A stretch of 64,000 nt of DNA from Rhodobacter sp. 24-YEA-8 (GTDB lineage: Bacteria > Pseudomonadota > Alphaproteobacteria > Rhodobacterales > Rhodobacteraceae), in assembly GCF_900105075.1 (NCBI RefSeq), contig NZ_FNSK01000001.1, forward strand, positions 2,121,001-2,185,000, given 5' to 3'. A program made the translations under genes and the position numbers. Positions 1 to 64,000 of the stretch are shown here, piece by piece. Numbering within the stretch: the first letter of the stretch is position 1; each line of letters begins with the position of its first letter. The notes below the pieces were generated by a model. That model was given only the letters and a program-made list of their open reading frames with translations. It did no database searches and was not told the DNA's origin.

Positions 1-56
1 CTCATATCCAGCACGACAAGCCCCTCAAGAGGCAGCGTCACGGTTTCGGTCGTCAT
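1..56 (-). CDS. CaiB/BaiF family CoA-transferase, N-terminal fragment
   Basis: Only the first 18 codons lie in the window; the gene continues past the left edge. The visible start reads MTTETVTLPLEGLVVLDM, which resembles the opening of class III (CaiB/BaiF) CoA-transferases, where a P-L-x-G-x-x-V-L-D strand leads into the nucleotide-binding fold. The ATG is at 54-56 on the complement, with a purine-rich GGGGGAGAAT stretch just upstream. These enzymes move CoA between carboxylic acids. It lies next to an iclR gene, a common pairing. The fragment is too short for certainty. Confidence 0.45.
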   Translation of the reverse strand, partial: MTTETVTLPLEGLVVLDM

Positions 57-647
57 GGATTCTCCCCCCTGCCGCGCCCCTCCCAAAGGCACTTGGCATT
101 TCGTATGTGAAGGATAATTTCATTTATGGAACATTACTGCAAGCCTGAAAACGCCCCACTCGGCAAACGCACCCCGAAAGACCCTGCAAAAAGCGCCTGG
201 AATGGCTGCGGAAAATGCACGCGAATGCCCTTCCTGACTGTCCCCTGAAGCTGTCTCATCAACAGCGACAGGAGAGCCCGGGGGGCTGGGATTACGGTCG
301 GGATGGTGCCGCGTCTGGCGGTGACCCGCGACGATGCCGGGCCTTATATGCTATTGTGCAATCATGACGCCCGCGACGTGACTGGCACCGCGGGTTCGGG
401 ATCTGCTGTAATGAAACAGTCAGCCGCATCCTGACCCGGGCTGCGCTCTGGTGGTGAGGCTGCGGGCTCTGACTGCACCGCTCCGGCATCACTTTGCCGC
501 AGGAGGGCGAGGCGGGGCGTAAGAAATCAACGCCCCCCTTCGCCCCTCCAAAGCGGGCTCCTGCAAAAAAAGCGGCCCCCGGGCCGATGCCGCAGGCCAT
601 CAGGGCCTTCCGGCCTTATGCTTTTGGCCGGTATGCTGGGATCAAGG
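57..647. other. Non-coding stretch between the CoA-transferase fragment and iclR
   Basis: I see no credible gene in these 591 bases; the short open frames lack ribosome sites and recognisable protein. The left part should carry the promoter of the leftward CoA-transferase. It includes an AT-rich patch with TATGGAACA at 125-133, a motif repeated almost exactly before the lactonase gene at 1505-1513. The right end holds a small hairpin (610-631) just beyond the iclR stop codon. Confidence 0.6.
610..631 (-). terminator. Possible iclR terminator hairpin
   Basis: CCGGCC (610-615) pairs with GGCCGG (626-631) around a 10-base AT-rich loop, 17 bases past the iclR stop codon. No uridine run follows on the iclR strand, so termination is only suggested. 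Confidence 0.3.
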
Positions 648-1418
648 TCAGTCCGCCGCCTCGCCCGGGCTGGAAATCTCGCGACAGGTTTCCACCAGGA
701 TCCGCAAAACGCGGTCGCGATCAGGCGCATTCGGGTTTTCCAGCCGCCGCACGAAGGGACAGGTCAGCACCGCCTGCACCGCACCATTAGCGCCGAGGAT
801 CGGCACCGAAAGGTTGGCCACGGCCGGGGTCTGCTGGCTTTCCATCGACTCATAGCCCTGACGGCGCACATCTTTGAGCCGCTCTTCCAGCCCGGGCGAC
901 GCAACCTCATAGGGCATCGGCTCGTGCTCTTCATACATCAGCGCCTTTTCCTCGGGTGAGGCATAGGCGAGGAACACATGCCCCGATCCGGAATTCACCA
1001 GCCCGATCTGCGCACCGACCCGGATGGTGACACCCCAATAGCCCGGCGCCTCGACCTGCGCGATGATCACCAGATCACCCCGGTCATATTTCACCAGATG
1101 ACAGGCCTGTTCCGCCACATTGGTAAAACGCCGCATCGCCGGCATGGCCTGCGCGATCAGACGGCGGATCTGCGGGCGCTGATGGGCGACAAGGAAAAGC
1201 TTCATCGTCAGCTGATAACTGTCGCCATGGCGCGAGACATAGCCCCTGCGCGCCAGCCGGTCGAGCATCCGGTAAAGCTCAGTCGGGGACCGCCCGAGCG
1301 CGGTGGCGATGTCTTTCAGCGTCATCCCCTCTTCGCGTGCCGCCAGCAGCTCGATCATGTCGAGCCCCTTGTCCAGCGCCGGCGCCCGGTAACGGCCCTC
1401 GTCTTCAATGTCACTCAT
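648..1418 (-). CDS. IclR family transcriptional regulator
   Basis: A 256-residue protein with the standard IclR plan. A winged helix-turn-helix covers about residues 15-75 (ALDKGLDMIELLA, then LKDIATALGRSPTELYRMLDRL), followed by an effector domain that includes GSGHVFLAYASPEE and a Cys near the C-terminus. I place the start at the ATG at 1416-1418 (MSDIEDEGRY) because the longer frame adds 25 residues unlike the family. It is divergent from the lactonase gene at 1563 and next to the sugar-acid operon. IclR proteins commonly control sugar-acid and aromatic catabolism, so it is the best candidate local regulator. This is an inference; its ligand cannot be read from sequence. Confidence 0.9.
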   Translation of the reverse strand: MSDIEDEGRYRAPALDKGLDMIELLAAREEGMTLKDIATALGRSPTELYRMLDRLARRGYVSRHGDSYQLTMKLFLVAHQRPQIRRLIAQAMPAMRRFTNVAEQACHLVKYDRGDLVIIAQVEAPGYWGVTIRVGAQIGLVNSGSGHVFLAYASPEEKALMYEEHEPMPYEVASPGLEERLKDVRRQGYESMESQQTPAVANLSVPILGANGAVQAVLTCPFVRRLENPNAPDRDRVLRILVETCREISSPGEAAD

Positions 1419-1562
1419 GGTTTTACCTGTGAAATCCTGCACCGCGATGCTACGAATTGACGCGAAGAGGTCAACGGGGTTTACTGACAGCATAAAATTT
1501 TAAATATGGAATACGCCTTCGCAGGATCCGGCGCGGGGCAGTATTTCCAGGGAAGGAAAGAC

Positions 1563-2663
1563 ATGGCCGCGGAACTGCTTCTGATCATCGGCACGCTGAA
1601 CCGCGAGACCCCCTATTTTCAGGGCGCACGCGGCGACGGGCTCCATGTATTTGCCTTTGACGAATCACTGCTGACCTTCACGCCGCGCGCGCATTTCCCC
1701 GGGATCGACAACCCGACCTTCCTTTCGGTCACGCCGGACGGGCGCCATATCTATGCAGGTTCCGAAGTGGCCGAATGGCGCGAGGGGCTGGTCACTGCGT
1801 TCCGCTACGACCACAGGGATCAGCGCCTGACTTATCTGAACACCCAGCCAAGCCTTGGCAGCATCACCGCCCATAGCCTGATCTCGCGCGATGGCAGGCG
1901 GCTTTACGTGGTGAATTATACTGTGGGCGAAGGCGGACCCGGCCAGTCGCTGGTGGTATTCGACATCCGCGAGGATGGCAGCCTCTCGCCAGCGGTGGGT
2001 GCCGCAGCGCATAAGGGTCAGGGCCCGGACCCTGACCGCCAGGAACGCGCGCATGCCCATAGCGTAGCCGAAACCGCCGACGGACAGCTGATCGTCGCCG
2101 ATCTTGGAATGGACGCGCTCGTGAGCTACCGGATCGACGCGACCGGCAGACCGGAGCGACTGGTGCTCACCCCCACACGCCCTGGCTCCGGCCCAAGACA
2201 TATGGCGCTGAGCCCCTGTGGTCATTTCCTCTTTGTGATCAATGAACTCGACTCCTCGATCACCTCATATCGCCGGGATGACGCCACGGGCGCGCTCTCT
2301 GAAACAGACCACCGCCATACGGTGCCGGATGACGCCCTGTCAGGCAATCACTGCTCGGATATCCGGATTTCCTCAGATGGCCGCTTTCTCTATGGCGCCA
2401 ATCGCGGGCATGACAGCATCGTACAGATCGGGGTAGATCCGGCAACGGGCAGGTTCGGGTCACGACATCTGGTAAGCTGCGGTGGAGTGACACCACGCAA
2501 TATCGCGCTGACGCCGTCGGGGCAGCATCTCCTCGTCGCCAATCAGAATTCCGACCGGGTGAGCGTGCTGACCCGCGATGGCGACAGCGGCAAGCTGACA
2601 GACAGCGGCAAATATCTTGAGATCGGCACACCCATGTGCCTGAAATTCGCCGCTCCTGGCTAA
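1563..2663 (+). CDS. Beta-propeller lactonase family protein (6-phosphogluconolactonase-like)
   Basis: A 366-residue protein built of repeated propeller blades, each with a P-D-G-R-x-x-Y type strand (VTPDGRHIYAGSE, SRDGRRLYVVNY, SSDGRFLYGANRG, TPSGQHLLVANQN). This is the lactonase 7-bladed propeller fold (YbhE/Pgl family), which opens sugar lactones to acids. The start at 1563 is preferred over the frame's earlier ATG (1506) because GGGAAGGAAAG lies directly before it. No signal peptide is seen, so a cytoplasmic role is likely. In context it would hydrolyse the lactone made by the Gfo/Idh dehydrogenase of the neighbouring operon. A second, unrelated lactonase-type gene lies at 13235. The two converge on the locus from both ends. 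Confidence 0.85.
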   Translation: MAAELLLIIGTLNRETPYFQGARGDGLHVFAFDESLLTFTPRAHFPGIDNPTFLSVTPDGRHIYAGSEVAEWREGLVTAFRYDHRDQRLTYLNTQPSLGSITAHSLISRDGRRLYVVNYTVGEGGPGQSLVVFDIREDGSLSPAVGAAAHKGQGPDPDRQERAHAHSVAETADGQLIVADLGMDALVSYRIDATGRPERLVLTPTRPGSGPRHMALSPCGHFLFVINELDSSITSYRRDDATGALSETDHRHTVPDDALSGNHCSDIRISSDGRFLYGANRGHDSIVQIGVDPATGRFGSRHLVSCGGVTPRNIALTPSGQHLLVANQNSDRVSVLTRDGDSGKLTDSGKYLEIGTPMCLKFAAPG

Positions 2664-2696
2664 GGCGGAGCGGCAGAATGCGCCTGAAAGGCTCAG

Positions 2697-2716
2697 AGGG
2701 GGCGCGAGCGCCCCCT
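2697..2716. terminator. Bidirectional terminator between convergent lactonase and FAH genes
   Basis: A perfect 8-bp stem, AGGGGGCG (2697-2704) and CGCCCCCT (2709-2716), with a CGAG tetraloop. It sits between the lactonase stop codon (2663) and the stop of the leftward FAH gene (2721). The placement fits termination from both sides. Confidence 0.7.
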
Positions 2717-2720
2717 TCCC

Positions 2721-3560
2721 TTATGCGTCGTTCTCGCAGATCTGACGCTGGGTGCCGAGGCCTTCGATCCCCAGTTCCACCACATCCCCCGCCTTCAGAT
2801 AGCGCGGCGGTTTCATACCAAGGCCAACGCCCGGGGGGGTGCCGGTCGAGATCACATCGCCAGGATGCAGCGTGAAGAACTGCGACAGATAAGAGATCAG
2901 GAACGGGATTTTATAGACCATGGTGGCCGATGTCCCATCCTGCATGATCTCGCCATTCACCTTGAGCCACATATGCAGGTTGTCATGGTCTTTGACCTCA
3001 TCCCGCGTCACCAGCCAGGGGCCGATCGGGCCGAAATTATCCGAGCTCTTGCCCTTGGACCACTGGCCCGAGCGTTCGATCTGATAGGCGCGCTCCGAGA
3101 CGTCATTGCAGACGCAGTAGCCTGCGACATGCTCCATCGCATCGGCTTCCGAGACGTATTTCGCCTTCTTGCCGATCACCACGGCCAGCTCGACCTCCCA
3201 GTCGGTCTTGTCCGAGCCGCGCGGGATCAGGATCGGGTCATCCGGTCCGCAGATCGCCGAAGTATATTTGGCAAAGATCACCGGTTCGGGCGGCACCGCC
3301 ATGCCGCTTTCGGCGGCATGGTCGGAATAGTTCAGACCGATACAGATGAATTTTCCGGTCTGGCCGACACAGGCGCCGAGGCGCGGATTGCCGGTCACCA
3401 GCGGCAGCGTGGCCGGGTCGATCTTTGCCAGCACCGACAGGTCTGCCAGCACATCGCCCGCAATATCAGTCACATGGGCGGAGAGGTCGCGCAGCGCGCC
3501 ATCCGCATCAATCAGGCCGGGTTTCTCGGCGCCACGCGCGCCATAACGTACAAGTTTCAT
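2721..3560 (-). CDS. Fumarylacetoacetate hydrolase family protein, likely 2,4-diketo-3-deoxy-sugar-acid hydrolase
   Basis: A 279-residue FAH-fold enzyme, a normal length for the bacterial subfamily. Family marks are CIGLNYSDHAAESG (about 73-86), the metal-binding acidic pair in DWEVELAVVIGKK (about 120-132), a downstream NDVSER motif and KSSDNFGPIGPW. In the non-phosphorylative L-fucose/L-rhamnose pathways a member of this subfamily cleaves 2,4-diketo-3-deoxy-aldonates to pyruvate and lactate. Here the gene directly follows an SDR of the matching dehydrogenase type. It is the last gene of the long leftward operon, 15 bases from the SDR, and ends at a strong terminator. The exact sugar is not determinable. 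Confidence 0.82.
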   Translation of the reverse strand: MKLVRYGARGAEKPGLIDADGALRDLSAHVTDIAGDVLADLSVLAKIDPATLPLVTGNPRLGACVGQTGKFICIGLNYSDHAAESGMAVPPEPVIFAKYTSAICGPDDPILIPRGSDKTDWEVELAVVIGKKAKYVSEADAMEHVAGYCVCNDVSERAYQIERSGQWSKGKSSDNFGPIGPWLVTRDEVKDHDNLHMWLKVNGEIMQDGTSATMVYKIPFLISYLSQFFTLHPGDVISTGTPPGVGLGMKPPRYLKAGDVVELGIEGLGTQRQICENDA

Positions 3561-3574
3561 AGCAGCTCCTTCGC

Positions 3575-4315
3575 TCAGGTGGTCCAGCCACCGTCGATGA
3601 CATGTTCGGTTCCGGTGGTGAAGCCCGCCTCATCCGAGGCCAGATAGCAGACCAGCGCCGCGATTTCATCGGCACGGCCCAGCCGCCCCATCGCCTGACG
3701 GCCGATAAAGGCTTTCAGCGCGCCCTCGTAATCGCCGGTGGCCTTCAACCGCTCATGCAGGCTGGGGCTGTCGACGGTACCCGGGCAGATCGAATTGCAG
3801 CGAATGCCCTGGGCCACGTAATCGGCGGCCACGGCGCGGGTCAGGCCGACCACGGCGGCCTTGGACGCGGAATAAACCGCCCGGTTGATCGGGCCTTTTT
3901 TCGGCCCCGCGACCGAAGACATATTGATGATCGACCCATTTCCCTTCGCGATCATCCCCGGCAGCACGGCGCGGATCATGCGAAACTGCGCTTTCGCGTT
4001 CAGGTCAAAGGCAAAATCCCATTCAGCCTCGGTCGCCTCAAGCACAGTGCCGTTATGGACGACGCCCGCGCAGTTGAAGAGGATATCGACCGGCCCGATT
4101 TCAGCGACCAGCGCGGTGATCGCGCCCGGGTCAAGCACGTTCAGCACTTTCGCGGTGATCCCCGGCAGACCCGCCAGGTCCGCCACCAGGGCCTCGTTCA
4201 CATCGGTCGCGATAACTTCGGCGCCCTCGGCGGCCATGCGTTCGGCGCTGGCACGGCCGATCCCCTGCCCTGCCGCGGTGATCAGCGCGCGTTTCCCCGC
4301 AAGTCTTTGCATCAT
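3575..4315 (-). CDS. SDR oxidoreductase, likely 2-keto-3-deoxy-L-aldonate (fuconate type) 4-dehydrogenase
   Basis: A 246-residue classical short-chain dehydrogenase. It shows the cofactor motif TAAGQGIG (13-20), NCAG (81-84), the catalytic Ser near 134, and Y148-x-x-x-K152 in YSASK. Asp after the second strand (ATDVN) predicts NAD rather than NADP. By context (a sugar-acid dehydratase upstream and an FAH hydrolase downstream) it would oxidise 2-keto-3-deoxy-aldonate to the 2,4-diketo form. Two tandem ATGs are possible. GAGGAGA lies 4 bases before the first and about 7 before the second, so translation may begin at the second (4312). Confidence 0.8.
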   Translation of the reverse strand: MMQRLAGKRALITAAGQGIGRASAERMAAEGAEVIATDVNEALVADLAGLPGITAKVLNVLDPGAITALVAEIGPVDILFNCAGVVHNGTVLEATEAEWDFAFDLNAKAQFRMIRAVLPGMIAKGNGSIINMSSVAGPKKGPINRAVYSASKAAVVGLTRAVAADYVAQGIRCNSICPGTVDSPSLHERLKATGDYEGALKAFIGRQAMGRLGRADEIAALVCYLASDEAGFTTGTEHVIDGGWTT

Positions 4316-4323
4316 GTCTCTCC

Positions 4324-5538
4324 TCAGGCCGCGCCCGGCAGGCAGGCCGGGCCGATGGGCTCAAATGTCTTATAGGTCAGGATGAATTCGCGATGGCCGA
4401 GTTCTTCGGATTTCGTCTGTTGCCCGGCGGCGACCGCCACCACAAGGTCACGGATCTCCTGGCCGACTTCGGGGATCGAGCGGACCCCTTCGATAATATC
4501 GCCCGCATTGACATCCATGTCTTCCGCGAGATTGCGATAGGTATCGGGATTGGCGCAGATCTTGATCACCGGCGAAATCGCCGAGCCCACGACCGAGCCG
4601 CGCCCGGTCACGAACAGCGTCATATGTGCGCCCGATGCGATCATCTCAACGATTTCGGCATTGTCCGAGATATTCGGAAAGCCGAAGCGCACATCGCCAT
4701 CGGGGACCACATCCATCAGGTAAAGCCCGCCACGGGGCGGCACATCACCGGGCTTGATCAGCCCCGAAATCGGGCTGTCACCGGATTTGACATAGGCGCC
4801 GAGCGACTTTTCTTCGATGGTCGAAAGCCCGCCCGCCGCATTGCCGGCAGCGAATGACCCATAGCCCAGCGTGGCATAATAGCGCTCGGCCTTATGCACG
4901 CTTTCGCGCAGCGCATTCCCCAGCTCGGGCGTCACCGCGCGTTCGGCCATGATTTCTTCGCAGCCGATCAGCTCGCCGGTCTCCTCGAAAATACAGGCGG
5001 CACCCTCGGCCACCAGCAGGTCAAAGGCCTTGCCCGCCGCCGGATTGCCGGAAATGCCGGATGTCCCGTCCGAACCACCGCAGACCGTACCGATGATCAG
5101 CTCATCCACCCCCATCGCCACGCGCGGCACTTCGGAAATCTGCGCCAGCGTCTGGCGGATCCAGTCGGCGCCCGCCTGGATGGTCGAACGCGTCCCCCCC
5201 GCCCGCTGGATCACCAGCGTCTTCACCGGGCGCCCCGAGGCATCTACCGCATTGGCCGCGCGCACCTTGTCAAAGCTCTCGCATCCCAGCGACACGAACA
5301 GCACTGCGCCGACATTCGGATGGGTGCAAAGCTTTTCCATCATCTGCGCGGCATATTCATTCGGGTAGCAGCCGGGGAAGCCGATCAGCTGGACCTCACC
5401 TTCATGGGCCGTATTGCGGAACTGATGCACAATCTCCGAGGCCACGAAATGCGCGCATTCCACCAGATAGGCCACGACCAGCGTGTTGCGGATGCCCTTG
5501 CGGCCATCCTTGCGCAAAAAGGCCTGAATCTCACTCAT
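4324..5538 (-). CDS. UxaA family hydro-lyase, large (C-terminal) subunit
   Basis: A 404-residue protein matching the large domain of altronate/galactarate dehydratases (UxaA, GarD) and the beta subunit of sulfolactate sulfo-lyase. Marks are FLRKDGRKGIRN near the N-terminus, IGTVCGGSDGTSGISGNP (about residues 150-167) and LFVTGRGSVVGSA. In UxaA and GarD the SAF domain and this domain are one chain. Here the SAF part is a separate upstream gene with a 4-bp overlap (5535-5538), as in SuyAB. The sugar-catabolic setting argues for a sugar-acid dehydratase rather than desulfonation, but both are possible. It follows an enolase-superfamily dehydratase in the same operon, so two unrelated dehydratases are encoded together. 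Confidence 0.8.
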   Translation of the reverse strand: MSEIQAFLRKDGRKGIRNTLVVAYLVECAHFVASEIVHQFRNTAHEGEVQLIGFPGCYPNEYAAQMMEKLCTHPNVGAVLFVSLGCESFDKVRAANAVDASGRPVKTLVIQRAGGTRSTIQAGADWIRQTLAQISEVPRVAMGVDELIIGTVCGGSDGTSGISGNPAAGKAFDLLVAEGAACIFEETGELIGCEEIMAERAVTPELGNALRESVHKAERYYATLGYGSFAAGNAAGGLSTIEEKSLGAYVKSGDSPISGLIKPGDVPPRGGLYLMDVVPDGDVRFGFPNISDNAEIVEMIASGAHMTLFVTGRGSVVGSAISPVIKICANPDTYRNLAEDMDVNAGDIIEGVRSIPEVGQEIRDLVVAVAAGQQTKSEELGHREFILTYKTFEPIGPACLPGAA

Positions 5539-5864
5539 AATGACACCCCCGCGCTGCGGCCATCGGCGTCCTGCAACATATGCGTGGGCGTATAGGCCGA
5601 GCGGATATTATGGACATGGACATGCTCGCCCGCACGGATCGCCCCGGTCGCGATGCCGATGGGCATGCCGTATTTCAGGATCACATCACCTGCCGCGATG
5701 TCGTGGCGCGCGATCTTATGGGCCATCGGAATCGGGCGGTTGAGGCGGACCTCGCCCCCCTCCAGCGCAACCACCAGCCCCTCGGGCGAATTCGCGCGGG
5801 CGACCAGTACATTGTCTTTGCCGGACAAGAGCAGGAACGGCCCGAATGACGATTTTTCAGTCAC
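5535..5864 (-). CDS. UxaA family hydro-lyase, small SAF-domain subunit
   Basis: About 109 residues forming an SAF domain, with the conserved pattern PMAHKIARHDIAAGDVI and KYGMPIGIATGAIRAGEHVHVHN. This matches the N-terminal domain of UxaA/GarD or SuyA. The start needs care: the frame can open with GTG at 5873. The GTG at 5862-5864 is better placed, since GGTGGAG lies 8 bases before it and it overlaps the MaoC stop codon as GTGA. No ATG is available. Together with the overlapping large subunit it should form a two-chain dehydratase; translation of both looks coupled. Confidence 0.78.
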   Translation of the reverse strand: MTEKSSFGPFLLLSGKDNVLVARANSPEGLVVALEGGEVRLNRPIPMAHKIARHDIAAGDVILKYGMPIGIATGAIRAGEHVHVHNIRSAYTPTHMLQDADGRSAGVSL

Positions 5865-6307
5865 TTCCGGCACTCCACCATATAGATATGGTCGGCAACC
5901 AGCGCGGTCTCGCCGGTCTGTTTGGTGACGGTGAGGCGTTCGGTCACGCGGCCATAGCCGGGGCGTTTCTCCATCAGCTCTTTGCCGATGATCCCGACGC
6001 GCGAGCGGATCGTGTCGCCGATGAAGACGGGTTTCACAAAGCGCATCCGGTCGTAACCATAGGAAAATGCGACCGGATTGATGATCGTCGCGGTCAGGCC
6101 GACGCCGATGGTGAAGACCATCGTGCCATGAGCGATGCGCTGGCCAAAGGGCAGTGTCTTGCAGAATTCCGCGTCCAGATGATGCGGGAAGAAATCGCCC
6201 GAATGGCCGGCATGAACGACGAAATCGGTCTCGGTGATGGTGCGGCCAACCGTGTCGCGCGCCTCGCCGATCTCGTAATCCTCGTAATATTTCACCTGTT
6301 CAAGCAT
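5861..6307 (-). CDS. MaoC-like hot-dog hydratase
   Basis: A 148-residue MaoC/R-hydratase type protein. It has the hydratase signature T-E-T-D-F followed by HSGDFFPHHLD and FGQRIAHGTM, which supplies the Asp and His used for CoA-ester hydration in the family, so it looks catalytically intact. I start it at the ATG at 6305-6307 (MLEQVKYYED), which overlaps the upstream Gfo/Idh gene by 8 bases; the longer frame adds 41 unrelated residues. A CoA-ester hydratase is unusual inside a free-sugar oxidation operon. The nearby CoA-transferase fragment (1-56) may be its partner. Function in this pathway is unknown. Confidence 0.8.
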   Translation of the reverse strand: MLEQVKYYEDYEIGEARDTVGRTITETDFVVHAGHSGDFFPHHLDAEFCKTLPFGQRIAHGTMVFTIGVGLTATIINPVAFSYGYDRMRFVKPVFIGDTIRSRVGIIGKELMEKRPGYGRVTERLTVTKQTGETALVADHIYMVECRK

Positions 6308-7355
6308 CGGGAGAAGTCCTGATCGGATGCGCCGGAAGGGCGCTGGATTGGTAGGCGGCCTCGACAAGGGCCATTGTGTGCCAGGCATCTTCGGCGCTGC
6401 CTTGCAGCTCAGCGTCCTCGCCTGTGGCAAAGCGCATCACCTGCGTGATCCGGCCAATGAAAGCCTCGATGAACCAGTTGCCGGTCAGCGGGATCTGCCG
6501 CCATTCGCCATCTGTGTTGAGCCAGAATTCATCCGGCTCGCCCTTCGGGTAATCGAGGTTGACGCCGAGCTTCAGATAAGCCGCGCCCTTCGTGCCACAG
6601 ATGCGGAATTCACAGGCCTGGAACTGGCGACCGAAGGCATGGTTATGATTGATTGAGAGGCTGGCGCGGGCGCGTTGCCCGTAATCGAGGATCATCGAGG
6701 ACCGCGTATTCGATACTGAAGAGGTCGGATGCCCCATGGTTTTCGCGTGAACCCCATCCGGGTTGCCCAGAATATCACGAACGAAATCAAGATAATGGAT
6801 CGAATGCAGCAGGATCTCGACCCGGGGCAGATCTTTCAGGAAGGCCCAGAGATGCCAGGGCGTATCCAGCGCGAGCCAGGCGTCGAAATCGACCACCTCG
6901 CCCAGCAGGCCCTTCGCGATCGCATCTTTCAGCGCAAGGCTCATCGGCGCGAACCGCAGCTGGAAATTCACCGCCGCCCGGATCTTGCGGGCGCGCAGGA
7001 TCCGGATGATCTCATCGGCTGCCGCAAGGTCAGACCCCATCGGCTTCTGGATCAGCGCAACGGCACCTTCGGGCAGAGCATTTAACACAGCCGGAATAGC
7101 GGCGGGCGGCACCGCAAGGTCATAGACCGCGCCGGTACCGGCCGCGGTCGCCTCGGCCAGCGAACCATAGGCCACAGCCCCTGGCGGCAGGATCGCGCGG
7201 GCCTTGTCCATGTCGGGATCACAGATCCCCGCCACGGTGAAACCGGCCTTTGCATAGGCGGGCAGATGCGCATCAGACACGATAGACCCGGCACCGAAAA
7301 TCACAATCGGCAGCGCGGTTTTCGGCGGAGTGATGCTCTGGATCAGCTCAGTCAT
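6300..7355 (-). CDS. Gfo/Idh/MocA family NAD(P)-dependent sugar dehydrogenase
   Basis: A 351-residue protein with the Rossmann start VIFGAGSIVSDAHLPAYAKAG near the N-terminus. It also has the family lysine segment LIQKPMGSDL (equivalent of EKP) and a C-terminal alpha/beta substrate domain. I use the ATG at 7353-7355 (MTELIQSITP); the longer frame adds 13 residues. It overlaps the mutarotase gene upstream and the maoC gene downstream by 8 bases each, so all are translated from one message. The likely role is oxidation of the imported sugar, or of a keto intermediate, at the expense of NAD(P). Which step it takes is not settled, because an SDR is also present. Confidence 0.78.
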   Translation of the reverse strand: MTELIQSITPPKTALPIVIFGAGSIVSDAHLPAYAKAGFTVAGICDPDMDKARAILPPGAVAYGSLAEATAAGTGAVYDLAVPPAAIPAVLNALPEGAVALIQKPMGSDLAAADEIIRILRARKIRAAVNFQLRFAPMSLALKDAIAKGLLGEVVDFDAWLALDTPWHLWAFLKDLPRVEILLHSIHYLDFVRDILGNPDGVHAKTMGHPTSSVSNTRSSMILDYGQRARASLSINHNHAFGRQFQACEFRICGTKGAAYLKLGVNLDYPKGEPDEFWLNTDGEWRQIPLTGNWFIEAFIGRITQVMRFATGEDAELQGSAEDAWHTMALVEAAYQSSALPAHPIRTSPDA

Positions 7356-7677
7356 GATGGAAGATTTCCGACATACCGGCCCACCATTCACCATCTGCGC
7401 GCGTGTCCAGCGGGCGCTGCAATGGTTTGTTCACCGCCCACCATTTCTGTGTCTCGGGATCAGCGGCCATCTTCGCCATATCGGCCTCATAATCCGTGCC
7501 CGAATATTCGAAGTAAGAGAACAGCAGGTTCTCGGGCTCTTTCAGGAAGATCGAGTAGTTCGTGATATGACATTCCGAAATCTTCGCCAGCACCGCGGGC
7601 CAGACGGCGGCATGGAGGCGCTTATACTCGGCCTTGCCCTCTTCCGAGAGGCCGATGACAGAGGCGCAGCGCGTCAT
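7348..7677 (-). CDS. L-rhamnose/L-fucose mutarotase family protein
   Basis: A 109-residue protein of the RhaM-type (COG3254) mutarotase family. Visible marks are EYKRLHAAVWPAVLAKI near the N-terminus, NYSIFLKEPENLLFSYFEY in the middle, and a tryptophan pair (QKWWAVN) before the C-terminus. These small ferredoxin-like-fold enzymes interconvert alpha and beta pyranose anomers, mainly of 6-deoxy sugars, which supports a deoxyhexose as the operon's substrate. The start ATG (7677) overlaps the stop of the enolase-family gene by 4 bases. Confidence 0.85.
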   Translation of the reverse strand: MTRCASVIGLSEEGKAEYKRLHAAVWPAVLAKISECHITNYSIFLKEPENLLFSYFEYSGTDYEADMAKMAADPETQKWWAVNKPLQRPLDTRADGEWWAGMSEIFHHD

Positions 7678-8792
7678 GACTGCGCCTCCGTGATGGTCAG
7701 ATGCGAGCCTTCCGTGACCCGGGCCGCAATCGCTTCATGATCCCAGTCGATCCCCAGTCCCGGCGCGACCGGGGCCAGCGCGAACCCGCCCTCGCGCGCC
7801 ATAGGGGCCGCGATATCGTCGAGCTGCGGGATATATTCCAGCCAGGGCGCATTCGGCACTGCGCAGACGAGGCTGACATGCAGTTCCATCAGGAAATGCG
7901 GGCAGATCGCCAGGTTATGCGCCTCGGCCATATGCGCGACCTTGAGCCAGGGCGTGATGCCCCCGATCCGCGCCACATCGGCCTGGACGATGCCACAGGC
8001 CCCTGCCTGGATGTAATCGGCGAACTGGCCCGGGGAATACATCGACTCGCCCACCGCAATCGGCACACGGGACTGGCGCGTCAGGCGGGCATGACCCGCG
8101 ATGTCATCGGCGGGCAGCGGTTCTTCGAACCAGGCGATGTTCAGGCGTTCCAGAAGGTCGAGGCGGCGCGAGGCTTCGGGCTGGGTCATCGACTGATTGG
8201 CATCGGTCATGATCTCGTAATCATCACCAAGCGCGGCGCGCACCGCCTCCAGCCGGGCGGCGTCACCGGCGACCGTGGGCTTGCCGATCTTGATTTTCGA
8301 TCCGCGGAACCCTGCCTCACGCATGGCCAGCGCGTCATCGACCAGGGCCTGAGGCTCCAGATGCAGCCAGCCACCTTCGGTCGAATACATCGGCACCGAG
8401 GATTTCGCGCCCCCCGCCAGCACATGCAGCGGAAGGCCGGTTTTCACGCCGCGCAGATCCCAGAGCGCGGTGTCAATCGCCGCCTGGGCCAGTGCCATGA
8501 TCGGGCCGACGGCCGTCGCATGGCTGAGGAACAGCAGATCCCGCCAGATCGCCTCGATCATGCCCGCCTCGCGCCCGATCAGCGCAGGCAGGAAGCTGCG
8601 CCGCACCAGTTCCAGCACGGAATGGCCGCCATCGCCGATCGTATAGCTGTAACCAAGGCCCGACGCGCCATCGGCATCGGTCAGGCGGACGAAAATCGTC
8701 TCCTGGCTCTTGAAGGACTGGATCGCATCGGTGCGTTTCACCTTTGGGATCAGGTCAACGATAAAGGCCTCAGCCCGGATGAGTTTCGCCAT
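7674..8792 (-). CDS. Mandelate racemase/muconate lactonizing (enolase superfamily) enzyme, probable sugar-acid dehydratase
   Basis: A 372-residue enolase-superfamily protein with a complete MR-type active site. It has the K166-x-K168 base pair in SKIKIG, metal ligands D197 (MTDAN), E223 (WFEEPL) and E249 (GES), and H299 (CPHF) as the second acid/base. That combination predicts abstraction of the proton alpha to a carboxylate, as in aldonate dehydratases. It is shorter than typical L-fuconate dehydratases (about 430 residues) and nearer the talarate/galactarate and mandelate racemase size. It lies 3 bases after the ABC ATPase gene. With a UxaA-type dehydratase in the same operon, the two may act on different epimers or successive steps. 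Confidence 0.83.
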   Translation of the reverse strand: MAKLIRAEAFIVDLIPKVKRTDAIQSFKSQETIFVRLTDADGASGLGYSYTIGDGGHSVLELVRRSFLPALIGREAGMIEAIWRDLLFLSHATAVGPIMALAQAAIDTALWDLRGVKTGLPLHVLAGGAKSSVPMYSTEGGWLHLEPQALVDDALAMREAGFRGSKIKIGKPTVAGDAARLEAVRAALGDDYEIMTDANQSMTQPEASRRLDLLERLNIAWFEEPLPADDIAGHARLTRQSRVPIAVGESMYSPGQFADYIQAGACGIVQADVARIGGITPWLKVAHMAEAHNLAICPHFLMELHVSLVCAVPNAPWLEYIPQLDDIAAPMAREGGFALAPVAPGLGIDWDHEAIAARVTEGSHLTITEAQS

Positions 8793-8795
8793 GGC

Positions 8796-9881
8796 TCACG
8801 CTTTCAGATTAAGGCCGGTGTCAGCATCAAAGAGGTGGCATTTGTCGAGCGCGATGCCAAAGCGCAGCACTTCGCCGGGGACAAGCGGGCGCGGGTTCAG
8901 CATCTTGGCCTGGATCTCGCTGCCGGCGAGCTGGGCATAGACCACCGTTTCGGTCCCGAGCGGCTCGGACAGGGTCACTTTCATATCGACATGCGCCATA
9001 TGGGCGGTGGGGGGCAGCGCGTGCCCCTCGGGCATGATATTGTCGGCGCGGATGCCAAGCTGCACGCGGCGCCCATCCGCCAGTTTCACCCCCGGCGGCA
9101 GCGGGATCACTGTGCCATCCGAAAGGCCCAGTTGATCGCCCTTCACCACACCTGACAGCAGGTTCATCGGCGGCGAGCCGATAAAGGTCGCGACGAAGGT
9201 GTTGACCGGGTTTTCGAACACATCAAGCGGGGTTCCGACCTGGACGATATGACCATCGCGCATGATCACGATGCGGTCGGCAAGGGTCATCGCCTCGATC
9301 TGGTCATGGGTGACATAGATCACCGTCGAGCCGACTTTCTGATGCAGTTTCTTGATTTCGACCCGCATCTGGGTGCGCAGTTTGGCGTCCAGATTGGAGA
9401 GCGGCTCGTCAAAGAGGAACACATCCGGGTGGCGCACGATGGCGCGACCCATGGCGACACGCTGGCGCTGGCCACCGGAAAGCGCGCCGGGTTTGCGATC
9501 CAGCAAAGGCGTCAGCGCGAGAATTTCAGCCGCCTCATCCACCGCCTTATTGATTTCCGCCTGCGATTTCTTCGCGATTTTCAGCGAAAAGCCGAGATTT
9601 TCGCGCACCGTCATATGCGGGTAGAGCGCATAGTTCTGGAACACCATCGCGAGGTTCCGCTCGCGCGGGGGCAGGTCGTTGACGACGCGGTCGCCGATCA
9701 GGATCTCACCGCCGGAAATATCTTCGAGCCCCGCAACCATGCGCAAGGTCGTCGATTTGCCGCAGCCCGAGGGGCCGACGAGGACGACAAACTCGCCCTC
9801 GGCAATCGAGAGGTTGATCGAATGCACGACATCCAGCGCGCCATAGCTTTTCTTGACGTTTTTCAGATGGACCTGGGCCAT
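8796..9881 (-). CDS. Sugar ABC transporter ATP-binding protein (UgpC/MsmX type)
   Basis: A 361-residue ATPase: Walker A GPSGCGKST (about 36-44), Q-loop, signature LSGGQRQRVAMGRA, Walker B VFLFDEPLSNLDA, then a C-terminal TOBE/MalK-like regulatory domain. It energises import by the two permeases encoded immediately upstream (3-base gap) and the binding protein at 11738. The UgpC/MalK type indicates a carbohydrate importer of the CUT1 class. Confidence 0.93.
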   Translation of the reverse strand: MAQVHLKNVKKSYGALDVVHSINLSIAEGEFVVLVGPSGCGKSTTLRMVAGLEDISGGEILIGDRVVNDLPPRERNLAMVFQNYALYPHMTVRENLGFSLKIAKKSQAEINKAVDEAAEILALTPLLDRKPGALSGGQRQRVAMGRAIVRHPDVFLFDEPLSNLDAKLRTQMRVEIKKLHQKVGSTVIYVTHDQIEAMTLADRIVIMRDGHIVQVGTPLDVFENPVNTFVATFIGSPPMNLLSGVVKGDQLGLSDGTVIPLPPGVKLADGRRVQLGIRADNIMPEGHALPPTAHMAHVDMKVTLSEPLGTETVVYAQLAGSEIQAKMLNPRPLVPGEVLRFGIALDKCHLFDADTGLNLKA

Positions 9882-9884
9882 GGC

Positions 9885-10751
9885 TTATCCTTTCACGCCG
9901 CCGAAGGTCAGGCCGGCGATCAGATGTTTCTGAACGAGGAAGGTCAGGATCAGCGCAGGGATGATCATCAGGACCGCAAGGGCGCACATGCCGCCCCAGT
10001 TCAGGGTGAATTGCGAGGTGAAGTCGAGAAGTCCGACCGGCATCGTCTTGGACGACACCGACCGCGTCAGCTGCGAGGCCAGGGCATATTCGTTCCACGA
10101 CGTCAGGAAGGCGAAGATGCCGGCGCTTGCGATACCGGCGCGGGCGACCGGGAATTCCACCTTCCAGAAGGCCTGCCAGCGGGTGCAGCCGTCTATCTCA
10201 GCAGCCTCGGCCAGTTCTTTCGGCACCTGGCGGAAAAATCCGTCGATCAGCCAGATGGTGAAGGGCACATTCATCGCGACATAGACGAGGATCATGCCCA
10301 GATGGGTGTCGATCAGCCCGGTGCGGCCGAAGATGATGAACACCGGCAGCGACAGCGCCACGCCCGGCACCGCGCGGGTGGCCATCAGCATGACAAAAGT
10401 CATGCCCTTGCCTTTGAACTTATAGCGGGCAAAGGCGTAGCCCCCCGCCATCCCCACCAGGAGCGCGATCACGGTCGAGGTGACCGAGATGATCAGCGAG
10501 TTCGTAAAATAGGTCCAGACCGGGATGCCACCCTGCCCCGCGCCGCCGAACATGGCGCGGTAATGATCAAGGTTCAGCTCATTCGGGATCCAGACCGGCG
10601 GCTTCGCCATGATCTCGACCGTCGGGCGGAAAGAGTTGAGCACCACCCAGAGGCCGGGAATGCAGATCACGCACATCGCAAGGAAGAGGCCGATGAAATG
10701 GCCGGTCTTCAACAGACGTTTGCGCAGACGGTGTTGCGAGGCGGATGCCAT
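9885..10751 (-). CDS. Sugar ABC transporter permease, MalG/UgpE type
   Basis: A 288-residue inner-membrane protein with about six hydrophobic segments. It carries the EAA loop near the C-terminal half (KELAEAAEIDGCTRWQAFWK), which docks on the ATPase. I start it at the ATG at 10749-10751 (MASASQHRLRK); the longer frame adds 43 residues that overlap the upstream permease. It directly follows the MalF-type partner. Confidence 0.92.
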   Translation of the reverse strand: MASASQHRLRKRLLKTGHFIGLFLAMCVICIPGLWVVLNSFRPTVEIMAKPPVWIPNELNLDHYRAMFGGAGQGGIPVWTYFTNSLIISVTSTVIALLVGMAGGYAFARYKFKGKGMTFVMLMATRAVPGVALSLPVFIIFGRTGLIDTHLGMILVYVAMNVPFTIWLIDGFFRQVPKELAEAAEIDGCTRWQAFWKVEFPVARAGIASAGIFAFLTSWNEYALASQLTRSVSSKTMPVGLLDFTSQFTLNWGGMCALAVLMIIPALILTFLVQKHLIAGLTFGGVKG

Positions 10752-10752
10752 A

Positions 10753-11649
10753 TCAGTCCCCCATGCCCAGCTCACGCCGCGCGCGTTGCAGCTTGAGGAA
10801 GAAGTAAACGGTGAAGGCAATCGAGAGCAGGATCGCGATATAGCCCATCGCATTCGCATACCCCATGCGGGCATCGACATAGCCGGTGCGCCCGATCATG
10901 GTCCATAACAGCTCGGTCCGTTTGGCCGGGCCGCCGCCGGTCATCACCTGCACGATGTCATAGGCGCGGGCGACGTCGAGCGAGCGGATCGCCATGGCGA
11001 TATAGATGAAGGGCATCAGGAAGGGCAAAGTCACATAGCGAAAGCTCTGCCAGGGTGTGCAGCCATCGACTTTCGCGGCTTCCAGCGGATCCTGCGGCAG
11101 GGCGAAAAGGCCCGCAAGGATCAGGATCGCGAAGACAGAGGTGCTCATCCAGACTTCGGCACAGATGATCGCGAAGAGCGCCAGGTTGCCATCAACCAGC
11201 CAGGGGATCGCGGTCGAGGCAAGCCCCATGGATTGCAGCGCGTTGTTCACGAGGCCAACGTTGTCGTTGAAGATGAACTTGAACATGAAGCCCACCAGAA
11301 TGGGCGAGAACATCATCGGGAACATCATCATGGTGCGCAAAGTGCGCTGGCCACGCCGCACCTTCGCCACCATCAGCGCAAGGCCAAGGCCCAGGAGCAT
11401 CTCAAGGTTCAGCGCGATGGTCAGCAAAAGGACCGTGCGCCCGAAGGCCTTCCAGAACCCCGGATCGGTCAGCGCCTTCTCATAGTTGAAGGGGAAGTTG
11501 ATCTTCCACAGCGTCTCGGGACGGGTCAGGTGATAGGGCGTGAAACTGGAATACAGAGACAGCAAAAGCGGCACCAGCACCACCGCCGCCAGGATCAGGA
11601 AGGCGGGCATGAGCAGGAGAAGCCAGGGTGGAAGCTTGGCGCGGGTCAT
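10753..11649 (-). CDS. Sugar ABC transporter permease, MalF/UgpA type
   Basis: A 298-residue inner-membrane permease with six predicted hydrophobic segments and an EAA-type loop (DPLEAAKVDGCTPWQSFRY). It is the first cytoplasmic-membrane component after the binding-protein gene. Between the two genes lies an 88-base gap holding a terminator-like hairpin, which probably lowers permease and enzyme expression relative to the binding protein. Confidence 0.92.
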   Translation of the reverse strand: MTRAKLPPWLLLLMPAFLILAAVVLVPLLLSLYSSFTPYHLTRPETLWKINFPFNYEKALTDPGFWKAFGRTVLLLTIALNLEMLLGLGLALMVAKVRRGQRTLRTMMMFPMMFSPILVGFMFKFIFNDNVGLVNNALQSMGLASTAIPWLVDGNLALFAIICAEVWMSTSVFAILILAGLFALPQDPLEAAKVDGCTPWQSFRYVTLPFLMPFIYIAMAIRSLDVARAYDIVQVMTGGGPAKRTELLWTMIGRTGYVDARMGYANAMGYIAILLSIAFTVYFFLKLQRARRELGMGD

Positions 11650-11688
11650 GGTTTTTCCGGGCTGAGCGTCCCATCGCGGGGACTGTTA

Positions 11689-11723
11689 TAAAATGCGGGC
11701 GGCACCCCTCAGGCGCCGCCCGC
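11689..11723 (-). terminator. Attenuator-type hairpin after the binding-protein gene
   Basis: A perfect 9-bp stem GCGGGCGGC (11695-11703) with GCCGCCCGC (11715-11723) and an 11-base loop. On the transcribed minus strand it is followed by AUUUUAU. It lies 14 bases past the stop of the solute-binding protein gene and before the permease genes. This suits partial termination that gives excess binding protein. Confidence 0.65.
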
Positions 11724-11737
11724 AAGGAGAGTTCGGA

Positions 11738-13048
11738 TCAGTAGACGCCGTTTTCCTGCATCAGCTCGTCAACCGCATTCGAGGCATCTTCCAGCGCCTG
11801 GTCCACTGTCTTGTCGCCAAGGATCGCGGCCTGCAGTTCCGGGAAGATCAGGTTGCCGGATTCGATCCAGTAAGGCGTCGGTGGCACCGGGAAAGCGGTC
11901 AGCGCCGTTTCCTGGAAGGCGGCAAGAACCTCGGACTTGTAGGGATCGTCCTTGGCCTGCTCGATGATGTAATCCCAGACCGCGGTGCGCGACGGCAGCG
12001 GGCCGGGCGCGGATTCCAGCTTCTGGCTGTCTTCATTGGTCAGGAAATCGACCAGCGAGGCTGCGGCCTCTTTATTGGCGCAGGTTTCGGTGACCGAGAA
12101 GCCGTGGAAGCCGGACCAGCCGGTCCGCACCCCTGCCGAGCCTTTCGGGGCCGGAGCAACTCCGACATTGCCCGCGACTTTCGAGGCCGCAGGATCATTG
12201 AAAAAGCCCGACCAGCCCGGCCAGTCGAGATTCAGCGCGATGGTGCCCGAAGCAAACCCGTTTCCGAGATCGTCCCAGAGATAGTTGGTGGTGCCCGGAG
12301 GAACCGCACCGGCCTTGTAGAGATCGACGAACCATTGCAGCGATTCTTTGCCTGCATCCGAGTTGAAGGCGGGCGACCAGTCATCATTGAATATCTTACC
12401 GCCATTGGCGACGATCAGCTCATAGAAACGGCCATTGATCGCCTCATCCTTGCCCGCATATTGCGTGCCATAGAAATTCGGCGGATCGGCAAAGAATTCG
12501 GCCTGTTCGCGGAACTGATCCCAGGTTTCGGGCGGGGCAAGATCATAGCCGTATTTCGCCTTGAAGGCCTCGGCTTTGGCCGGATCGGCATAGAGCGATT
12601 TCTGGTAATAAAGCGCCGAGACATCGAATTGCGCCCGCGGCAGCATCACCAGTTTGCCCCCGATGGTGGCGGCGGTGATATTGGCCGGCACGAAGCCTGC
12701 GATCGCATCTGCGGCGATCAGCGGCGTCAGATCAGTGAACAGGTTCGGATATTGCGAGGCAAAGGACGAATGGTTCGACCCCACGCACCAGCCGGTGGTC
12801 CCGGCGGCGATATCGGCCTTGTATTCTTTATCCAGCTCGAAATGGTTTTTCTGACTGATGATTTTGACCGTGGCCCCGGTCGCTTTTTCCCAGTCGGCAA
12901 TGCGGCTGTAAAGCGCCTCATATTGCTGGCCTCCGATCAGCTTGGCCTCGACCGTGACGCCGGCGAATTCGCCCTCGGCCATGGCAGCCGGTGCGAAACC
13001 GAAGCCTGCGAGCAGTGCCAGTACAGAACCGGCCCCGAATCCCTTCAT
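11738..13048 (-). CDS. Sugar ABC transporter extracellular solute-binding protein (family 1)
   Basis: A 436-residue periplasmic binding protein. Residues 1-24 form a Sec signal peptide, with likely cleavage after APAAMA. The rest has the family 1 carbohydrate-binding pattern (YEALYSRIADWEKATGATVK, later YAGKDEAINGRFYELI). The start ATG at 13046-13048 follows an excellent GGAGGAGATACC ribosome site; the longer open frame upstream is ignored. It is the promoter-proximal gene of the 12-gene operon. Its size and family suggest a mono- or oligosaccharide ligand. Confidence 0.92.
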   Translation of the reverse strand: MKGFGAGSVLALLAGFGFAPAAMAEGEFAGVTVEAKLIGGQQYEALYSRIADWEKATGATVKIISQKNHFELDKEYKADIAAGTTGWCVGSNHSSFASQYPNLFTDLTPLIAADAIAGFVPANITAATIGGKLVMLPRAQFDVSALYYQKSLYADPAKAEAFKAKYGYDLAPPETWDQFREQAEFFADPPNFYGTQYAGKDEAINGRFYELIVANGGKIFNDDWSPAFNSDAGKESLQWFVDLYKAGAVPPGTTNYLWDDLGNGFASGTIALNLDWPGWSGFFNDPAASKVAGNVGVAPAPKGSAGVRTGWSGFHGFSVTETCANKEAAASLVDFLTNEDSQKLESAPGPLPSRTAVWDYIIEQAKDDPYKSEVLAAFQETALTAFPVPPTPYWIESGNLIFPELQAAILGDKTVDQALEDASNAVDELMQENGVY

Positions 13049-13234
13049 GGTATCTCCTCCCGTTATGATGTCCCCGGGCCGCCTCCAGCAGCCATACGAT
13101 TTCATATTCAGAACATCTTTTCATAGTTAAACGTGACATGCCAGAGTGAGTCAAGTAACACTGTCGCACTTGCGCCGGATTCCGTCGCATGAAGACCCCG
13201 GGCGCCGCCGCGCGACGCGGAAGAGGAGGAAACG
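13049..13234. promoter_or_regulatory. Divergent promoter region of the sugar operon and amidohydrolase gene
   Basis: This 186-base region separates the leftward binding-protein gene from the rightward amidohydrolase. Its AT-rich core at about 13093-13135 contains two copies of TTTCATA (13100-13106 and 13119-13125) spaced 19 bases apart, which may be a regulator site. The complement, TATGAAA, resembles the TATGGAA motif near iclR (125-133 and 1505-1513). The right end carries AGAGGAGG before the amidohydrolase ATG. The assignment as operator is inference. Confidence 0.45.
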
Positions 13235-14077
13235 ATGATCTTCGACACCCATCTTCACCTGCTGGACCGCAGCCGGCTCTGCTATCCCTGGCTCACGGGG
13301 GCACCGGCGCTGGACCGCGACTGGAGCTATTCCGATTATGAGACCGTGGCGCGGCGCAGCGGCATCACCGATGTGCTGCATATGGAAGTCGATGTGGCCG
13401 AGGATCAGATCGGGGCCGAAACCGCTTTCGTCGCGGATCTGATGGCGCGGCCCGACAGCCTGATCCGGGGCGCGATCTCTTCGGCACGGCCCGAGGCTGC
13501 GGGCTTCGCCGCCTGGCTTGACGCCCGGGACCGGCGGGTGGTCAGGGGGATCCGCCGCGTGTTGCATGTGATGCCCGATGATCTGTCTGAGCAAAGCCTC
13601 TTTCGCGAGAATATCCGTCGTCTTGGCCCCGCCGGCCTGCCCTTTGATCTGTGCCTTCTGGCGCGGCAATTGCCGCTGGGCGCGCACCTCGCAGATGCGG
13701 CGCCGGAAACCATATTCGTGCTCGACCATTGCGGCGTTCCCGATATCGCGGGCGGCGCCTTTGCCCCTTGGGCGGCGGCGATCACCGATCTGGCCCGGCG
13801 GCCGAATGTGATGATCAAACTCTCGGGCATCACGGCCTATGGCCCGCCAGACTGGAGCCTCGCGACCCTCACCCCCTGGGTCGATCATGTGCTGGAAACC
13901 TTCGGCCCGGCGCGGATGGTCTGGGGGTCGGACAGCCCGGTCTGCACACTGCAATCGGGGCTGGCGGAATGGGTTGCGGCAAGCCAGGCCCTGCTTGCTG
14001 GGCTGAGCGGGGCAGAACGCCACGCGATCCTTGCCGGCAATGCGCGGCAGATCTGGATGTCAGACAGCGGCAAATAA
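13235..14077 (+). CDS. Amidohydrolase family protein, probable L-fuconolactonase-like sugar lactonase
   Basis: A 280-residue COG3618-type amidohydrolase. It has the metal motif DTHLHL at the N-terminus, FVLDHCGVPD in the middle and VWGSDSPVCTL toward the C-terminus supplying the final Asp. The family includes L-fuconolactonase, L-rhamnonolactonase and 2-pyrone-4,6-dicarboxylate lactonase. Divergent placement beside the sugar operon supports a sugar lactonase. The AAGAGGAGG ribosome site fixes the start. A second lactonase of unrelated fold lies at 1563, so the locus has two candidate enzymes for one step. Confidence 0.82.
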   Translation: MIFDTHLHLLDRSRLCYPWLTGAPALDRDWSYSDYETVARRSGITDVLHMEVDVAEDQIGAETAFVADLMARPDSLIRGAISSARPEAAGFAAWLDARDRRVVRGIRRVLHVMPDDLSEQSLFRENIRRLGPAGLPFDLCLLARQLPLGAHLADAAPETIFVLDHCGVPDIAGGAFAPWAAAITDLARRPNVMIKLSGITAYGPPDWSLATLTPWVDHVLETFGPARMVWGSDSPVCTLQSGLAEWVAASQALLAGLSGAERHAILAGNARQIWMSDSGK

Positions 14078-14261
14078 GACCCCGCTTTCGGGAACCCTGC
14101 TGCCCTTCCATTCTGCCTTCCTCCCCTCAGCAACGATCCGCCCCGACAATCCAGATCGCGGCCTGAACCGGAGTGGAACACAGTGCATCTGATTTTGCCC
14201 GGTGGCCGTGATCATGTCATTCGGCTATGCCACTGGCAGGACCTTAAAGAGCGATGAGCAA

Positions 14262-14807
14262 ATGACTTCCGGCCTTGCCACCAGGACATTCGACACAAAG
14301 CGTTTCACGATGCGGGCGCTTGTGCGCTCCGATACGGCCGCTCTTTACGGGACGCTTTCTGACGAAGCCCAGTGCCGATACATGTCGCAGCCGCATTTCA
14401 CCTCTCCGGAGGCCCTGGCCGACTGGCTGACAGACAGCGAATGGCCCGGACGGACATGGGTGGCCATAGACAAGACAGATGGCACGCTCGCTGGTCGCTT
14501 TGTCGCCTTCCCGGGGCGCGACGCGGGGGTGCTTGAGCTGGGCTATATCACTATAGCAGAGCGTCAGGGGCATGGTGTCGCGACAGAATGCGTGACGGCG
14601 CTGGTGGATCACCTCTTCTCCGAGGGGGACTATCGCCGCCTCTATGCGGAAATTGACGCCGAAAACGAAGCCTCGGTGCGGCTCATTGAACGTCTCGGCT
14701 TCACCCGCGAAGCTTACCTGCGTCAGCACGAAGTCACGCATAAAGGCCTGTGCGACCTGGTGATATACGGGCTTTTGCGCGATGAATGGACCGGCGCGGT
14801 AAAATAA
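14262..14807 (+). CDS. GNAT family N-acetyltransferase (RimJ/RimL type)
   Basis: About 181 residues. The acetyl-CoA loop motif appears as ITIAERQGHGVATECV (a Q-x-x-G-x-G/A variant), followed by RLYAEIDAENEASVRLIERLGF, typical of RimJ/RimL-like acetyltransferases. The substrate is unknown. The start is uncertain: ATGs at 14202, 14214 and 14262 share the frame. I chose 14262 because the family-like sequence begins shortly after it. The gene stands alone and converges with entA. Confidence 0.78.
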   Translation: MTSGLATRTFDTKRFTMRALVRSDTAALYGTLSDEAQCRYMSQPHFTSPEALADWLTDSEWPGRTWVAIDKTDGTLAGRFVAFPGRDAGVLELGYITIAERQGHGVATECVTALVDHLFSEGDYRRLYAEIDAENEASVRLIERLGFTREAYLRQHEVTHKGLCDLVIYGLLRDEWTGAVK

Positions 14808-14834
14808 GCCGCGACCAGCCATGGCCCGACCGGG

Positions 14835-14904
14835 CTTTCGCGCAGCACGGGGTCAAAGCGCCCATATTCAGGCTTTGCCCCCGGAACAGAGTGTTGCGCG
14901 AAAG
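14835..14904. repeat. Ten-base inverted repeat between convergent genes
   Basis: CTTTCGCGCA (14835-14844) and TGCGCGAAAG (14895-14904) are exact inverted copies separated by 50 bases. They lie between the GNAT gene end (14807) and the end of entA (14926). The pair could close a large stem that terminates transcription from both sides. Confidence 0.5.
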
Positions 14905-14925
14905 TCAGTGATCCGGCCGCAGGCG

Positions 14926-15687
14926 TCAGGCCTGTTGTGTGGCGCCGCCATCCACATAGAGATCGGCCATGGTGACGTGACCTGCCTGATCTGACAGCAG
15001 GAACATCACCGCATTGGCGACATCATCGGGCTCGGCGATCTTGCCAAGCGGGATGCCGGGTTTGAACTGCTCCTGGATGCCCGCAATCACCCGGGCCTCG
15101 CCGCTGGCATCGGCCCACATGCCGGTCTGCATCGGCGTGCGGGTCGAACCCGGCGCGACGATATTGCAGCGGATGCCGAGCGGCGCGAGCTCCATCCCGA
15201 GCGTGCGCATATACATCGTCGCGGCCGCCTTTGACGCGGCATAGGCCGCCATGCCATAGCGCGGCACCCCGGCGGCGTTTGACGAGACCGCGACCAGCGC
15301 GCCCTCGCCCCTTGGCCCCATCACCCGCGCCAGCGCGCGCGTGAGGTGGAACACGCCGTCAGTATTCACGGAAAACACCCGCCGCCAGTCGGCATCGGAG
15401 GTCTCGGTCACGAGGCCGGTCGCCAGCACCCCGGCAACCGAAATCCCGAACCGCACCGGGCCGTGCCGGGCTTCGGTTTCGGCGACCAGCCGTCCGACGG
15501 CGGTGGCATCCGCGACATCAAGCGAAAGGCAGCTGAGCCCCGGCTGCGCCGGCAGATCGGGCGCCGCAAGATCCGTCGCCACCACCCGCGCCCCGGCATC
15601 AAGCAAAAGCTGCACCACCGCGCGGCCAATGCCGCCGCCCGCGCCCGTCACCAGCGCAAGCGCGCCCTCAAACCCCGTGAGCCGCAT
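14926..15687 (-). CDS. entA: 2,3-dihydro-2,3-dihydroxybenzoate dehydrogenase
   Basis: A 253-residue SDR close to the EntA size (248 in E. coli). It carries TGAGGGIG at the N-terminus, the catalytic YAASKAA motif and an Asp after the second strand, indicating NAD. It would oxidise 2,3-dihydro-2,3-dihydroxybenzoate to 2,3-dihydroxybenzoate. The call rests on the upstream isochorismatase and isochorismate synthase genes, since SDR sequence alone is not decisive. The start is the ATG at 15685-15687 (MRLTGFEGAL), one base after the entB stop. It ends the emrA-emrB-entC-entB-entA gene series. Confidence 0.8.
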   Translation of the reverse strand: MRLTGFEGALALVTGAGGGIGRAVVQLLLDAGARVVATDLAAPDLPAQPGLSCLSLDVADATAVGRLVAETEARHGPVRFGISVAGVLATGLVTETSDADWRRVFSVNTDGVFHLTRALARVMGPRGEGALVAVSSNAAGVPRYGMAAYAASKAAATMYMRTLGMELAPLGIRCNIVAPGSTRTPMQTGMWADASGEARVIAGIQEQFKPGIPLGKIAEPDDVANAVMFLLSDQAGHVTMADLYVDGGATQQA

Positions 15688-15688
15688 C

Positions 15689-16342
15689 CTATGCCCCTTT
15701 TCCCGAGGTGATCGCCGCAATCAGCGTTTCGGTGTCCTGCACCACGCCACAGCGCCCCGCCACCCATTTCAGGGCCATGTCATGGTCCTCGCGGCTGAAA
15801 TCCGCAAGCGCATCGGCAGCCATGAAGGGTTCGATATCACGCTGGAAGGCTTCGCCTGCGGTCATCATACAGCCGATATGGGCATAGACGCCGCAGATGA
15901 TCAGCTGGTCCCGCCCCCGGACCCGCATCAGCTGCTCAAGGTTCGAACGCTGAAAGGCCGAATAGCGGTGTTTGACCAGCACGAAATCCCGGTCTTCGGG
16001 CGCAAGTTCCGGGATGATCGCCTGATGGTCGGGCTCTGCCGACATGCCAGGCCCCCAGAGATCGGCCTGAAGGCCACGGTCGCGGCGGTCCTGATTGCCG
16101 TGCTGCGCAGTATAGAAAACCGGAAGACCGGCGGCACGGGCGGCGGTGGCGAGTTTTGCTATATTGGCGATGGCGGGCGCAATCGGGCTCTCCCCCGGCG
16201 CATAGGGACGCAGGAAATAGCGCTGCATGTCATGGATCAGAAGCGCCGCACGGGCGGGCACCAGCTGCCAGGGCCCGCGCGAGGGCGGGATCTCCGCGCC
16301 ATACGGCAGCGGATAGGGTGCAATCTGCGGCAGGCCGGCCAT
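15689..16342 (-). CDS. entB: Isochorismatase (EntB/PhzD type) without carrier domain
   Basis: A 217-residue isochorismatase-fold protein very like the N-terminal domain of EntB. Marks are LLIHDMQRYFL (catalytic Asp), FVLVKHRYSAF (catalytic Lys) and GVYAHIGCMMTAGEAF (catalytic Cys), then DALADFSREDH. It cleaves the enol-pyruvyl ether of isochorismate to 2,3-dihydro-2,3-dihydroxybenzoate and pyruvate. E. coli EntB continues with an aryl carrier domain to about 285 residues. This protein ends where the hydrolase domain ends, so it cannot carry 2,3-DHB into an NRPS. It lies three bases after entC. Confidence 0.9.
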   Translation of the reverse strand: MAGLPQIAPYPLPYGAEIPPSRGPWQLVPARAALLIHDMQRYFLRPYAPGESPIAPAIANIAKLATAARAAGLPVFYTAQHGNQDRRDRGLQADLWGPGMSAEPDHQAIIPELAPEDRDFVLVKHRYSAFQRSNLEQLMRVRGRDQLIICGVYAHIGCMMTAGEAFQRDIEPFMAADALADFSREDHDMALKWVAGRCGVVQDTETLIAAITSGKGA

Positions 16343-16345
16343 GGT

Positions 16346-17530
16346 TCAGTCCCCGATGATGATCTCGCCGTCCTGCCCGAAAGCAGCCAGCATTGCCAGA
16401 AATTTGGCATGGGTTTCGGCCTCTTCGGCCTGAGGATCAGAGCCGCGCACGATGCCCGCGCCGGCGTAAAGCCGCGCCTCGTTGCCTTCGATCCCGGCGC
16501 AGCGCAGCGCAAGATACCAGCACCCGTCGCCACCCGCCTCAAGCCAGCCGACCGCGCCAGCATAAAAGCCCCGCGCATAGCCCTCAAGTCCGGGGATCGC
16601 CGCGTCGGCCGCGTCGCGCGGCAGGCCGCAAACGGCGGGCGTCGGATGCAGCGCGGCCAGAAGCGTTGCGCAAGGGGTGGAGGCGTCGCGCAGTACACCC
16701 TCGATCCGGGTGCCCAGATGCCACATCCGCGCGGTCGCGCTGAGCGTCACACCCTCGGGGGCGGCAAGGCGCGCACAGAATGGCGCCAGCGTATCCAGCA
16801 CCATTTCCGCCGCCATCGCATGTTCGCGCAGGTCTTTGTCGGATCGCAAAAGCGCCTCGCCCGCCGCACGGTCGCGCGCCGGGTCTGCCGCGCGCCGCGC
16901 CGATCCCGCCAGCGGATGCGAGGCCACAAGGCCCCCGCGTTTTTCCACAAGCAATTCCGGCGTGGCCCCGATCAGCCGATGCGGCACCCCGGCCTGACGT
17001 GGGGGCAGCGGAACAGAGAACAGCGTCGCCAACCCGTCCTGGCGCAGCATCTGCAACAAAAGCCCGGGGTCATGCGGACGCTCTGACGTCAGCACCAGGC
17101 TGCGCGAGAGCACGATTTTCGAGAATTCCCCTTCGGAAATGCGCCTGACCGCCGCCGCGACCGCCTCGCGGTACTGACGCGGAGAAGGCTCGGCCCGGAT
17201 CCGCATCCCGGCCTGCGGCGCGACCATCGCGACCGGCGCCGCCGGCATGTCGAGCACCGAACCGGGCTGGAACAGGCAATCCGTCGCCTCGCGATCATAG
17301 GGCAGCGCTCCGGCCAGCAGCTTCGGCCCGTCATGACCGGCGGCAAAAAACGCCTCAGACCGCGCAGGCAGGCTCACCAGCGGCCCTGGCGGCAGATGGC
17401 GCCGCGCGGGGCCAAGCGCCATTGTATGGCGCGGGCCGGAAATCAGGAAATCAGCCGTATCTCCGGCGGGCGTCGCACCAGCGGGGCTGGTTGCGTCACG
17501 AATGGCAGCAGTACGGGCGGTGACAGTCAT
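16346..17530 (-). CDS. entC: Isochorismate synthase
   Basis: A 394-residue chorismate-binding enzyme of the MenF/EntC family, matching EntC in length. It shows the catalytic lysine in FSKIVLSRSL, the ATPELLVEKRGG and VASHPLAGSARR segments, and the C-terminal YAGAGIVRGSDPQAE motif. It converts chorismate to isochorismate. I place the start at the ATG at 17528-17530 (MTVTARTAAIRD). Another ATG 5 codons upstream (17545) is possible, and neither has a clear ribosome site. It begins a tight entCBA run. A TTGACA-like element (complement of 17668-17673) upstream suggests it may also have its own promoter. Confidence 0.87.
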   Translation of the reverse strand: MTVTARTAAIRDATSPAGATPAGDTADFLISGPRHTMALGPARRHLPPGPLVSLPARSEAFFAAGHDGPKLLAGALPYDREATDCLFQPGSVLDMPAAPVAMVAPQAGMRIRAEPSPRQYREAVAAAVRRISEGEFSKIVLSRSLVLTSERPHDPGLLLQMLRQDGLATLFSVPLPPRQAGVPHRLIGATPELLVEKRGGLVASHPLAGSARRAADPARDRAAGEALLRSDKDLREHAMAAEMVLDTLAPFCARLAAPEGVTLSATARMWHLGTRIEGVLRDASTPCATLLAALHPTPAVCGLPRDAADAAIPGLEGYARGFYAGAVGWLEAGGDGCWYLALRCAGIEGNEARLYAGAGIVRGSDPQAEEAETHAKFLAMLAAFGQDGEIIIGD

Positions 17531-17723
17531 CAGGCGATCTCGCATCAGCTTGGCCGCGACAGGGCGGCGATCCGGATCGCTTGGGCAGCATTTCCGGAGA
17601 AAAGCTGCACCTGGCTGACGTCTCTTACGTGTTCCGGCCCGCCTTCCGTCGCGCCAAAGCCACAAAATGTCAAGTTTTCGCGCGAGGCGGCCTGCGGGGC
17701 TCGCCCAAAGGTGAAGGCGGCGG

Positions 17724-19289
17724 TCAATGCCCGCCCCCGCCTCCCCCTCCGGCCCGGGCCGGAGGCCGCATCGCCAGCGCCATGACGGCAAGCCCCATAA
17801 ATAGGAAGGTCAGCAGCGTGAAAATGTCGATGAAGGACATGATCGCCGCCTGGCCCGCCACTTTCCCCGCCATCTGCGCCAGCGCGCCATCCGGGTTCAG
17901 CCCATTGGCGACAAGGTTCTGACGCATCATCTCAAGCTGGCGCAGCGCCTCGGGATTGGCCCAGTTCACCGCCTCGTCAAGCCGCGCCGTGTGCAGCGCG
18001 CGCCGGTCGGTCAGGATGGTGTTGATCATCGCAAGACCCACGGCGCCGCCGAGGTTGCGCATCAGGTTGTAAAGCCCCGAGGCGGATTTCATCTTGGCCG
18101 GCGGCAGCGTGCCAAGTGCCAGGTTGTTGATCGGCACCATGCAGATCATCAGCGAGATCCCCCGCAGCACCTGCGGCCAGAAAAGCTCGTTGAAATCCCA
18201 GTCGGCGGTCATATGGGTCAGCATCCAGGACGAGGTGCCAAAGCCGATAAAGCCCAGAAGCAGCATGACCCGCAGGTCGATCTTTGATCCCAGAAACCCC
18301 GCCAGCGGCGCGGTCATGAACATCGCAAGGCCAGACACAAATACTGTCTCGCCGATCATCAGACTGTCATAGCCCCGGACCGAAGACAGGTAGAGCGGGT
18401 AGAGATAGGTCATGCCGTAAAGGCCGATCCCCATCACAAAGGAAAACACCGACCCAACCGCGAAATTCGTGTTGGTAAAGGCCGAGAAATCGACCACCGG
18501 CTCGTCGCGGGTAAAAGCCCGCCAGAAGGTGGTGATACCGCCCACGACCATCACCACGAAAAGGATCGCGACCGCCTCGTCCTGGAACCAGTCATTGTTC
18601 GGGCCTTCCTCCAGCACATATTCCATCGCACCGAGGAACGCGGCCAGCGCCACCAGCCCGGTCCAGTCGAATTTCTGGAACAAAGACCAGTCGGGCTCGT
18701 CGAAATCCACGAGCGCAAGCACGCCAAGCGTCACCGCGATCCCGGCGGGGACATTGACGAGGAACAGCCAGTGCCAGGACAGCGCATGGCTCAGATAGCC
18801 GCCCACGGTCGGGCCGACGGTCGGCGCAAGCGTCGCTACAAGCCCGATCATCGGCGAAACGATATTGCGTTTCGAGGGCGGGAAAATGGTGAAAGCCGCC
18901 GCGAAGACCGATGGGATCATGCCGCCACCCAGGAAGCCCTGCACGCCACGCCACAGGATCATTTCATTGATCGAGCCTGATGTCGCACAAAGGAACGATG
19001 CGGCCGTGAACCCCGCCGCCGACAAAGCAAACAGATAACGTGTCGACATCATCCGCCCGAGGAACCCGGACAGCGGGATCATGATCACTTCGGCGATCAG
19101 ATAAGAGGTCTGCACCCAGGAGATTTCATCCGACGAGGCCCCGAGCCCGGCCTGGATCTCGGGCAGCGAGGCCGAGACGATCTGGATGTCGAGGATGGCC
19201 ATGAACATCCCGAAGACCATGACCAGAAACGCCGCGACCCGGCGCGGCGTCATCTCCGGCTCTGCCGGGATTGCGATGGGGGCGGACAT
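17724..19289 (-). CDS. DHA2 family MFS efflux transporter (EmrB type)
   Basis: A 521-residue inner-membrane protein with about 14 hydrophobic segments, the DHA2 drug:H+ antiporter layout. Motif C-like sequence is visible (APTVGPTVGGYL), and the N-terminus reads VFGMFMAILDIQIVSASLPEIQ. The C-terminus ends in a glycine run before the stop. The frame can open one codon earlier with GTG, but the ATG at 19287-19289 overlaps the emrA stop as TGATG and is preferred. It forms a tripartite pump with the HlyD-type protein encoded just upstream. Being followed directly by entCBA, it is a candidate exporter of 2,3-dihydroxybenzoate. Confidence 0.88.
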   Translation of the reverse strand: MSAPIAIPAEPEMTPRRVAAFLVMVFGMFMAILDIQIVSASLPEIQAGLGASSDEISWVQTSYLIAEVIMIPLSGFLGRMMSTRYLFALSAAGFTAASFLCATSGSINEMILWRGVQGFLGGGMIPSVFAAAFTIFPPSKRNIVSPMIGLVATLAPTVGPTVGGYLSHALSWHWLFLVNVPAGIAVTLGVLALVDFDEPDWSLFQKFDWTGLVALAAFLGAMEYVLEEGPNNDWFQDEAVAILFVVMVVGGITTFWRAFTRDEPVVDFSAFTNTNFAVGSVFSFVMGIGLYGMTYLYPLYLSSVRGYDSLMIGETVFVSGLAMFMTAPLAGFLGSKIDLRVMLLLGFIGFGTSSWMLTHMTADWDFNELFWPQVLRGISLMICMVPINNLALGTLPPAKMKSASGLYNLMRNLGGAVGLAMINTILTDRRALHTARLDEAVNWANPEALRQLEMMRQNLVANGLNPDGALAQMAGKVAGQAAIMSFIDIFTLLTFLFMGLAVMALAMRPPARAGGGGGGGH

Positions 19290-20440
19290 CACTCGGCTCC
19301 GGCGACTGCGGTTTCCTGCGGCCCGGTGCGGGTGTCGATCGCGATCTCAACCGAAAGCCCGGCGCGCAGGCCCGGGGTGCCTTCGGGCAGTTCGATCCGG
19401 ACCGGCACGCGCTGCACGATCTTGGTGAAATTACCGGTGGCATTATTGGCCGGCAGCAGCGAGAAAACCGCCCCCGTGGCAGGCGCGAGCGAGACCACGC
19501 GGCCCTCGACCTCATGCCCGTCCAGCGCGTCGATGCCCACCTTCACGCTCTGGCCAACGCGGATCCCGGCCAGTTGGGTTTCCTTCAGATTGGCTTCGAC
19601 ATAAAGCCCGTGATCAGGGATCACCGCCGCCAGTTTTGCTCCGGCGCTGACCAGCTCACCCTGTTTGATCGCGATATTCGCCACTGTGCCGTCAAAGGGC
19701 GCGCGCATCAAGGTGAAATCCAGATCGCGCTGCACCTGGGCCACGCCCAGTTCCAGCTCGCGCCGGGTCGAGGCGGTCTCGGTCCGCTGCGCTTTCAGCA
19801 CCTCGACCTGGGCTTTCGCACCGGCAATCGCGGCGACGGCAGAGGTACGGCTGGCCTCAGCCGTTGCCAGCGCCTCATTCGCCTTGTCGAGATCGGCCTG
19901 GCTGCTGACCCGGCGTTCCGCGAGGCCGCGCACCCGTTCGGCATTGCTTTTCGCCGCCGTCAGCACGGCGTCAGAGGCCACGCGCTGCGCCTCGGCCTGG
20001 GTGACAGTGCTTTCGGCCGCCTCGATCTGCGCGTCGATCCGGGCAAGCGTCGCGGTCAGCTCGGTCAGCCGGACCTCGGATTGCTCCAGCGAGATGCGGT
20101 AATCGCCATCATCGATACGGAACAGCACATCGCCCATTTTCACATGCTGATTGGATGCGACTGCAATCTCCGAGACGTAACCGGTGATCTTGGACGAAAT
20201 CAGCGAGAGATCGGCCTGGACATAGGCGTCATCGGTCGTGACCATAAATCGCCCGTTGGTCCACCAGGACCAGCCCTCATAGCCGCCGGCGAGCAATGCG
20301 ATCAGCGCCAGCCCGCCCAGCACATATTTCTTGCGCCCGCCCTTTGGCGCTGCGGCAGGAGGCGTCACAGGAAGAACCGGCGAGGGCGCAACAGGCGCAA
20401 TTTCCGGCTGATTGGTTTCGGGACGTTCGTGACGGGACAT
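19289..20440 (-). CDS. HlyD/EmrA family membrane fusion protein
   Basis: A 383-residue periplasmic adaptor. It has a single membrane segment (about residues 35-55, KYVLGGLALIALLAGGYEGW), a lipoyl half-motif, a long coiled-coil region rich in Ala, Glu and Gln (about 120-245) and the barrel domain (FTLMRAPFDGTVANIAIKQG). This is the EmrA pattern that links an MFS pump to the outer membrane. It is divergent from the tetR gene. The 116-base gap between them holds two palindromic operators (20465-20484 and 20525-20544). Confidence 0.9.
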   Translation of the reverse strand: MSRHERPETNQPEIAPVAPSPVLPVTPPAAAPKGGRKKYVLGGLALIALLAGGYEGWSWWTNGRFMVTTDDAYVQADLSLISSKITGYVSEIAVASNQHVKMGDVLFRIDDGDYRISLEQSEVRLTELTATLARIDAQIEAAESTVTQAEAQRVASDAVLTAAKSNAERVRGLAERRVSSQADLDKANEALATAEASRTSAVAAIAGAKAQVEVLKAQRTETASTRRELELGVAQVQRDLDFTLMRAPFDGTVANIAIKQGELVSAGAKLAAVIPDHGLYVEANLKETQLAGIRVGQSVKVGIDALDGHEVEGRVVSLAPATGAVFSLLPANNATGNFTKIVQRVPVRIELPEGTPGLRAGLSVEIAIDTRTGPQETAVAGAE

Positions 20441-20464
20441 GATCGACTCACCCGGCTGAATTTC

Positions 20465-20484
20465 ATTGAACCCAACGGTTCGAT
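20465..20484. promoter_or_regulatory. Probable TetR operator, copy 1
   Basis: A 20-base imperfect palindrome with arms ATTGAACCC and CGGTTCGAT around AA. Its right arm is identical to that of copy 2, which lies 60 bases away. It is placed 25 bases upstream of the emrA start codon. Confidence 0.7.
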
Positions 20485-20524
20485 GCGCTCAGATAATCCT
20501 GTCTTTCGCAAATTTCAATATTCC

Positions 20525-20544
20525 ATCGAACCGCACGGTTCGAT
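20525..20544. promoter_or_regulatory. Probable TetR operator, copy 2
   Basis: A 20-base palindrome with perfect 9-base arms ATCGAACCG and CGGTTCGAT around CA, 13 bases before the tetR ATG. The placement over the promoter fits autorepression as well as control of the emrAB direction. Confidence 0.78.
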
Positions 20545-20556
20545 TATATTGCCGCC

Positions 20557-21258
20557 ATGAGCAGCCCCACGCCCCCCTCGCCCGCTTCCCCGCCGCCGCG
20601 CGCAAAACGCCATGCCGCCGGGACCGATCCGCGCAAACGCGACCAGATCCTCGCAGGCGCCTGGGAAGAATTCCGCGCCCATGGCTTTGACGCCACCACG
20701 ATGAATGGCATCTGCCGCGCGGCTGCGGTCTCGAAGGGCACGCTCTATGTCTATTTCCAGGGCAAAGAGGATCTTTTCGTTGCCCTTGTCGAACAGCAGC
20801 GCGACCGGCTGACGGGCCAGCTTGGCTTTGCGCTTTCCGGCCCCGGGGATGTCGCAAGCCGCCTTACCGCCTATGCGGTGGCGCTGGTGCAGGTGCTGAC
20901 TTCGGATGAGATGCTGCGCGCCCAGCGGATTGTTGTTGCCGTGGCCGAGCGGATGCCCGATCTGGCCCAGCGGTTCTACGATGCGGGCGGGCGGCATGTG
21001 CTGGGGCGGCTCGGGCGCTGGCTGGCCGAGGCCTCTGCCGCCGGGGTGCTGGCCATCCCCGACCCGCCCCGCGCCGCGCAGCAGTTCAGCGAGCTTGCCA
21101 TGGCCGGGGTCTGGCGCCAGCGCCTGTTCGGTGTGCTGCGCGAACAGCCGGAGCAAAGCGTGATCGACGCCCTCGCCGCCGATGCGGTGCGGGTCTTCCT
21201 GGCCGCCTATGCCGGAACGGCACCGCATGACAGCTGGGACGGCGCGCCTGGCTTCTGA
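20557..21258 (+). CDS. TetR/AcrR family transcriptional regulator
   Basis: A 233-residue regulator. The N-terminal TetR helix-turn-helix is at about residues 28-75 (RDQILAGAWEEFRAHGFDATTM, then AAAVSKGTLYVYFQGKEDLF), followed by a helical ligand domain of AcrR-like type. A proline/alanine-rich leader precedes the DNA-binding domain. It is divergent from emrA and flanked by the two operators described above. It probably represses emrAB, possibly with entCBA, and releases on binding a pump substrate. The ligand is unknown; a catechol or other aromatic acid is plausible from context. Confidence 0.9.
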   Translation: MSSPTPPSPASPPPRAKRHAAGTDPRKRDQILAGAWEEFRAHGFDATTMNGICRAAAVSKGTLYVYFQGKEDLFVALVEQQRDRLTGQLGFALSGPGDVASRLTAYAVALVQVLTSDEMLRAQRIVVAVAERMPDLAQRFYDAGGRHVLGRLGRWLAEASAAGVLAIPDPPRAAQQFSELAMAGVWRQRLFGVLREQPEQSVIDALAADAVRVFLAAYAGTAPHDSWDGAPGF

Positions 21259-21375
21259 GCCGTGCTCCGACCATCCCGCAAGTGGCGCCGCAGCCCAAAG
21301 CGTACCAGCCGCCGGTCACCGGTGCACGGGCCAGAGCGGGCCCAGAGCGGGGCCTGTCATTCTGACGTCAGCTTC

Positions 21376-21383
21376 TGTATACA
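21376..21383. promoter_or_regulatory. Short palindrome in the promoter region of the semialdehyde dehydrogenase gene
   Basis: TGTATACA is an exact 8-base palindrome in a locally AT-rich patch 87 bases before the dehydrogenase ATG. GntR/FadR-type regulators often bind such cores, but no regulator gene adjoins it. Confidence 0.25.
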
Positions 21384-21469
21384 TACTGTCGGCAAATAGC
21401 GGCGCGACCTGCTCCGGCCCTGGCCGGGGCCAATCCGGGCGCTCCGCTGCGATCTGGAGAGAGGCTTAA

Positions 21470-22987
21470 ATGACGTATACCCCACATGGCAAACATCTGA
21501 TCGCTGGCGAATGGGTCTCGGGTTCCGGCACCTTCCGTTCGGAACCGGCATATGGCCCGGCCTTCGATTTCGCACTTGGCACTGTGGCGCTGGTGGACCG
21601 CGCGGCCCAGGCCGCCGAAGAGGCCTTCTGGTCCTATGGCTGGTCCTCGCGCGAAAGCCGTGCGGTGTTTCTTGAAACCATCGCCGATGAGATCGAGGCC
21701 CGCGCCGAAGCCATCACCGAAATCGGCTCGTCTGAAACCGGCCTGCCGACGGCCCGCCTCCAGGGGGAACGTGGCCGCACCACCGGCCAGCTGCGGCTTT
21801 TCGCAAACCATATCCGCCAAGGCGACTATCTCGACCGCCGCCATGATGTGGCTTTGCCCGAGCGTCAGCCGCTGCCGCGCCCCGATCTGCGGCTGATCGA
21901 GCGGCCGATCGGGCCGGTCGCGGTCTTCGGCGCCTCGAATTTCCCGCTGGCCTTCTCGACCGCCGGCGGCGACACGGCTGCGGCGCTTGCCGCGGGTTGC
22001 CCGGTCGTGGTGAAGGGCCATTCCGCCCATCCCGGCACCGGCGAGATCATCGCCGAAGCTGTTCATGCCGCCATCGCGAAATGCGGTGTGCATCCCGGCG
22101 TGTTCAGCCTGATCCAGGGCGGCAATCGCGAGGTTGGCGCGGCGGTTGTGCAGCATCCGCTGATAAGGGCGGTCGGCTTCACCGGCAGCCTCGCAGGGGG
22201 GCGCGCGCTGTTTGACCTTTGCGCCCAACGCCCCGAGCCGATCCCCTTCTTCGGCGAGCTGGGCTCGGTGAACCCGATGTTCGTGCTGCCCGAAGCTGCG
22301 AAAGCCCGCGCCGAAGCGCTCGGCACCGCCTGGGCGGGATCGCTCACCATGGGCGCGGGGCAGTTCTGCACCAATCCCGGCATTGCCGTGGTGATCGACG
22401 GGCCGGATGCCGACCGCCTTGTCGGCGCGATGAAAGAGGCGCTGGCGAAAACCGGTCCGCAGACCATGCTGACCCCCGGCATCGCGAAAGCTTACCGCGA
22501 TGGCCAGGCCCGGCTCCGGAGCCGCAACACCGTCAAGCCGGTCTATGAAACCGTGTCCGAGGGCCGCGAAGCCTCGCCCAATCTTTACGAGACGCGCGGC
22601 GAGCAGTTCCTCGCCGATCACGCGCTGTCGGAAGAAGTCTTCGGCCCGCTGGGTCTGGTGGTGCGGGTCGCCTCGTTTGAGGAAATGCGGCGCCTCGCGC
22701 GTGGCTTCGAGGGCCAGCTGACCGCGACCATCCACATGGATGCGGGCGATACCGAAGCGGCGCGCAGCCTGCTTCCGGTACTGGAGCGCAAGGCGGGCCG
22801 CGTGCTGTTCAACGGCTTCCCGACCGGGGTCGAAGTGGCCGATGCCATGGTTCATGGCGGGCCCTACCCGGCCTCGACCAATTTCGGAGCCACTTCTGTC
22901 GGCACCCTGTCGATCCGCCGCTTCCTGCGCCCTGTCTCCTGGCAGAACCTTCCCGAAGCGCTGCTGCCTGACGATCTCGGGGCCTGA
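21470..22987 (+). CDS. Alpha-ketoglutaric semialdehyde dehydrogenase (2,5-dioxovalerate dehydrogenase)
   Basis: A 505-residue aldehyde dehydrogenase of the KGSADH subfamily. It opens with HLIAGEWVSGSGTFRSEPA and has the ERPIGPVAVFGASNFPLAFS cofactor segment. The general base Glu is in FFGELGSVNPMF and the nucleophile Cys in GAGQFCTNPG. It oxidises alpha-ketoglutaric semialdehyde to 2-oxoglutarate with NAD(P), the last step of non-phosphorylative pentose, hexarate and hydroxyproline routes. A GGAGAGAGG ribosome site sets the start. It is a single-gene unit here with a terminator after it, so its upstream pathway is encoded elsewhere. Confidence 0.87.
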   Translation: MTYTPHGKHLIAGEWVSGSGTFRSEPAYGPAFDFALGTVALVDRAAQAAEEAFWSYGWSSRESRAVFLETIADEIEARAEAITEIGSSETGLPTARLQGERGRTTGQLRLFANHIRQGDYLDRRHDVALPERQPLPRPDLRLIERPIGPVAVFGASNFPLAFSTAGGDTAAALAAGCPVVVKGHSAHPGTGEIIAEAVHAAIAKCGVHPGVFSLIQGGNREVGAAVVQHPLIRAVGFTGSLAGGRALFDLCAQRPEPIPFFGELGSVNPMFVLPEAAKARAEALGTAWAGSLTMGAGQFCTNPGIAVVIDGPDADRLVGAMKEALAKTGPQTMLTPGIAKAYRDGQARLRSRNTVKPVYETVSEGREASPNLYETRGEQFLADHALSEEVFGPLGLVVRVASFEEMRRLARGFEGQLTATIHMDAGDTEAARSLLPVLERKAGRVLFNGFPTGVEVADAMVHGGPYPASTNFGATSVGTLSIRRFLRPVSWQNLPEALLPDDLGA

Positions 22988-22993
22988 AAACGC

Positions 22994-23017
22994 GCCTGGG
23001 CCACAGCTGGCCCAGGC
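22994..23017 (+). terminator. Hairpin downstream of the semialdehyde dehydrogenase gene
   Basis: A perfect 10-bp stem GCCTGGGCCA (22994-23003) and TGGCCCAGGC (23008-23017) with a CAGC loop, seven bases after the stop codon. It is the first of two adjacent hairpins. Confidence 0.6.
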
Positions 23018-23026
23018 TGATATCCG

Positions 23027-23058
23027 ATCCCGGTCCGCCAGCGCGGGCCGGGATTTTT
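23027..23058 (+). terminator. Intrinsic terminator with T-run
   Basis: ATCCCGG (23027-23033) pairs with CCGGGAT (23048-23054), with further GC pairing inside, followed directly by TTTTT. It should end transcription of the semialdehyde dehydrogenase gene. Confidence 0.72.
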
Positions 23059-23194
23059 CACGCTGCCACCCGCGACAGGCCTGTGAACCCGCTGCGGTTG
23101 CCTGCCTGGCCCCGGATCCGAGCGACAGACCAGGGTGCCGCTTGACGCCGATCACCGTCGGACTACGCTGCCCTGACCTTAAGGGGAAACCACC

Positions 23195-23884
23195 GTGACC
23201 AAAGCCGCAAATGATGCCCCCTTCCGGGATCCGGGCCTGACCCGCTCTTACGCAGAAACCACGCCGGGCCGGGTGCCGGGATTTCACGATCTGCACCGGA
23301 TGGCACTGATCCTTCTGTCGCAATCAGCGCCGGCCGAGGCGCGTATGCTGATCCTCGGCGCCGGGGGCGGGCTGGAGCTGCTGGCCTTTGCCCGTGCGCG
23401 CCCGCGCTGGTCCTTTCTGGGCCTTGACCCGTCCGAACCGATGCTGACCGAAGCCGCCGCACTTCTCGGCCCATTGGCGGCACAGGTCGACCTGCAACAG
23501 GGCGTCATCACCGACGCGCCCGCCGGTCCCTATGACGGGGCCACATGCCTGCTGGTGCTGCATTTCCTGGACCGGGCAGCGCGGCTTGCCACCCTGACCG
23601 CGCTGCGCCAGCGGCTGAAACCCGGCGCCGCCCTGATCATCGCGCATCACAGCCACCCCGAAGGCGAGGCGGAGGACTGGCTGACCCGCTCGGCTCTGTT
23701 CGCGCAGGGGGATGCTGCAGATCCTGCCCAGGCCGCCGCTTCGGCCCGGGTCATGGCGGAACGGCTGACGCTTCTCACCCGGGCCGAAGAGGAGGCGCTG
23801 CTTTGCGAGGCCGGTTTCACCGCCCCCGCCCTGTTTTATGCCGGACTGTCCTTCCGGGGCTGGGTCGCCCGCGCCCCGGAGTAA
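23195..23884 (+). CDS. Class I SAM-dependent methyltransferase
   Basis: A 229-residue protein with a Rossmann-like methyltransferase core. Motif I is MLILGAGGGLELLAFA (about 50-65), a later acidic strand is FLGLDPSEPM, then CLLVLHFL. The substrate is not predictable. It starts with GTG (23195-23197) after a strong AAGGGGAAACC ribosome site; there is no suitable ATG nearby. It converges with the old yellow enzyme gene, leaving only seven bases between them. Confidence 0.82.
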   Translation: MTKAANDAPFRDPGLTRSYAETTPGRVPGFHDLHRMALILLSQSAPAEARMLILGAGGGLELLAFARARPRWSFLGLDPSEPMLTEAAALLGPLAAQVDLQQGVITDAPAGPYDGATCLLVLHFLDRAARLATLTALRQRLKPGAALIIAHHSHPEGEAEDWLTRSALFAQGDAADPAQAAASARVMAERLTLLTRAEEEALLCEAGFTAPALFYAGLSFRGWVARAPE

Positions 23885-23891
23885 CGCCGCC

Positions 23892-25016
23892 TCAGACCAG
23901 TTCCTTCATCGCTTCGCCCGAGAAGCCCCGAAGATCGTCAAAACGACCGGCCTCGACCTTGGCCGCCCAGTCCGGATCAGCCAGCAGCACCCGGCCCACG
24001 GCGACCAGGTCGAACTCGTCCCGCGCCATCCGCTCCAGAAGATTGCTGATCGGTGCCGCAGCCGAGCCCTGCCCCCGGAACGCACCGAAGAATTCCGTAT
24101 CGAGGCCCACGGAGCCGACCGAAATTGTCGCCGCCCCGGTCAGCTTTTTCGCCCAGCCGGCAAAGTTCAGCCCGTTATCGCCATCAAGTTCGGGGAATTC
24201 CGGCACCCAGACCCGGCGCTGCGAGCAATGGAGGATATCCACCCCTGCCTCGACCAGCGGCGCAAGCCAGGCGGTCATCTCATCGGGTGTCGTGGCGAGG
24301 CGCGCATCGTAATTTTGCTGTTTCCACTGACTGACGCGCAGGATCAGCGGGAAGTCGGGGCCGACCGCCGCACGTACCGCACGCACCGCCTCCGCCGCAA
24401 AGCGCGAGCGCTCTGCGATGGTCGCGCCGCCATAGCCATCCTCGCGCTTATTGGTGCCGTCCCAGAAGAACTGGTCGATCAGATAGCCATGTGCGCCATG
24501 CAGCTCGACCGAGTCAAAGCCCAGCCGTTTCGCATCCGCCGCCGCGCGGGCAAAGGCCGCGACCGTATCGGCGATGTCTTCCTCGGTCATCACCACACCG
24601 CGCGGCTCCTCCGGCCCGACAAGACCCGAGGGGCTTTCAACCGGCGCCTCCGGCTCCCATTTGCCGGCGCGGGTCGATCCGGTATGCCAGATCTGCGGGG
24701 CGATCCTGCCGCCCGCGCCATGAACCGCATCCGCCACGCCCTTCCAGCCCGCCAGTGCCGCCTCGCCATGGAAGAACGGGATGCCGTAATGATTGCGCGA
24801 GGCCGGGCGGTCGATCACCGTACCCTCGGTCAGGATCAGCCCGACATCCCCCGCCGCGCGCCTGCGGTAATATTCGGCATTGGCCGGGCCGGGAATGCCC
24901 TCGGGTGCCATGCAGCGCGTCATCGGCGCCATCACGATGCGGTTCTTCAGCGTCAGCGTTTTCAGTGAAAAGGGGCGAAACAGCGCTTCGGTCGATTGCG
25001 GTTCAGTGGTCATCAT
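23892..25016 (-). CDS. Old yellow enzyme family NADH:flavin oxidoreductase (NemA-like alkene reductase)
   Basis: A 374-residue FMN-dependent TIM-barrel protein. N-terminal LKNRIVMAPMTRCMAPEG, QIWHTGS, the active-site H-x-x-H in ELHGAHGYLIDQFF, and YGGATIAERSRFAAE are all classical. Such enzymes reduce activated C=C bonds and nitro compounds. Two tandem ATGs (25016 and 25013) are equivalent starts; the longer frame runs through the operator region and is rejected. It is divergent from a TetR gene in the same way as nemA and nemR, with paired operators between them. Confidence 0.88.
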   Translation of the reverse strand: MMTTEPQSTEALFRPFSLKTLTLKNRIVMAPMTRCMAPEGIPGPANAEYYRRRAAGDVGLILTEGTVIDRPASRNHYGIPFFHGEAALAGWKGVADAVHGAGGRIAPQIWHTGSTRAGKWEPEAPVESPSGLVGPEEPRGVVMTEEDIADTVAAFARAAADAKRLGFDSVELHGAHGYLIDQFFWDGTNKREDGYGGATIAERSRFAAEAVRAVRAAVGPDFPLILRVSQWKQQNYDARLATTPDEMTAWLAPLVEAGVDILHCSQRRVWVPEFPELDGDNGLNFAGWAKKLTGAATISVGSVGLDTEFFGAFRGQGSAAAPISNLLERMARDEFDLVAVGRVLLADPDWAAKVEAGRFDDLRGFSGEAMKELV

Positions 25017-25102
25017 CGGGTTCCGGATCTGGGGTGCCGCGCCCTGAAAGGGGACCGGCGAAAGGTTGGGCAGGTTGTCATGGCCGCGTAAGCGGAATAT
25101 AA

Positions 25103-25146
25103 ACATGACAGCCATCATGTTTGATTATTCATGATGACGGTCATGT
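25103..25146. promoter_or_regulatory. Paired TetR-type operators between the OYE and tetR genes
   Basis: Two 17-base arms (25103-25119 and 25130-25146) are inverted copies with 15 of 17 matches and a 10-base spacer. Each arm is itself a CATGA-n6-TCATG palindrome. They therefore look like two adjacent operator sites, 27 bases centre to centre, 35 bases before the tetR ATG. Confidence 0.7.
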
Positions 25147-25180
25147 ATTTTGTCAACCAGGAAACCGACAAGGGGCGCCA

Positions 25181-25744
25181 ATGAAGGTCAGTCGTGCGCA
25201 AATGGCTGAAAACAGGTCCAGAATCCTGGACGCGGCCTGCCGCATGTTTCAGCAAAAGGGCTTTGACGGCGTGACACTGGCCGAAGTGATGAAAGCCGCC
25301 GGCCTGACCCATGGCGCGTTTTACGGCCATTTCCGGTCAAAAGAGGATCTGATCGCGCAGATCCTGCAGCACCGTTGCGAGAAGATGCGCGAAACGCGGC
25401 CCAGCCTCGAAAGCTTTCTCGACAGCTATCTGTCGCCCGGGGCCTGCACCGACCCGGCGCGCGGCTGCCATATCCCGGCGCTCGCCCCGGCGCTTGGGCC
25501 GGATATGGTGCATCACTCGCCCGAAGCGCGCGCGGCGCTGACGGAAAGCATCCGCGTTCAGATCGACCGGCTGGGCGCCGCCTTCCCCGAAACTGCCCCA
25601 GGCGAGCAACGCCGCGCCGCGATCAGGACATGGGCTGCGATGGTGGGCGCGCTGTTGCTGGCAAAGGCCAGTGACGACCCCGATCTTGCGACCGAGATCC
25701 TGAGTGAGGTGCGGGGGGGGATCGTCTCCGGCAGCACGATCTGA
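25181..25744 (+). CDS. TetR/AcrR family transcriptional regulator (NemR-like position)
   Basis: A 187-residue regulator whose N-terminal helix-turn-helix reads RSRILDAACRMFQQKGFDGVTL, then HGAFYGHFRSKEDLIAQ. The ATG at 25181 follows AAGGGG and starts the family sequence directly; the longer frame runs through the operators. Cysteines in the ligand domain (GACTDPARGCH) could sense electrophiles, as NemR does, but this is inference. It is divergent from the old yellow enzyme gene it probably represses. Confidence 0.87.
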   Translation: MKVSRAQMAENRSRILDAACRMFQQKGFDGVTLAEVMKAAGLTHGAFYGHFRSKEDLIAQILQHRCEKMRETRPSLESFLDSYLSPGACTDPARGCHIPALAPALGPDMVHHSPEARAALTESIRVQIDRLGAAFPETAPGEQRRAAIRTWAAMVGALLLAKASDDPDLATEILSEVRGGIVSGSTI

Positions 25745-25750
25745 AACGGG

Positions 25751-26926
25751 TCAGAGACCGCCCTGCCGCAGCCGCAGGACCAGTGATTCCAGCATCGCGT
25801 CACAGGCGGCAAGCTGGTCCCGGCTGACATATTCATCGGGCTTGTGGCCCTGGTCCATCGAGCCCGGGCCACAGATCAGCACCGGCAGACCCAGCGCCTG
25901 ATCGAAAAGCCCGCCTTCGGTGCCAAACGCCACTTTGATCAGCCCGGCCCCGGGCTCCAACAGCCTCCGGAGCCAGGCCACCGCCGGACTGTCTTGCGGG
26001 GTATCAAGGCCGGGATAGCCCGAGACCTCGTCAATCGCGATCCGCGCGGTGGGAAAGCGGTTGCCGTGGCGGGCCGCGATCTGGTCGGCAGCGCGGCGGA
26101 TATCGGCGAGAATCAGGTCGGGGTCATCGGCGGCTATATTGCGGATCTCGAAATCGATCTCACAGAGGTTCGGCACGATGTTCAGCGCGGTGCCCCCCTG
26201 CATCACACCGGCATGGATGGTCGAATAGGGAATGTCGTAATCCGGGTCCTGCGCGCCGGTCTCACGCAGCTGCGCCTGGGCCGCGTCAAGCGCCAGGATG
26301 AACTCCGCCCCCAGATGCAGCGCGTTCAGCGCCTTTGGCGCCAGCGCCGAATGGCCCTCGACTCCGTGGCAACAGGCTTTCAGCCCGCGTTTGCCCTTAT
26401 GGCCGGTGGCGATCTGCATCGAAGTCGGCTCGCCGATGATGCACAGCGCCGCCCGGTCCGCGCGCCCCGCCAGCGCGTCGATCAGCGAGCGCACACCGAT
26501 ACAGCCGATTTCCTCGTCATAAGACAGCGCCAGGTGCAGCGGCACCGCAAGGGGGCCGCGCGCCGCGAGCAGGGCCGCGCGGATCGCGCTTGCGACAAAG
26601 CCTTTCATATCGGCTGTGCCGCGCCCGTAAAGCCGGCCCTCAGCCTCGGTCAGTGTAAACGGGTCCATCGTCCAGGCCTGGCCCGCAACCGGGACCACAT
26701 CAGTATGGCCCGAAAGAATAACGCCCCCCGGCCCCTCCGGCCCGATCGTTGCCCAGAGATTGGCGCGGCTGCCATCGGGGGCGGCAAAACGTTCGATCCG
26801 CGCGCCGGCGGGCGCCAGCAGCGCCTCGACATAATCCAGCAGCGCGAGGTTCGGCTGGCGTGACAGTGTCGGCTCGGCAATCAGCCGGGCGAGAATATCA
26901 GTGGTTTCGGGGATCACATCAGACAT
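25751..26926 (-). CDS. M20 family metallopeptidase, ArgE-type N-acyl amino acid deacylase
   Basis: A 391-residue M20 peptidase of the acetylornithine deacetylase type. It has a metal motif in SGHTDVVPVAG, the bridging Asp in YGRGTADMKGF, the catalytic Glu pair in YDEEIGCIG, and a lid/dimerisation domain between. It hydrolyses N-acyl amino acids. The start is the ATG at 26924-26926 (MSDVIPETTD). It is the third gene of a ridA-DUF1028-M20 unit. Next to the amine-degradation genes, an N-formyl or N-acyl aspartate substrate is conceivable. Arginine biosynthesis is unlikely from the context. Confidence 0.83.
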   Translation of the reverse strand: MSDVIPETTDILARLIAEPTLSRQPNLALLDYVEALLAPAGARIERFAAPDGSRANLWATIGPEGPGGVILSGHTDVVPVAGQAWTMDPFTLTEAEGRLYGRGTADMKGFVASAIRAALLAARGPLAVPLHLALSYDEEIGCIGVRSLIDALAGRADRAALCIIGEPTSMQIATGHKGKRGLKACCHGVEGHSALAPKALNALHLGAEFILALDAAQAQLRETGAQDPDYDIPYSTIHAGVMQGGTALNIVPNLCEIDFEIRNIAADDPDLILADIRRAADQIAARHGNRFPTARIAIDEVSGYPGLDTPQDSPAVAWLRRLLEPGAGLIKVAFGTEGGLFDQALGLPVLICGPGSMDQGHKPDEYVSRDQLAACDAMLESLVLRLRQGGL

Positions 26927-26954
26927 CTGGCAGGGTCCGGCAAGGGCAGAAGCA

Positions 26955-26990
26955 GCGGTCGGGGAAGCGGGAGCCATTGTCCCCGACCGC
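26955..26990. terminator. GC-rich hairpin between the DUF1028 and M20 genes
   Basis: A perfect 10-bp stem GCGGTCGGGG (26955-26964) and CCCCGACCGC (26981-26990) with a 16-base loop in the 115-base gap between the two genes. No uridine run follows, so it may attenuate or stabilise message ends rather than terminate. Confidence 0.45.
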
Positions 26991-27041
26991 CCTCAGAGAA
27001 AGCAGGGCGCCTCCCCGAAAGCAAGTATCCCGGATCTCCCG

Positions 27042-27716
27042 TCACGGGTCTCCGGGCACGCCGTAACCGGGCGCGGCCGAAGGGTTCAGCGCACGGGTGA
27101 CATAGGCCTCCATCTCGGGTTGCCAGCGCGCCCATAGCGCGGCGCATTCGGCAATCGGGTCGCCCTCGGTCCAGTCGATGCGCAGATCCGCGACATTCCA
27201 GGACACTTTATCGACCATGACAAGGCCCATCGAATGTACCGGGCCTTCCTCGCCTCCGGCCTCCATCGCAGCGCGCATGGCGCCGAGCAGCCGGTCGCCG
27301 AGATGCCCCTTTGCCGCGGTGAAAGCCGCAACCATCGTGGCGGGAATGCTGTCAGAAGACAGCATATTGCCCGCAGCCACCACACCCTCACCCCGCGCCG
27401 AAGCGTGACGTCCAAGGGTACGTGCACCGGAATGGCTGGCAGTGCCGCCGGTCCGGTCAACCAGCGCGAGCTGGCGGTAGTCGATATGCGGCGCCTCTGC
27501 CATAAGTTGCGCCAGCGCCTCTGCGGCTGAAAGACCGGCGGCCATCAGGTCCAACCCTTTCGGCCCCAGTGACGGGTCGGTGATGTTCTGGGTCGAAACC
27601 GCCCCCACCCCGGCCCGGACATGGGCGCAGCGCGCCGCGACCGAAGGCGAGGACGAACTGACCGCGATCCCGAACATGCCGGTATCAGCGCAGCGGGCCG
27701 AGATGGAGAAGGTCAT
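27042..27716 (-). CDS. DUF1028 family protein (Ntn-hydrolase-like)
   Basis: A 224-residue member of the DUF1028 family, recognised by MTFSISARCADTGMFGIAVSS at the N-terminus and GAGVGAVSTQN-like sequence (RAGVGAVSTQNITDPSLG). The family is predicted to adopt an Ntn-hydrolase fold; the reaction is not established. It is linked to a RidA gene (4-base gap upstream) and an M20 deacylase. That trio recurs beside amine or peptide uptake systems in my experience of the group, so a hydrolytic step on an N-acyl or imine product is a guess. Confidence 0.82.
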   Translation of the reverse strand: MTFSISARCADTGMFGIAVSSSSPSVAARCAHVRAGVGAVSTQNITDPSLGPKGLDLMAAGLSAAEALAQLMAEAPHIDYRQLALVDRTGGTASHSGARTLGRHASARGEGVVAAGNMLSSDSIPATMVAAFTAAKGHLGDRLLGAMRAAMEAGGEEGPVHSMGLVMVDKVSWNVADLRIDWTEGDPIAECAALWARWQPEMEAYVTRALNPSAAPGYGVPGDP

Positions 27717-27720
27717 GGGA

Positions 27721-28143
27721 TTATGCCTCGTCCGGGATAACGGCAGTGGCCTCGATCTCGACCAGCCATTCCGGGCGGGCCAGGGCCGAAACCACGAGAC
27801 CGGTCGAGACCGGGAAGACCCCCTTCAGATATTCCCCCATCACATTATAGACCGCCTCGCGGTAGCGGATATCGATCAGATAGATCACCACGCGGCAGAT
27901 ATGGGTCAGATCCGAGCCGGATTCCTCCAGCAGCATCTTGATGTTTTCCATCGCCTTGCGCGCCTGGCCGGCCACATCACCGATGCAGACGCTTTCGCGG
28001 GTGTCGAGGTCCTGGCCGATCTGGCCGCGCACGAACACGGTCGCCCCGCGCGCCACAACGGCCTGGCAGAGGTCGTTGTTCAGCTTTTGCTCGGGATAGG
28101 TTTCTTTGGTGTTGAAGGGGCGGATCCGCGTGTGGACGGGCAT
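27721..28143 (-). CDS. RidA family protein (enamine/imine deaminase)
   Basis: A 140-residue YjgF/YER057c/RidA-fold protein with DLCQAVVARGATVFVRGQIGQDL and the downstream NIKMLLEESGSDLTHICRVVIYL block. The usual substrate-binding Arg occurs in CRVVIYL, while the C-terminal motif reads ALARPEWLVEIEATAV. RidA enzymes hydrolyse reactive enamines and imines released by PLP- or flavin-dependent amine metabolism. It is the first gene of the ridA-DUF1028-M20 unit and lies downstream of the amine dehydrogenase operon on the same strand. Confidence 0.85.
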   Translation of the reverse strand: MPVHTRIRPFNTKETYPEQKLNNDLCQAVVARGATVFVRGQIGQDLDTRESVCIGDVAGQARKAMENIKMLLEESGSDLTHICRVVIYLIDIRYREAVYNVMGEYLKGVFPVSTGLVVSALARPEWLVEIEATAVIPDEA

Positions 28144-28224
28144 GTCATGCTCCTGAAGGGTAAAGCCTTGGCCAAGATGTAGCGCGCTTGCCCCGGCCAG
28201 GGGATGAATATTTGTTGACCCTGT

Positions 28225-28237
28225 GTTTCAGCGAAAC
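28225..28237. promoter_or_regulatory. Palindrome upstream of ridA
   Basis: GTTTC-AGC-GAAAC is an exact 5-base-arm palindrome located 82-94 bases before the ridA start codon, in the gap after the GMC oxidoreductase gene. It may be an operator for the ridA unit; the regulator is unknown. Confidence 0.35.
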
Positions 28238-28288
28238 CTATGCCGCAGGCGTCCCCCGCCGCACCGGCGGCAGGGGCCCCGCGACGTG

Positions 28289-29887
28289 CTATGCGGCAAG
28301 GATCGCTCTTGCTGCCTTTTCGCCGATCATCTGGCTGGGCGCATTGGTATTGCCGCCGATCAGCGTCGGCATGACCGAGGCATCGGCGACGCGCAGCCCC
28401 TCGATCCCATGCACCTTCATCGAGACCGGATCGACCACCGCCATCGCATCCACCCCCATCTTCGCAGTGCCGACCGGGTGATAGACGGTCAGCGCCTCGG
28501 CGCGAAGGTAGGCGAGGATCTCGTCATCGGTGACGACGCCTGGCCCGGGCAGGATCTCGCGGCCCTGAAGGCTTGCCATCGGGGCGGCGCCAAAGATCCG
28601 GCGCGAGAGTTTGATCCCTTCGACCAGCACGCGCGCATCACGGAAATCGCTGAAGAAGCGGTGATCGATCTCATGCGTGATCTCATCGCCCTGGCGGCGC
28701 AGCCGGATCTCGCCGACCGAACGCGGGCGCAGGACGCAGGTGTGAACGGCGAAACCATGGCCCCATTCGACCAGCCGGCCGCGATGGCTGCGATAGCCGG
28801 GGACGAAATGGAACTGCACATCCGGCAGGTCATCCTCGGCCAGAGGCGTGCGGCCAAAGCCGCCTGCGACCACGTAATTCGTGGACAGCATCCCCTTGCG
28901 GTTTGCGGCGAAGCGGAAGGGCGCGGCCAGCAGTTTCAACGAGTTGCGCAGTGAAAAGCCCAGCGTCCTGGTCGAATCTGATCGCACCGTGATCATGCCG
29001 TCGACATGGTCTCGCAGGTTCTGACCTACACCGGCCAGGTCATGGACCACGTCCACCCCCTGCCCCTGCAAGGCGGCGCCGGGCCCGATCCCCGATGCCA
29101 TCAGCGCCATCGGTGTGCCAATCGCTCCGGTCGAGAGCACGACCTCCCCCCGGCAATGGATGATCTCGCGGGAACCGCCACGCGTGACCTCGACCCCGGT
29201 GACGCGGCGGTCCTGCAGGATCAGGCGCTTCAGATCGGTGCCGGTCATGATGGTGAGGTTCGGGCGGCTCCGTACCGGCTCAAGATAGGCATTATAGGCG
29301 GAAAACCGGATGCCGTTCTTCTGCGTCACATCATAGATGCCAAGGCCGAGCTGGCTGTCACCGTTGAAATCCTGGTTGCGCGGCAGGCCGATCGTCTCGC
29401 CCGCGCGGATGTAATCCTCGCAAACCGGGTTCGGATCTTTCGGGCGGGCCACGATCAGCTCGCCTTTGGTGCCATGCAGACGCGGATCCTGGCCGACCTG
29501 GTTCTGCTCGAGATGTTTAAACAGCGGCAGAACATCCGACCAGGACCAGCCCTGACAGCCAAGCGCCGCCCATTCATCGTAATCCGCAGCAGCGCCCCGG
29601 ATATAAAGCATCGAATTCAGCGAAGAGGATCCGCCCAGCATCCGCCCCCGGTTGACCGGAATATTGCGGTTGTTCAGCTCGGGCTGCTTCACGCCGGTAT
29701 AGCCGTAGTCAAAGCGCTTGCGGCCATACATCGCAAGGATTCCGGCCGGCACTTTCACGCGGATATCGCGATCGGAGCCGCCGGATTCGATCACCAGCAC
29801 CGAGGTTTTCGGATTGGCAGAAAGCCGGTTCGCCAGCACACAGCCCGCCGCCCCGGCCCCGATGACGATATAGTCGAAAGCATCCAT
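28289..29887 (-). CDS. GMC family oxidoreductase (choline dehydrogenase-like)
   Basis: A 532-residue FAD enzyme of the glucose-methanol-choline family. The dinucleotide fold FDYIVIGAGAAGCVLANRL is at the N-terminus, signature 1 is GRMLGGSSSLNSMLYIRG, signature 2 is STGAIGTPMALMASGIG, and the C-terminal catalytic pair lies in VYHPVGTAKMG and GGNTNAPS. It oxidises an alcohol to an aldehyde. The frame can open at a TTG one codon earlier, but the ATG at 29885-29887 overlaps the upstream stop as TGATG. As the last gene of the amine dehydrogenase/Pot operon it may act on an alcohol side product. Confidence 0.87.
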   Translation of the reverse strand: MDAFDYIVIGAGAAGCVLANRLSANPKTSVLVIESGGSDRDIRVKVPAGILAMYGRKRFDYGYTGVKQPELNNRNIPVNRGRMLGGSSSLNSMLYIRGAAADYDEWAALGCQGWSWSDVLPLFKHLEQNQVGQDPRLHGTKGELIVARPKDPNPVCEDYIRAGETIGLPRNQDFNGDSQLGLGIYDVTQKNGIRFSAYNAYLEPVRSRPNLTIMTGTDLKRLILQDRRVTGVEVTRGGSREIIHCRGEVVLSTGAIGTPMALMASGIGPGAALQGQGVDVVHDLAGVGQNLRDHVDGMITVRSDSTRTLGFSLRNSLKLLAAPFRFAANRKGMLSTNYVVAGGFGRTPLAEDDLPDVQFHFVPGYRSHRGRLVEWGHGFAVHTCVLRPRSVGEIRLRRQGDEITHEIDHRFFSDFRDARVLVEGIKLSRRIFGAAPMASLQGREILPGPGVVTDDEILAYLRAEALTVYHPVGTAKMGVDAMAVVDPVSMKVHGIEGLRVADASVMPTLIGGNTNAPSQMIGEKAARAILAA

Positions 29888-31530
29888 CAAAGGGCTCCAT
29901 ATGTGATTTTGCCGGCGCAGATCGTCAGCGCGACAGAGGCTGCGGTCTCGCTGTCGGCGAGGCCTTCCAGGCTGCCATCGATCAGCACCAGATCGGCGTC
30001 AAAGCCGGGAACCAGCCGCCCGGCGCGGTTTTCCGCGAAATCGGCATGCGCGCCGCCGGTCGTGTAGGCGGCGAGGCAGTCGTCAAGGCTGACGCGCTGA
30101 TCGGGCAGATCCGCGCGCCAGGGCTTACGCGTCAGCGCGCAATGGATCGCGTAAAGCGGCGAGAGCGGCGAGACCGGCCAGTCCGTGCCAAAGGCCAGAG
30201 GCACATCGCGGGCAAGAACCATCGCCCAGGGAAAGGCGGTGGGCCAGCGCGCCGCGCCCATAATGGTGATCGTGGGCTCCAGCGGCAGGCCCGCCGAACC
30301 CGGCGGATGCACCGGCTGCATCGAGGCGGTGATGCCCAGCGGGCCGAGCCGGTCAAGGTCTGCAGGCGTGATCGTGTCGATATGTTCGATCCGGTGACGC
30401 GCGTCGCGCGGGCCATTGGCGGCGCGCGCCGCCTCATAGCCATCGATCACAGCGCGCACCGCGCCATCGCCCACCGCATGGGTGGTGATCTGCAGCCCCC
30501 TCCGGTCAGCCTCGACACAGATCGCGTTGAACTGATCCAGCGGGATCAGCGGCTCGGATCGGAAGCCGGGACGGTCGGGATAATCGGTAACCGTCAGCGC
30601 GGTCCAGGTATCAAACACCCCGTCCATGAACAGCTTTATGCGGGCAAATGACAGCCACCCCGGCACTTCCGGTCCGAATTCATCCAGCAGGTCAATACCC
30701 CCGACCCCGTCTTTCGCCTCGAGCATCAAAGGCAGGCTGACCCTGACCGGCATCTCGCCCGCCAGCGCCAGATCGCGCATCAGACCGGCCTGCCAGGCAT
30801 TGCCATCCATATTCACCGCGCGCGTGATGCCATGGCAGGCGCAGTAATCGCCTGCCGCGCGGATCACCGCCCGGTCATGGTCGCGCGCGCCCTCGCCTTC
30901 GGCGCCGGTCATGCGGTAATCCATCGCATCGCGCCCTTGCAGGCGAGAGAGCATCTTCACCCGGTTCATCGCAGCAAATTCGCGCAATTCACCACTGGCC
31001 AGCCCGTCTGCGCCCATCACCACCTCGGATCCCGGTCCGAGATCGGCGCCATTGAGGATCCCTGCCAGTTCCAGCGCCTTTGTATTGGCCCAGGCACAAT
31101 GCAGATCGGTCGCAATCAGGCAGAGCGGACGGTCACTGACAATCCGGTCGAGGATATGGCGATCAGGCCTTTCTTCGCCAAAAATCACATAATTCACCGC
31201 ATAGCCGAACAGGATGTCATTCCCGGGCTGGCGGGTCGCGAAGTCCAGAAGCGCATCCCGTACCGGATCGAACCCGAAAAGCTCGCCCATATTCAGCATC
31301 GAAAGCGAGGCGCCACCCATCATCAGATGCAGATGGCTTTCGATGAAGCCGGGCATCAGTTCGCGCCCGGCGGCGTCGATCACCCGGGTCGCCGGGCCGA
31401 TATACGCGCGGATCGCGCTGTCATCCCCAAGCGCCAGGATCACACCATCCGCCACCGCAATCGCGGTGGTGCCGGGGACGGCAAAAAGCGGGCGCAGGCG
31501 CGCGTTCAGGATCACCAGATCGGCGGTCAT
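29887..31530 (-). CDS. Amidohydrolase family 3 protein (YtcJ / N-substituted formamide deformylase type)
   Basis: A 547-residue amidohydrolase_3 protein. It has the metal motif FIESHLHLMMGG (His-x-His), a His in RIEHIDTI and the final Asp in AFGTDWPVSP. The subgroup includes YtcJ and the N-substituted formamide deformylase NfdA, and its members cleave amide or formamide bonds. The ATG (31528-31530) lies just past a strong terminator-like hairpin after potD, so expression depends on read-through. In the proposed imidazole-acetate route it could open imidazolone acetate or remove a formyl/formimino group; that is inference. Confidence 0.83.
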   Translation of the reverse strand: MTADLVILNARLRPLFAVPGTTAIAVADGVILALGDDSAIRAYIGPATRVIDAAGRELMPGFIESHLHLMMGGASLSMLNMGELFGFDPVRDALLDFATRQPGNDILFGYAVNYVIFGEERPDRHILDRIVSDRPLCLIATDLHCAWANTKALELAGILNGADLGPGSEVVMGADGLASGELREFAAMNRVKMLSRLQGRDAMDYRMTGAEGEGARDHDRAVIRAAGDYCACHGITRAVNMDGNAWQAGLMRDLALAGEMPVRVSLPLMLEAKDGVGGIDLLDEFGPEVPGWLSFARIKLFMDGVFDTWTALTVTDYPDRPGFRSEPLIPLDQFNAICVEADRRGLQITTHAVGDGAVRAVIDGYEAARAANGPRDARHRIEHIDTITPADLDRLGPLGITASMQPVHPPGSAGLPLEPTITIMGAARWPTAFPWAMVLARDVPLAFGTDWPVSPLSPLYAIHCALTRKPWRADLPDQRVSLDDCLAAYTTGGAHADFAENRAGRLVPGFDADLVLIDGSLEGLADSETAASVALTICAGKITYGAL

Positions 31531-31550
31531 CGGTCTCTCCGGCAGAATGG

Positions 31551-31580
31551 GAAAAAGGGGCCGGGATTGCGCCCGGCCCT
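31551..31580 (-). terminator. Strong terminator/attenuator after the polyamine-type binding-protein gene
   Basis: GGGCCGGG (31558-31565) pairs perfectly with CCCGGCCC (31572-31579) around a 6-base loop. On the transcribed minus strand it is followed by CUUUUUCC. It lies 13 bases past the binding-protein stop codon and before the amidohydrolase start. This should terminate most transcripts. Confidence 0.78.
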
Positions 31581-31592
31581 CGTCTGAGCAGC

Positions 31593-32609
31593 TTATTGCA
31601 GCAGCTGGGTCCAGACCCGGTTCACCAGATCCTGCGCCGCGGGCGAGCAGGTGCGCGAGAATTCAACCGGCACTTCCGGGTAAAGTTCGGGCGCTTTTTC
31701 CTTGGTATAGACGACCTTATCCGCGACCAGCGTCATCGGCGAGGAATGGGCGTAGAAGTTCATCTGCTCGGTCGCATTTTCCGGCTCTGACATGAATTCG
31801 ATGAACTTGATCGCATTCTCGCGGTTCGGGGCGCCATTCGGGATCACCATCGAGTCAATCCAGCCCACCAGGCCCTCTTTCGGCAGCGCATAGGCGAAAG
31901 GCGCGCCATTGACGCGGGCCTTCAGCTCTTCGCCATCCCACCAGAAATGCGCCGCAACCTCGCCCGAGGCCAGACGGCTTGCGATATTATCCGAGGAATA
32001 GGCCGCGACCGAGGGCTTTTGCGCCGCCAGCAGATCATAGACCTTCTTCATCTCATCAGCATTTTCCGAGCAGAACGGCACACCGAGGTAAAGCTGTGCC
32101 GCACCGACCACCTCATCGGGATAGGATAGCATGGCGATTTTGCCGGCCAGCGGCGCTTCAGGCTCAAAGAAATAGCTCAGACTGTCGAGCGGGCCGGTAT
32201 ATTCATTGGTGTTGACCGCGAAGCCGGCTGTGCCATAGGCGACCGGGATCGAATAGGCCTGGGTCTCGTCCCACCACTGGTTCTTCCAGCGCGGGTCGAT
32301 CAGCTCATAGGCTTTCAGCGTGTTCGCGCCGTAATCCTGGATCAGCCCCTCATCGATCATGATGCGCAGGAAATGCTGCGAGGGGGTCGAAACGTCATAG
32401 CCCGAAGACCCGGCCTGAAGCTTTGTCAGCAGATCCTCGTTCGAGGTATAGCCGTCGACATTGACTTTGACGTCATATTCTTTCGCGAATTTTTCAATCA
32501 GCTCAGGGGAAAAGCTTTCCGACCAGACATAAAGGTTCAGCTGGCCTGCGGCATTGGCAGCAGTCGCGGCGCAAAGCGCGATGACAGAGGCAGTGACGAG
32601 TTTTTTCAT
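31593..32609 (-). CDS. PotD-type spermidine/putrescine ABC transporter substrate-binding protein
   Basis: A 338-residue periplasmic protein. A clear Sec signal peptide (MKKLVTASVIALCAATAANA, cleaved before AGQ) precedes the PotD-like sequence LYVWSESFSPELIEKFAKEY, and the two-domain fold includes EPEAPLAGKIAMLSYPDE. PotD relatives bind diamines and related organic cations. Histamine, agmatine or polyamines are all compatible; the ligand cannot be read. It ends the potABCD-type block fed by the amine dehydrogenase promoter. Confidence 0.9.
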   Translation of the reverse strand: MKKLVTASVIALCAATAANAAGQLNLYVWSESFSPELIEKFAKEYDVKVNVDGYTSNEDLLTKLQAGSSGYDVSTPSQHFLRIMIDEGLIQDYGANTLKAYELIDPRWKNQWWDETQAYSIPVAYGTAGFAVNTNEYTGPLDSLSYFFEPEAPLAGKIAMLSYPDEVVGAAQLYLGVPFCSENADEMKKVYDLLAAQKPSVAAYSSDNIASRLASGEVAAHFWWDGEELKARVNGAPFAYALPKEGLVGWIDSMVIPNGAPNRENAIKFIEFMSEPENATEQMNFYAHSSPMTLVADKVVYTKEKAPELYPEVPVEFSRTCSPAAQDLVNRVWTQLLQ

Positions 32610-32638
32610 TGTAATTTCCCTTGTTGGTTTGTCTTTTT

Positions 32639-33439
32639 TCAGGTGTTTTTTGTGCCCCGCCCGGCGACGAGCAGCGCAATTGTGGCAAGGATCAGAGAGG
32701 CCAGGATCATCAGCGTGCCGATGGCGTTCAGCTCGGGCGAGGTGCCGGCGCGGATCAGCGAGAAGATATAGACCGGCAAAGTGGTGGTGCCGCCCGAGGC
32801 CAGCATGTTCGAGGTGATGAAATCATCCATTGAGATCAGGAAGGCGAGCATCGCGCCGGAAAACACCCCCGGAAAGATCAGCGGCAGCGTCACCCGGCGA
32901 AAGGTGGTCCAGCGGCTGGCATAGAGATCCGCGCTGGCCTCTTCGAAATCCAGCGACATGCCCTGAAGCCGCGCCCGTATCGGCAGAAAGGCAAAGGGCG
33001 TGCAAAAGGCCGAATGGGCGAGGATCAGTTTCAGAAGCCCGTTTTGCAGCCCGACCAGCGAGAACAGGATCAGGCTCGCCACAGCCAGCACGATTTCGGG
33101 CAGCAAAAGCGGCAGGTTCACCACCGTCTCGGACAGGCGCCGGAACCGCACATTCTTGCCCCGGATGATCGCGAGCGCCGCCATCAGCGCCACGGTTGTT
33201 GCGACCGCCGTCGCAATCAGCGCCACCAGAACCGAGGTTTTCAGCGCATTCATCAAGGGGCCGTTGTTCAGCGCGGCCACATACCAGTCGAGCGAAAATC
33301 CGGTCCAGACACCGGCGATCCGGTTGGCGTTGAAGGAATAGATCACCACGACCAGAAGCGGCAGATAGAGCCAGACGAAGAAGACAATCGTCAGAAGACC
33401 AAAGCCCGGATAGCGTTTGACATCATGATGGCGGCTCAT
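32639..33439 (-). CDS. PotC-type ABC transporter permease
   Basis: A 266-residue inner-membrane permease with about six hydrophobic segments and the EAA loop FEEASADLYASRWTTFRRV. It is the PotC-like partner of the polyamine/opine transporter class. It overlaps the potB-type gene by 4 bases at its start (33436-33439) and is followed by the binding-protein gene. Confidence 0.9.
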   Translation of the reverse strand: MSRHHDVKRYPGFGLLTIVFFVWLYLPLLVVVIYSFNANRIAGVWTGFSLDWYVAALNNGPLMNALKTSVLVALIATAVATTVALMAALAIIRGKNVRFRRLSETVVNLPLLLPEIVLAVASLILFSLVGLQNGLLKLILAHSAFCTPFAFLPIRARLQGMSLDFEEASADLYASRWTTFRRVTLPLIFPGVFSGAMLAFLISMDDFITSNMLASGGTTTLPVYIFSLIRAGTSPELNAIGTLMILASLILATIALLVAGRGTKNT

Positions 33440-34329
33440 GCGCGTGCCTCCATCCCGGCGGTCCGGCCTGCGGCGCGAAGCGCGGTGAAGATCAGGAACA
33501 GCATCACCAGACCCATCAGCACCATCGCGATCGCAGCACCAAACGGCCAGTTGCGCCCTCCCCCGAATTGCAGCTGGATCAATGATCCCATCATCATCTG
33601 CTTGCCACCGCCCATCAATGTGGGTTCCAGCACCGCGCCAAGCGCAGGCACAAAGACAAGGATCGCGCCCGAGACAATGCCCGGGGCCGTCAGCGGCAGG
33701 ATCACGCGGCGGAAGGTGGTCAGGCGGTTCCCGTGCAGATCATGCGAGGCCTCGATCAGCGTCAGGTCGAGTTTCTCGATCGAGGCATAGATCGGCAGCA
33801 CCATCAGCGGCATACAGGTATAGACCATCGCCACCAGCGTCGCGGTATCGTTGAACATGAAACTGGTCCCGGGGGCGAGACCGAAGGTTTCAAGGAACCG
33901 CGGCAGCGGACCGTCTTTTCCCAGAATGATCATCCAGGCATAGACCCGCAGGATCATCGAAACCCAGAAGGGCAGCGTCACCAGATAGACCAGCAGCGCA
34001 CGCATCCCCGGCGTCTGGCGCGAGATATACCAGGCGACCGGCAGCGCGAAAACCAGACAGATCAGCGTCGTAAGCCCCGCAAGCAGATAGGTCCGCCCGA
34101 TGATCAGAAGGTATTGCGGCGTGAATTCCAGTTCGCCCGACCAGCCCTCGTTAAAGAGGATCTGGCTGTAGCCCGACAGGTTGAAATCCCAGGTGAACCC
34201 GCCATGCGAGCCGCGTGTCGCCACCGAGACGGCGGCGATGATCAGGATCGGCAGGATCAGCGCGAAGCCCATCAGCGCCCAGGCCGGCAAAAGCCCCCAG
34301 AAAGGCAGATTATTGGCAAGCCGCCTCAT
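33436..34329 (-). CDS. PotB-type ABC transporter permease
   Basis: A 297-residue inner-membrane permease of the PotB family, with an N-terminal hydrophobic segment (LPAWALMGFALILPILII) and EAA loop (LIEASHDLHGNRLTTFRRV). It overlaps the ATPase gene by 4 bases at its start (34326-34329), giving translational coupling through the whole potABC block. Confidence 0.9.
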   Translation of the reverse strand: MRRLANNLPFWGLLPAWALMGFALILPILIIAAVSVATRGSHGGFTWDFNLSGYSQILFNEGWSGELEFTPQYLLIIGRTYLLAGLTTLICLVFALPVAWYISRQTPGMRALLVYLVTLPFWVSMILRVYAWMIILGKDGPLPRFLETFGLAPGTSFMFNDTATLVAMVYTCMPLMVLPIYASIEKLDLTLIEASHDLHGNRLTTFRRVILPLTAPGIVSGAILVFVPALGAVLEPTLMGGGKQMMMGSLIQLQFGGGRNWPFGAAIAMVLMGLVMLFLIFTALRAAGRTAGMEARA

Positions 34330-35411
34330 GATGCCAGCACCCGCACGGAGGCCGGCAGGAAGCCGATGGTGACATCGTCCCCTGTCCCGACCAGATCGCC
34401 CTGGCGCGACGCATTGCGGCGCGAGGCGCGCAAGGACACGCCCCCGGCCTCAAGCGTGTAATGGGTGAAGCCGCCCATGTAATTCTGGCTGATAACCTTT
34501 GCCGGAAGGGTGATCCCCTGCGCCTGGTCGCCAAGATTGATCTTTTCGGGCCGGATCGACAGCGTCGCGCGGCCGGCCTGCAGCCGGGCGGTCGCCGGTG
34601 CCTCGAAAATGCCAAGCGGTGACCGGACAGTCGCCAGGCCCTCGCGCGTCTCCAGCACATCGACATCAAGGAAATTGGTTTCGCCCACGAAATCCGCCAC
34701 AAAGCGGTTCACCGGCTCTTCATAAATCGCGGTGGGCGTGCCGATCTGCTGCACCTCGCCCGCGCCAAGGACCGCGATCCGGTCCGACATATCGAGCGCC
34801 TCTTCCTGGTCATGGGTGACAAAGACAAAGGTGATGCCGGTATCGCGCTGCAGATTGCGCAGCTCATCGCGCATCGCCTGGCGCAGTTTCAGATCCAGCG
34901 CGGACAAGGGCTCGTCCAGCAACAGGATCTCCGGCTCGGGCGCCAGCGCCCGGGCCAGGGCCACACGCTGCCGCTGCCCGCCGGACAGCTGGCCGGGCTT
35001 GCGGCCCGCCATTGCCGACATATGGACGCGTTCCAGCATCTCGCCCGCGCGCGCGCGGATCTTAGCCCGTGCCCAGCCAAGGTTTTCAAGGCCGTAGGCG
35101 ACGTTCTGCTCCAGCGTCATATGCGGGAACAGGGCGTAAGACTGGAACACCGTATTCACCCGGCGCTTATGCGGCGGGATCTGCGTCACCTCGCGCCCAT
35201 GCAGCAGGATCGCGCCCTGATCGGGGCTTTCAAACCCTGCAAGCATCCGCAAAAGCGTGGTCTTGCCGCAGCCCGACGGCCCGAGCATGGTGAAAAACTC
35301 GTTCTCGCCAATGTCGAAACTGACCGATTTCAGCGCCTGGTAGGTGCCGAAATGCTTCGAGACGCCCCGAACCTCAACGGCCTTGTCCGAAACGGCCTTA
35401 TCCTTGTGCAT
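34326..35411 (-). CDS. PotA-type spermidine/putrescine ABC transporter ATP-binding protein
   Basis: A 361-residue ATPase: Walker A GPSGCGKTT (44-52), signature LSGGQRQRVALARALA, Walker B ILLLDEPLSALD, then a C-terminal TOBE domain as in PotA. Two ATGs, at 35417 and 35411, are close together. AAGGA sits directly against the first but 6 bases before the second, so I start at 35411. The gene begins 10 bases after the amine dehydrogenase stop codon, which ties uptake and oxidation into one message. Confidence 0.9.
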   Translation of the reverse strand: MHKDKAVSDKAVEVRGVSKHFGTYQALKSVSFDIGENEFFTMLGPSGCGKTTLLRMLAGFESPDQGAILLHGREVTQIPPHKRRVNTVFQSYALFPHMTLEQNVAYGLENLGWARAKIRARAGEMLERVHMSAMAGRKPGQLSGGQRQRVALARALAPEPEILLLDEPLSALDLKLRQAMRDELRNLQRDTGITFVFVTHDQEEALDMSDRIAVLGAGEVQQIGTPTAIYEEPVNRFVADFVGETNFLDVDVLETREGLATVRSPLGIFEAPATARLQAGRATLSIRPEKINLGDQAQGITLPAKVISQNYMGGFTHYTLEAGGVSLRASRRNASRQGDLVGTGDDVTIGFLPASVRVLAS

Positions 35412-35421
35412 CACCATTCCT

Positions 35422-37503
35422 TCAGAGCGGTTCGAGTTCGGTAACTTCGCGGCGGAACGGCAGCGCGTCGCCGATATCGGAGGTGTCGAGCTCGCGGGCA
35501 TAGCGGTGGCCGGCATAGGTCGCCCAGGCGATAGGCGCGGGCGCCGCCGCATCGCCGATCAGTTTGACCGACCGGATACCGGCATCGGCCCATTCGGCCT
35601 CGCGCGCGATAAGGTCGTTGTAAAGCGCATCATCGCCAAGGCGCGAGGCGACCATCACAACGGCATCGGCCGCGAGCTCGCGGCGATGGTCGGTATAGCT
35701 GCAATTGACCTCGACCGCGCCGGCGCGCACCGCCGTCATGCCGGTGTTCAGCCGGATCTCAACACCGAGCTCCACCAGCCGCAGATGGATCGCCCCCTGT
35801 TCCAGCGTGTTGCGCGTCCAGTCCGACACATAGGCCGAGGGCGTGACCAGGATCACCTTCGCGCCCGCTTTCGCCATCACCTCGGCCATGACGCCGCCCA
35901 TGTAATAATGATCATCATCATAAACGACGACCGTCCTGCCGCTCAGATCGGCGGGATGTTTCCCCGCCATCACATCATCAGGTGTCCAGACGGGCATGGC
36001 CGCATCAATCGCCATCGGCACCACATGCTGACGCGCGACACCATCGGCCCGCCAATGTGCCCCGGTCGCGATACAGATGTTCTGGAAGCCGAATTCAAGG
36101 ATCTCGGCCGCGCCCAGACGGCTGTCGAAATAGGTCTCGACATTCGGGCGCTGGCTGATCTGGTATTGCCGGTAATCGACCACGCGGCCCCAGGCAGAAA
36201 GCCCCGGCAGCAGGCGTTCGCGCGCGACACGGCCGCCAAGGGTCGTGGTCGCCTCGGCCATGGCGACGTCATAGCCCCGCAGGGACAGCGCGCGGGCGGC
36301 CTCCAGCCCGGCAGGGCCGGAGCCGACGATCAGCACGGTCGAGCTGTCGCCTTTGGCGTTCATCTTCTCGGGATGCCAGCCCTTGCGCCATTCTTCCATA
36401 AAGGTCGGGTTCTGGGTGCAGCGCGAGATCGACATCGTCATATCGCCGGTGATGCAGATATTGCAGCCGATACATTCGCGGATATCCTCGACCCGCCCCT
36501 CGTCAATCTTTTTCGGGATGAACGGATCGGCAATCGAGGGCCGCGCGCAGCCGATGAAATCAAGAACGCCCTGGCGGATCATCCGCGCCATCACATCCGG
36601 CGAGGTGAAGCGGCCCACGCCGACCACGGGTTTCGAGGACAGCTCGCGGATGCCGGAGACCAGCACCTCCTGCGCGGCTTCCTCTTTGAAGCGCGAAGGG
36701 CCAGAACAATCCTCCCATGCCCCCTGAGCCAGATCCCAGAGATCGGGAAGATCGCCGTTCAGTTCGACGAATTCGCGCACCTCGGCATTGGAAAAGCCAA
36801 GATTTCCAATCTGTTCGTCAAGGCTGACGCGCATGGTGATCGCCATCGTGTCACCCACGGCATCGCGGATATCCGCGACCACTTCGCGGGCAAAGCGCGA
36901 GCGGTTTTCCAGGCTGCCGCCATATTCATCGCTGCGCTGATTGGTGGCACGCGACAGGAAATGCTGGAAAATGCCGAAGCCATGCGCGCCGTAAAGGCAG
37001 ATCAGGTCAAAGCCGGCAAGTTTCGAACGTTTCGCGGCATTGACGAACCAGCGCCTGAGATCGGTGATGTCGGATTTCGACAGCGCGCGCGCCGAGACCG
37101 GGTCATTCGTGAAGGTGCGGATCGGCATGGCCGAGGGCGCCAGAGGCACCTCTTTGGTGTAGAAATTCGGGCCATTGATCCCGGAATAGGCCAGCTGGAT
37201 CCCCGCCAGCGCGCCATGGGTTTTCATCGCATCCGACATCCGGCGAAGCCCCGGAATGTCTTTGTCTTCCCAAAGCCTTAACTCGATGAAAGGGGTGATT
37301 TCCGAACTGTGATGCATCTCGGTCTGTTCGGTGAAAATGACCCCCCAGCCGCCTTCAGCCTTAATGCCACGCATGGCCGCAGCAGCAGATGGATCGCGGT
37401 AGCCGCCCCCATTGCAATGTGGCACCTGGTAAAAGCGGTTCTTCGCCACAAGAGGGCCAATGGCCAGCGGCTCGAACAGGATATCATATTTCGGGTCGCG
37501 CAT
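35422..37503 (-). CDS. TMADH-family flavoprotein amine dehydrogenase, histamine dehydrogenase-like
   Basis: A 693-residue iron-sulfur flavoprotein aligning end to end with trimethylamine dehydrogenase. Cys30 (QVPHC) is the covalent 6-S-FMN site and Y171/H174 (YGAH) are catalytic. C344, C347, C350 and C362 (CIGCNIC, then x11-C) hold a 4Fe-4S cluster, and VGSGPAGLEAA (about 393) begins the ADP-binding domain. The TMADH aromatic bowl Tyr60/Trp264/Trp355 is replaced by Q60/W256/D354. As I recall, that is the Gln/Trp/Asp set of histamine dehydrogenase, and it argues against trimethylamine. The reaction would be oxidative deamination of a primary amine to an aldehyde and ammonia. The start is the ATG at 37501-37503. 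It heads the Pot transporter operon behind a LysR-type box. Confidence 0.85.
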   Translation of the reverse strand: MRDPKYDILFEPLAIGPLVAKNRFYQVPHCNGGGYRDPSAAAAMRGIKAEGGWGVIFTEQTEMHHSSEITPFIELRLWEDKDIPGLRRMSDAMKTHGALAGIQLAYSGINGPNFYTKEVPLAPSAMPIRTFTNDPVSARALSKSDITDLRRWFVNAAKRSKLAGFDLICLYGAHGFGIFQHFLSRATNQRSDEYGGSLENRSRFAREVVADIRDAVGDTMAITMRVSLDEQIGNLGFSNAEVREFVELNGDLPDLWDLAQGAWEDCSGPSRFKEEAAQEVLVSGIRELSSKPVVGVGRFTSPDVMARMIRQGVLDFIGCARPSIADPFIPKKIDEGRVEDIRECIGCNICITGDMTMSISRCTQNPTFMEEWRKGWHPEKMNAKGDSSTVLIVGSGPAGLEAARALSLRGYDVAMAEATTTLGGRVARERLLPGLSAWGRVVDYRQYQISQRPNVETYFDSRLGAAEILEFGFQNICIATGAHWRADGVARQHVVPMAIDAAMPVWTPDDVMAGKHPADLSGRTVVVYDDDHYYMGGVMAEVMAKAGAKVILVTPSAYVSDWTRNTLEQGAIHLRLVELGVEIRLNTGMTAVRAGAVEVNCSYTDHRRELAADAVVMVASRLGDDALYNDLIAREAEWADAGIRSVKLIGDAAAPAPIAWATYAGHRYARELDTSDIGDALPFRREVTELEPL

Positions 37504-37601
37504 CTGGGGACATCCTTGATGCAGGGTCAGGGGGAAAAGCGGGATCTGCCCCATAGGATTGCCGGGGCCTGGCCTGGTAAATGATGGGTTTCGGAAGCCT
37601 T

Positions 37602-37620
37602 GCTTAGACTGCGCCTAATC
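37602..37620 (-). promoter_or_regulatory. LysR-type box upstream of the amine dehydrogenase operon
   Basis: On the minus strand the site reads GATTAG-GCGCAGT-CTAAGC. The TTAG-N7-CTAA core (37604-37618) contains the T-N11-A spacing typical of LysR regulators. It lies about 100 bases before the start codon. A second copy with the same flanks is found before the monooxygenase gene at 43246-43264. Confidence 0.6.
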
Positions 37621-37745
37621 AGCACCTCACCGGGGCGGGATGCCTGGGCATAGCGCGGTTCCAGACAGCGGAAAACAATACCAATCATAAGAAAACAAAC
37701 AAGAATTCGCAGGATTGCGACGTTTCAGGCTCGCAAGCGGTTCGG

Positions 37746-37803
37746 CCCCGCCGCAAGAGGGGATGCGACGGGGGAACGGGCCGGAACCAGGCCGCCCGGC
37801 CTG
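37746..37803 (-). terminator. Tandem GC-rich hairpins downstream of the aldehyde dehydrogenase gene
   Basis: Two stems lie just past the stop codon: CCCCGCCGCA (37746-37755) with TGCGACGGGG (37764-37773), 9 of 10 paired, and the perfect CAGGCCG/CGGCCTG (37788-37794 and 37797-37803). No uridine run follows, so Rho-independent termination is uncertain. Confidence 0.4.
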
Positions 37804-37827
37804 CGCCCGAAAAAGAGGCTTAGCTGC

Positions 37828-39318
37828 TTAGTATTTGATCCAGATTGTTTTCAGCGCCGAATATTTGTCAAAGCTGTGCAAGGACAGATCCCGGCCGAAT
37901 CCCGATTGTTTCATACCGCCAAAGGGCGTCATCGCGGAAAGCGCATCCACCGTATTGACTGATACCGTCCCCGCATGGAGGCCATCCGACACTGACAGGG
38001 CCCGGCTCAGATCCCGGGTCCAGACCGAGGCCGCGAGGCCATATTCGCTGTCATTGGCGATCTTCAGCGCCTCTTCCTCGCTGTCAAACGGTGTCACGGC
38101 CAGGACCGGGCCGAAGACCTCTTCCTTCGCGATCCGGGCGTCAGGCGAAACATCGGCAAAGATCGTGGCGCCGATATAGCAATCCGATCCGTCACGGGTC
38201 TCGCGGTCCCCGCCATGCACCAACCGCGCCTCGGCCTTGCCGATCTCGATATATTGCGCGACCTTGTCGGCATGGGCTTTTTCCACCAGCGGCCCCATGC
38301 GGGTGGCCAGATCCAGCGGGTCGCCCAGCGGCCAGGCGGCTGTGGCCGCGATCAGCTTTTCGGTGAATTCCTCCTGCACCGAGCGCGCGACGAGGATGCG
38401 GGAATTGGCAGAACAGACCTCGCCCGAATTGAACAGGATCCCGAAGGCCGCCATCGTCGCGGCCTGGTCCAGATCGGCATCGGCGAAGATCAGGTTCGGC
38501 GATTTGCCTCCGGTCTCCAGCCAGACCTGTTTCATATTGCTTTGGGCGGCATAGTTCATGAACCGCTTGCCGGTCGCGGTCGATCCGGTGAAGACCAGCG
38601 CATCGACATCGCCGTGCAGGCCAAGCGCCTGGCCTGCCTCGACGCCGTAACCCGGAACCACATTCAGCACCCCGTCAGGCAGCCCGGCCTCAGAAGCAAG
38701 TTCGGCAAGGAACAAAGCCGACAAAGGCGATTGTTCGGCCGGTTTCAGCACCACGGAGTTCCCCATGGCCAGTGCGGGTGCGAGTTTCCAGGTCGCCATA
38801 TCGAGCGGGAAGTTCCACGGCACCACCGCCCCGATCACGCCCAGGGGCGCGCGCCGGATCAGAGCCAGATCGCGGCCTCCCGTGGGCGCGACCTCGTCAT
38901 AAAGCTTGTCGATGGCCTCGGCATGCCACTGGAAGAAATGCGCCGATCCGGGAACGTCGATGGTCGAGCTGTCACCGATGGGCTTGCCCATATCCAGCGT
39001 TTCCAGCAGCGCCAGTTCCGCGACATTCTCGCGGATCAGGCCTGCGAGCTTCAGCAGCACCTCTTTGCGTGCCGAAGGCGTCTGACGCGACCAGCGCCCG
39101 TCGTCAAAGGCCCGCCGTGCCGCCGTCACCGCAAGGTCAATATCCGCCGCCATGCCGCGCGACACTTCGGTCAGCACGGTGCCATTCGCAGGGTTCACCG
39201 TGGCAAACCGCCCGCCCGCCTGTGCATCCCGGAACGCCCCGTCAATATAAAGCTGGTTGCGAAAGCGAAGCGCGCCGGCACGGGCGCGCCATTCGGCGGA
39301 GGTGGCGGGAAGGGTCAT
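37828..39318 (-). CDS. NAD(P)-dependent aldehyde dehydrogenase (PuuC/gamma-glutamyl-aminobutyraldehyde dehydrogenase type)
   Basis: A 496-residue class I aldehyde dehydrogenase. Cofactor site VIGAVVPWNFPLDMATWK, catalytic Glu in WLETGGKSPNL, nucleophile Cys in NSGEVCSANSR, and the C-terminal PFGGMKQSGFGRDLS are all intact. The closest recognisable type is PuuC, which handles aldehydes from amine oxidation. Here it would oxidise the aldehyde made by the amine dehydrogenase operon; imidazole acetaldehyde fits the pathway model. It is the last gene of the monooxygenase-aspA-lysR unit, 13 bases after lysR. Confidence 0.88.
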   Translation of the reverse strand: MTLPATSAEWRARAGALRFRNQLYIDGAFRDAQAGGRFATVNPANGTVLTEVSRGMAADIDLAVTAARRAFDDGRWSRQTPSARKEVLLKLAGLIRENVAELALLETLDMGKPIGDSSTIDVPGSAHFFQWHAEAIDKLYDEVAPTGGRDLALIRRAPLGVIGAVVPWNFPLDMATWKLAPALAMGNSVVLKPAEQSPLSALFLAELASEAGLPDGVLNVVPGYGVEAGQALGLHGDVDALVFTGSTATGKRFMNYAAQSNMKQVWLETGGKSPNLIFADADLDQAATMAAFGILFNSGEVCSANSRILVARSVQEEFTEKLIAATAAWPLGDPLDLATRMGPLVEKAHADKVAQYIEIGKAEARLVHGGDRETRDGSDCYIGATIFADVSPDARIAKEEVFGPVLAVTPFDSEEEALKIANDSEYGLAASVWTRDLSRALSVSDGLHAGTVSVNTVDALSAMTPFGGMKQSGFGRDLSLHSFDKYSALKTIWIKY

Positions 39319-39331
39319 GGTCTTGCTCCTG

Positions 39332-40279
39332 TCAGGTCTCGGGCGGCACCGAGAGGCGGCGAATTCCGGGATGCACCCCGTCTTTCAGCTTCTCGCTGCA
39401 AAATTCGATGAAACGGCGCACGGTCAGCGATTTCGCCGCGTCGCGCATGGTGATGATCCCGAGCCGCATCGGGCGCGGATTGCCGCTCAGCGGGATGTCG
39501 ATCAGCCGCCCGCCATCCAGCGCCAGATCAATCGCGGGCCGGATATTGGCGATGGAATAGCCGAAGCGATTGGCCACCAGGGCCCGCATCACCCAGATGT
39601 CACGGGTCCGCTCGACGATATTGGGGCTGCACCCGGCCTCGCGGAACAGCGAGATGAAATAGCTGGCACTATAGGGCAGATCGAGGAGGATCATCGGGTG
39701 TTCAGCCAGATCCTCAAGGCTGACACTGTCACGATCCGCCAGCGGATGGCCCTCGTGCAGGACCGCATGAGGCGGCAGCGCGCCCAGCTCGTGGAACTCC
39801 ATATCCGACGGGATATCAAGGTCATAGCTCAGCGCGAGGTCAAAGCGCGCCAGCCGCAGGCCTTCGATGATACCCGCATGATCCAGCTCGTTCTGGGCGA
39901 ATTCCACCTCGGGATAGCTTTCGCAGAAGGTGCGACGCAACGCGGGGATCACGACCTGCGCAAAGGTCATCAGGCAGGCGACATGCAAGGGCCCGCGCAC
40001 CTGCCCCGTCACCTCATTTGAAAGCGCGTTGAGCGCGGCCGCCTCGGTCAGGATGCGGCGCGCCTGTTCGACAAAGCTGCGCCCGGCCTGGGTCAGCGAC
40101 AGCCCATGCGCGTGGCGGCGCACGAAAAGCGTGATGCGGAATTCGCGCTCCAGCTGCGAGATGGCCGCCGAAACCGAGGGCGCCGAGACATTCACCCGCT
40201 CTGCCGCCTCGGTGACCGAGCCATAATCCCCCACCGCCACCAGATATTCCAGCTGTCTGAGCGTGAACCTGAGCGCCAT
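39332..40279 (-). CDS. LysR family transcriptional regulator
   Basis: A 315-residue LysR protein. The N-terminal helix-turn-helix is MALRFTLRQLEYLVAVGDYG then VNVSAPSVSAAISQLEREF, followed by a periplasmic-binding-protein-like effector domain. The start is the ATG at 40277-40279; the longer frame adds 39 unrelated residues. It lies inside the operon it may control, between aspA and the aldehyde dehydrogenase gene. It is the natural candidate to bind the two shared GATTAG-N7-CTAAGC boxes. Confidence 0.88.
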   Translation of the reverse strand: MALRFTLRQLEYLVAVGDYGSVTEAAERVNVSAPSVSAAISQLEREFRITLFVRRHAHGLSLTQAGRSFVEQARRILTEAAALNALSNEVTGQVRGPLHVACLMTFAQVVIPALRRTFCESYPEVEFAQNELDHAGIIEGLRLARFDLALSYDLDIPSDMEFHELGALPPHAVLHEGHPLADRDSVSLEDLAEHPMILLDLPYSASYFISLFREAGCSPNIVERTRDIWVMRALVANRFGYSIANIRPAIDLALDGGRLIDIPLSGNPRPMRLGIITMRDAAKSLTVRRFIEFCSEKLKDGVHPGIRRLSVPPET

Positions 40280-40392
40280 CCCTGCCCCTTTCCGATCCCC
40301 TGTTGCCGGCGGAGCATAGACCAGACAGGGGCCCGACCGCGAGACTTGCGCGGGCCCGGTGGCTGAAACTTTGACGGGGCGCGCGCCAGAGC

Positions 40393-41817
40393 TCATCCCC
40401 CCCTCACCTGCGGTGAGATCAGGGGCCGAGAGGGCCGGGTCAGGTGTTCCGGGCTGAGGATCGTGGCCAACAGCGCCTCGGGCAAGAGCCCGCGCTCCAG
40501 CGCAAGCTCGCAGACGCCCCGGCCCGAGGCAAAGGCCTCGCGCGCCAGCTCGGTCGCGTTTTCATAGCCAATATAGGGGTTCAGCGCAGTGACGATGCCG
40601 ATGGATTGCGTCACCGACTGCGCCAGCGCCGCGCGATTGGCGGTGATGCCCGTGATGCAATGCGCGCGCAGGGTCTCACATCCCGCCGTCAGATGGCGGA
40701 TCGAGCGCGAGATGGTACAGGCGATCACCGGCTCAAAGGCATTCAGCTGCAACTGCCCGGCCTCGGCCGCCATGGTGATCGTGATGTCATTGCCGATCAC
40801 CCCGAACGCGATCTGATTCACCACTTCGGGAATCACCGGATTGACCTTGCCGGGCATGATCGACGACCCGGCCTGGCGGGCGGGAAGGTTGATTTCATTT
40901 AACCCCGCACGGGGGCCAGAGGATAAAAGCCTGAGATCGTTGCAGGTTTTAGACAGCTTCACCGCCACCCGCTTCAACACGCCCGAGACCTGAACAAAGA
41001 CGCCGCAATCCTGGGTCGCCTCGATCAGGTCGGGCGCGTTGATCAGCGGAATGCCGGTCAGCGCCTCAAGACGGGCGCGGGCCCGTGCGGCATAATCGGG
41101 ATGGGCGGTCAGGCCCGTGCCGACGGCTGTCGCGCCAAGGTTGATCTCACATAACAGCGCGCGGGCCTCGCAAAGCCGCGCCTCGTCTTCGGCCAGCATG
41201 GTGGCGAAGGCGCCGAATTCCTGACCCAGGGTCATCGGGACCGCTTCCTGAAGCTGGGTGCGGCCCATCTTGAGGATATCGCTGAACTCCGCTGCTTTGG
41301 CCGCGAAAGCCTGCCGCAGATCCGCCATCGCGGTCAGAAGCCGGCCAATCGCCGTCCAGGTCGCCAGCCGCAGCGCGGTCGGATAGACGTCATTGGTACT
41401 TTGGCCCAGATTGACATGCTCATTCGGGTGCAGATGCGCGTAATCGCCTTTCGTCCGGCCCATCAGTTCCAGCGCGCGATTGGCGATGACCTCATTCGCG
41501 TTCATATTGGTCGAGGTACCGGCCCCGCCCTGCATCTGATCGACCAGGAACTGATCGCGCAGCGCGCCCGCCATGATCTCACGGCAGGCGGCGATGATCG
41601 CGGCGGCATGGGGCCCCTGCAGCAGGCCAAGATCGCGATTGGCCTCGGCCGCGGCCAGTTTGATCGCGGCCAGCGCATGGATCAGATCGCCCTCTTCGCC
41701 GATCACCCGGCCCGAGATCGCGAAATTCTCACGCGCCCGCAGGGTATGGATGCCCCAATAGGCCGCACCCGGCACCTCGCGCGGGCCAAGCAGATCCTGT
41801 TCGATGCGGACGGTCAT
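40393..41817 (-). CDS. aspA: Aspartate ammonia-lyase (aspartase)
   Basis: A 474-residue fumarase/aspartase superfamily enzyme. Motifs are GGAGTSTNMNANEV, HPNEHVNLGQSTNDV and the mobile catalytic loop GSSIMPGKVNPVIPE. The first motif and the length favour aspartase over class II fumarase; argininosuccinate lyase is excluded by size. It converts aspartate to fumarate and ammonia. The start is the ATG at 41815-41817 (MTVRIEQDLLG). Its place in an amine-oxidation operon is notable. Bacterial histamine catabolism is known to run through aspartate to fumarate, so aspA would be the terminal step. Confidence 0.85.
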   Translation of the reverse strand: MTVRIEQDLLGPREVPGAAYWGIHTLRARENFAISGRVIGEEGDLIHALAAIKLAAAEANRDLGLLQGPHAAAIIAACREIMAGALRDQFLVDQMQGGAGTSTNMNANEVIANRALELMGRTKGDYAHLHPNEHVNLGQSTNDVYPTALRLATWTAIGRLLTAMADLRQAFAAKAAEFSDILKMGRTQLQEAVPMTLGQEFGAFATMLAEDEARLCEARALLCEINLGATAVGTGLTAHPDYAARARARLEALTGIPLINAPDLIEATQDCGVFVQVSGVLKRVAVKLSKTCNDLRLLSSGPRAGLNEINLPARQAGSSIMPGKVNPVIPEVVNQIAFGVIGNDITITMAAEAGQLQLNAFEPVIACTISRSIRHLTAGCETLRAHCITGITANRAALAQSVTQSIGIVTALNPYIGYENATELAREAFASGRGVCELALERGLLPEALLATILSPEHLTRPSRPLISPQVRGG

Positions 41818-41841
41818 TGCGGCTCCGGCAAGCGGGGTCAG

Positions 41842-41863
41842 TCCCGGGCGACGACCCGCCCGG
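41842..41863. terminator. Hairpin between the monooxygenase and aspA genes
   Basis: CCCGGGCG (41842-41849) pairs with CGCCCGGG (41856-41863) around a 6-base loop in the 70-base gap. There is no uridine run; partial attenuation or message stabilisation is possible. Confidence 0.4.
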
Positions 41864-41887
41864 GGGGATGTTACGGCAAGGCCTAGA

Positions 41888-43132
41888 TCAGGCCGGAACC
41901 GCCTGCTCTGCCGCGATATGACCGGCAAGCCGGTCAGCATCATGCCAGACCCCCCAGATGAAAGAGGAGCCGCGCATCGACAGCCAGGGCAGACCGAGGA
42001 AGTAAAGCCCCGGCACCGCCGAGACGCCGCCTGAATGCGCCGGGCGACCGCGTTCATCGAAGATGTCGGCCTTGATCCAGCTGAAATCCAGCGCATAGCC
42101 AGTGGCCCAGAGGATCGTGGTGATACCCTCTTTCGCCAGATCCAGCGCCAGCACGGGATCGGTGAGGCAGGCAGGATCCGCGCCGATCAGATGCGCCTCG
42201 GGTTCCTCGGGCAAATCGAGGCCCTGGCTTGCCACATGGGCATCGGCCTGCTGCAAAAGGCCGAGGTAATTCGCATCGCCCTGCGCCACATTCTTCGCCA
42301 GATCGGGCGCGAAATGCATCACGCCATTCTCATAGCGCGCGGTCATCCCGACAAGCCCCATGCCTTCATTCGCAAGGCGGCGGAAATCGACGGTCTGCCC
42401 CCCCCGCGCGCCGCTGACCGCGATGGTCACATGTTCGGTGCCGGGTGTGGGCGTGGTCGTGTCCCAGATACCAAGTGCGCCCAGCCACCAGACGAAATCC
42501 TTGCCGCGATAGCGCCGCGGCGGGCGGTCATGCGCCCCGACCGAGAGCCAGACTTTGCGGCCCGCGCGCCGCAGCTCATCGGCGATCTGCACCCCCGAAG
42601 ACCCGGCACCGACCACAAGCACGCCGCCTTCGGGCAGCTGATCGGGGTTCTTATAGCCATGCGAATGCAGCTGATGCAGACCGGCACTCGCGGGCACCAC
42701 CGGCGGGATCACCGGTTTCTGGAACGCGCCGGTGGCCGCCACAACATTCTGCGCCTCGATCACGCCTTCGGAGGTCTCGACCCGGAAACCCGTCTCAAGC
42801 GGCTGAACAGAAGTGACCGTCACGCCGCAGCGCACCGGCGAGTTGTTTTGCGCGACGCAGGCCTCGAAATAGGCCGCAACCCGGTCGTGATGGGCAAAAG
42901 CGTCGGGGTCGAGCTCCTCGAAGGTCAGCGTCGGGAAACGGTCATGCCAGACCGGGCCATTGGCCACCAGCGAATCCCACCGCGCCGTGCGCCAGCTTTC
43001 CGCGATGCGGTTCTTTTCCACCACCAGATGCGACAGGCCGCGCCGGCCCAGATGCTCGCTCATCGCGACACCGGCCTGGCCGGCCCCGATCACGAGAGTA
43101 TCGACTTTTTCGACAGACGTTTCGGCGGACAT
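41888..43132 (-). CDS. Flavin-containing monooxygenase (CzcO/FMO-like)
   Basis: A 414-residue class B type flavoprotein. FAD-binding GAGQAG lies near residues 17-22 (DTLVIGAGQAGVAMSEHL) and NADP-binding GAGSSG in the middle (GVLVVGAGSSGVQIADEL). An ATGY-like segment, ILWATGYALDF, precedes the C-terminus. Such enzymes insert one oxygen atom using NADPH and O2. Leading the aspA-lysR-aldehyde dehydrogenase unit, it is a candidate imidazole-acetate monooxygenase. This is inference from gene content; no pocket residues can be read for that substrate. Confidence 0.82.
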   Translation of the reverse strand: MSAETSVEKVDTLVIGAGQAGVAMSEHLGRRGLSHLVVEKNRIAESWRTARWDSLVANGPVWHDRFPTLTFEELDPDAFAHHDRVAAYFEACVAQNNSPVRCGVTVTSVQPLETGFRVETSEGVIEAQNVVAATGAFQKPVIPPVVPASAGLHQLHSHGYKNPDQLPEGGVLVVGAGSSGVQIADELRRAGRKVWLSVGAHDRPPRRYRGKDFVWWLGALGIWDTTTPTPGTEHVTIAVSGARGGQTVDFRRLANEGMGLVGMTARYENGVMHFAPDLAKNVAQGDANYLGLLQQADAHVASQGLDLPEEPEAHLIGADPACLTDPVLALDLAKEGITTILWATGYALDFSWIKADIFDERGRPAHSGGVSAVPGLYFLGLPWLSMRGSSFIWGVWHDADRLAGHIAAEQAVPA

Positions 43133-43245
43133 TTCGGCTTCCTCACGCGGAAAGTGACAGAGGGTGACCGCCGGATCGGCCGGTCGCCTGAGGAAATGAT
43201 GCCGCTGAAAAACCTGATTTGCCTATGAGCGTTTCTTGCAGCCCT

Positions 43246-43264
43246 GATTAGGGCGGCGCTAAGC
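43246..43264 (+). promoter_or_regulatory. LysR-type box upstream of the monooxygenase-aspA operon
   Basis: GATTAG-GGCGGCG-CTAAGC, with the TTAG-N7-CTAA core at 43248-43262. It lies about 116 bases before the monooxygenase start codon. It matches the box at 37602-37620 in 13 of 19 positions, including both six-base arms. Confidence 0.6.
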
Positions 43265-43313
43265 CGCATCTTCGCGGCCGGTCACAGGAGGATGTCCGGA
43301 AGAGAGGGCGGCC

Positions 43314-44264
43314 TCAGCCGCAGGGGCGTTTCCAGTCGAAAAAGCCCGGACCAGCGCGGCCCAGCAGATCACGCGCAAGCCGCGCGCCAAGCGCTGCGGC
43401 CTCTGCGGCGGGGCAGCTGCCCTCGACCGAGATGCGCTCGGCGCCATTGGTGCGCAGGATCTCGCCGCGGAAATGGAGCACATCATCGCTCAGCCGTGCG
43501 AGGCCCGCGATCGGGGTCTGGCAGCTCCCTTCCAGCGTCCCGAGAAAGCTGCGTTCGCAGGCCATTTCACGTTCACAGACCGGATCATGCAGCGGCATCA
43601 GCAGATCGCGCACCCAGAGATCGCCCTTGCGGCGCTGGACCGACAGCGCGCCCTGACCGATGGCGGGCAGCATCTCTTCCGTCCCGATCACCGTCCAGTC
43701 CTGCGCGGAGATCCCAAGCCGGTTCAGTCCCGCCAATGCGAGGAAGGTGCAATCCGCAAGGCCCTGCTCAAGTTTGGAAAGCCGCGACTGCACATTGCCC
43801 CGGAAATTCACGATGCGCAGATCGGGGCGCACGAACAATGTCTGCGCGCCACGCCGCATGCTGGATGTGCCGACCGAGGCACCCTGAGGCAATTCCGCAA
43901 GGCTGCGATACTTATGCGACACCAGCACATCACGCGGGTCTTCGCGCGGCAGGAAGATATCCGAGACCAGCCCCTCAGGCTCGGCCACCGCCATATCCTT
44001 CACACAATGGACCGCAAGGTCGATGCGGCCATCCAGCAGCGCCTCTTCCAGTTCCTTGGTGAAAAGACCTTTGCCGCCGATCTCTTTCAGCAACTTGTCG
44101 AGCACCCGGTCAGCCGTGGTTTTGATCACCACGATCTCGAAGGCCTCGACCGGCAGACCATGCTCTGCGCGCAGCCAGTCCCGGGTCTGGAATGCCTGTG
44201 CCAGCGCCAGCGGCGATCCGCGCGTGCCGATACGAAGGGGAGTGCTGGCGTCAGGCTGTCTCAT
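43314..44264 (-). CDS. hemC: Hydroxymethylbilane synthase (porphobilinogen deaminase)
   Basis: A 316-residue HemC: RIGTRGSPLALAQA at the N-terminus, catalytic Asp90 in VHCVKDMA, VGTSSMRR, and the dipyrromethane-binding Cys248 in LEGSCQTPIAG. It polymerises four porphobilinogens to hydroxymethylbilane in tetrapyrrole synthesis. The usual HSxKDxP motif reads HCVKDMA here, so Ser and Pro are replaced. This is somewhat divergent, and a second copy elsewhere would be worth looking for. The start is the ATG at 44262-44264. It follows an unknown gene on the same strand. Confidence 0.88.
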   Translation of the reverse strand: MRQPDASTPLRIGTRGSPLALAQAFQTRDWLRAEHGLPVEAFEIVVIKTTADRVLDKLLKEIGGKGLFTKELEEALLDGRIDLAVHCVKDMAVAEPEGLVSDIFLPREDPRDVLVSHKYRSLAELPQGASVGTSSMRRGAQTLFVRPDLRIVNFRGNVQSRLSKLEQGLADCTFLALAGLNRLGISAQDWTVIGTEEMLPAIGQGALSVQRRKGDLWVRDLLMPLHDPVCEREMACERSFLGTLEGSCQTPIAGLARLSDDVLHFRGEILRTNGAERISVEGSCPAAEAAALGARLARDLLGRAGPGFFDWKRPCG

Positions 44265-44394
44265 GGGGCTTCCGATAGGCTGGCAAAGCTGCGCTGGCAA
44301 CTGGAATCAGTCTCAGACGGCCAGATTGACGCGACGCGATTTGTCGCAGCTGGCGGCGGTTTCTGCGGGGCTCAGGACGATGGTCCCGGCGGGA

Positions 44395-44943
44395 TCAGTG
44401 CGGGGTCGGGGCGGCCGCGCGCATGCGGCCCGCTTCGCTGTCATGGTCGATCAGATTGCGCATCAGCATGACGCCCCCCATGAACTCGACTCCGCCGGCC
44501 ATGGAATCCATGATCACCTTGACCGTCTCATCGGCGCCGATCGCATTGCCGTCCAACGCGATTTCCGACGGCAGTTCCACCACGCCAAGCGTGGTCATCG
44601 TCTTATAGGCCTGGCTCAGATGCGGACAGGACCATTCCATATGCATGGTCAGCGGGCATTTGATGAAAAGGCCGGGCTTTGTGTGCCAGAGCTTCAGCTC
44701 GTTGCGGTCCTCCAGCGCGAAGGACAGTTCCACCGCGCTGTTAAGGCGGAATTCCTGCTGGAAGATGCGCCGCGCCACCTGTTCACAGCCCGCAAGCAGC
44801 GCGTCGAAATCGGTGGCGTCAAGCGGCTGCACCACGTCACCGCTGCCATTGCCGGTATAATGGACCCGCAATTCCCGTCCGCCATCGGCCGCCGTCACGA
44901 TCTTCGCCGAGGTGATCGAAAGGTTGTAAGACTGGACTGACAT
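44395..44943 (-). CDS. Conserved-looking protein of unknown function upstream of hemC
   Basis: A 182-residue soluble protein I do not recognise. It has no signal peptide or membrane segment. A central segment with two Cys and three His/Met residues (FIKCPLTMHMEWSCPHLSQ) could bind metal or haem, but this is only appearance. The start ATG (44941-44943) is supported by a good promoter just upstream (44971-44999). It lies 130 bases before hemC on the same strand and may be co-transcribed with it. Confidence 0.6.
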   Translation of the reverse strand: MSVQSYNLSITSAKIVTAADGGRELRVHYTGNGSGDVVQPLDATDFDALLAGCEQVARRIFQQEFRLNSAVELSFALEDRNELKLWHTKPGLFIKCPLTMHMEWSCPHLSQAYKTMTTLGVVELPSEIALDGNAIGADETVKVIMDSMAGGVEFMGGVMLMRNLIDHDSEAGRMRAAAPTPH

Positions 44944-44970
44944 GGCGGAATCCCTGATATGCGTGCGCTC

Positions 44971-44999
44971 AATATAGGCTGTGACGCGGCGTCTCACAA
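44971..44999 (-). promoter_or_regulatory. Sigma70-type promoter for the unknown gene and probably hemC
   Basis: On the minus strand, TTGTGA (44994-44999) and TATATT (44971-44976) are separated by exactly 17 bases. This gives a leader of roughly 20 bases before the ATG at 44943. It is the clearest consensus-like promoter I see in the window. Confidence 0.6.
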
Positions 45000-45027
45000 C
45001 GGTTTCTCCAGGGATTTACCCGCGCCC

Positions 45028-46383
45028 TCAGCCTTTCCAGGGGCCGGCCAGACCCTCCTCACGCATCAGCCTGGCAAGCCTGTTCGCGGCCAGCATCAGA
45101 GCCTCGCCCGACAGCGCACCGGCTTCCGCCCCTGCAAGGGCATCGGCCAGTTCCCGCGCCGCAGCCGGAAGCCCGCCTTTCGCAAACCGCGCCAGATCCT
45201 GCGGTGTTACGCCCCCCAGCCCCGCAGGGGTCAGCGGGCCGCCATCGCTGTAGCCTTCGGGCAGATCGCCCTTCAGATTGCGCACCACCCCGGTCGAAAT
45301 CGCATCAAGCAGCTGATCCGCCGCCTGGATCGCACCCACAACCCGGGTCGGGTGGTCGGTATCCGCCGCCGCATGCGGCAAGAGCGAAAGCTTTGCGCCA
45401 TGCCGCTCCACAAGACCCAGATAGGGCGCCATCGGGCCCGAAAGCACGCCCGCCGCATCGACGAAGAGATCCGCATCAATCGCCGCGAACCCGACCTGCC
45501 CGGCGCTCAGCGCGCTCTCCAGCGCCGCGATATCGACCAGCTCGCCCCGGTCATAGTTCAGAAGCACCGCCCCCGGCGCCAGCGCCGCCAGCACCGCCTC
45601 ATTGATCAGCCCCGCATTCGCGAACCCGTCAGGCCCCTTCGGCCCAAGGCCGAGATGGACCGACAGAGCATCCGCCCCGTGCGCGGCCTCTTGCGGGGTG
45701 GCGGCATAGTGAAAGCCCTCGCTTTCGATCCAGATCCGGTGGCGCGGGCGAGCATGGATCACCACCTCCATCCCGAAGGCGCGGGCCAGCAGCGCCACTT
45801 CACGCCCGATATTGCCATAGCCGATCACCGCGAGGCGCTGGCCCTCGAGTTTGCGCGTCGGGTAGCGCAGGAGGTCGCGCCCGGTATCGAAACGGCCCGC
45901 CACCACAAGGTCATGCAAGGCCCCGACCGGCAGATCGGGGCGCTGGCCGAGCAGCGCTTTCATCACCATCTGCGCCGTGGCGCGGGCATTGATCCCGGGC
46001 GTATTCATCAAAGGCGCAACGCCGCCCAGCCCGTCGCCGCCACCCCAGCTTGCCGACCCCATATTGCCGGTTCCGGTGCCGATCCTGACGCCACCAAGGT
46101 CAAAGCGCGTCTCGGCCGGCAGGAAGGTCGCCGCGGCGATCACCGCATCATAAAGCCCGTCACCGGCCTCGGCGATCAGTTCCTCCCGGGTCGAGAGATG
46201 CGGCAGGTAGAAAAAGGTCGCCCGCCCCTCATCGGGCTGCACTCCGCGTGCCGAACCGATGTGAAACCGCCCGCCCCGGCTTTCGACATGGGCGCGAAAC
46301 CCTGACGCATCGGGCGCTCCGGCCGCATCAAACGCCAGGCCGACGAGGTCGGCCACGAGGATTTTCGGGCTGTTGCGGTCCAT
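45028..46383 (-). CDS. D-isomer-specific 2-hydroxyacid dehydrogenase family protein
   Basis: A 451-residue protein, longer than the usual 310-340. The NAD-binding VIGYGNIGREVALLARAFG lies at about 187-205. The catalytic Arg is in NYDRGELVDIAAL and the His in LLPHAAADTD. The N-terminal substrate domain and an extra C-terminal 70-residue tail (rich in Ala, Gly, Leu) account for the length. It reduces 2-keto acids or oxidises D-2-hydroxy acids. It is divergent from the sulfone monooxygenase genes across a 362-base region; a shared role is not established. Confidence 0.78.
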   Translation of the reverse strand: MDRNSPKILVADLVGLAFDAAGAPDASGFRAHVESRGGRFHIGSARGVQPDEGRATFFYLPHLSTREELIAEAGDGLYDAVIAAATFLPAETRFDLGGVRIGTGTGNMGSASWGGGDGLGGVAPLMNTPGINARATAQMVMKALLGQRPDLPVGALHDLVVAGRFDTGRDLLRYPTRKLEGQRLAVIGYGNIGREVALLARAFGMEVVIHARPRHRIWIESEGFHYAATPQEAAHGADALSVHLGLGPKGPDGFANAGLINEAVLAALAPGAVLLNYDRGELVDIAALESALSAGQVGFAAIDADLFVDAAGVLSGPMAPYLGLVERHGAKLSLLPHAAADTDHPTRVVGAIQAADQLLDAISTGVVRNLKGDLPEGYSDGGPLTPAGLGGVTPQDLARFAKGGLPAAARELADALAGAEAGALSGEALMLAANRLARLMREEGLAGPWKG

Positions 46384-46745
46384 CGGTCAGTCCTTCGTAC
46401 AGGAGGGGCGTCTTGTTTTTGCGGTCTCGGCCCATGACAGAGCCGGGTCAGGGCATGGCTGCAAGCGTTTTTTTCACCCCTGCGCTGCGCCAGCGGCGAA
46501 TAAAAATCCCCGCCGAAGCGCAATATGTTTTCCCCCCGCGGTCGGAGCAGCAGAGCAGAACAACCTCCCCTTCCTGCCAGGGCGAGGAATGAACCGGCTG
46601 TTTTTGACCATATGGTCTGAATTCCGGAGTAATGCCCTTGGCTCCTGGCGAAAGAAACCCACTGCGGTTTGGCCGAATTTGGAATGGCACAGGGCGGTAT
46701 TCGGGCCTTATCACGACGGTACTTGTCGGGATTGAGGAAAGCTGT
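46384..46745. other. Divergent intergenic region before the sulfur-compound operon
   Basis: No gene is evident in these 362 bases between the 2-hydroxyacid dehydrogenase and FMN reductase genes. The region is less GC-rich than its neighbours and has several T runs. It includes a perfect 12-base palindrome, GACCATATGGTC, at 46606-46617, which may be an operator. A TGGCAC at 46685-46690 recalls a sigma54 -24 element but lacks a proper -12 partner. Confidence 0.6.
46606..46617. promoter_or_regulatory. Perfect 12-base palindrome GACCATATGGTC
   Basis: An exact palindrome preceded by TTTTT, 129 bases before the FMN reductase ATG and about 220 bases from the divergent dehydrogenase start. Symmetry and position suggest a dimeric regulator site, possibly for a GntR- or similar-type protein not encoded in the window. 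Confidence 0.4.
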
Positions 46746-47306
46746 ATGTCCGAACTTCATATCGTGGGTCTTGCGGGGAATATCACCGCGCCGTCGAAAA
46801 CGCGTGCGCTGGTCGGGCAGGCGCTGGATCTGGCCGGGGCCGGGCTGCAGGCGCGCACAACCCTGTTCGAGATCGCCGATTTCGGCGAGGATCTGGGCCG
46901 GGCGCGGCGCGCCGATGACCTCAGCCCGCAGGCGCGGCACAATCTCGATACGCTTTTGCAGGCCGATGCGCTGATCGTTGCGACCCCGATCTACAAGGGC
47001 TCTTATCCCGGCCTTTTCAAACATCTGATCGACCTGATCGACCCGGCCGCGCTGCTCCGCAAGCCGGTGCTGATCGCCGCGACCGGCGGGGGCGAGAAAC
47101 ATGCGCTGGCGGTGGAACATCAGCTGCGGCCGTTATTTGCCTTTTTCGAGGCCCGCGTGCTCTCGACCGCCGTGCATGTCTCGGACCGCGATTTCAGCGA
47201 GGGGCGGCTGGTATCGGACCCGGCGCTGAACCGGCTCGCCCGCGCCATTGACGAATTCAGCACGATTTTCCCCGGCGCCGCGCGGATCCGCGCCGCCGCC
47301 GAATAA
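46746..47306 (+). CDS. NADPH-dependent FMN reductase (MsuE-like)
   Basis: A 186-residue flavodoxin-fold reductase. It has the IVGLAGNITAPSKTRALV phosphate-loop segment at the N-terminus and ALIVATPIYKGSYPGLFKHLIDL in the centre, typical of the MsuE/SsuE group that supplies free FMNH2 to two-component monooxygenases. The ATG at 46746 is chosen over an earlier one (46632) because family sequence begins there. It is followed, across three 17-base repeats, by the SfnG-like monooxygenase that would use its FMNH2. Confidence 0.87.
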   Translation: MSELHIVGLAGNITAPSKTRALVGQALDLAGAGLQARTTLFEIADFGEDLGRARRADDLSPQARHNLDTLLQADALIVATPIYKGSYPGLFKHLIDLIDPAALLRKPVLIAATGGGEKHALAVEHQLRPLFAFFEARVLSTAVHVSDRDFSEGRLVSDPALNRLARAIDEFSTIFPGAARIRAAAE

Positions 47307-47354
47307 CCCGTCTCGCCGGATAACCCGTTTCACAGGACAACCCGTTTCACAGGG
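47304..47354 (+). repeat. Three tandem 17-base repeats between the reductase and monooxygenase genes
   Basis: Units at 47304-47320, 47321-47337 and 47338-47354 follow the pattern yAACCCGTyTCrCmGGr. The first unit includes the reductase stop codon TAA. The last ends in CAGGGG, which can serve as ribosome site for the ATG at 47362. Confidence 0.75.
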
Positions 47355-47361
47355 GCTGCAT

Positions 47362-48453
47362 ATGACCTCCGATCCCGTCAAATTCGCCTATTGGGTGCCC
47401 AATGTATCGGGCGGCCTCGTGATCTCGGATATCGAACAGCGCACCAGCTGGACGCCGGAATATAACCGCAGACTGGCGCAGATCGCCGAAGCGGCAGGCT
47501 TTGACTATGCGCTGAGCCAGATCCGCTTTACCGCAGGATATGGCGCTGAAAATCAACATGAATCCGTCTCGTTCAGCCAGGATCTTCTGGCCCGTACCGA
47601 ACGGCTGAAGGTGATCGCGGCGCTGCTTCCCGGCCCCTGGAACCCGGCGCTGGCGGCAAAGCAAATCGCCACGATCAGCCATCTCTCGGGCGGGCGGATC
47701 GCGGTCAATGTGGTCTCGGGCTGGTTCCGGGGCGAATTCGCGGCGATCGGCGAGCCCTGGCTGGATCATGATGAGCGCTACCGGAGATCCGAGGAATTCA
47801 TCCGGGCGCTGCGCGGTATCTGGAGCGAGGAGAGCTTTACCTTCCGGGGCGATTTCTACCGCTTCAGCGACTATAGCCTGAAGCCCAAACCCGTTGATCC
47901 GCAACCGGAAATCTTCCAGGGCGGTTCGTCACGCGCGGCGCGGGATATGGCGGCACGGGTCTCGGACTGGTATTTCACCAATGGCAATACGCCAGAGGGG
48001 CTGCGTACCCAGGTCGAGGATATCCGCACGAAAGCGGCGGCGAACGGGCATAAGGTGAAGGTCGGCATCAACGCCTTCGCCATCGTGCGCGAGACCGAAG
48101 CCGAGGCGCAGGCAGTGCTGCAGGAGATCATCGCGAAGGCCAATCCCGAAGCCGTCAGGGGCTTTGCCGGACAGGTGGTGAATGCCGGCCGCGCCAGCCC
48201 CGAGGGCGAGGGCAACTGGGCGAAATCCTCCTTCGAGGATCTCGTACAATATAATGACGGCTTCCGCTCGAACCTGATCGGCACGCCCGACCAGGTCGCC
48301 GAACGCATCGTCGGCCTGAAAGAGGCCGGCGCAGACCTCATCCTTCTCGGCTTCCTGCATTTCCAGGAGGAGGTCGACTATTTCGGAAAACACGTCCTCC
48401 CCCGCGTGCGCGACATCGAAGCCCGCAAAAAACAAACCTTCGCTGCCGAATAA
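47362..48453 (+). CDS. sfnG: FMNH2-dependent dimethyl sulfone monooxygenase-like protein (SfnG type)
   Basis: A 363-residue bacterial luciferase-like monooxygenase. KFAYWVPNVSGGLVISDIEQRT at the N-terminus, RIAVNVVSGWFRGEFAAIGEPW and PEIFQGGSSRAARDMA match the SfnG/SsuD group. SfnG uses FMNH2 and O2 to turn dimethyl sulfone into methanesulfinate. The ATG at 47362 follows the CAGGGG end of the last repeat; the longer frame overlaps the reductase and is rejected. Its neighbours are the FMN reductase before it and a Liv-type importer after it. The true substrate may be another sulfone or sulfonate. Confidence 0.82.
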   Translation: MTSDPVKFAYWVPNVSGGLVISDIEQRTSWTPEYNRRLAQIAEAAGFDYALSQIRFTAGYGAENQHESVSFSQDLLARTERLKVIAALLPGPWNPALAAKQIATISHLSGGRIAVNVVSGWFRGEFAAIGEPWLDHDERYRRSEEFIRALRGIWSEESFTFRGDFYRFSDYSLKPKPVDPQPEIFQGGSSRAARDMAARVSDWYFTNGNTPEGLRTQVEDIRTKAAANGHKVKVGINAFAIVRETEAEAQAVLQEIIAKANPEAVRGFAGQVVNAGRASPEGEGNWAKSSFEDLVQYNDGFRSNLIGTPDQVAERIVGLKEAGADLILLGFLHFQEEVDYFGKHVLPRVRDIEARKKQTFAAE

Positions 48454-48480
48454 AGCAGCGCCTGCCCTCCGGAGACAGAT

Positions 48481-49356
48481 ATGACAGGCCTTGCCCTGAG
48501 CGAGCCGGCCCTGCAGCCGGAGCGGCGCAGCTTTGCGTCCCGGATCGCGCCCTCGGGGCCGGTCACGGCCAGCACCACGCCGGCCCTGCAGCTGAGCGGC
48601 ATCTCGCTGGCCTTTGGCGGTATCCGCGCGCTGAAAGACGTGTCCTTCGATGTGCGCCCCGGCGAGATCCGGGCGGTGATCGGGCCGAATGGAGCGGGAA
48701 AATCCTCGCTGGTCAATGTCATCAGCGGGCTGTACCGCGCCGATAACGGCCGGATCGGGATCGGCGGCGAAAGCTTTGCCCATGTTCCGCCGGGGCGGTT
48801 GCCGGGCCTTGAGGTGGCGCGGAGCTTTCAGAATCTTGCACTGTTTCCGGGGCTGAGCGTGGCCGAAAACATCGCCTCCGGCCTTGTTTTCCGCAGGCGC
48901 GCCTTTGCCTGGCTGCCCTTCTTTCCGGCCTCACGGCGCGAGGGTCGGGAGACTGCGGCCCGGGTGCGTGAAATCGCGGCCTTCCTGGGCCTTGAGGCGC
49001 ATCTGCCGCGCCTGGTTTCAACCCTGCCCTTCGGCTTGCAAAAACAGGTGGAACTGGCCCGCGCCATGATCGCAGATCCGCGGCTTTTGCTGCTGGATGA
49101 GCCGATGGCCGGGCTGACCGGCACCGAGAAAGCCGCGATGGCCGCCCATATCCGCGCCATCCGCGACCGGCTTGGTCTGTCTGTGATCCTGATCGAACAT
49201 GATATCGCCGTCGTGATGGGGCTTTCCGACCGTATCGTCGTGCTCGACCATGGCGAGGTGATCGCCGATGGCAGCCCCGATGAGGTGCGCCGCGACCCCG
49301 AGGTGATCCGGGCCTATCTCGGCAGCGATGCCGCGCCGCTGGCGGGGGCGGCATGA
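48481..49356 (+). CDS. Branched-chain-type ABC transporter ATP-binding protein (LivG type)
   Basis: A 291-residue ATPase: about 35 N-terminal residues of low similarity, then Walker A GPNGAGKSS, the signature variant TLPFGLQKQVELARAM and Walker B RLLLLDEPMAG. It ends with the C-terminal LivG-type tail. It begins 27 bases after sfnG and overlaps the LivH-type permease gene by 4 bases. The Liv class imports amino acids, amides, urea and other small polar compounds. Linkage to sfnG suggests an organosulfur ligand. Confidence 0.88.
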   Translation: MTGLALSEPALQPERRSFASRIAPSGPVTASTTPALQLSGISLAFGGIRALKDVSFDVRPGEIRAVIGPNGAGKSSLVNVISGLYRADNGRIGIGGESFAHVPPGRLPGLEVARSFQNLALFPGLSVAENIASGLVFRRRAFAWLPFFPASRREGRETAARVREIAAFLGLEAHLPRLVSTLPFGLQKQVELARAMIADPRLLLLDEPMAGLTGTEKAAMAAHIRAIRDRLGLSVILIEHDIAVVMGLSDRIVVLDHGEVIADGSPDEVRRDPEVIRAYLGSDAAPLAGAA

Positions 49357-50252
49357 TGGACTGGTATGAATTTCTCTTCGTGATCGAGGTTGCGGTGGGC
49401 GGCCTGTTGTCTGGGGTGATGTACAGCCTTGTCGCCATCGGTTTCGTGCTGATTTACAAAACCTCGGGCGTGCTGAATTTCGCGCAAGGGGCGATGGTGC
49501 TGTTCGCGGCACTGACCTTCGTGAGCCTGGTCGAGCGCGGGGTGCCCTTTGCCTTTGCCCTTGTGATCACGCTTTTGATCATGGGGCTGCTGGGGCTGGC
49601 GATTGAGCGCGCGGTGCTGCGCCCGCTGGCCAATCGCCCGCCAATGACCCTGTTCATGGCGACGCTGGGGCTGGCCTGGGTGATCGAAGGGGGCGCGCAA
49701 CTGATCTGGGGCACCCAGGTCCATGCACTGGATCTTGGCATCTCGAATGCGCCCTTCGAGATCGGCGGCATCTTCATCTCGAATTTCGACCTGGTGGCGG
49801 CGGCTATTGCGCTGGCGCTGGTCGTGGCGCTGACGAGCTTTTTCCGCTTCACCCGCACCGGGCTGTCTTTCCGCGCCGTGGCCGATGACACTTTCGCCGC
49901 CATCGCCATCGGGCTGAAACTGAACCGTATCCAGGCGGCGGTCTGGACCGCAGCCGGCGTGGTCGCGCTGGTCGCCGGCCTTCTCTGGGGCGCGCGGCTC
50001 GGGGTGCAGTTCTCGCTGTCGCTCGTCGTGCTGAAAGCGCTGCCGGTGCTGGTGCTGGGCGGGTTCGACTCGGTCCCCGGCGCGATTGTCGCCGGGCTGA
50101 TCATCGGCGCTTCCGAGAAACTGGCCGAGGTCTATCTTGGCCCCTATGTCGGAGGTGGGATCGAGGGCTGGTTCGCCTATGTCGTGGCGCTTGCGGTGCT
50201 GCTGATCCGGCCACAGGGCCTGTTCGGCCGCAAGATCACCGAGAGGTTCTGA
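49353..50252 (+). CDS. Branched-chain-type ABC transporter permease (LivH type)
   Basis: A 299-residue inner-membrane protein with about eight hydrophobic segments. It has the LivH opening GLLSGVMYSLVAIGFVLIYK and TSGVLNFAQGAMVLF. It starts inside the end of the ATPase gene (ATGA overlap) and is followed three bases later by the LivM-type gene. Confidence 0.9.
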   Translation: MMDWYEFLFVIEVAVGGLLSGVMYSLVAIGFVLIYKTSGVLNFAQGAMVLFAALTFVSLVERGVPFAFALVITLLIMGLLGLAIERAVLRPLANRPPMTLFMATLGLAWVIEGGAQLIWGTQVHALDLGISNAPFEIGGIFISNFDLVAAAIALALVVALTSFFRFTRTGLSFRAVADDTFAAIAIGLKLNRIQAAVWTAAGVVALVAGLLWGARLGVQFSLSLVVLKALPVLVLGGFDSVPGAIVAGLIIGASEKLAEVYLGPYVGGGIEGWFAYVVALAVLLIRPQGLFGRKITERF

Positions 50253-50255
50253 CCC

Positions 50256-51293
50256 ATGTCCCTCGCGGTTACGGCGCCCGCGCGCGCCCTTTTCACCGGA
50301 CAGAGACTGTCGGTCCTGGCCCTTTTGGCCCTGGCTTTCCTTGGCGTGCCGGCCTTCGCCTCGCCCTGGACGATCGAAGCGATCCTGCTGCCGTTTCTGG
50401 CGCTCTCGCTGGCGGGTCTGGGGCTAAATCTGCTCACGGGCTATGCGGGTCAGGTCTCGCTGGGGTCAGCTGCCTTCATGGCGGTCGGTGCCTATGCCGC
50501 GTTCAACATCCAGCTGCGGCTTGGCCTGCCTTTGCCACTGACCTTCCTGTTCGCCGCGACCACGGCGGCGGCGGTGGGGGTGATCTTCGGCCTGCCATCC
50601 CTGCGGCTCAGGGGCTTTTACCTCGCCGTCTCGACCCTGGCGGCACAGTTCTTCATCCAGTGGCTCTTCAACAAATTCGGCTGGTTTTCGAATTACAGCG
50701 CCTCGGGCGTGATCTCGGCCCCCGTTCTCAGCTTCGCCGGCATCACCTTTGATACCCGCGAGAGCCGCTACCTGCTGGCGCTGACCACCGTCACCCTCAT
50801 CACCATCCTTGTTCATCGCCTGGTGAACGGCCCGGCCCGCATCAACCTGATTGCCGTGCGCGACAATGAGACCGCCGCGAAGGTGATCGGCGTCCCGGTT
50901 CTGCGCACCAAACTCGCCGCCTTCGCGCTGTCATCCGCGATTATCGGCGTCGCGGGGGTTCTCTGGTCCTTCACCTATCTGCGGACCATCGAGCCCGAGG
51001 GCTTCAACCTCGACCGGTCCTTCCAGATCCTCTTCATCGCGATCATCGGCGGGCTGGCGACCATTCGCGGCGCTTTCCTTGGCGCCGGACTGATCGTGGT
51101 CTTTCCGCTGCTGCTCTCACGCGGCTCGGCCTGGATCTTTGACGGCGGGCTGGATGCCGGCTCGGTCCAGCTGACGCAGCGCATCCTCCTTGGTGCAACG
51201 ATCATCACCTTCCTGATCCTCGAGCCAAACGGCCTCTCCTCCATTCTCGACCGGGTCACCACCCGGATCAGAAGCCTCATGGGCCGCACCTGA
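50256..51293 (+). CDS. Branched-chain-type ABC transporter permease (LivM type)
   Basis: A 345-residue inner-membrane protein of the LivM family. It has LAGLGLNLLTGYAGQVSLGSAAFMAVGAYAA-type sequence (GYAGQVSLGSAAFMAVGAY) and the cytoplasmic RDNETAAKVIGVPVLRTKLAAF loop that contacts the ATPases. It partners LivH in the translocation channel. Confidence 0.9.
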   Translation: MSLAVTAPARALFTGQRLSVLALLALAFLGVPAFASPWTIEAILLPFLALSLAGLGLNLLTGYAGQVSLGSAAFMAVGAYAAFNIQLRLGLPLPLTFLFAATTAAAVGVIFGLPSLRLRGFYLAVSTLAAQFFIQWLFNKFGWFSNYSASGVISAPVLSFAGITFDTRESRYLLALTTVTLITILVHRLVNGPARINLIAVRDNETAAKVIGVPVLRTKLAAFALSSAIIGVAGVLWSFTYLRTIEPEGFNLDRSFQILFIAIIGGLATIRGAFLGAGLIVVFPLLLSRGSAWIFDGGLDAGSVQLTQRILLGATIITFLILEPNGLSSILDRVTTRIRSLMGRT

Positions 51294-51328
51294 GCCGCGC
51301 GCCCTTCCCCTTTCAAACCGGAGCAATC

Positions 51329-52666
51329 ATGTCCTTTTTCCGTCGCCTCGCGCCTGCCCTTCTGGCCGCAACCATCCTGACGGGTGCTATTGCCCCCGCC
51401 CATGCCGATGAGCAGTTCTTCCCGCTGCAATCCTACCGCGTCGGCCCCTATGCCGCCGGCGGCACCGGGTTTTTCGGCGGCTTCATCGACTATCTGACGC
51501 TGATCAATGACCGCGACGGCGGCGTGAATGGTGTGAAACTGACCTGGGCCGAGGGCGAGACCGAATATGAGGTCGAAAAAGGCGTCGAGGTCTATCAGCG
51601 CCTGAAATCCACCCCCGGCATCGCCGCCTGGAACCCGCTTTCGGTCGGCATCGCCTATGCGATGATCGACGGCGTGACCGAAGACAAGGTGCCGCTTCTG
51701 ACCATCAACCATGGCCGCACCGATACAACCGATGGCCGGGTCTTTCCTTATGTCTTCCCGCTTCTGCTGAACCCCTATTCGGAAAGCTCGGGGATCATCA
51801 ATTACATCGCCGCGAAGGAAGGCGGGGCAGAGGCACTGAAGGGCAAGAAGATCGTCGTCCTTTATCACGGCTCGCCCTATGGCAAGGAAACCATCCCGAT
51901 CTATGAGCTGCTGGCCGAGAAATACGGCTTTCAGCTGATCCAGATCGAAGTGCCGCATCCGGGATCGGAGCAACAGGCGCAATGGCTGCAGATCCGCCGC
52001 GAACGCCCGGATTACGTGGTGCTGCGCGGCTGGGGTGTGATGAACCCGGTGGCGCTGACCACCGCACAGCGCAACGGTTTCCCGGCTGACAGGATCATCG
52101 GCAATGTCTGGTCGAATTCCGAAGAAGACGTGCTTCCGGCGGGTGAGGCCGCGATTGGCTATACCGCCATCACCACCCAGGCCTCGGGCCAGGAATATCC
52201 GGTGCTGAAAGAGGTGATCGCCGGGGTCTATGACAAAGGCCAGGGCAACCTGTCAGACAAGGCGCGCATCGGTTCGGTCTACCACAATCTCGGCATCGTC
52301 AACGGCATCCTGAATGTCGAGGCGATCCGCATCGCCCAGGCCAAATTCGGCAACCGCACCCTGACCGGCGACGAGGTCCGCTGGGGGTTTGAACATCTCC
52401 GACTGTCCCCCGAACGCGTGAAGGAACTTGGCGCCGAAGGGCTGTTCCATTCGATCAACGTCACCTGGGACAATCACGAGGGCGAAGGCTACGTCACCTT
52501 CCAGCAATGGAATGGCAAGAAATGGAACGTGGTCTCTGACTGGATCGCGCCGGACTGGGCCTTGCTGCGCCCGATCATCGAGGCATCTTCCGAAGCCTAT
52601 GCCAAAGAGAAGGGTCTGACGATCCGCACCGAGGCCGATGTCGACACGGTTATCGGCCCGAACTGA
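51329..52666 (+). CDS. Branched-chain-type ABC transporter substrate-binding protein (LivK type)
   Basis: A 445-residue periplasmic protein with a Sec signal peptide (FFRRLAPALLAATILTGAIA, then PAHA-DEQ). It has a type I periplasmic-binding fold, with LQSYRVGPYAAGGTGFFGGF near the start and KKIVVLYHGSPYGKETIPI. It is larger than LivK (about 370) and resembles the Liv-class proteins for non-amino-acid ligands. The gene lies in the sfnG operon and is followed by a strong hairpin before livF. Confidence 0.88.
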   Translation: MSFFRRLAPALLAATILTGAIAPAHADEQFFPLQSYRVGPYAAGGTGFFGGFIDYLTLINDRDGGVNGVKLTWAEGETEYEVEKGVEVYQRLKSTPGIAAWNPLSVGIAYAMIDGVTEDKVPLLTINHGRTDTTDGRVFPYVFPLLLNPYSESSGIINYIAAKEGGAEALKGKKIVVLYHGSPYGKETIPIYELLAEKYGFQLIQIEVPHPGSEQQAQWLQIRRERPDYVVLRGWGVMNPVALTTAQRNGFPADRIIGNVWSNSEEDVLPAGEAAIGYTAITTQASGQEYPVLKEVIAGVYDKGQGNLSDKARIGSVYHNLGIVNGILNVEAIRIAQAKFGNRTLTGDEVRWGFEHLRLSPERVKELGAEGLFHSINVTWDNHEGEGYVTFQQWNGKKWNVVSDWIAPDWALLRPIIEASSEAYAKEKGLTIRTEADVDTVIGPN

Positions 52667-52672
52667 CCCCAT

Positions 52673-52700
52673 GGCGGCCCCGGAAAGCCGGGGCCGCCTT
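52673..52700 (+). terminator. Attenuator-type hairpin after the Liv-type binding-protein gene
   Basis: A perfect 11-bp stem, GGCGGCCCCGG (52673-52683) and CCGGGGCCGCC (52688-52698), with an AAAG loop and a short TTT after it, seven bases past the stop codon. It should reduce transcription into the LivF-type gene. Confidence 0.65.
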
Positions 52701-52717
52701 TCCTGAAAGGTGCCGCC

Positions 52718-53473
52718 ATGTCTGACGTTATCCTCCAATTCGACGATGTGTCGGTGCGCTATTGCGGTTCGATCACCGCGCTGAGCGGGGTCAGCCTGAC
52801 GGTCCGCCAGGGTGAGATAGCGGCGCTTCTGGGCGCGAATGGCGCGGGCAAGACAACGCTGTTGAAAGCGGCATCGAACCTTTTGCCGGCCGAACGCGGC
52901 CGCATCACCGGCGGGCGTATCACCTTCCGGGGCGAGGATGTGACCCGCAAAAGCCCCGATGACCATATCCGCAAGGGCCTCGTTCCGGTGCTGGAGGGGC
53001 GGCGGCTCTTCAAATCGCTGACCATCGAGGAAAACCTGATCACCGGCGGCATCGGCGCCGGTCTGCGCCAGCCTGCGATCCGCCAGGGTCTTGATCAGGT
53101 CTATGACTTCTTCCCGCGCCTGAAAGAGCGCCGGCTTTCCCGCGCCGGCCTCACCTCGGGCGGCGAGCAGCAGATGGCCGCCATCGGACGCGGGCTGATG
53201 GCGCGCCCGACGGTTTTCCTGCTTGATGAGCCTTCGATGGGGCTTGCGCCGCTGATGGTGGCCGAGATTTTCGCGACGCTGGCGCGGCTGAACCGCGAGA
53301 CCGGGCTGACGATCCTCGTGGCGGAACAAAACTCCTCGGTCGCATTGAAACACGCGCTGCATGCGGTGGTGATCGAGAACGGGCGTTCGACCATCTCCGG
53401 CCTTGCTGCCGATCTGGCCAGCCGCGATGAGATCCGCGAGGCCTATCTCGGCGGCGCGGCCCGCGCCTCCTGA
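52718..53473 (+). CDS. Branched-chain-type ABC transporter ATP-binding protein (LivF type)
   Basis: A 251-residue second ATPase of the Liv system. Walker A is GANGAGKTT, the signature region TSGGEQQMAAIGRGLM, and Walker B VFLLDEPSMGLAPLM, a LivF hallmark. It completes a five-gene importer (livGHMKF order) behind the sulfone monooxygenase pair. AAAGGTG lies before the ATG. Confidence 0.9.
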   Translation: MSDVILQFDDVSVRYCGSITALSGVSLTVRQGEIAALLGANGAGKTTLLKAASNLLPAERGRITGGRITFRGEDVTRKSPDDHIRKGLVPVLEGRRLFKSLTIEENLITGGIGAGLRQPAIRQGLDQVYDFFPRLKERRLSRAGLTSGGEQQMAAIGRGLMARPTVFLLDEPSMGLAPLMVAEIFATLARLNRETGLTILVAEQNSSVALKHALHAVVIENGRSTISGLAADLASRDEIREAYLGGAARAS

Positions 53474-53513
53474 CCACCGCGGCGCATCCTGCTGCGGCCT
53501 GACAACGGGCGGT

Positions 53514-53530
53514 CCTGGAAATTCTCCAGG
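53514..53530 (+). terminator. Small hairpin downstream of the LivF-type gene
   Basis: CCTGGA (53514-53519) and TCCAGG (53525-53530) form a 6-bp stem with a 5-base loop, 40 bases after the operon's last stop codon. It is a weak candidate terminator. Confidence 0.3.
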
Positions 53531-53640
53531 TCACAGGCCCGGCACAATTTCGGATCACAGCGGCCAGTTAGCCTCTCATCTCGCCAGATCGGGCACATGG
53601 GAGACCGGGATCCCGATGCGCCCTGCCCCGGAGCAAGGCC

Positions 53641-53678
53641 AAAGAAAAAGGGCAGCACCGGCGACCGGCACTGCCCTT
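53641..53678 (-). terminator. Intrinsic terminator of acnB
   Basis: AAGGGCAG (53648-53655) pairs with CTGCCCTT (53671-53678), with a CCGG/CCGG inner stem. On the minus strand it is followed by UUUUUCUUU. It sits 28 bases past the acnB stop codon and should be an efficient terminator. Confidence 0.8.
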
Positions 53679-53689
53679 CCCTGTCTCAG

Positions 53690-53709
53690 CTGACCGGATT
53701 TCCGGTCAG
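53690..53709. repeat. Inverted repeat across the acnB stop codon
   Basis: CTGACCGGA (53690-53698) and TCCGGTCAG (53701-53709) are exact inverted copies with two bases between. The right arm includes the acnB stop codon. It may protect the message end or add to termination. Confidence 0.5.
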
Positions 53710-56495
53710 AAATGAACCGACCGTGCCAGGCCCGGCTTTTCCAGCGGCGGTGCGAAACGGGTCAGGTCGATGCCCTCGACCGCTTCCTTATATTCCTCGG
53801 CCGAAGGCGTGCGCCCGAGGATCGCGGCCAGCACCACAACCGGGGTCGAGGCCAGCAGGCTCTCGCCCTTTTTCTCGGCGCTGTCTTCGACCACACGCCC
53901 CTGGAAGAGGCGGGTCGAGGTCGCGAGGACAGTATCGCCCTTCTCGGCCTTTTCCTGGTTCCCCATGCAGAGGTTGCAGCCCGGGCGTTCGAGATAGAGG
54001 ATATTCTCATACTCGGTGCGGTTTTTCGTCTTGGGCAGCAGGTCGTCGAATTCAAAGCCGGAATAGCGCTGGAGGATCTCCCAGTCGCCCTCGGCCTTCA
54101 GCTCGTCGATGATGTTATAGGTGGGGGCCGCGACGACCAGAGGCGCTTTGAACTCCACCTTACCCTTTGCTTTCTCGACGTTTTTCAGCATCTGAGCGAC
54201 GATCTTCATATCGCCCTTATGCACCATGCACGAGCCCACAAAGCCCAGATCCACCTTCTTCGTGCCGCCATAGTAAGAGACCGGGCGGATGGTGTCATGG
54301 GTGTAGCGGCGCGAGACATCGGCATTGTTCACATCGGGGTCGGCGATCATCGGCTCGTCGATGATATCCAGATCCACCAGCACTTCGGCGAAGTATTTCG
54401 CGTTTTCATCCGGGGTCAGCGCGGGCTTCTCGCCCGAACGGATCTCGAAGATCCGCGCATCGGCCCTGGCGATCAGACCGGCCAGCACCTGCGCCGCATT
54501 GTCCATGCCCTTGTCGATCATGATCTGGATGCGCGATTTCGCGATCTCCAGGCTTTCGATCAGGGTCTCGTCTTCCGAGATACAGATCGAGGCCTTGGCC
54601 TTCATCTCGGCCGTCCAGTCGGTGAAGGTGAAAGCCTGGTCCGCCAGAAGCGTCCCGATATGAACCTCGATGATACGGCCCTGGAAGACGTTGTCGCCAT
54701 GCTGTTTCAGCATCTGGGCCTGGGTCGCATGGACCACATCGCGGAAGTCCATCCAGGGCTTCATCTTGCCCCGGAAGGTGACTTTCACCGATTGCGGGAT
54801 CGGCATGGTCGCCTCGCCCGTGGCCAGAGCCAGCGCCACGGTGCCACTATCCGCGCCAAAAGCCACGCCTTTCGACATGCGGGTATGACTGTCGCCACCG
54901 ATGATGATCGCCCAGTCATCCACGGTGATGTCGTTCAGTACCTTATGGATCACGTCGGTCATCGCGTGATAGACGCCTTTAGGGTCGCGCGCGGTGATCA
55001 CCCCGAAGTTGTTCATGAATTTCATGAGCTTGGGGATATTCTCCTGGGCCTTTTTATCCCAGACCGATGCAGTATGGCAGCCCGACTGATAGGCGCCATC
55101 GACCAGCGGCGAAATGACGGTCGCCGCCATCGCCTCCAGCTCCTGCGCGGTCATGAGACCGGTTGTATCCTGGGAGCCGACGATATTCACCTTCACCCGC
55201 ACGTCAGATCCGGCATGCAGGATCTTGCCCGGCGTCACGCCGACCGCATTGCGGTTGAAGATCTTTTCGACGGCGGTCAGGCCCTGGCCCTCAACGCTGA
55301 TCTCTTTGTTCGGCGCGAAGACCGGCACCGCCTCGACGCCGAGGGTCTGGGCGGCGAATGTCTGCAGTTTCTTGCCGAAGACGATAGCGTAGGAAGACCC
55401 CGCCTTCATGAATTCCATCTTTTGCGGCGTGAAAGACCCTGCCACATCGACCAGCTCATCGCCCGAAGCCGATTTCAGTTTACGGTTCTTCACATCAATG
55501 TTCAGAACCGTACCGGTCTCGACCGAATATTTCTGTTCGAGGATCGGGTTGCCGTCATTGTTCAGGATCGGCTTGCCATTCTCATCGGTCTTTTTGACCC
55601 AGTTCTTCAGGTTGATCCCGATGCCGCCGGTCACATCGACCGTGGTTGCGAAAATCGGCGAGATCCCGTTGGTTCCGGCCACGACGGGTGCGAAATTGAC
55701 GAAGGGCACATAGGGACTCGACTGTTTACCGGTCCAGAGCGCCACATTGTTCACCCCCGACATCCGGGAAGACCCCACGCCCATGGTGCCTTTTTCCGCG
55801 ATCATCATCACGCGGGCATCGGGATGCGCCTTTTGCAGCGCGACGATCTCGGCCTGGGCGGCCGGCGTGATCATGCACTGACCATGCAATTCGCGGTCGG
55901 AACGCGAATGCGCCTGGTTGCCCGGGGACAAGAGGTCAGTCGAAATATCGCCTTCGGCGGCGATGAAGGTCACAACCTTGATATCATCTTCGACCGGCGG
56001 CAGCTTGGTGAAGAATTCGGCCTTCGCATAGCTTTCCAGCACCGATTTCGCGACCGGATTACCCGCCTTATAGGCGTCGCGCAGGCGGAACATATCGGCG
56101 TCATAGAGGAAGACCTGGGTCTTCAGCACCTCGCCCGCTTTCGCGGCAATGGCGGTATCGGTCCCGAGCGCCACATCCAGCAGCACCTCGACCGAGGGTC
56201 CGCCCTTCATATGCGACAACAGCTCCAATGCAAAATCGGGGCTGATCTCGGGAACGACCGTCGCACCGGTCACGATCTTCTTCAGGAAGGCCGCTTTGAC
56301 GCCTGCAGCACTCGTGGTGCCGGGAAGCGTGTTATAGATGAAAAATTGCAGGGAATCGGCCCGATATGCATTGCCCGGCGCTTCGATCTGGGTGATCAGC
56401 TCGGCCACAAGTGCACCATCATCGATGGGCTTGGGGTGCAGCCCCTGGGTCTTACGGGTTTCGATCTCGGTTAGGTAGTCTGTGTACAAGCTCAT
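53706..56495 (-). CDS. acnB: Bifunctional aconitate hydratase 2 / 2-methylisocitrate dehydratase
   Basis: A 929-residue aconitase B, with the N-terminal HEAT-like domain (YLTEIETRKTQGLHPKPIDD) that distinguishes it from AcnA. Cluster cysteines are in GFVGSCMVHKGDMK and GCNLCMGNQEKA. It is longer than E. coli AcnB (865). It interconverts citrate and isocitrate and can dehydrate 2-methylisocitrate in propionate metabolism. The start is the ATG at 56493-56495 (MSLYTDYLTE); an upstream in-frame start adds only 10 residues. It is monocistronic, with its own terminator. Confidence 0.94.
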   Translation of the reverse strand: MSLYTDYLTEIETRKTQGLHPKPIDDGALVAELITQIEAPGNAYRADSLQFFIYNTLPGTTSAAGVKAAFLKKIVTGATVVPEISPDFALELLSHMKGGPSVEVLLDVALGTDTAIAAKAGEVLKTQVFLYDADMFRLRDAYKAGNPVAKSVLESYAKAEFFTKLPPVEDDIKVVTFIAAEGDISTDLLSPGNQAHSRSDRELHGQCMITPAAQAEIVALQKAHPDARVMMIAEKGTMGVGSSRMSGVNNVALWTGKQSSPYVPFVNFAPVVAGTNGISPIFATTVDVTGGIGINLKNWVKKTDENGKPILNNDGNPILEQKYSVETGTVLNIDVKNRKLKSASGDELVDVAGSFTPQKMEFMKAGSSYAIVFGKKLQTFAAQTLGVEAVPVFAPNKEISVEGQGLTAVEKIFNRNAVGVTPGKILHAGSDVRVKVNIVGSQDTTGLMTAQELEAMAATVISPLVDGAYQSGCHTASVWDKKAQENIPKLMKFMNNFGVITARDPKGVYHAMTDVIHKVLNDITVDDWAIIIGGDSHTRMSKGVAFGADSGTVALALATGEATMPIPQSVKVTFRGKMKPWMDFRDVVHATQAQMLKQHGDNVFQGRIIEVHIGTLLADQAFTFTDWTAEMKAKASICISEDETLIESLEIAKSRIQIMIDKGMDNAAQVLAGLIARADARIFEIRSGEKPALTPDENAKYFAEVLVDLDIIDEPMIADPDVNNADVSRRYTHDTIRPVSYYGGTKKVDLGFVGSCMVHKGDMKIVAQMLKNVEKAKGKVEFKAPLVVAAPTYNIIDELKAEGDWEILQRYSGFEFDDLLPKTKNRTEYENILYLERPGCNLCMGNQEKAEKGDTVLATSTRLFQGRVVEDSAEKKGESLLASTPVVVLAAILGRTPSAEEYKEAVEGIDLTRFAPPLEKPGLARSVHF

Positions 56496-56795
56496 GACGA
56501 TCCCTGCGATTCCATGGTGCGACAAGCTGGAACACCGGTCTCTCAGAAGTTCTCGCAGAAACTCTGGCAGGCGGCGGCGAGCTCATTGTATGCAATTGTA
56601 TGCCGAACATGGTCCGGTTTCAAGCGCTGTTATTCTGCCAGTGCGAAAGACCTTTCCGCAAGAGCAGTATGGGGCCTTTGGCATGGATGCTGCGGATTGC
56701 TGGCACTGGCGGTGGTGTTATGCCAAACCTGTGGGCCAGACATGAACCAACGCCTGTCCCCGACCTGTACCTGACCTGAACCCGGACCCCGCCAG
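56496..56795. other. Divergent intergenic region between acnB and the Kdo-transferase genes
   Basis: Three hundred bases without a convincing gene. About 90 bases from the acnB start are two direct copies of ATTGTATGC (56585-56593 and 56595-56603), a likely regulator or promoter element. The rest looks like an ordinary leader on both sides. Confidence 0.55.
56585..56603. promoter_or_regulatory. Tandem ATTGTATGC direct repeat upstream of acnB
   Basis: Two exact 9-base copies separated by one base, so they repeat every 10 bases, about one helical turn, and lie on the same DNA face. They are 90-108 bases before the acnB ATG. They may be a regulator site for acnB. Confidence 0.4.
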
Positions 56796-58088
56796 ATGCC
56801 CTTCGCAAATGACCAGAGCCCAAAGGCTGACGGCTGGCAACTCCGGCTCTGGCTCTGGCTCAGGCCGCTTTTGCAGCCCATGATGCGCCGGATCCTGCGC
56901 AGGCGCCTGGCGCAGGGACGCGAGGATCCGCAGCGGATGGGCGAGAAGCTTGGCCAGGCCACCCTGCCCCGCCCGCCGGGGCGCCTCGTCTGGCTGCATG
57001 CGGTCGGGCTAGGCGAGGTGATGGCGCTGCGCCCGCTGATCGCGCAGATGCAGGCCGATGCCCCGGATCTGCGGTTCCTGATCACTTCGACCGCGCGGTC
57101 TTCGGCGGGGGTGATCGGGCAGAACCTTCCCGAAGGCGCGGTGCATCAGTTCCTGCCGCTGGACGGGCCGGAGTTCGGCGCGCGGTTTCTGGATCACTGG
57201 CAGCCGTCGCTCTCGGTCTGGTCGGAACAGGATCTCTGGCCTGGCCTTATCTGTGACACCGCCCGGCGTGGCATTCCGCTGGCCTGGGTCAATGCGCGGA
57301 TGAATGATGCGAGCCTGAAAAAACGCCGCCGCATGCGCGGGCTTTACCGCGATGTCATGGCGCGTTTCGCACTGGTCGAGGCCCAGGATGCCCGCAGCGC
57401 CGCGAACCTGCGCAAGCTGGGCGCGGCTTTCCCGCGCGAAGGCCAGTCGCTGAAACCCGCCGCGGAACCGCTTGGTGTCGACAAGGCCGCGCTGACCACG
57501 CTGCAGGCCGCGCTCGCGGGGCGCAGCATCATCATCGCCGCCTCCACCCATCCCGCCGATGAGGCCGTGCTGTTCCCCGCCTTCCGCGAAATCGCCGCGC
57601 GGGATCCTGCGGCGCTGCTGATCCTCGCCCCGCGCCTGCCCGCACGCGCGAATGAAATCGCCGCCGCGCTTGACGCGGCTGGCCTCAGCCATGCGTGGCG
57701 CAGCCTGGGCGCGACGCCCACGCCCGCCACCCGGGTCTGGCTTGCCGACACTTTCGGCGAGCTGGGCCTCTGGTATCGCCTCGCGGAGCGCGCCTTTATC
57801 GGCGGGGCGATGGGCGAGACCGGCGGTCATAATCCATGGGAGGCGGTCTGCCTTGGCCTGCCCGTGATCCATGGGCCGAATGTGGCGAATTTCGCCCGCG
57901 ACTATGCCGAACTTCACGCCGCTGGCCTTGCCACCGAAGTACCGCCCGATCCGGTTGCCCTGAGTGCCGCCCTGGCCGCGCCCCTGACGGACGCCAGCGC
58001 AAAGGCCGAAACCCTTGTCAGCGAGGCCCGCGCCGCGCTGCAGCCTCTCGCCGCCGATCTGGTCGCGCTGATCGGAGACCGCACATGA
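56796..58088 (+). CDS. 3-deoxy-D-manno-octulosonic acid transferase family protein (WaaA/KdtA), copy 1
   Basis: A 430-residue GT30-type glycosyltransferase. The catalytic Glu motif is LVWLHAVGLGEVMALRPL (about 65-82), with VWSEQDLWPGLI and the C-terminal nucleotide-sugar motif GGAMGETGGHNPWEAVCLG. WaaA adds Kdo to lipid A precursors at the inner membrane. An amphipathic, Trp-rich N-terminal segment (LRLWLWLRPLL) probably anchors it. It overlaps a second WaaA-family gene by 4 bases. Which of the two is the canonical Kdo transferase is unclear. Confidence 0.82.
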   Translation: MPFANDQSPKADGWQLRLWLWLRPLLQPMMRRILRRRLAQGREDPQRMGEKLGQATLPRPPGRLVWLHAVGLGEVMALRPLIAQMQADAPDLRFLITSTARSSAGVIGQNLPEGAVHQFLPLDGPEFGARFLDHWQPSLSVWSEQDLWPGLICDTARRGIPLAWVNARMNDASLKKRRRMRGLYRDVMARFALVEAQDARSAANLRKLGAAFPREGQSLKPAAEPLGVDKAALTTLQAALAGRSIIIAASTHPADEAVLFPAFREIAARDPAALLILAPRLPARANEIAAALDAAGLSHAWRSLGATPTPATRVWLADTFGELGLWYRLAERAFIGGAMGETGGHNPWEAVCLGLPVIHGPNVANFARDYAELHAAGLATEVPPDPVALSAALAAPLTDASAKAETLVSEARAALQPLAADLVALIGDRT

Positions 58089-59449
58089 TCCTGCATCTCT
58101 TCCTGATCCTCTGGCGGCTTTTGTGGATTCCGCTTTTGCCGCTTTTGCTGGTCTATCTCTGGCGGCGCGGGCGCCGCGATCCGGATTACACCCGCCATCT
58201 GGCCGAGCGTTTCGGCATCTATTCCCGCCCGCTGCCGAAGGGCGCGATCTGGTTTCATGCGGTCAGCCTTGGCGAGACGCGCTCGGCCACCGCGCTGATC
58301 CGCCTGTGTCTTGCGCGAGGCGATCAGGTCGTGTTGACCCATTTCACCCCCGCCGGGCGCCGCGAATCCGCCCGGCTTTTCGCACCCGAGATCGCCTCGG
58401 GCCAGCTCGCGGCGGTCTGGGTGCCGCTGGATATGTTCTGGTGCTGGCGGCGGTTTTTCCGGGCCTGCCGCCCCCGGATCGGGCTGCCCCTGGAGATCGA
58501 GATCTGGCCCGCGATGATCTTCGCCGCGAGGCGCGCGGGCGTGCCTTTGTTCATGTGCAATGCGCAATATCCCTCGCCCTCGCTCGCGCGGGACAGCAAG
58601 GGGCTCAGGCTGCGCCAGCGGGTGATCCGGGGACTTGCCGGCGCCTTCGTGAAATCCGATCTGCAAAAGGCGAGGTTCGAAAGCATCGGCCTGACAAATA
58701 TTACCGTCACCGGTGAATTGCGGTTCGACCAGCCACTCCCCCCCGGGCTGGACGCGGTGGCGGCCTCGTTCCGCCACTGGCTGGCGCCCGAGGGCCAGAT
58801 TATCACCATCGCCAGTGGTGTCGAAGTTGAAGAGCCGATCTATGCACATGTGATCAGCGAAATGCGCGACGCCGCCCGGGCAAAGGGCCTGCCGCCCCCG
58901 CTTTTCATCTATGTGCCCCGCGCGCCGGAACGGTTCGATGCGGTATATGAGGGGCTTGTGGCCGAGGGGCTGAGCGTGTTGCGCCGCAGCACTGCCCTGC
59001 CACCGGGCGTTGCCGGTTTCACCCATCCCCCCGCCGGTCACGCTTTGGGCGATGTGGATGTCTTTCTCGCTGACAGCCTCGGCGAGATGTTCTTTTGCCT
59101 CGCCCCGGCGGATCGGGTTGTCGTTGGCGGTGGTTTCAACCCACGCGGCGCGCATAATATTTCCGAGGCGCTGATGCTGATGAAGCCGGTGGTCACCGGC
59201 CCCTGGACCTGGACCATCGAATTCCCGTTCGAAGAGGCCGCCCTTGCCGGGGTCGCGGTCAGTCTGGGCGACCAGACCGACCCGCCTTCCGCACTTGCGG
59301 ACAGGCTGGCCGCCGCGCTGTCGCAGCCCGACCAGACCGATCCGGCACAGATCCGGGCCTTCCTCGACCAGCAGCAGGGCGCCAGCGCGCGCACCCTTGC
59401 GGCGATTGACCGGGTGCTGGCCACCGGCACAGCGCGTCAGGCCGGATAA
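58085..59449 (+). CDS. 3-deoxy-D-manno-octulosonic acid transferase family protein (WaaA/KdtA), copy 2
   Basis: A 454-residue GT30-type protein starting MILHLFLILWRLLWIPLLPL, a hydrophobic membrane anchor as in WaaA. The catalytic Glu motif is IWFHAVSLGETRSATALI, followed by LEIEIWPAMI and GGFNPRGAHNISEALML. The ATG at 58085 overlaps the end of copy 1 (ATGA); the much longer frame from 57836 is out of register with real protein. The two genes are paralogues in tandem, so they may add successive Kdo-like sugars or one may have a changed acceptor. Confidence 0.82.
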   Translation: MILHLFLILWRLLWIPLLPLLLVYLWRRGRRDPDYTRHLAERFGIYSRPLPKGAIWFHAVSLGETRSATALIRLCLARGDQVVLTHFTPAGRRESARLFAPEIASGQLAAVWVPLDMFWCWRRFFRACRPRIGLPLEIEIWPAMIFAARRAGVPLFMCNAQYPSPSLARDSKGLRLRQRVIRGLAGAFVKSDLQKARFESIGLTNITVTGELRFDQPLPPGLDAVAASFRHWLAPEGQIITIASGVEVEEPIYAHVISEMRDAARAKGLPPPLFIYVPRAPERFDAVYEGLVAEGLSVLRRSTALPPGVAGFTHPPAGHALGDVDVFLADSLGEMFFCLAPADRVVVGGGFNPRGAHNISEALMLMKPVVTGPWTWTIEFPFEEAALAGVAVSLGDQTDPPSALADRLAAALSQPDQTDPAQIRAFLDQQQGASARTLAAIDRVLATGTARQAG

Positions 59450-59619
59450 ATCCTCTTTCCCCCTGCTGCGGGAGTAAATTTCACCTGTCCGCCCCCCGCG
59501 AAGCGCCTGGGATATTTTCTTGCGCGGCGGGGGCATGGCCGCAAGAATGGCGCGTCGCGCGGCGTGAGGCCCGCATCAGCCGATACCCAAGCCAGATGGC
59601 CAGGAAAGAGGATCCGACC

Positions 59620-59955
59620 ATGCTTCCGCCCCCCCAGCCCCCCACCCTGAGGGCGCTGTTTGCCGCCCTGACCTTCGCCACAATCGCCGCCCCTGGTCTT
59701 GTGCTTGCACAGGGCACGGTATCCGAGGCCCAGATCCTCGCCGGTCCCTGTGCCAGCTGCCATGGCCCTGCCGGCCAGTCGCCGGGCGCCATTCCCTCGA
59801 TCGCCGGTCTGCCCGAGGCCGAACTGACGGCGAAACTGACCGCGTTTCGCGACAGCCCGCCCGCCGGTACCACCGTCATGACCCGCCATATGAAAGGGTA
59901 TGATGACGACCAGATCGCCGCCCTGGCGAAGTTTTTCGCGGAGGTAGAAGGATGA
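59620..59955 (+). CDS. Monohaem cytochrome c, FccA-like subunit
   Basis: A 111-residue periplasmic cytochrome c. The signal peptide is at about 1-30 ([20 protein letters not shown]), the haem site is C44-A-S-C47-H48, and a likely axial Met is M87 in [11 protein letters not shown]. It matches small FccA/SoxE-like partners of flavocytochrome c sulfide dehydrogenase. The ATG at 59620 is preferred because AGAGGA lies 8 bases before it. It overlaps the flavoprotein gene by 4 bases, which supports a two-subunit complex passing electrons from sulfide or persulfide to the respiratory chain. Confidence 0.85.
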
Positions 59956-61232
59956 ATACGACCCGCAGAACCCTGCTTGCAGGCCTTGGCGCAGGCGCCG
60001 CCAGTTTCGCGCTTCCTGGTCTGATCCGGGCGCAGAACGCCTCGGCTCATGTCGTCGTCGTGGGCGGTGGCTTTGGTGGCGCCACTGCAGCCCGCTACCT
60101 GCGCCGCTACAGCCCCGATCTGAAAATCACCCTGATCGAGCCCTCGGAAACATTTGTAACCTGCCCGTTCTCGAACCTCTATCTCGGCGGGCTCCGGACC
60201 TGGGACAGCATCACCCACAGCTACGCTGCCCATACCGCCGAGGGGATCGATGTCATCCATGCCTCTGCCGAACAGATCGACGGCGCGGCGCGCAGGGTGA
60301 CGCTCTCGGATGGGACGGTGCTGGATTATGACCGGCTTGTCCTGTCGCCGGGCATCGATATCAAATGGGGCGCGCTGGAGGGCTATGACGAAGCCGCGTC
60401 AGACCGCGCGCCGCATGCCTGGAAGGCCGGGCCACAGACGCAGCTGCTGAAATCGCAGCTCGAAGCGATGGAGGATGGCGGCACATTCGTGATGTCGATC
60501 ACCGATGGCGCTTTCCGCTGCCCGCCGGGGCCCTATGAGCGTGCCTCGCTGGTGGCGCATTACCTGAAAACCAATAAGCCGAAATCCAAGATCCTGCTTC
60601 TGGACAGTAAAGAGACCTTCTCGAAACAGGGCCTGTTCAAACAGGGATGGGAGGCGCTTTACGGCGATATGATCGAATGGATCAGCGCCGATAGTGACGG
60701 CAAGGTCGCAAAGGTCGATGCCGGCGCCCTGACGGTCGAAACCGCATTTGGTGTGACGCATAAGGCAGATGTGCTGAATGTGGTGCCGCCGCAGAAAGCG
60801 GGCTGGATCGCGGACCGCGCCGGGGTCACCAATGACACCGGCTGGGTGCCGGTGAATGGCAACACGTTCGAATCCGCGCAGGTGCCGGGGATCTATGTGG
60901 TGGGCGACGCGACCATTGCCGCCCCCATGCCGAAATCGGGCTTCTGTGCCAATGCCCAGGGCAAGGTCGCGGCCGCCGCGATCATCGCCGATCTGGCGGG
61001 CGCCGAGCCGGCACCAGCGAGCTTCGTGAACACCTGCTACAGCCTCGTGGGCCCGGAATGGGGGATCTCGGTCGCCGGGGTCTATTATTTCGACGGCGAG
61101 AAGATCGCAGAGCGCGAAGGGTCCGGCGGGGTCAGCCCGCTGGAGGCGGATGCCAGCTTCCGCCAGGCCGAAGCGGTTTACGGCGCGGGCTGGTATGCCT
61201 CGATCAGTGCCGATACCTGGGGTACGGTATGA
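59952..61232 (+). CDS. Flavocytochrome c sulfide dehydrogenase flavoprotein subunit (FccB/SoxF type)
   Basis: A 426-residue FAD protein with a Tat-type signal ([14 protein letters not shown]) and FAD-binding [17 protein letters not shown] (about 34-50). C71 in VTCPFSN corresponds to the flavin-linked region of FccB. The redox disulfide pair is represented by C190 ([11 protein letters not shown]) and C332 ([10 protein letters not shown]). It oxidises sulfide or protein-bound sulfane sulfur in the periplasm and passes electrons to the cytochrome encoded just before it. It is followed by a YeeE-type sulfur transporter. A role as SoxF in thiosulfate oxidation is equally possible. Confidence 0.88.
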
Positions 61233-61259
61233 GGGCATAAACAGGTTAAGGGCAGCTCA

Positions 61260-62294
61260 ATGGATGCGGTAACTCTCGGTCTTGGTCTTGGCTTTGTGTT
61301 CGGGGCCGCGGCCAGAGCCGGGAAGTTCTGCCTCCTGCGGGGAATGAAAGGCCTGATGGGCGGGGGGGATCTCTCGCCCCTTCGCGCATTCGCCCTGGCG
61401 CTGGCGGTGGCGATTGCCGGCACCCAGGCGCTGAATTTCCTGGGGCTGACCGATCTGTCGCGCGCGCTGCCGTTGCGGGGGTCGTTTGCAGCAGGCGGGC
61501 TGTTCATCGGCGGCGCGATTTTCGGGCTGGGCATGGTGCTGGCCAATGCCTGTGGTGCGCGCTCGCTGGTTTTGCTCGCGGGGGGCAATCTGCGGTCGCT
61601 TCTGGTGCTGTTATGCCTTGGGCTGGCGGCTCAGGCCAGCCTGACCGGCGTATTGGCTCCCTGGCGCCAGGCGCTGCAACTGGGTCAGATCAGCCCTGAA
61701 GCGCTGAGCCTGACCGGTCTCCTGCGCGGGTTTGGCCTCTCGCCGATAATCGCGCTCGTGCTGGCGGCGGGTCTGCCGGTGCTGATCCTGATCTGGTTCG
61801 CCCGGCCGGTCTTCAAACGGCCTGCAGAGGCATTTTCCGCCCTGTTGATCGGGCTTTGCGTGGTCGCGGGCTGGTGGATCAGCTTTACGACCGATGACCC
61901 GTTCGACCCGAAAACCCTGTCTTCCATCAGCTTTGTCGCGCCCGTGGGCGAAGGTCTTTTGTGGCTGATGTTGTCTTCGGGCCGCGCAGTCGCCTTCGGC
62001 CTTGCCGTGGTCGGAGGCACTCTTGCGGGGGCCTTCCTCATCGCGCTTATCACCCGCAGCTTCACCCTGGAAAGCTTCACCTCGGGAAGCCATTCCCTGA
62101 TTGCCGCCCTTGGAGGAATTTTGATGGGCTTTGGCGGCGTTCTTGCAATGGGTTGTTCTATCGGGCAAGCTTTGACCGGTGTCTCGACACTTTCGCTGGC
62201 CAGTCTGGTCGCAAGCGCCGGTATTCTCGCGGGGATTGTGGCTGGTCTGGCTGTGATGCGCCAGACAACTCTCGGGAGGAGTTCCAGCCAATGA
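61260..62294 (+). CDS. YeeE/YedE (TsuA/SoxT-type) sulfur-compound transporter
   Basis: A 344-residue inner-membrane protein with about nine to ten hydrophobic segments. The family Cys motifs are AGKFCLLRG, LANACGARSL and VLAMGCSIGQALTG. YeeE/TsuA relatives move thiosulfate across the membrane via cysteine-lined pores, and SoxT relatives sit in sox clusters. Two DUF395-like halves are visible in one chain. It overlaps the next gene by 4 bases (ATGA). It probably imports thiosulfate or another sulfane-sulfur compound, or exchanges sulfur with the periplasmic FccB proteins. Confidence 0.85.
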   Translation: MDAVTLGLGLGFVFGAAARAGKFCLLRGMKGLMGGGDLSPLRAFALALAVAIAGTQALNFLGLTDLSRALPLRGSFAAGGLFIGGAIFGLGMVLANACGARSLVLLAGGNLRSLLVLLCLGLAAQASLTGVLAPWRQALQLGQISPEALSLTGLLRGFGLSPIIALVLAAGLPVLILIWFARPVFKRPAEAFSALLIGLCVVAGWWISFTTDDPFDPKTLSSISFVAPVGEGLLWLMLSSGRAVAFGLAVVGGTLAGAFLIALITRSFTLESFTSGSHSLIAALGGILMGFGGVLAMGCSIGQALTGVSTLSLASLVASAGILAGIVAGLAVMRQTTLGRSSSQ

Positions 62295-63637
62295 TGAAAG
62301 CCCCGCATTTCACCCGCCGCAAGCTGCTCACCGCCGCGCCGTCGCTGGCGCTTCTGACCGGGATCGGAGGGACCGCCCTGGCCGCGCCCGAAGGTCTTAC
62401 CTCCGAGACGCTTCTGATGTCGCGCCAGGGCAAGGGCCCGCGGATCGTCATTTGCGGCGGTGGCTGGGGCGGGCTTTCCGCCGCGCGCCATCTGCGCGAA
62501 GAGCTTCCCGAGGCCGAGATCATTGTTCTGGAGAGGAACCCGATCTTCTGGTCCTGCCCGATGTCGAACAAATGGCTGATCGACGTGGTCGATACCGCCT
62601 TCCTGACCCATGATCTGCTGCGCCCGGCGCAGAAATGGGGCTATTCCCTCGTGCAATGCGAGGTGACGAATATCGACCGGGCGGCAAAGACCGTCCATAC
62701 CTCAAAGGGCAAGGTCGATTACGATTTCCTGATCCTCGCCGGGGGGATCCGTAACGCTTATGAAGCCTGGTTCGGCGAGGATCAAAAGGCTGCCGAATAT
62801 ACCCGCCAGAATTTCGGATCGGCCTATATCCCGAATGCCGAGCACCTGGCGCTGAAGAACAAGATCCACAATTTCAAAGGCGGCACCATCGTGATGACGC
62901 TGCCACCGCCACCGCATCGCTGCCCGCCCTCGCCCTATGAACGCGCCTGCGTCATGGCCTGGCATTTCAAGGTCAATAACATCCCGGCAAAGATCATCAT
63001 CCTTGATCCGAAACCGAAAATCGCCCCGATCGGCGCGGGCTATCAGGCGGCGTTTGATGAACTTTACCCCGATATCATCACCCATGTACCGAATGCGAAG
63101 GTGAAAGAGGTCGATCCGTATAACAAGCGGATCATGACCGAGGCCGGGGATTTCGACTTTGACGATGCGATCTTCATGCCGCCGCATCAGGCATCGGACA
63201 TGGTCTGGTATGCGGATCTGATCGGCAAGGGCGAAGATGGCAGGCCGACCGGCTGGGCCGATATGGACCCACGTTTCTTCACCGCGCGGGGCGATGACAG
63301 CGTCTATATCATCGGGGATTCCATGGGCGCGATTTCCCCGCATTTCGGCCATTACCCGAAATCCGGTCATGTCGCGAATTACATCGGACGGATCGTGGCC
63401 CGCAATATCGGCCAGCGGGTGCGTGACGAGGATGTGGTGGCAGAGTTGCCCGATAACCTCTGCTATATGCTGGTGAATGGCGACCCGCAGGAGGCGATTT
63501 CGGTCGAGTTCACCTATGCGGTCGGTCAGGACGGTCTGGTGCATCAGACGCAGTTCGATATCGACGTGCGCACGCCTGATCTGATGGCCGAAGACCTTGT
63601 CTGGGTGGATGGGATGTTCAATGACTTTCTGCGCTGA
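62291..63637 (+). CDS. FccB-like Tat-exported flavoprotein lacking one redox cysteine
   Basis: A 448-residue paralogue of the upstream FccB. Tat signal (HFTRRKLLTAAPSL), FAD site RIVICGGGWGGLSAARHL, C89 in SCPMSN and C211 in HRCPPSPYERA are kept. The partner cysteine in the C-terminal KSG-x-C motif is V361 here (KSGHVANYIG), so the usual active-site disulfide cannot form. It may have another electron path or a different substrate. ATG (62291) overlaps the transporter stop; a second ATG follows directly. It lies two bases before a SoxY-like gene. Confidence 0.83.
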   Translation: MMKAPHFTRRKLLTAAPSLALLTGIGGTALAAPEGLTSETLLMSRQGKGPRIVICGGGWGGLSAARHLREELPEAEIIVLERNPIFWSCPMSNKWLIDVVDTAFLTHDLLRPAQKWGYSLVQCEVTNIDRAAKTVHTSKGKVDYDFLILAGGIRNAYEAWFGEDQKAAEYTRQNFGSAYIPNAEHLALKNKIHNFKGGTIVMTLPPPPHRCPPSPYERACVMAWHFKVNNIPAKIIILDPKPKIAPIGAGYQAAFDELYPDIITHVPNAKVKEVDPYNKRIMTEAGDFDFDDAIFMPPHQASDMVWYADLIGKGEDGRPTGWADMDPRFFTARGDDSVYIIGDSMGAISPHFGHYPKSGHVANYIGRIVARNIGQRVRDEDVVAELPDNLCYMLVNGDPQEAISVEFTYAVGQDGLVHQTQFDIDVRTPDLMAEDLVWVDGMFNDFLR

Positions 63638-63638
63638 G

Positions 63639-64000
63639 ATGAATCGCCGTCAGGTGATGATCATGGGGGCGGCGCTTGGCGCCTCCCCTTTGCTTGCTAA
63701 TGCTGCGGGGGCGCAAAGCTCCACCGCAGCCGCGCGGGTCGATACCGCTGAATCTGATCGTATCGCGGCGGAGTTCATCGGCGCATCTGAAGCGGTGAGC
63801 GAGGGCCTCGCGCTTGATCTGCCGGCACTTGGCGACAACCCTTCGGCGGTGCCGGTCCGGGTGCATGTGACGGAAGCAATCACCGATGACAGCTGGTGTG
63901 AGGAACTGATCGTGCTGGCCGAACTGAACCCGATGCCGCTGGCCTGCCGGTTCCGCTTTTCACAGGCCAGTGGCGCGGCGGATGTGGCGGTGCGGCTGCG
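63639..64000 (+). CDS. SoxY-like sulfur carrier, N-terminal part
   Basis: The gene starts at ATG 63639 and runs off the right edge, so 120 codons are visible. It opens with a Tat-like signal (MNRRQVMIMGAALGASPL). The next part resembles the SoxY N-terminal domain: ALDLPALGDNPSAVPVRVHV, then ELIVLAELNPMPLACRFRF and QASGAADVAVRLR. SoxY carries sulfur intermediates on a C-terminal GGCGG swinging arm, which would lie outside the window. Two extra Cys (WCEEL and LACRF) are unusual in this domain. Its position directly after the FccB-like gene supports a thiosulfate/sulfane oxidation role. Confidence 0.75.
   Translation, partial: MNRRQVMIMGAALGASPLLANAAGAQSSTAAARVDTAESDRIAAEFIGASEAVSEGLALDLPALGDNPSAVPVRVHVTEAITDDSWCEELIVLAELNPMPLACRFRFSQASGAADVAVRL

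Follow-up and report, generated by a model that had tools for sequence, protein, structure and literature searches.

A predicted histamine catabolic regulon of Rhodobacter sp. 24-YEA-8 that joins a histamine dehydrogenase to a hin-type pathway

Organization of the locus and proposed pathway

A locus of the alphaproteobacterium Rhodobacter sp. 24-YEA-8 very probably (about 0.88) represents a regulon for histamine catabolism in which a histamine dehydrogenase (HDH) provides the entry to a hin-type pathway. It occupies positions 25751–43264 of the window, i.e. the whole 64 000-nucleotide stretch of DNA that was analysed. Homology and genomic context support the histamine-degradation reading that had been proposed earlier from the sequence only; the data themselves show the gene identities (by homology), the HDH pocket, a conserved linkage and a conserved operator.

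In the pathway that we infer, a reconstruction that extends to every enzymatic activity in the organism and its intermediates as well as to the imported substrate, the inducer and the binding of the box by the LysR regulator, histamine would be imported by PotABCD and oxidatively deaminated by HDH to imidazole acetaldehyde, from which the aldehyde dehydrogenase would form imidazole acetate. A HinF-like flavin monooxygenase (FMO) would oxidize the ring of imidazole acetate, RidA (HinL), DUF1028 (HinH) and M20 (HinG; the predicted N-formylaspartate deformylase) would convert the product via formimino- and formyl-aspartate to aspartate, and aspartase would yield fumarate and ammonia. Both operons would be switched by the HinK-like LysR regulator via the box TTAG-N7-CTAA, with imidazole acetate as the probable signal.

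All of the genes named in the sequence-only reading were found and all are located on the minus strand of the window. With the chosen starts, the gaps are 67 nt for FMO–aspartase, 113 nt for aspartase–LysR, 13 nt for LysR–aldehyde dehydrogenase and 324 nt between the latter gene and HDH, followed by 4 nt (HDH–PotA), −4 nt (PotA–PotB and PotB–PotC), 29 nt (PotC–PotD), 62 nt (PotD–Amidohydro_3), −4 nt (Amidohydro_3–GMC), 145 nt (GMC–RidA), 4 nt (RidA–DUF1028) and 64 nt (DUF1028–M20). The starts of aspartase, LysR, PotA and HDH are internal to longer mechanical open reading frames and were picked by eye from homologous N-termini. A terminator-like hairpin on the minus strand (31558–31579; eight G-C pairs and then CTTTTT, a consensus match only) lies in the gap between PotD and Amidohydro_3, and a σ70 scan gave no excess over shuffled sequence (three found, 4.0 expected).

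Histamine dehydrogenase and the Pot importer

The TMADH-family gene product (35422–37503, minus strand) is identical to Rhizobium sp. HDH (PDB 6de6), an enzyme known in isolated form, at 597 of 693 residues (86.1%), with a score of 1410.9 bits, ahead of Nocardioides HDH (824), 6l6j (661) and trimethylamine dehydrogenase (527). Cys30, the site of 6-S-cysteinyl-FMN attachment, is common to both proteins and is present in all 80 orthologues, while CIGCNIC at position 344 is presumably the 4Fe-4S motif. The pocket is nearly the same as in 6de6: 18 of the 19 published pocket and tunnel residues are identical, and the exception, T262, is replaced by alanine at a position that is Thr, Ala or Ser in the 80 orthologues. 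Judged by sequence and pocket, the entry enzyme is thus an HDH orthologue, in agreement with its earlier designation as a histamine-dehydrogenase-type amine dehydrogenase.

The four importer genes follow on the same strand. The PotA-type ABC ATPase (34326–35417) scores 364 bits against TIGR01187 potA when the longer reading frame is used, over the cut-off of 355.6. The best NCBIfam matches of the PotB-type (33436–34329) and PotC-type (32639–33439) permeases are PotB (195.6 bits) and PotC (208.4 bits), under the respective cut-offs of 348 and 326. The PotD-type solute-binding protein (31593–32609) is predicted to bind histamine; its ligand is not given by its family, since its PotD-like score of 153 bits is far under the PotD cut-off of 582.

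The hin-type module and accessory genes

The predicted set leading from the aldehyde to fumarate is common to the locus and to the hin pathway of Pseudomonas putida U and P. aeruginosa (hinABCD, hinFLHG, hinIJ and hinK), as presented in the available portions of the two descriptions (PMC6467879, PMC8231116), with shared roles for an aldehyde dehydrogenase, an FAD monooxygenase, an enamine deaminase, two amidases, an aspartase and a LysR regulator. In Pseudomonas, hin comprises four regions and uses the HinC aminotransferase and the HinA permease, neither of which is among the genes read here, whereas the window contains one 17-kb locus with HDH and PotABCD and the additional Amidohydro_3 and GMC genes. 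Because HDH and PotABCD stand in for HinC and HinA, the locus is regarded as a variant of hin. The putative pathway of Brevibacterium cheese isolates likewise includes homologues of HinF, HinG, HinH, HinI and HinL, but in the portion of the account available a histamine oxidase is proposed as the entry (PMC6467879), in place of HDH and Pot, and the phyla differ. The earlier suggestion that the complete set may be undescribed must be narrowed: the steps between imidazole acetate and fumarate are already published, as is HDH itself, and what a literature search did not recover is the combination of both with PotABCD under a single operator, either as an HDH-led assembly or as its operator.

FMO (41888–43132, minus strand), a HinF-like predicted imidazoleacetate monooxygenase, matches TIGR04046 with 359 bits (cut-off 498) and is 62% identical to the P. 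putida flavin monooxygenase P0031. On the same strand are RidA (27721–28143; family match), DUF1028 (27042–27716; 216.7 bits and the single match in the genome at E values up to 0.001) and the M20 ArgE-family amidohydrolase (25751–26977), which scores 485 bits against NF005710 (cut-off 412) and 355 against TIGR01892 (cut-off 298), names that reflect the family and not the substrate. The order FMO–RidA–DUF1028 is retained in other classes of the phylum, and clusters from Pseudomonas (L143) and Burkholderia multivorans extend it to FMO–RidA–DUF1028–M20, with M20 placed after DUF1028 as in the window. The FMO of L143 shares 93% and 90% identity with named Pseudomonas proteins, and a further cluster (L136) holds the aminotransferase and amino-acid permease versions together. 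Given this order and the named roles of HinH (DUF1028) and HinG (M20), RidA–DUF1028–M20 appear to correspond to hinL-hinH-hinG; the Hin assignments draw on gene order, on the roles named for the Hin proteins and on Pseudomonas proteins rather than on deposited HinF, HinH, HinG and HinK sequences.

Ring opening and deformylation had been ascribed to either the amidohydrolase or M20; it is RidA, DUF1028 and M20 together that match the genes for these steps. Amidohydro_3 was rejected as the default ring-opening enzyme because 14 of 80 loci have it in the vicinity of HDH, compared with 67 for RidA and 64 for DUF1028. It is dispensable between the monooxygenase product and aspartate, a segment covered by the hinL-hinH-hinG counterparts. 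Amidohydro_3 (29887–31530, minus strand; Pfam, 278 bits) and the choline dehydrogenase-like GMC protein (28289–29890, minus strand; under cut-offs) are unexplained accessories of the locus, each found in three of 196 genomes (at identities of at least 53% and at least 64%, respectively) and each time beside HDH. They may, tentatively, form an undescribed feeder branch which, with the distinct Pot importer, would bring a conjugated or reduced histamine derivative into the HDH/hin route; N-acyl-histamine or imidazole alcohol would be taken up and then freed or oxidized by Amidohydro_3 or GMC.

The HinD-like aldehyde dehydrogenase (37828–39318, minus strand) scores 553.6 bits against Aldedh and 625 as a PuuC-like protein, under the PuuC cut-off of 850, and its gene is linked to HDH in 45 of 80 loci. 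The HinI-like aspartate ammonia-lyase (40393–41820, minus strand) scores 725.8 bits against NF008909 (cut-off 510) and 672 against TIGR00839 aspA (cut-off 681.2), has L-aspartate ammonia-lyase 1jsw as its best PDB match and contains GSSIMPGKVN and GQSTND, which we take to be aspartase motifs. Aspartase had been considered the telling part of the locus. It was rejected as a diagnostic gene: of 80 HDH loci, just four contain an orthologue within the stretch fetched, so that aspartase is the least conserved neighbour, and the genome has a paralogue (55%) elsewhere.

Operator, linkage and alternative inputs

The LysR-type regulator (39332–40279, minus strand) is moderately similar to its best PDB matches 6m5f (194 bits) and 3fzv (191 bits); the LysR adjoining the Pseudomonas FMO–RidA–DUF1028–M20 cluster scores 543 bits against 6m5f, which we take to be HinK. 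The entry was not found by name in the available portions of PMC10912698 or PMC8231116.

GATTAGG-N6-CTAAGC, a pattern derived from the two window sites themselves, matches without mismatch at 37602–37620 and 43246–43264, with no third match in the window even at two mismatches; shuffled windows gave a mean of 0.58 matches, and 13 of 100 reached two. A shorter core with one mismatch allowed showed no excess in the window alone (two found, 2.58 expected). The strong evidence for a shared box is genome-wide and comparative. The exact palindrome TTAG-N7-CTAA, which took the place of CTGATTAG as the box, occurs at four places in the 5 011 740-base genome, compared with 44 for the reversed pattern. 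Two of the four are the promoters of the HDH operon (37604–37618) and the monooxygenase operon (43248–43262), and two are TTAGAA-N3-TTCTAA palindromes, presumably iron-regulator sites. CTGATTAG itself was weak as a conserved box (one of 80 regions upstream of HDH, seven of 72 upstream of FMO and 15 of 5506 background windows).

Among relatives, the exact box lies upstream of HDH in 42 of 80 regions, of the monooxygenase in 39 of 71 and of PotA in 26 of 48 loci; 38 of the 80 HDH upstream regions are without it, 23 of these even with one mismatch allowed. The 80 loci contain 129 exact sites, of which 119 lie no more than 400 nt upstream of a cluster gene, and other spacers from 3 to 13 gave zero to three sites each. 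In the window no exact box was found before the RidA unit, and the Pseudomonas and Burkholderia stretches L143, L145 and L088 contain none at all. In a search of 20 whole genomes, 18 of which have HDH, three HDH genomes lacked it. The LysR-type box earlier noted for the two same-strand operons is upheld.

Co-occurrence was assessed in 196 genomes drawn evenly from the order Rhodobacterales, with presence set at identities of at least 66% for HDH (31 genomes) and at least 56% for FMO (62 genomes). FMO is present in 31 of 31 HDH genomes, compared with 31 of 165 without HDH (Fisher p of about 4 × 10−19, shared ancestry ignored), and lies within 12 kb of HDH in 26 of the 31. Among the 31 FMO matches in HDH genomes, that of G155 is interrupted by an in-frame stop, and the HDH of G191 is truncated at the end of a contig. 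The fetched stretches around HDH in 80 loci contain LysR in 70, the monooxygenase in 69, RidA in 67 and DUF1028 in 64, all four together in 58; 11 are without FMO, four of these being short. On a conjugative marine plasmid, HDH stands in a single row with the monooxygenase, RidA, DUF1028, aldehyde dehydrogenase, LysR, M20 and a Pot-type importer, a row from which aspartase is absent, so the capacity for histamine degradation can probably move between bacteria.

These data bear on two other readings. The regulon might chiefly serve external imidazole acetate, with HDH and the transporter as an optional feeder and histamine as one source among several. Among 20 fetched stretches from the 31 genomes that have the monooxygenase and no HDH, the exact box occurs in seven and a class-III aminotransferase is linked in two; cytosine-permease-type transporters adjoin such clusters in Pseudomonas and Burkholderia. 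However, HDH–PotABCD and the monooxygenase operon share one type of box in the window, so that histamine would be at least one full input, and we consider this reading improbable. It is just as improbable that Pot and the HDH-like enzyme chiefly import and oxidize a different natural amine, such as agmatine, diaminopropane or a polyamine, while the imidazole module does a separate job: the importer type, the presence of the monooxygenase in 31 of 165 genomes without HDH (so that the module can stand alone) and the docking of agmatine and 1,3-diaminopropane as substrates into Rhizobium HDH, as given in the available portion of PMC10180351, fit that view, but the monooxygenase accompanies HDH in all 31 HDH genomes, one box serves both genes and the pocket is almost that of an enzyme described, in the portion available, as more histamine-specific.

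With a histamine catabolic regulon as the preferred reading, HDH, whose enzyme class serves in food assays, gains a predicted metabolic home, and the imidazole acetate module would be a common core with interchangeable entry enzymes and importers. The operator TTAG-N7-CTAA helps in finding the regulon in relatives, and DUF1028 and the two accessory genes, Amidohydro_3 and GMC, are its testable parts.

The predicted histamine locus and its entry enzyme

We predict that the minus-strand locus at 25751–43264 is a complete histamine-to-fumarate regulon, a variant of the known hin pathway. All of the genes named in the sequence-only reading were found, on the minus strand between 25751 and 43132. 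The first operon contains a flavin monooxygenase (FMO), an aspartase, a LysR regulator and an aldehyde dehydrogenase (ALDH), in that order, with hemC upstream of the monooxygenase. The second consists of histamine dehydrogenase (HDH), PotA, PotB, PotC, PotD, Amidohydro_3 and GMC oxidoreductase genes, with a terminator-like hairpin (consensus match only) in the gap between PotD and Amidohydro_3; RidA, DUF1028 and M20 genes come 145 nt after it. Directly past the M20 gene lies an OYE-like flavin oxidoreductase gene (23892–25118), for which no orthologue at ≥40% identity was found among the best 80 of 570 HDH loci. A separate minus-strand row of genes for an isochorismatase, a chorismate-binding enzyme, an MFS transporter and HlyD (15689–20440) appears to belong to a catecholate siderophore locus, a reading that we infer.

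The closest PDB match of the window HDH is the histamine dehydrogenase of Rhizobium sp. (6de6), with 597 of 693 residues identical (86.1%). PMC10180351 names 19 residues for pocket, tunnel or substrate contact, 18 of which are identical in the window enzyme; the remaining one, T262, is alanine. Among 80 HDH orthologues, C30, F72, E74, Y171, H174, W263 and D354 are invariant, Q60 is glutamine in 79 (one undetermined), position 265 is Asp in 73 and Glu in 7, and position 262 is Thr in 63, Ala in 12 and Ser in 5. Two distant paralogues (54.7 and 55.7%) carry Lys at 174 and Asn at 265, and in a paralogue at 48.4% Q60, E74, D265 and D354 are all changed.

Correspondence with the hin pathway and co-occurrence

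In Pseudomonas, according to PMC6467879 and PMC8231116, histamine is converted to imidazole acetate by HinC (aminotransferase) and HinD (aldehyde dehydrogenase), imidazole acetate to aspartate by HinF (FAD monooxygenase), HinL (enamine deaminase) and the amidases HinH and HinG, and aspartate to fumarate by HinI (aspartase), with HinK as a LysR regulator that answers to imidazole acetate and controls hinFLHG. Each of these pathway roles has a match in the window, apart from HinC and the permease HinA. Papers on the Pseudomonas and Brevibacterium pathways and on HDH are already in print; none joining HDH to the hin genes was found, in a search that most subscription papers lay outside, so that this absence is not proof.

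The window monooxygenase is 62% identical to one P. putida protein, and a match at E ≤ 1e-110 is present in 35 of 398 genomes of the phylum. In 29 FMO loci from this search, of 4.2 kb apiece (L100–L128, the window's own left out), FMO, RidA and DUF1028 occur in this order in 25, RidA without DUF1028 within the short stretch in two and neither gene in one; HDH adjoins FMO in one. The order FMO, RidA, DUF1028, M20, plus an adjacent LysR gene, is found in Burkholderia multivorans (L088) and in locus L143, assigned to Pseudomonas because its monooxygenase is 90–93% identical to named Pseudomonas proteins. The L143 LysR protein scores 543 bits against PDB 6m5f, which we take to be HinK. Locus L136 holds a class-III aminotransferase, an amino-acid permease, an aldehyde dehydrogenase, LysR, M20, DUF1028, RidA and FMO in a single row, the arrangement expected if this scheme were built with HinC and HinA. 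A cytosine-permease-family gene, a candidate imidazole-acetate importer, stands beside hinFLHG-type clusters in L138, L140, L141, L143, L145 and L146.

A scan of genome contigs gave 570 confirmed HDH places, of which the best 80 were used, with stretches of up to 10 kb per side (less at contig ends). The partners in these best 80 of 570 loci were LysR (70/80), FMO (69/80), RidA (67/80), DUF1028 (64/80), M20 (57/80), PotC (48/80), PotA (46/80), ALDH (45/80), Amidohydro_3 (14/80) and GMC (10/80); FMO, RidA, DUF1028 and LysR occurred together in 58. FMO was not seen in 11 stretches (L018, L022, L027, L037, L039, L044, L046, L059, L061, L062 and L085). Four of these are short, at 8.7–13.4 kb (L037, L046, L061, L062), and L039 holds HDH without any other cluster gene. 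The Ideonella locus L091, from outside the order, carries HDH (59%), ALDH and LysR, with M20 ∼9 kb further on; FMO, RidA and DUF1028 were not found in its 22 kb.

As a less biased test, HDH and FMO were each searched in one shared set of 196 genomes from the order, scoring only the top candidates per genome. With cut-offs placed post hoc at clear gaps (HDH ≥66%, FMO ≥56%; next values 55% and 41%), HDH is present in 31 genomes and FMO in 62, including all 31 with HDH (Fisher p ∼4e-19, shared ancestry ignored). The pair lies on the same contig within 12 kb in 26 of the 31 and on different contigs in five; the FMO match of genome G155 has an in-frame stop and the HDH of G191 is cut off by a contig end. 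The aspartase is the least conserved neighbour, lying within the stretches around HDH in 4 of the best 80 of 570 loci.

The proposed operator box

A shared LysR box had also been claimed, and GATTAGG-N6-CTAAGC does stand at both promoters, with its core TTAG-N7-CTAA at 37604–37618 upstream of the HDH operon and at 43248–43262 upstream of the FMO operon. The core includes a T-N11-A, the LysR rule. It occurs exactly at four places in the whole genome, compared with 44 for the reversed pattern: two are these promoters and two (G000:C1:1644404–1644418 and 1847905–1847919) are TTAGAA-N3-TTCTAA palindromes, a kind that recurs in several relatives and probably serves a different regulator. With one mismatch allowed, the window holds the box nowhere except at the two promoters, and hence none upstream of RidA.

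Across the 80 HDH loci (best of 570), the exact box lies upstream of HDH in 42/80, FMO in 39/71 and PotA in 26/48, against a background of 114 in 5506 consecutive 300-nt windows, true sites included. Of 129 exact sites, 119 precede a cluster gene by at most 400 nt, and with a spacer of 3–6 or 8–13 the pattern is found 0–3 times in these loci. Even a one-mismatch box is missing in 23 of 80 HDH upstream regions. A search of 20 complete genome sets, 18 of them carrying HDH, leaves three HDH genomes without an exact box among the matches listed. Nor was the box found in the stretches L143 and L145 of Pseudomonas (L145 so assigned solely by a genus label shared with L143) or L088 of Burkholderia. 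Six genomes of one genus of the same class (L130–L135) have it at HDH in 6/6 and at FMO in 5/6; L131 has an additional exact box before an NMT1-type transporter gene, followed by ABC ATPase and GMC genes. We infer that the HinK-like LysR protein binds the box.

Plasmid copies, accessory genes and possible further substrates

Among 2380 plasmid records that gave any match, 18 carry HDH at ≥60% identity. On a Leisingera methylohalidivorans plasmid, typed conjugative, a single row comprises FMO, RidA, DUF1028, ALDH, LysR, HDH, dodecin, an argE-type M20 and the four genes of an ABC importer, the dodecin gene (L174, 14085–14291) lying between HDH and M20. Shinella sp. WSC3-e has the set on a single plasmid, with FMO ∼41 kb off.

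Amidohydro_3 and GMC form an accessory pair. Of the 196 genomes from the order, three carry GMC orthologues (≥64%), all beside HDH (p 0.004), and the same three carry Amidohydro_3 (≥53%), again all beside HDH; distant Amidohydro_3 relatives (≤47%) are common, with a match at E ≤ 1e-100 in 43/196. Two Pot types are found among the 80 HDH loci, one with a window-like PotD (≥57%) and one with another (30–45%): Amidohydro_3 accompanies the former in 12/18 and the latter in 0/32, and GMC in 9/18 and 0/32. The 30 loci without PotD in view have Amidohydro_3 in two and GMC in one, and Amidohydro_3 is present in nine of ten GMC loci. GMC-like genes also lie near FMO in L130, L131, L132 and L134 (61–67%) and, outside the class, near FMO in L140 (54%) and L147 (48%) and near HDH in L091 (56%). 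The distribution of the pair argues for a second input.

Half of the FMO genomes of the order (31/62) are without HDH. Among the 20 of these 31 loci examined, 16 have RidA together with DUF1028 in the stretch, two have a class-III aminotransferase and seven the exact box. The FMO core thus also stands without HDH, so imidazole acetate may itself serve as a substrate.
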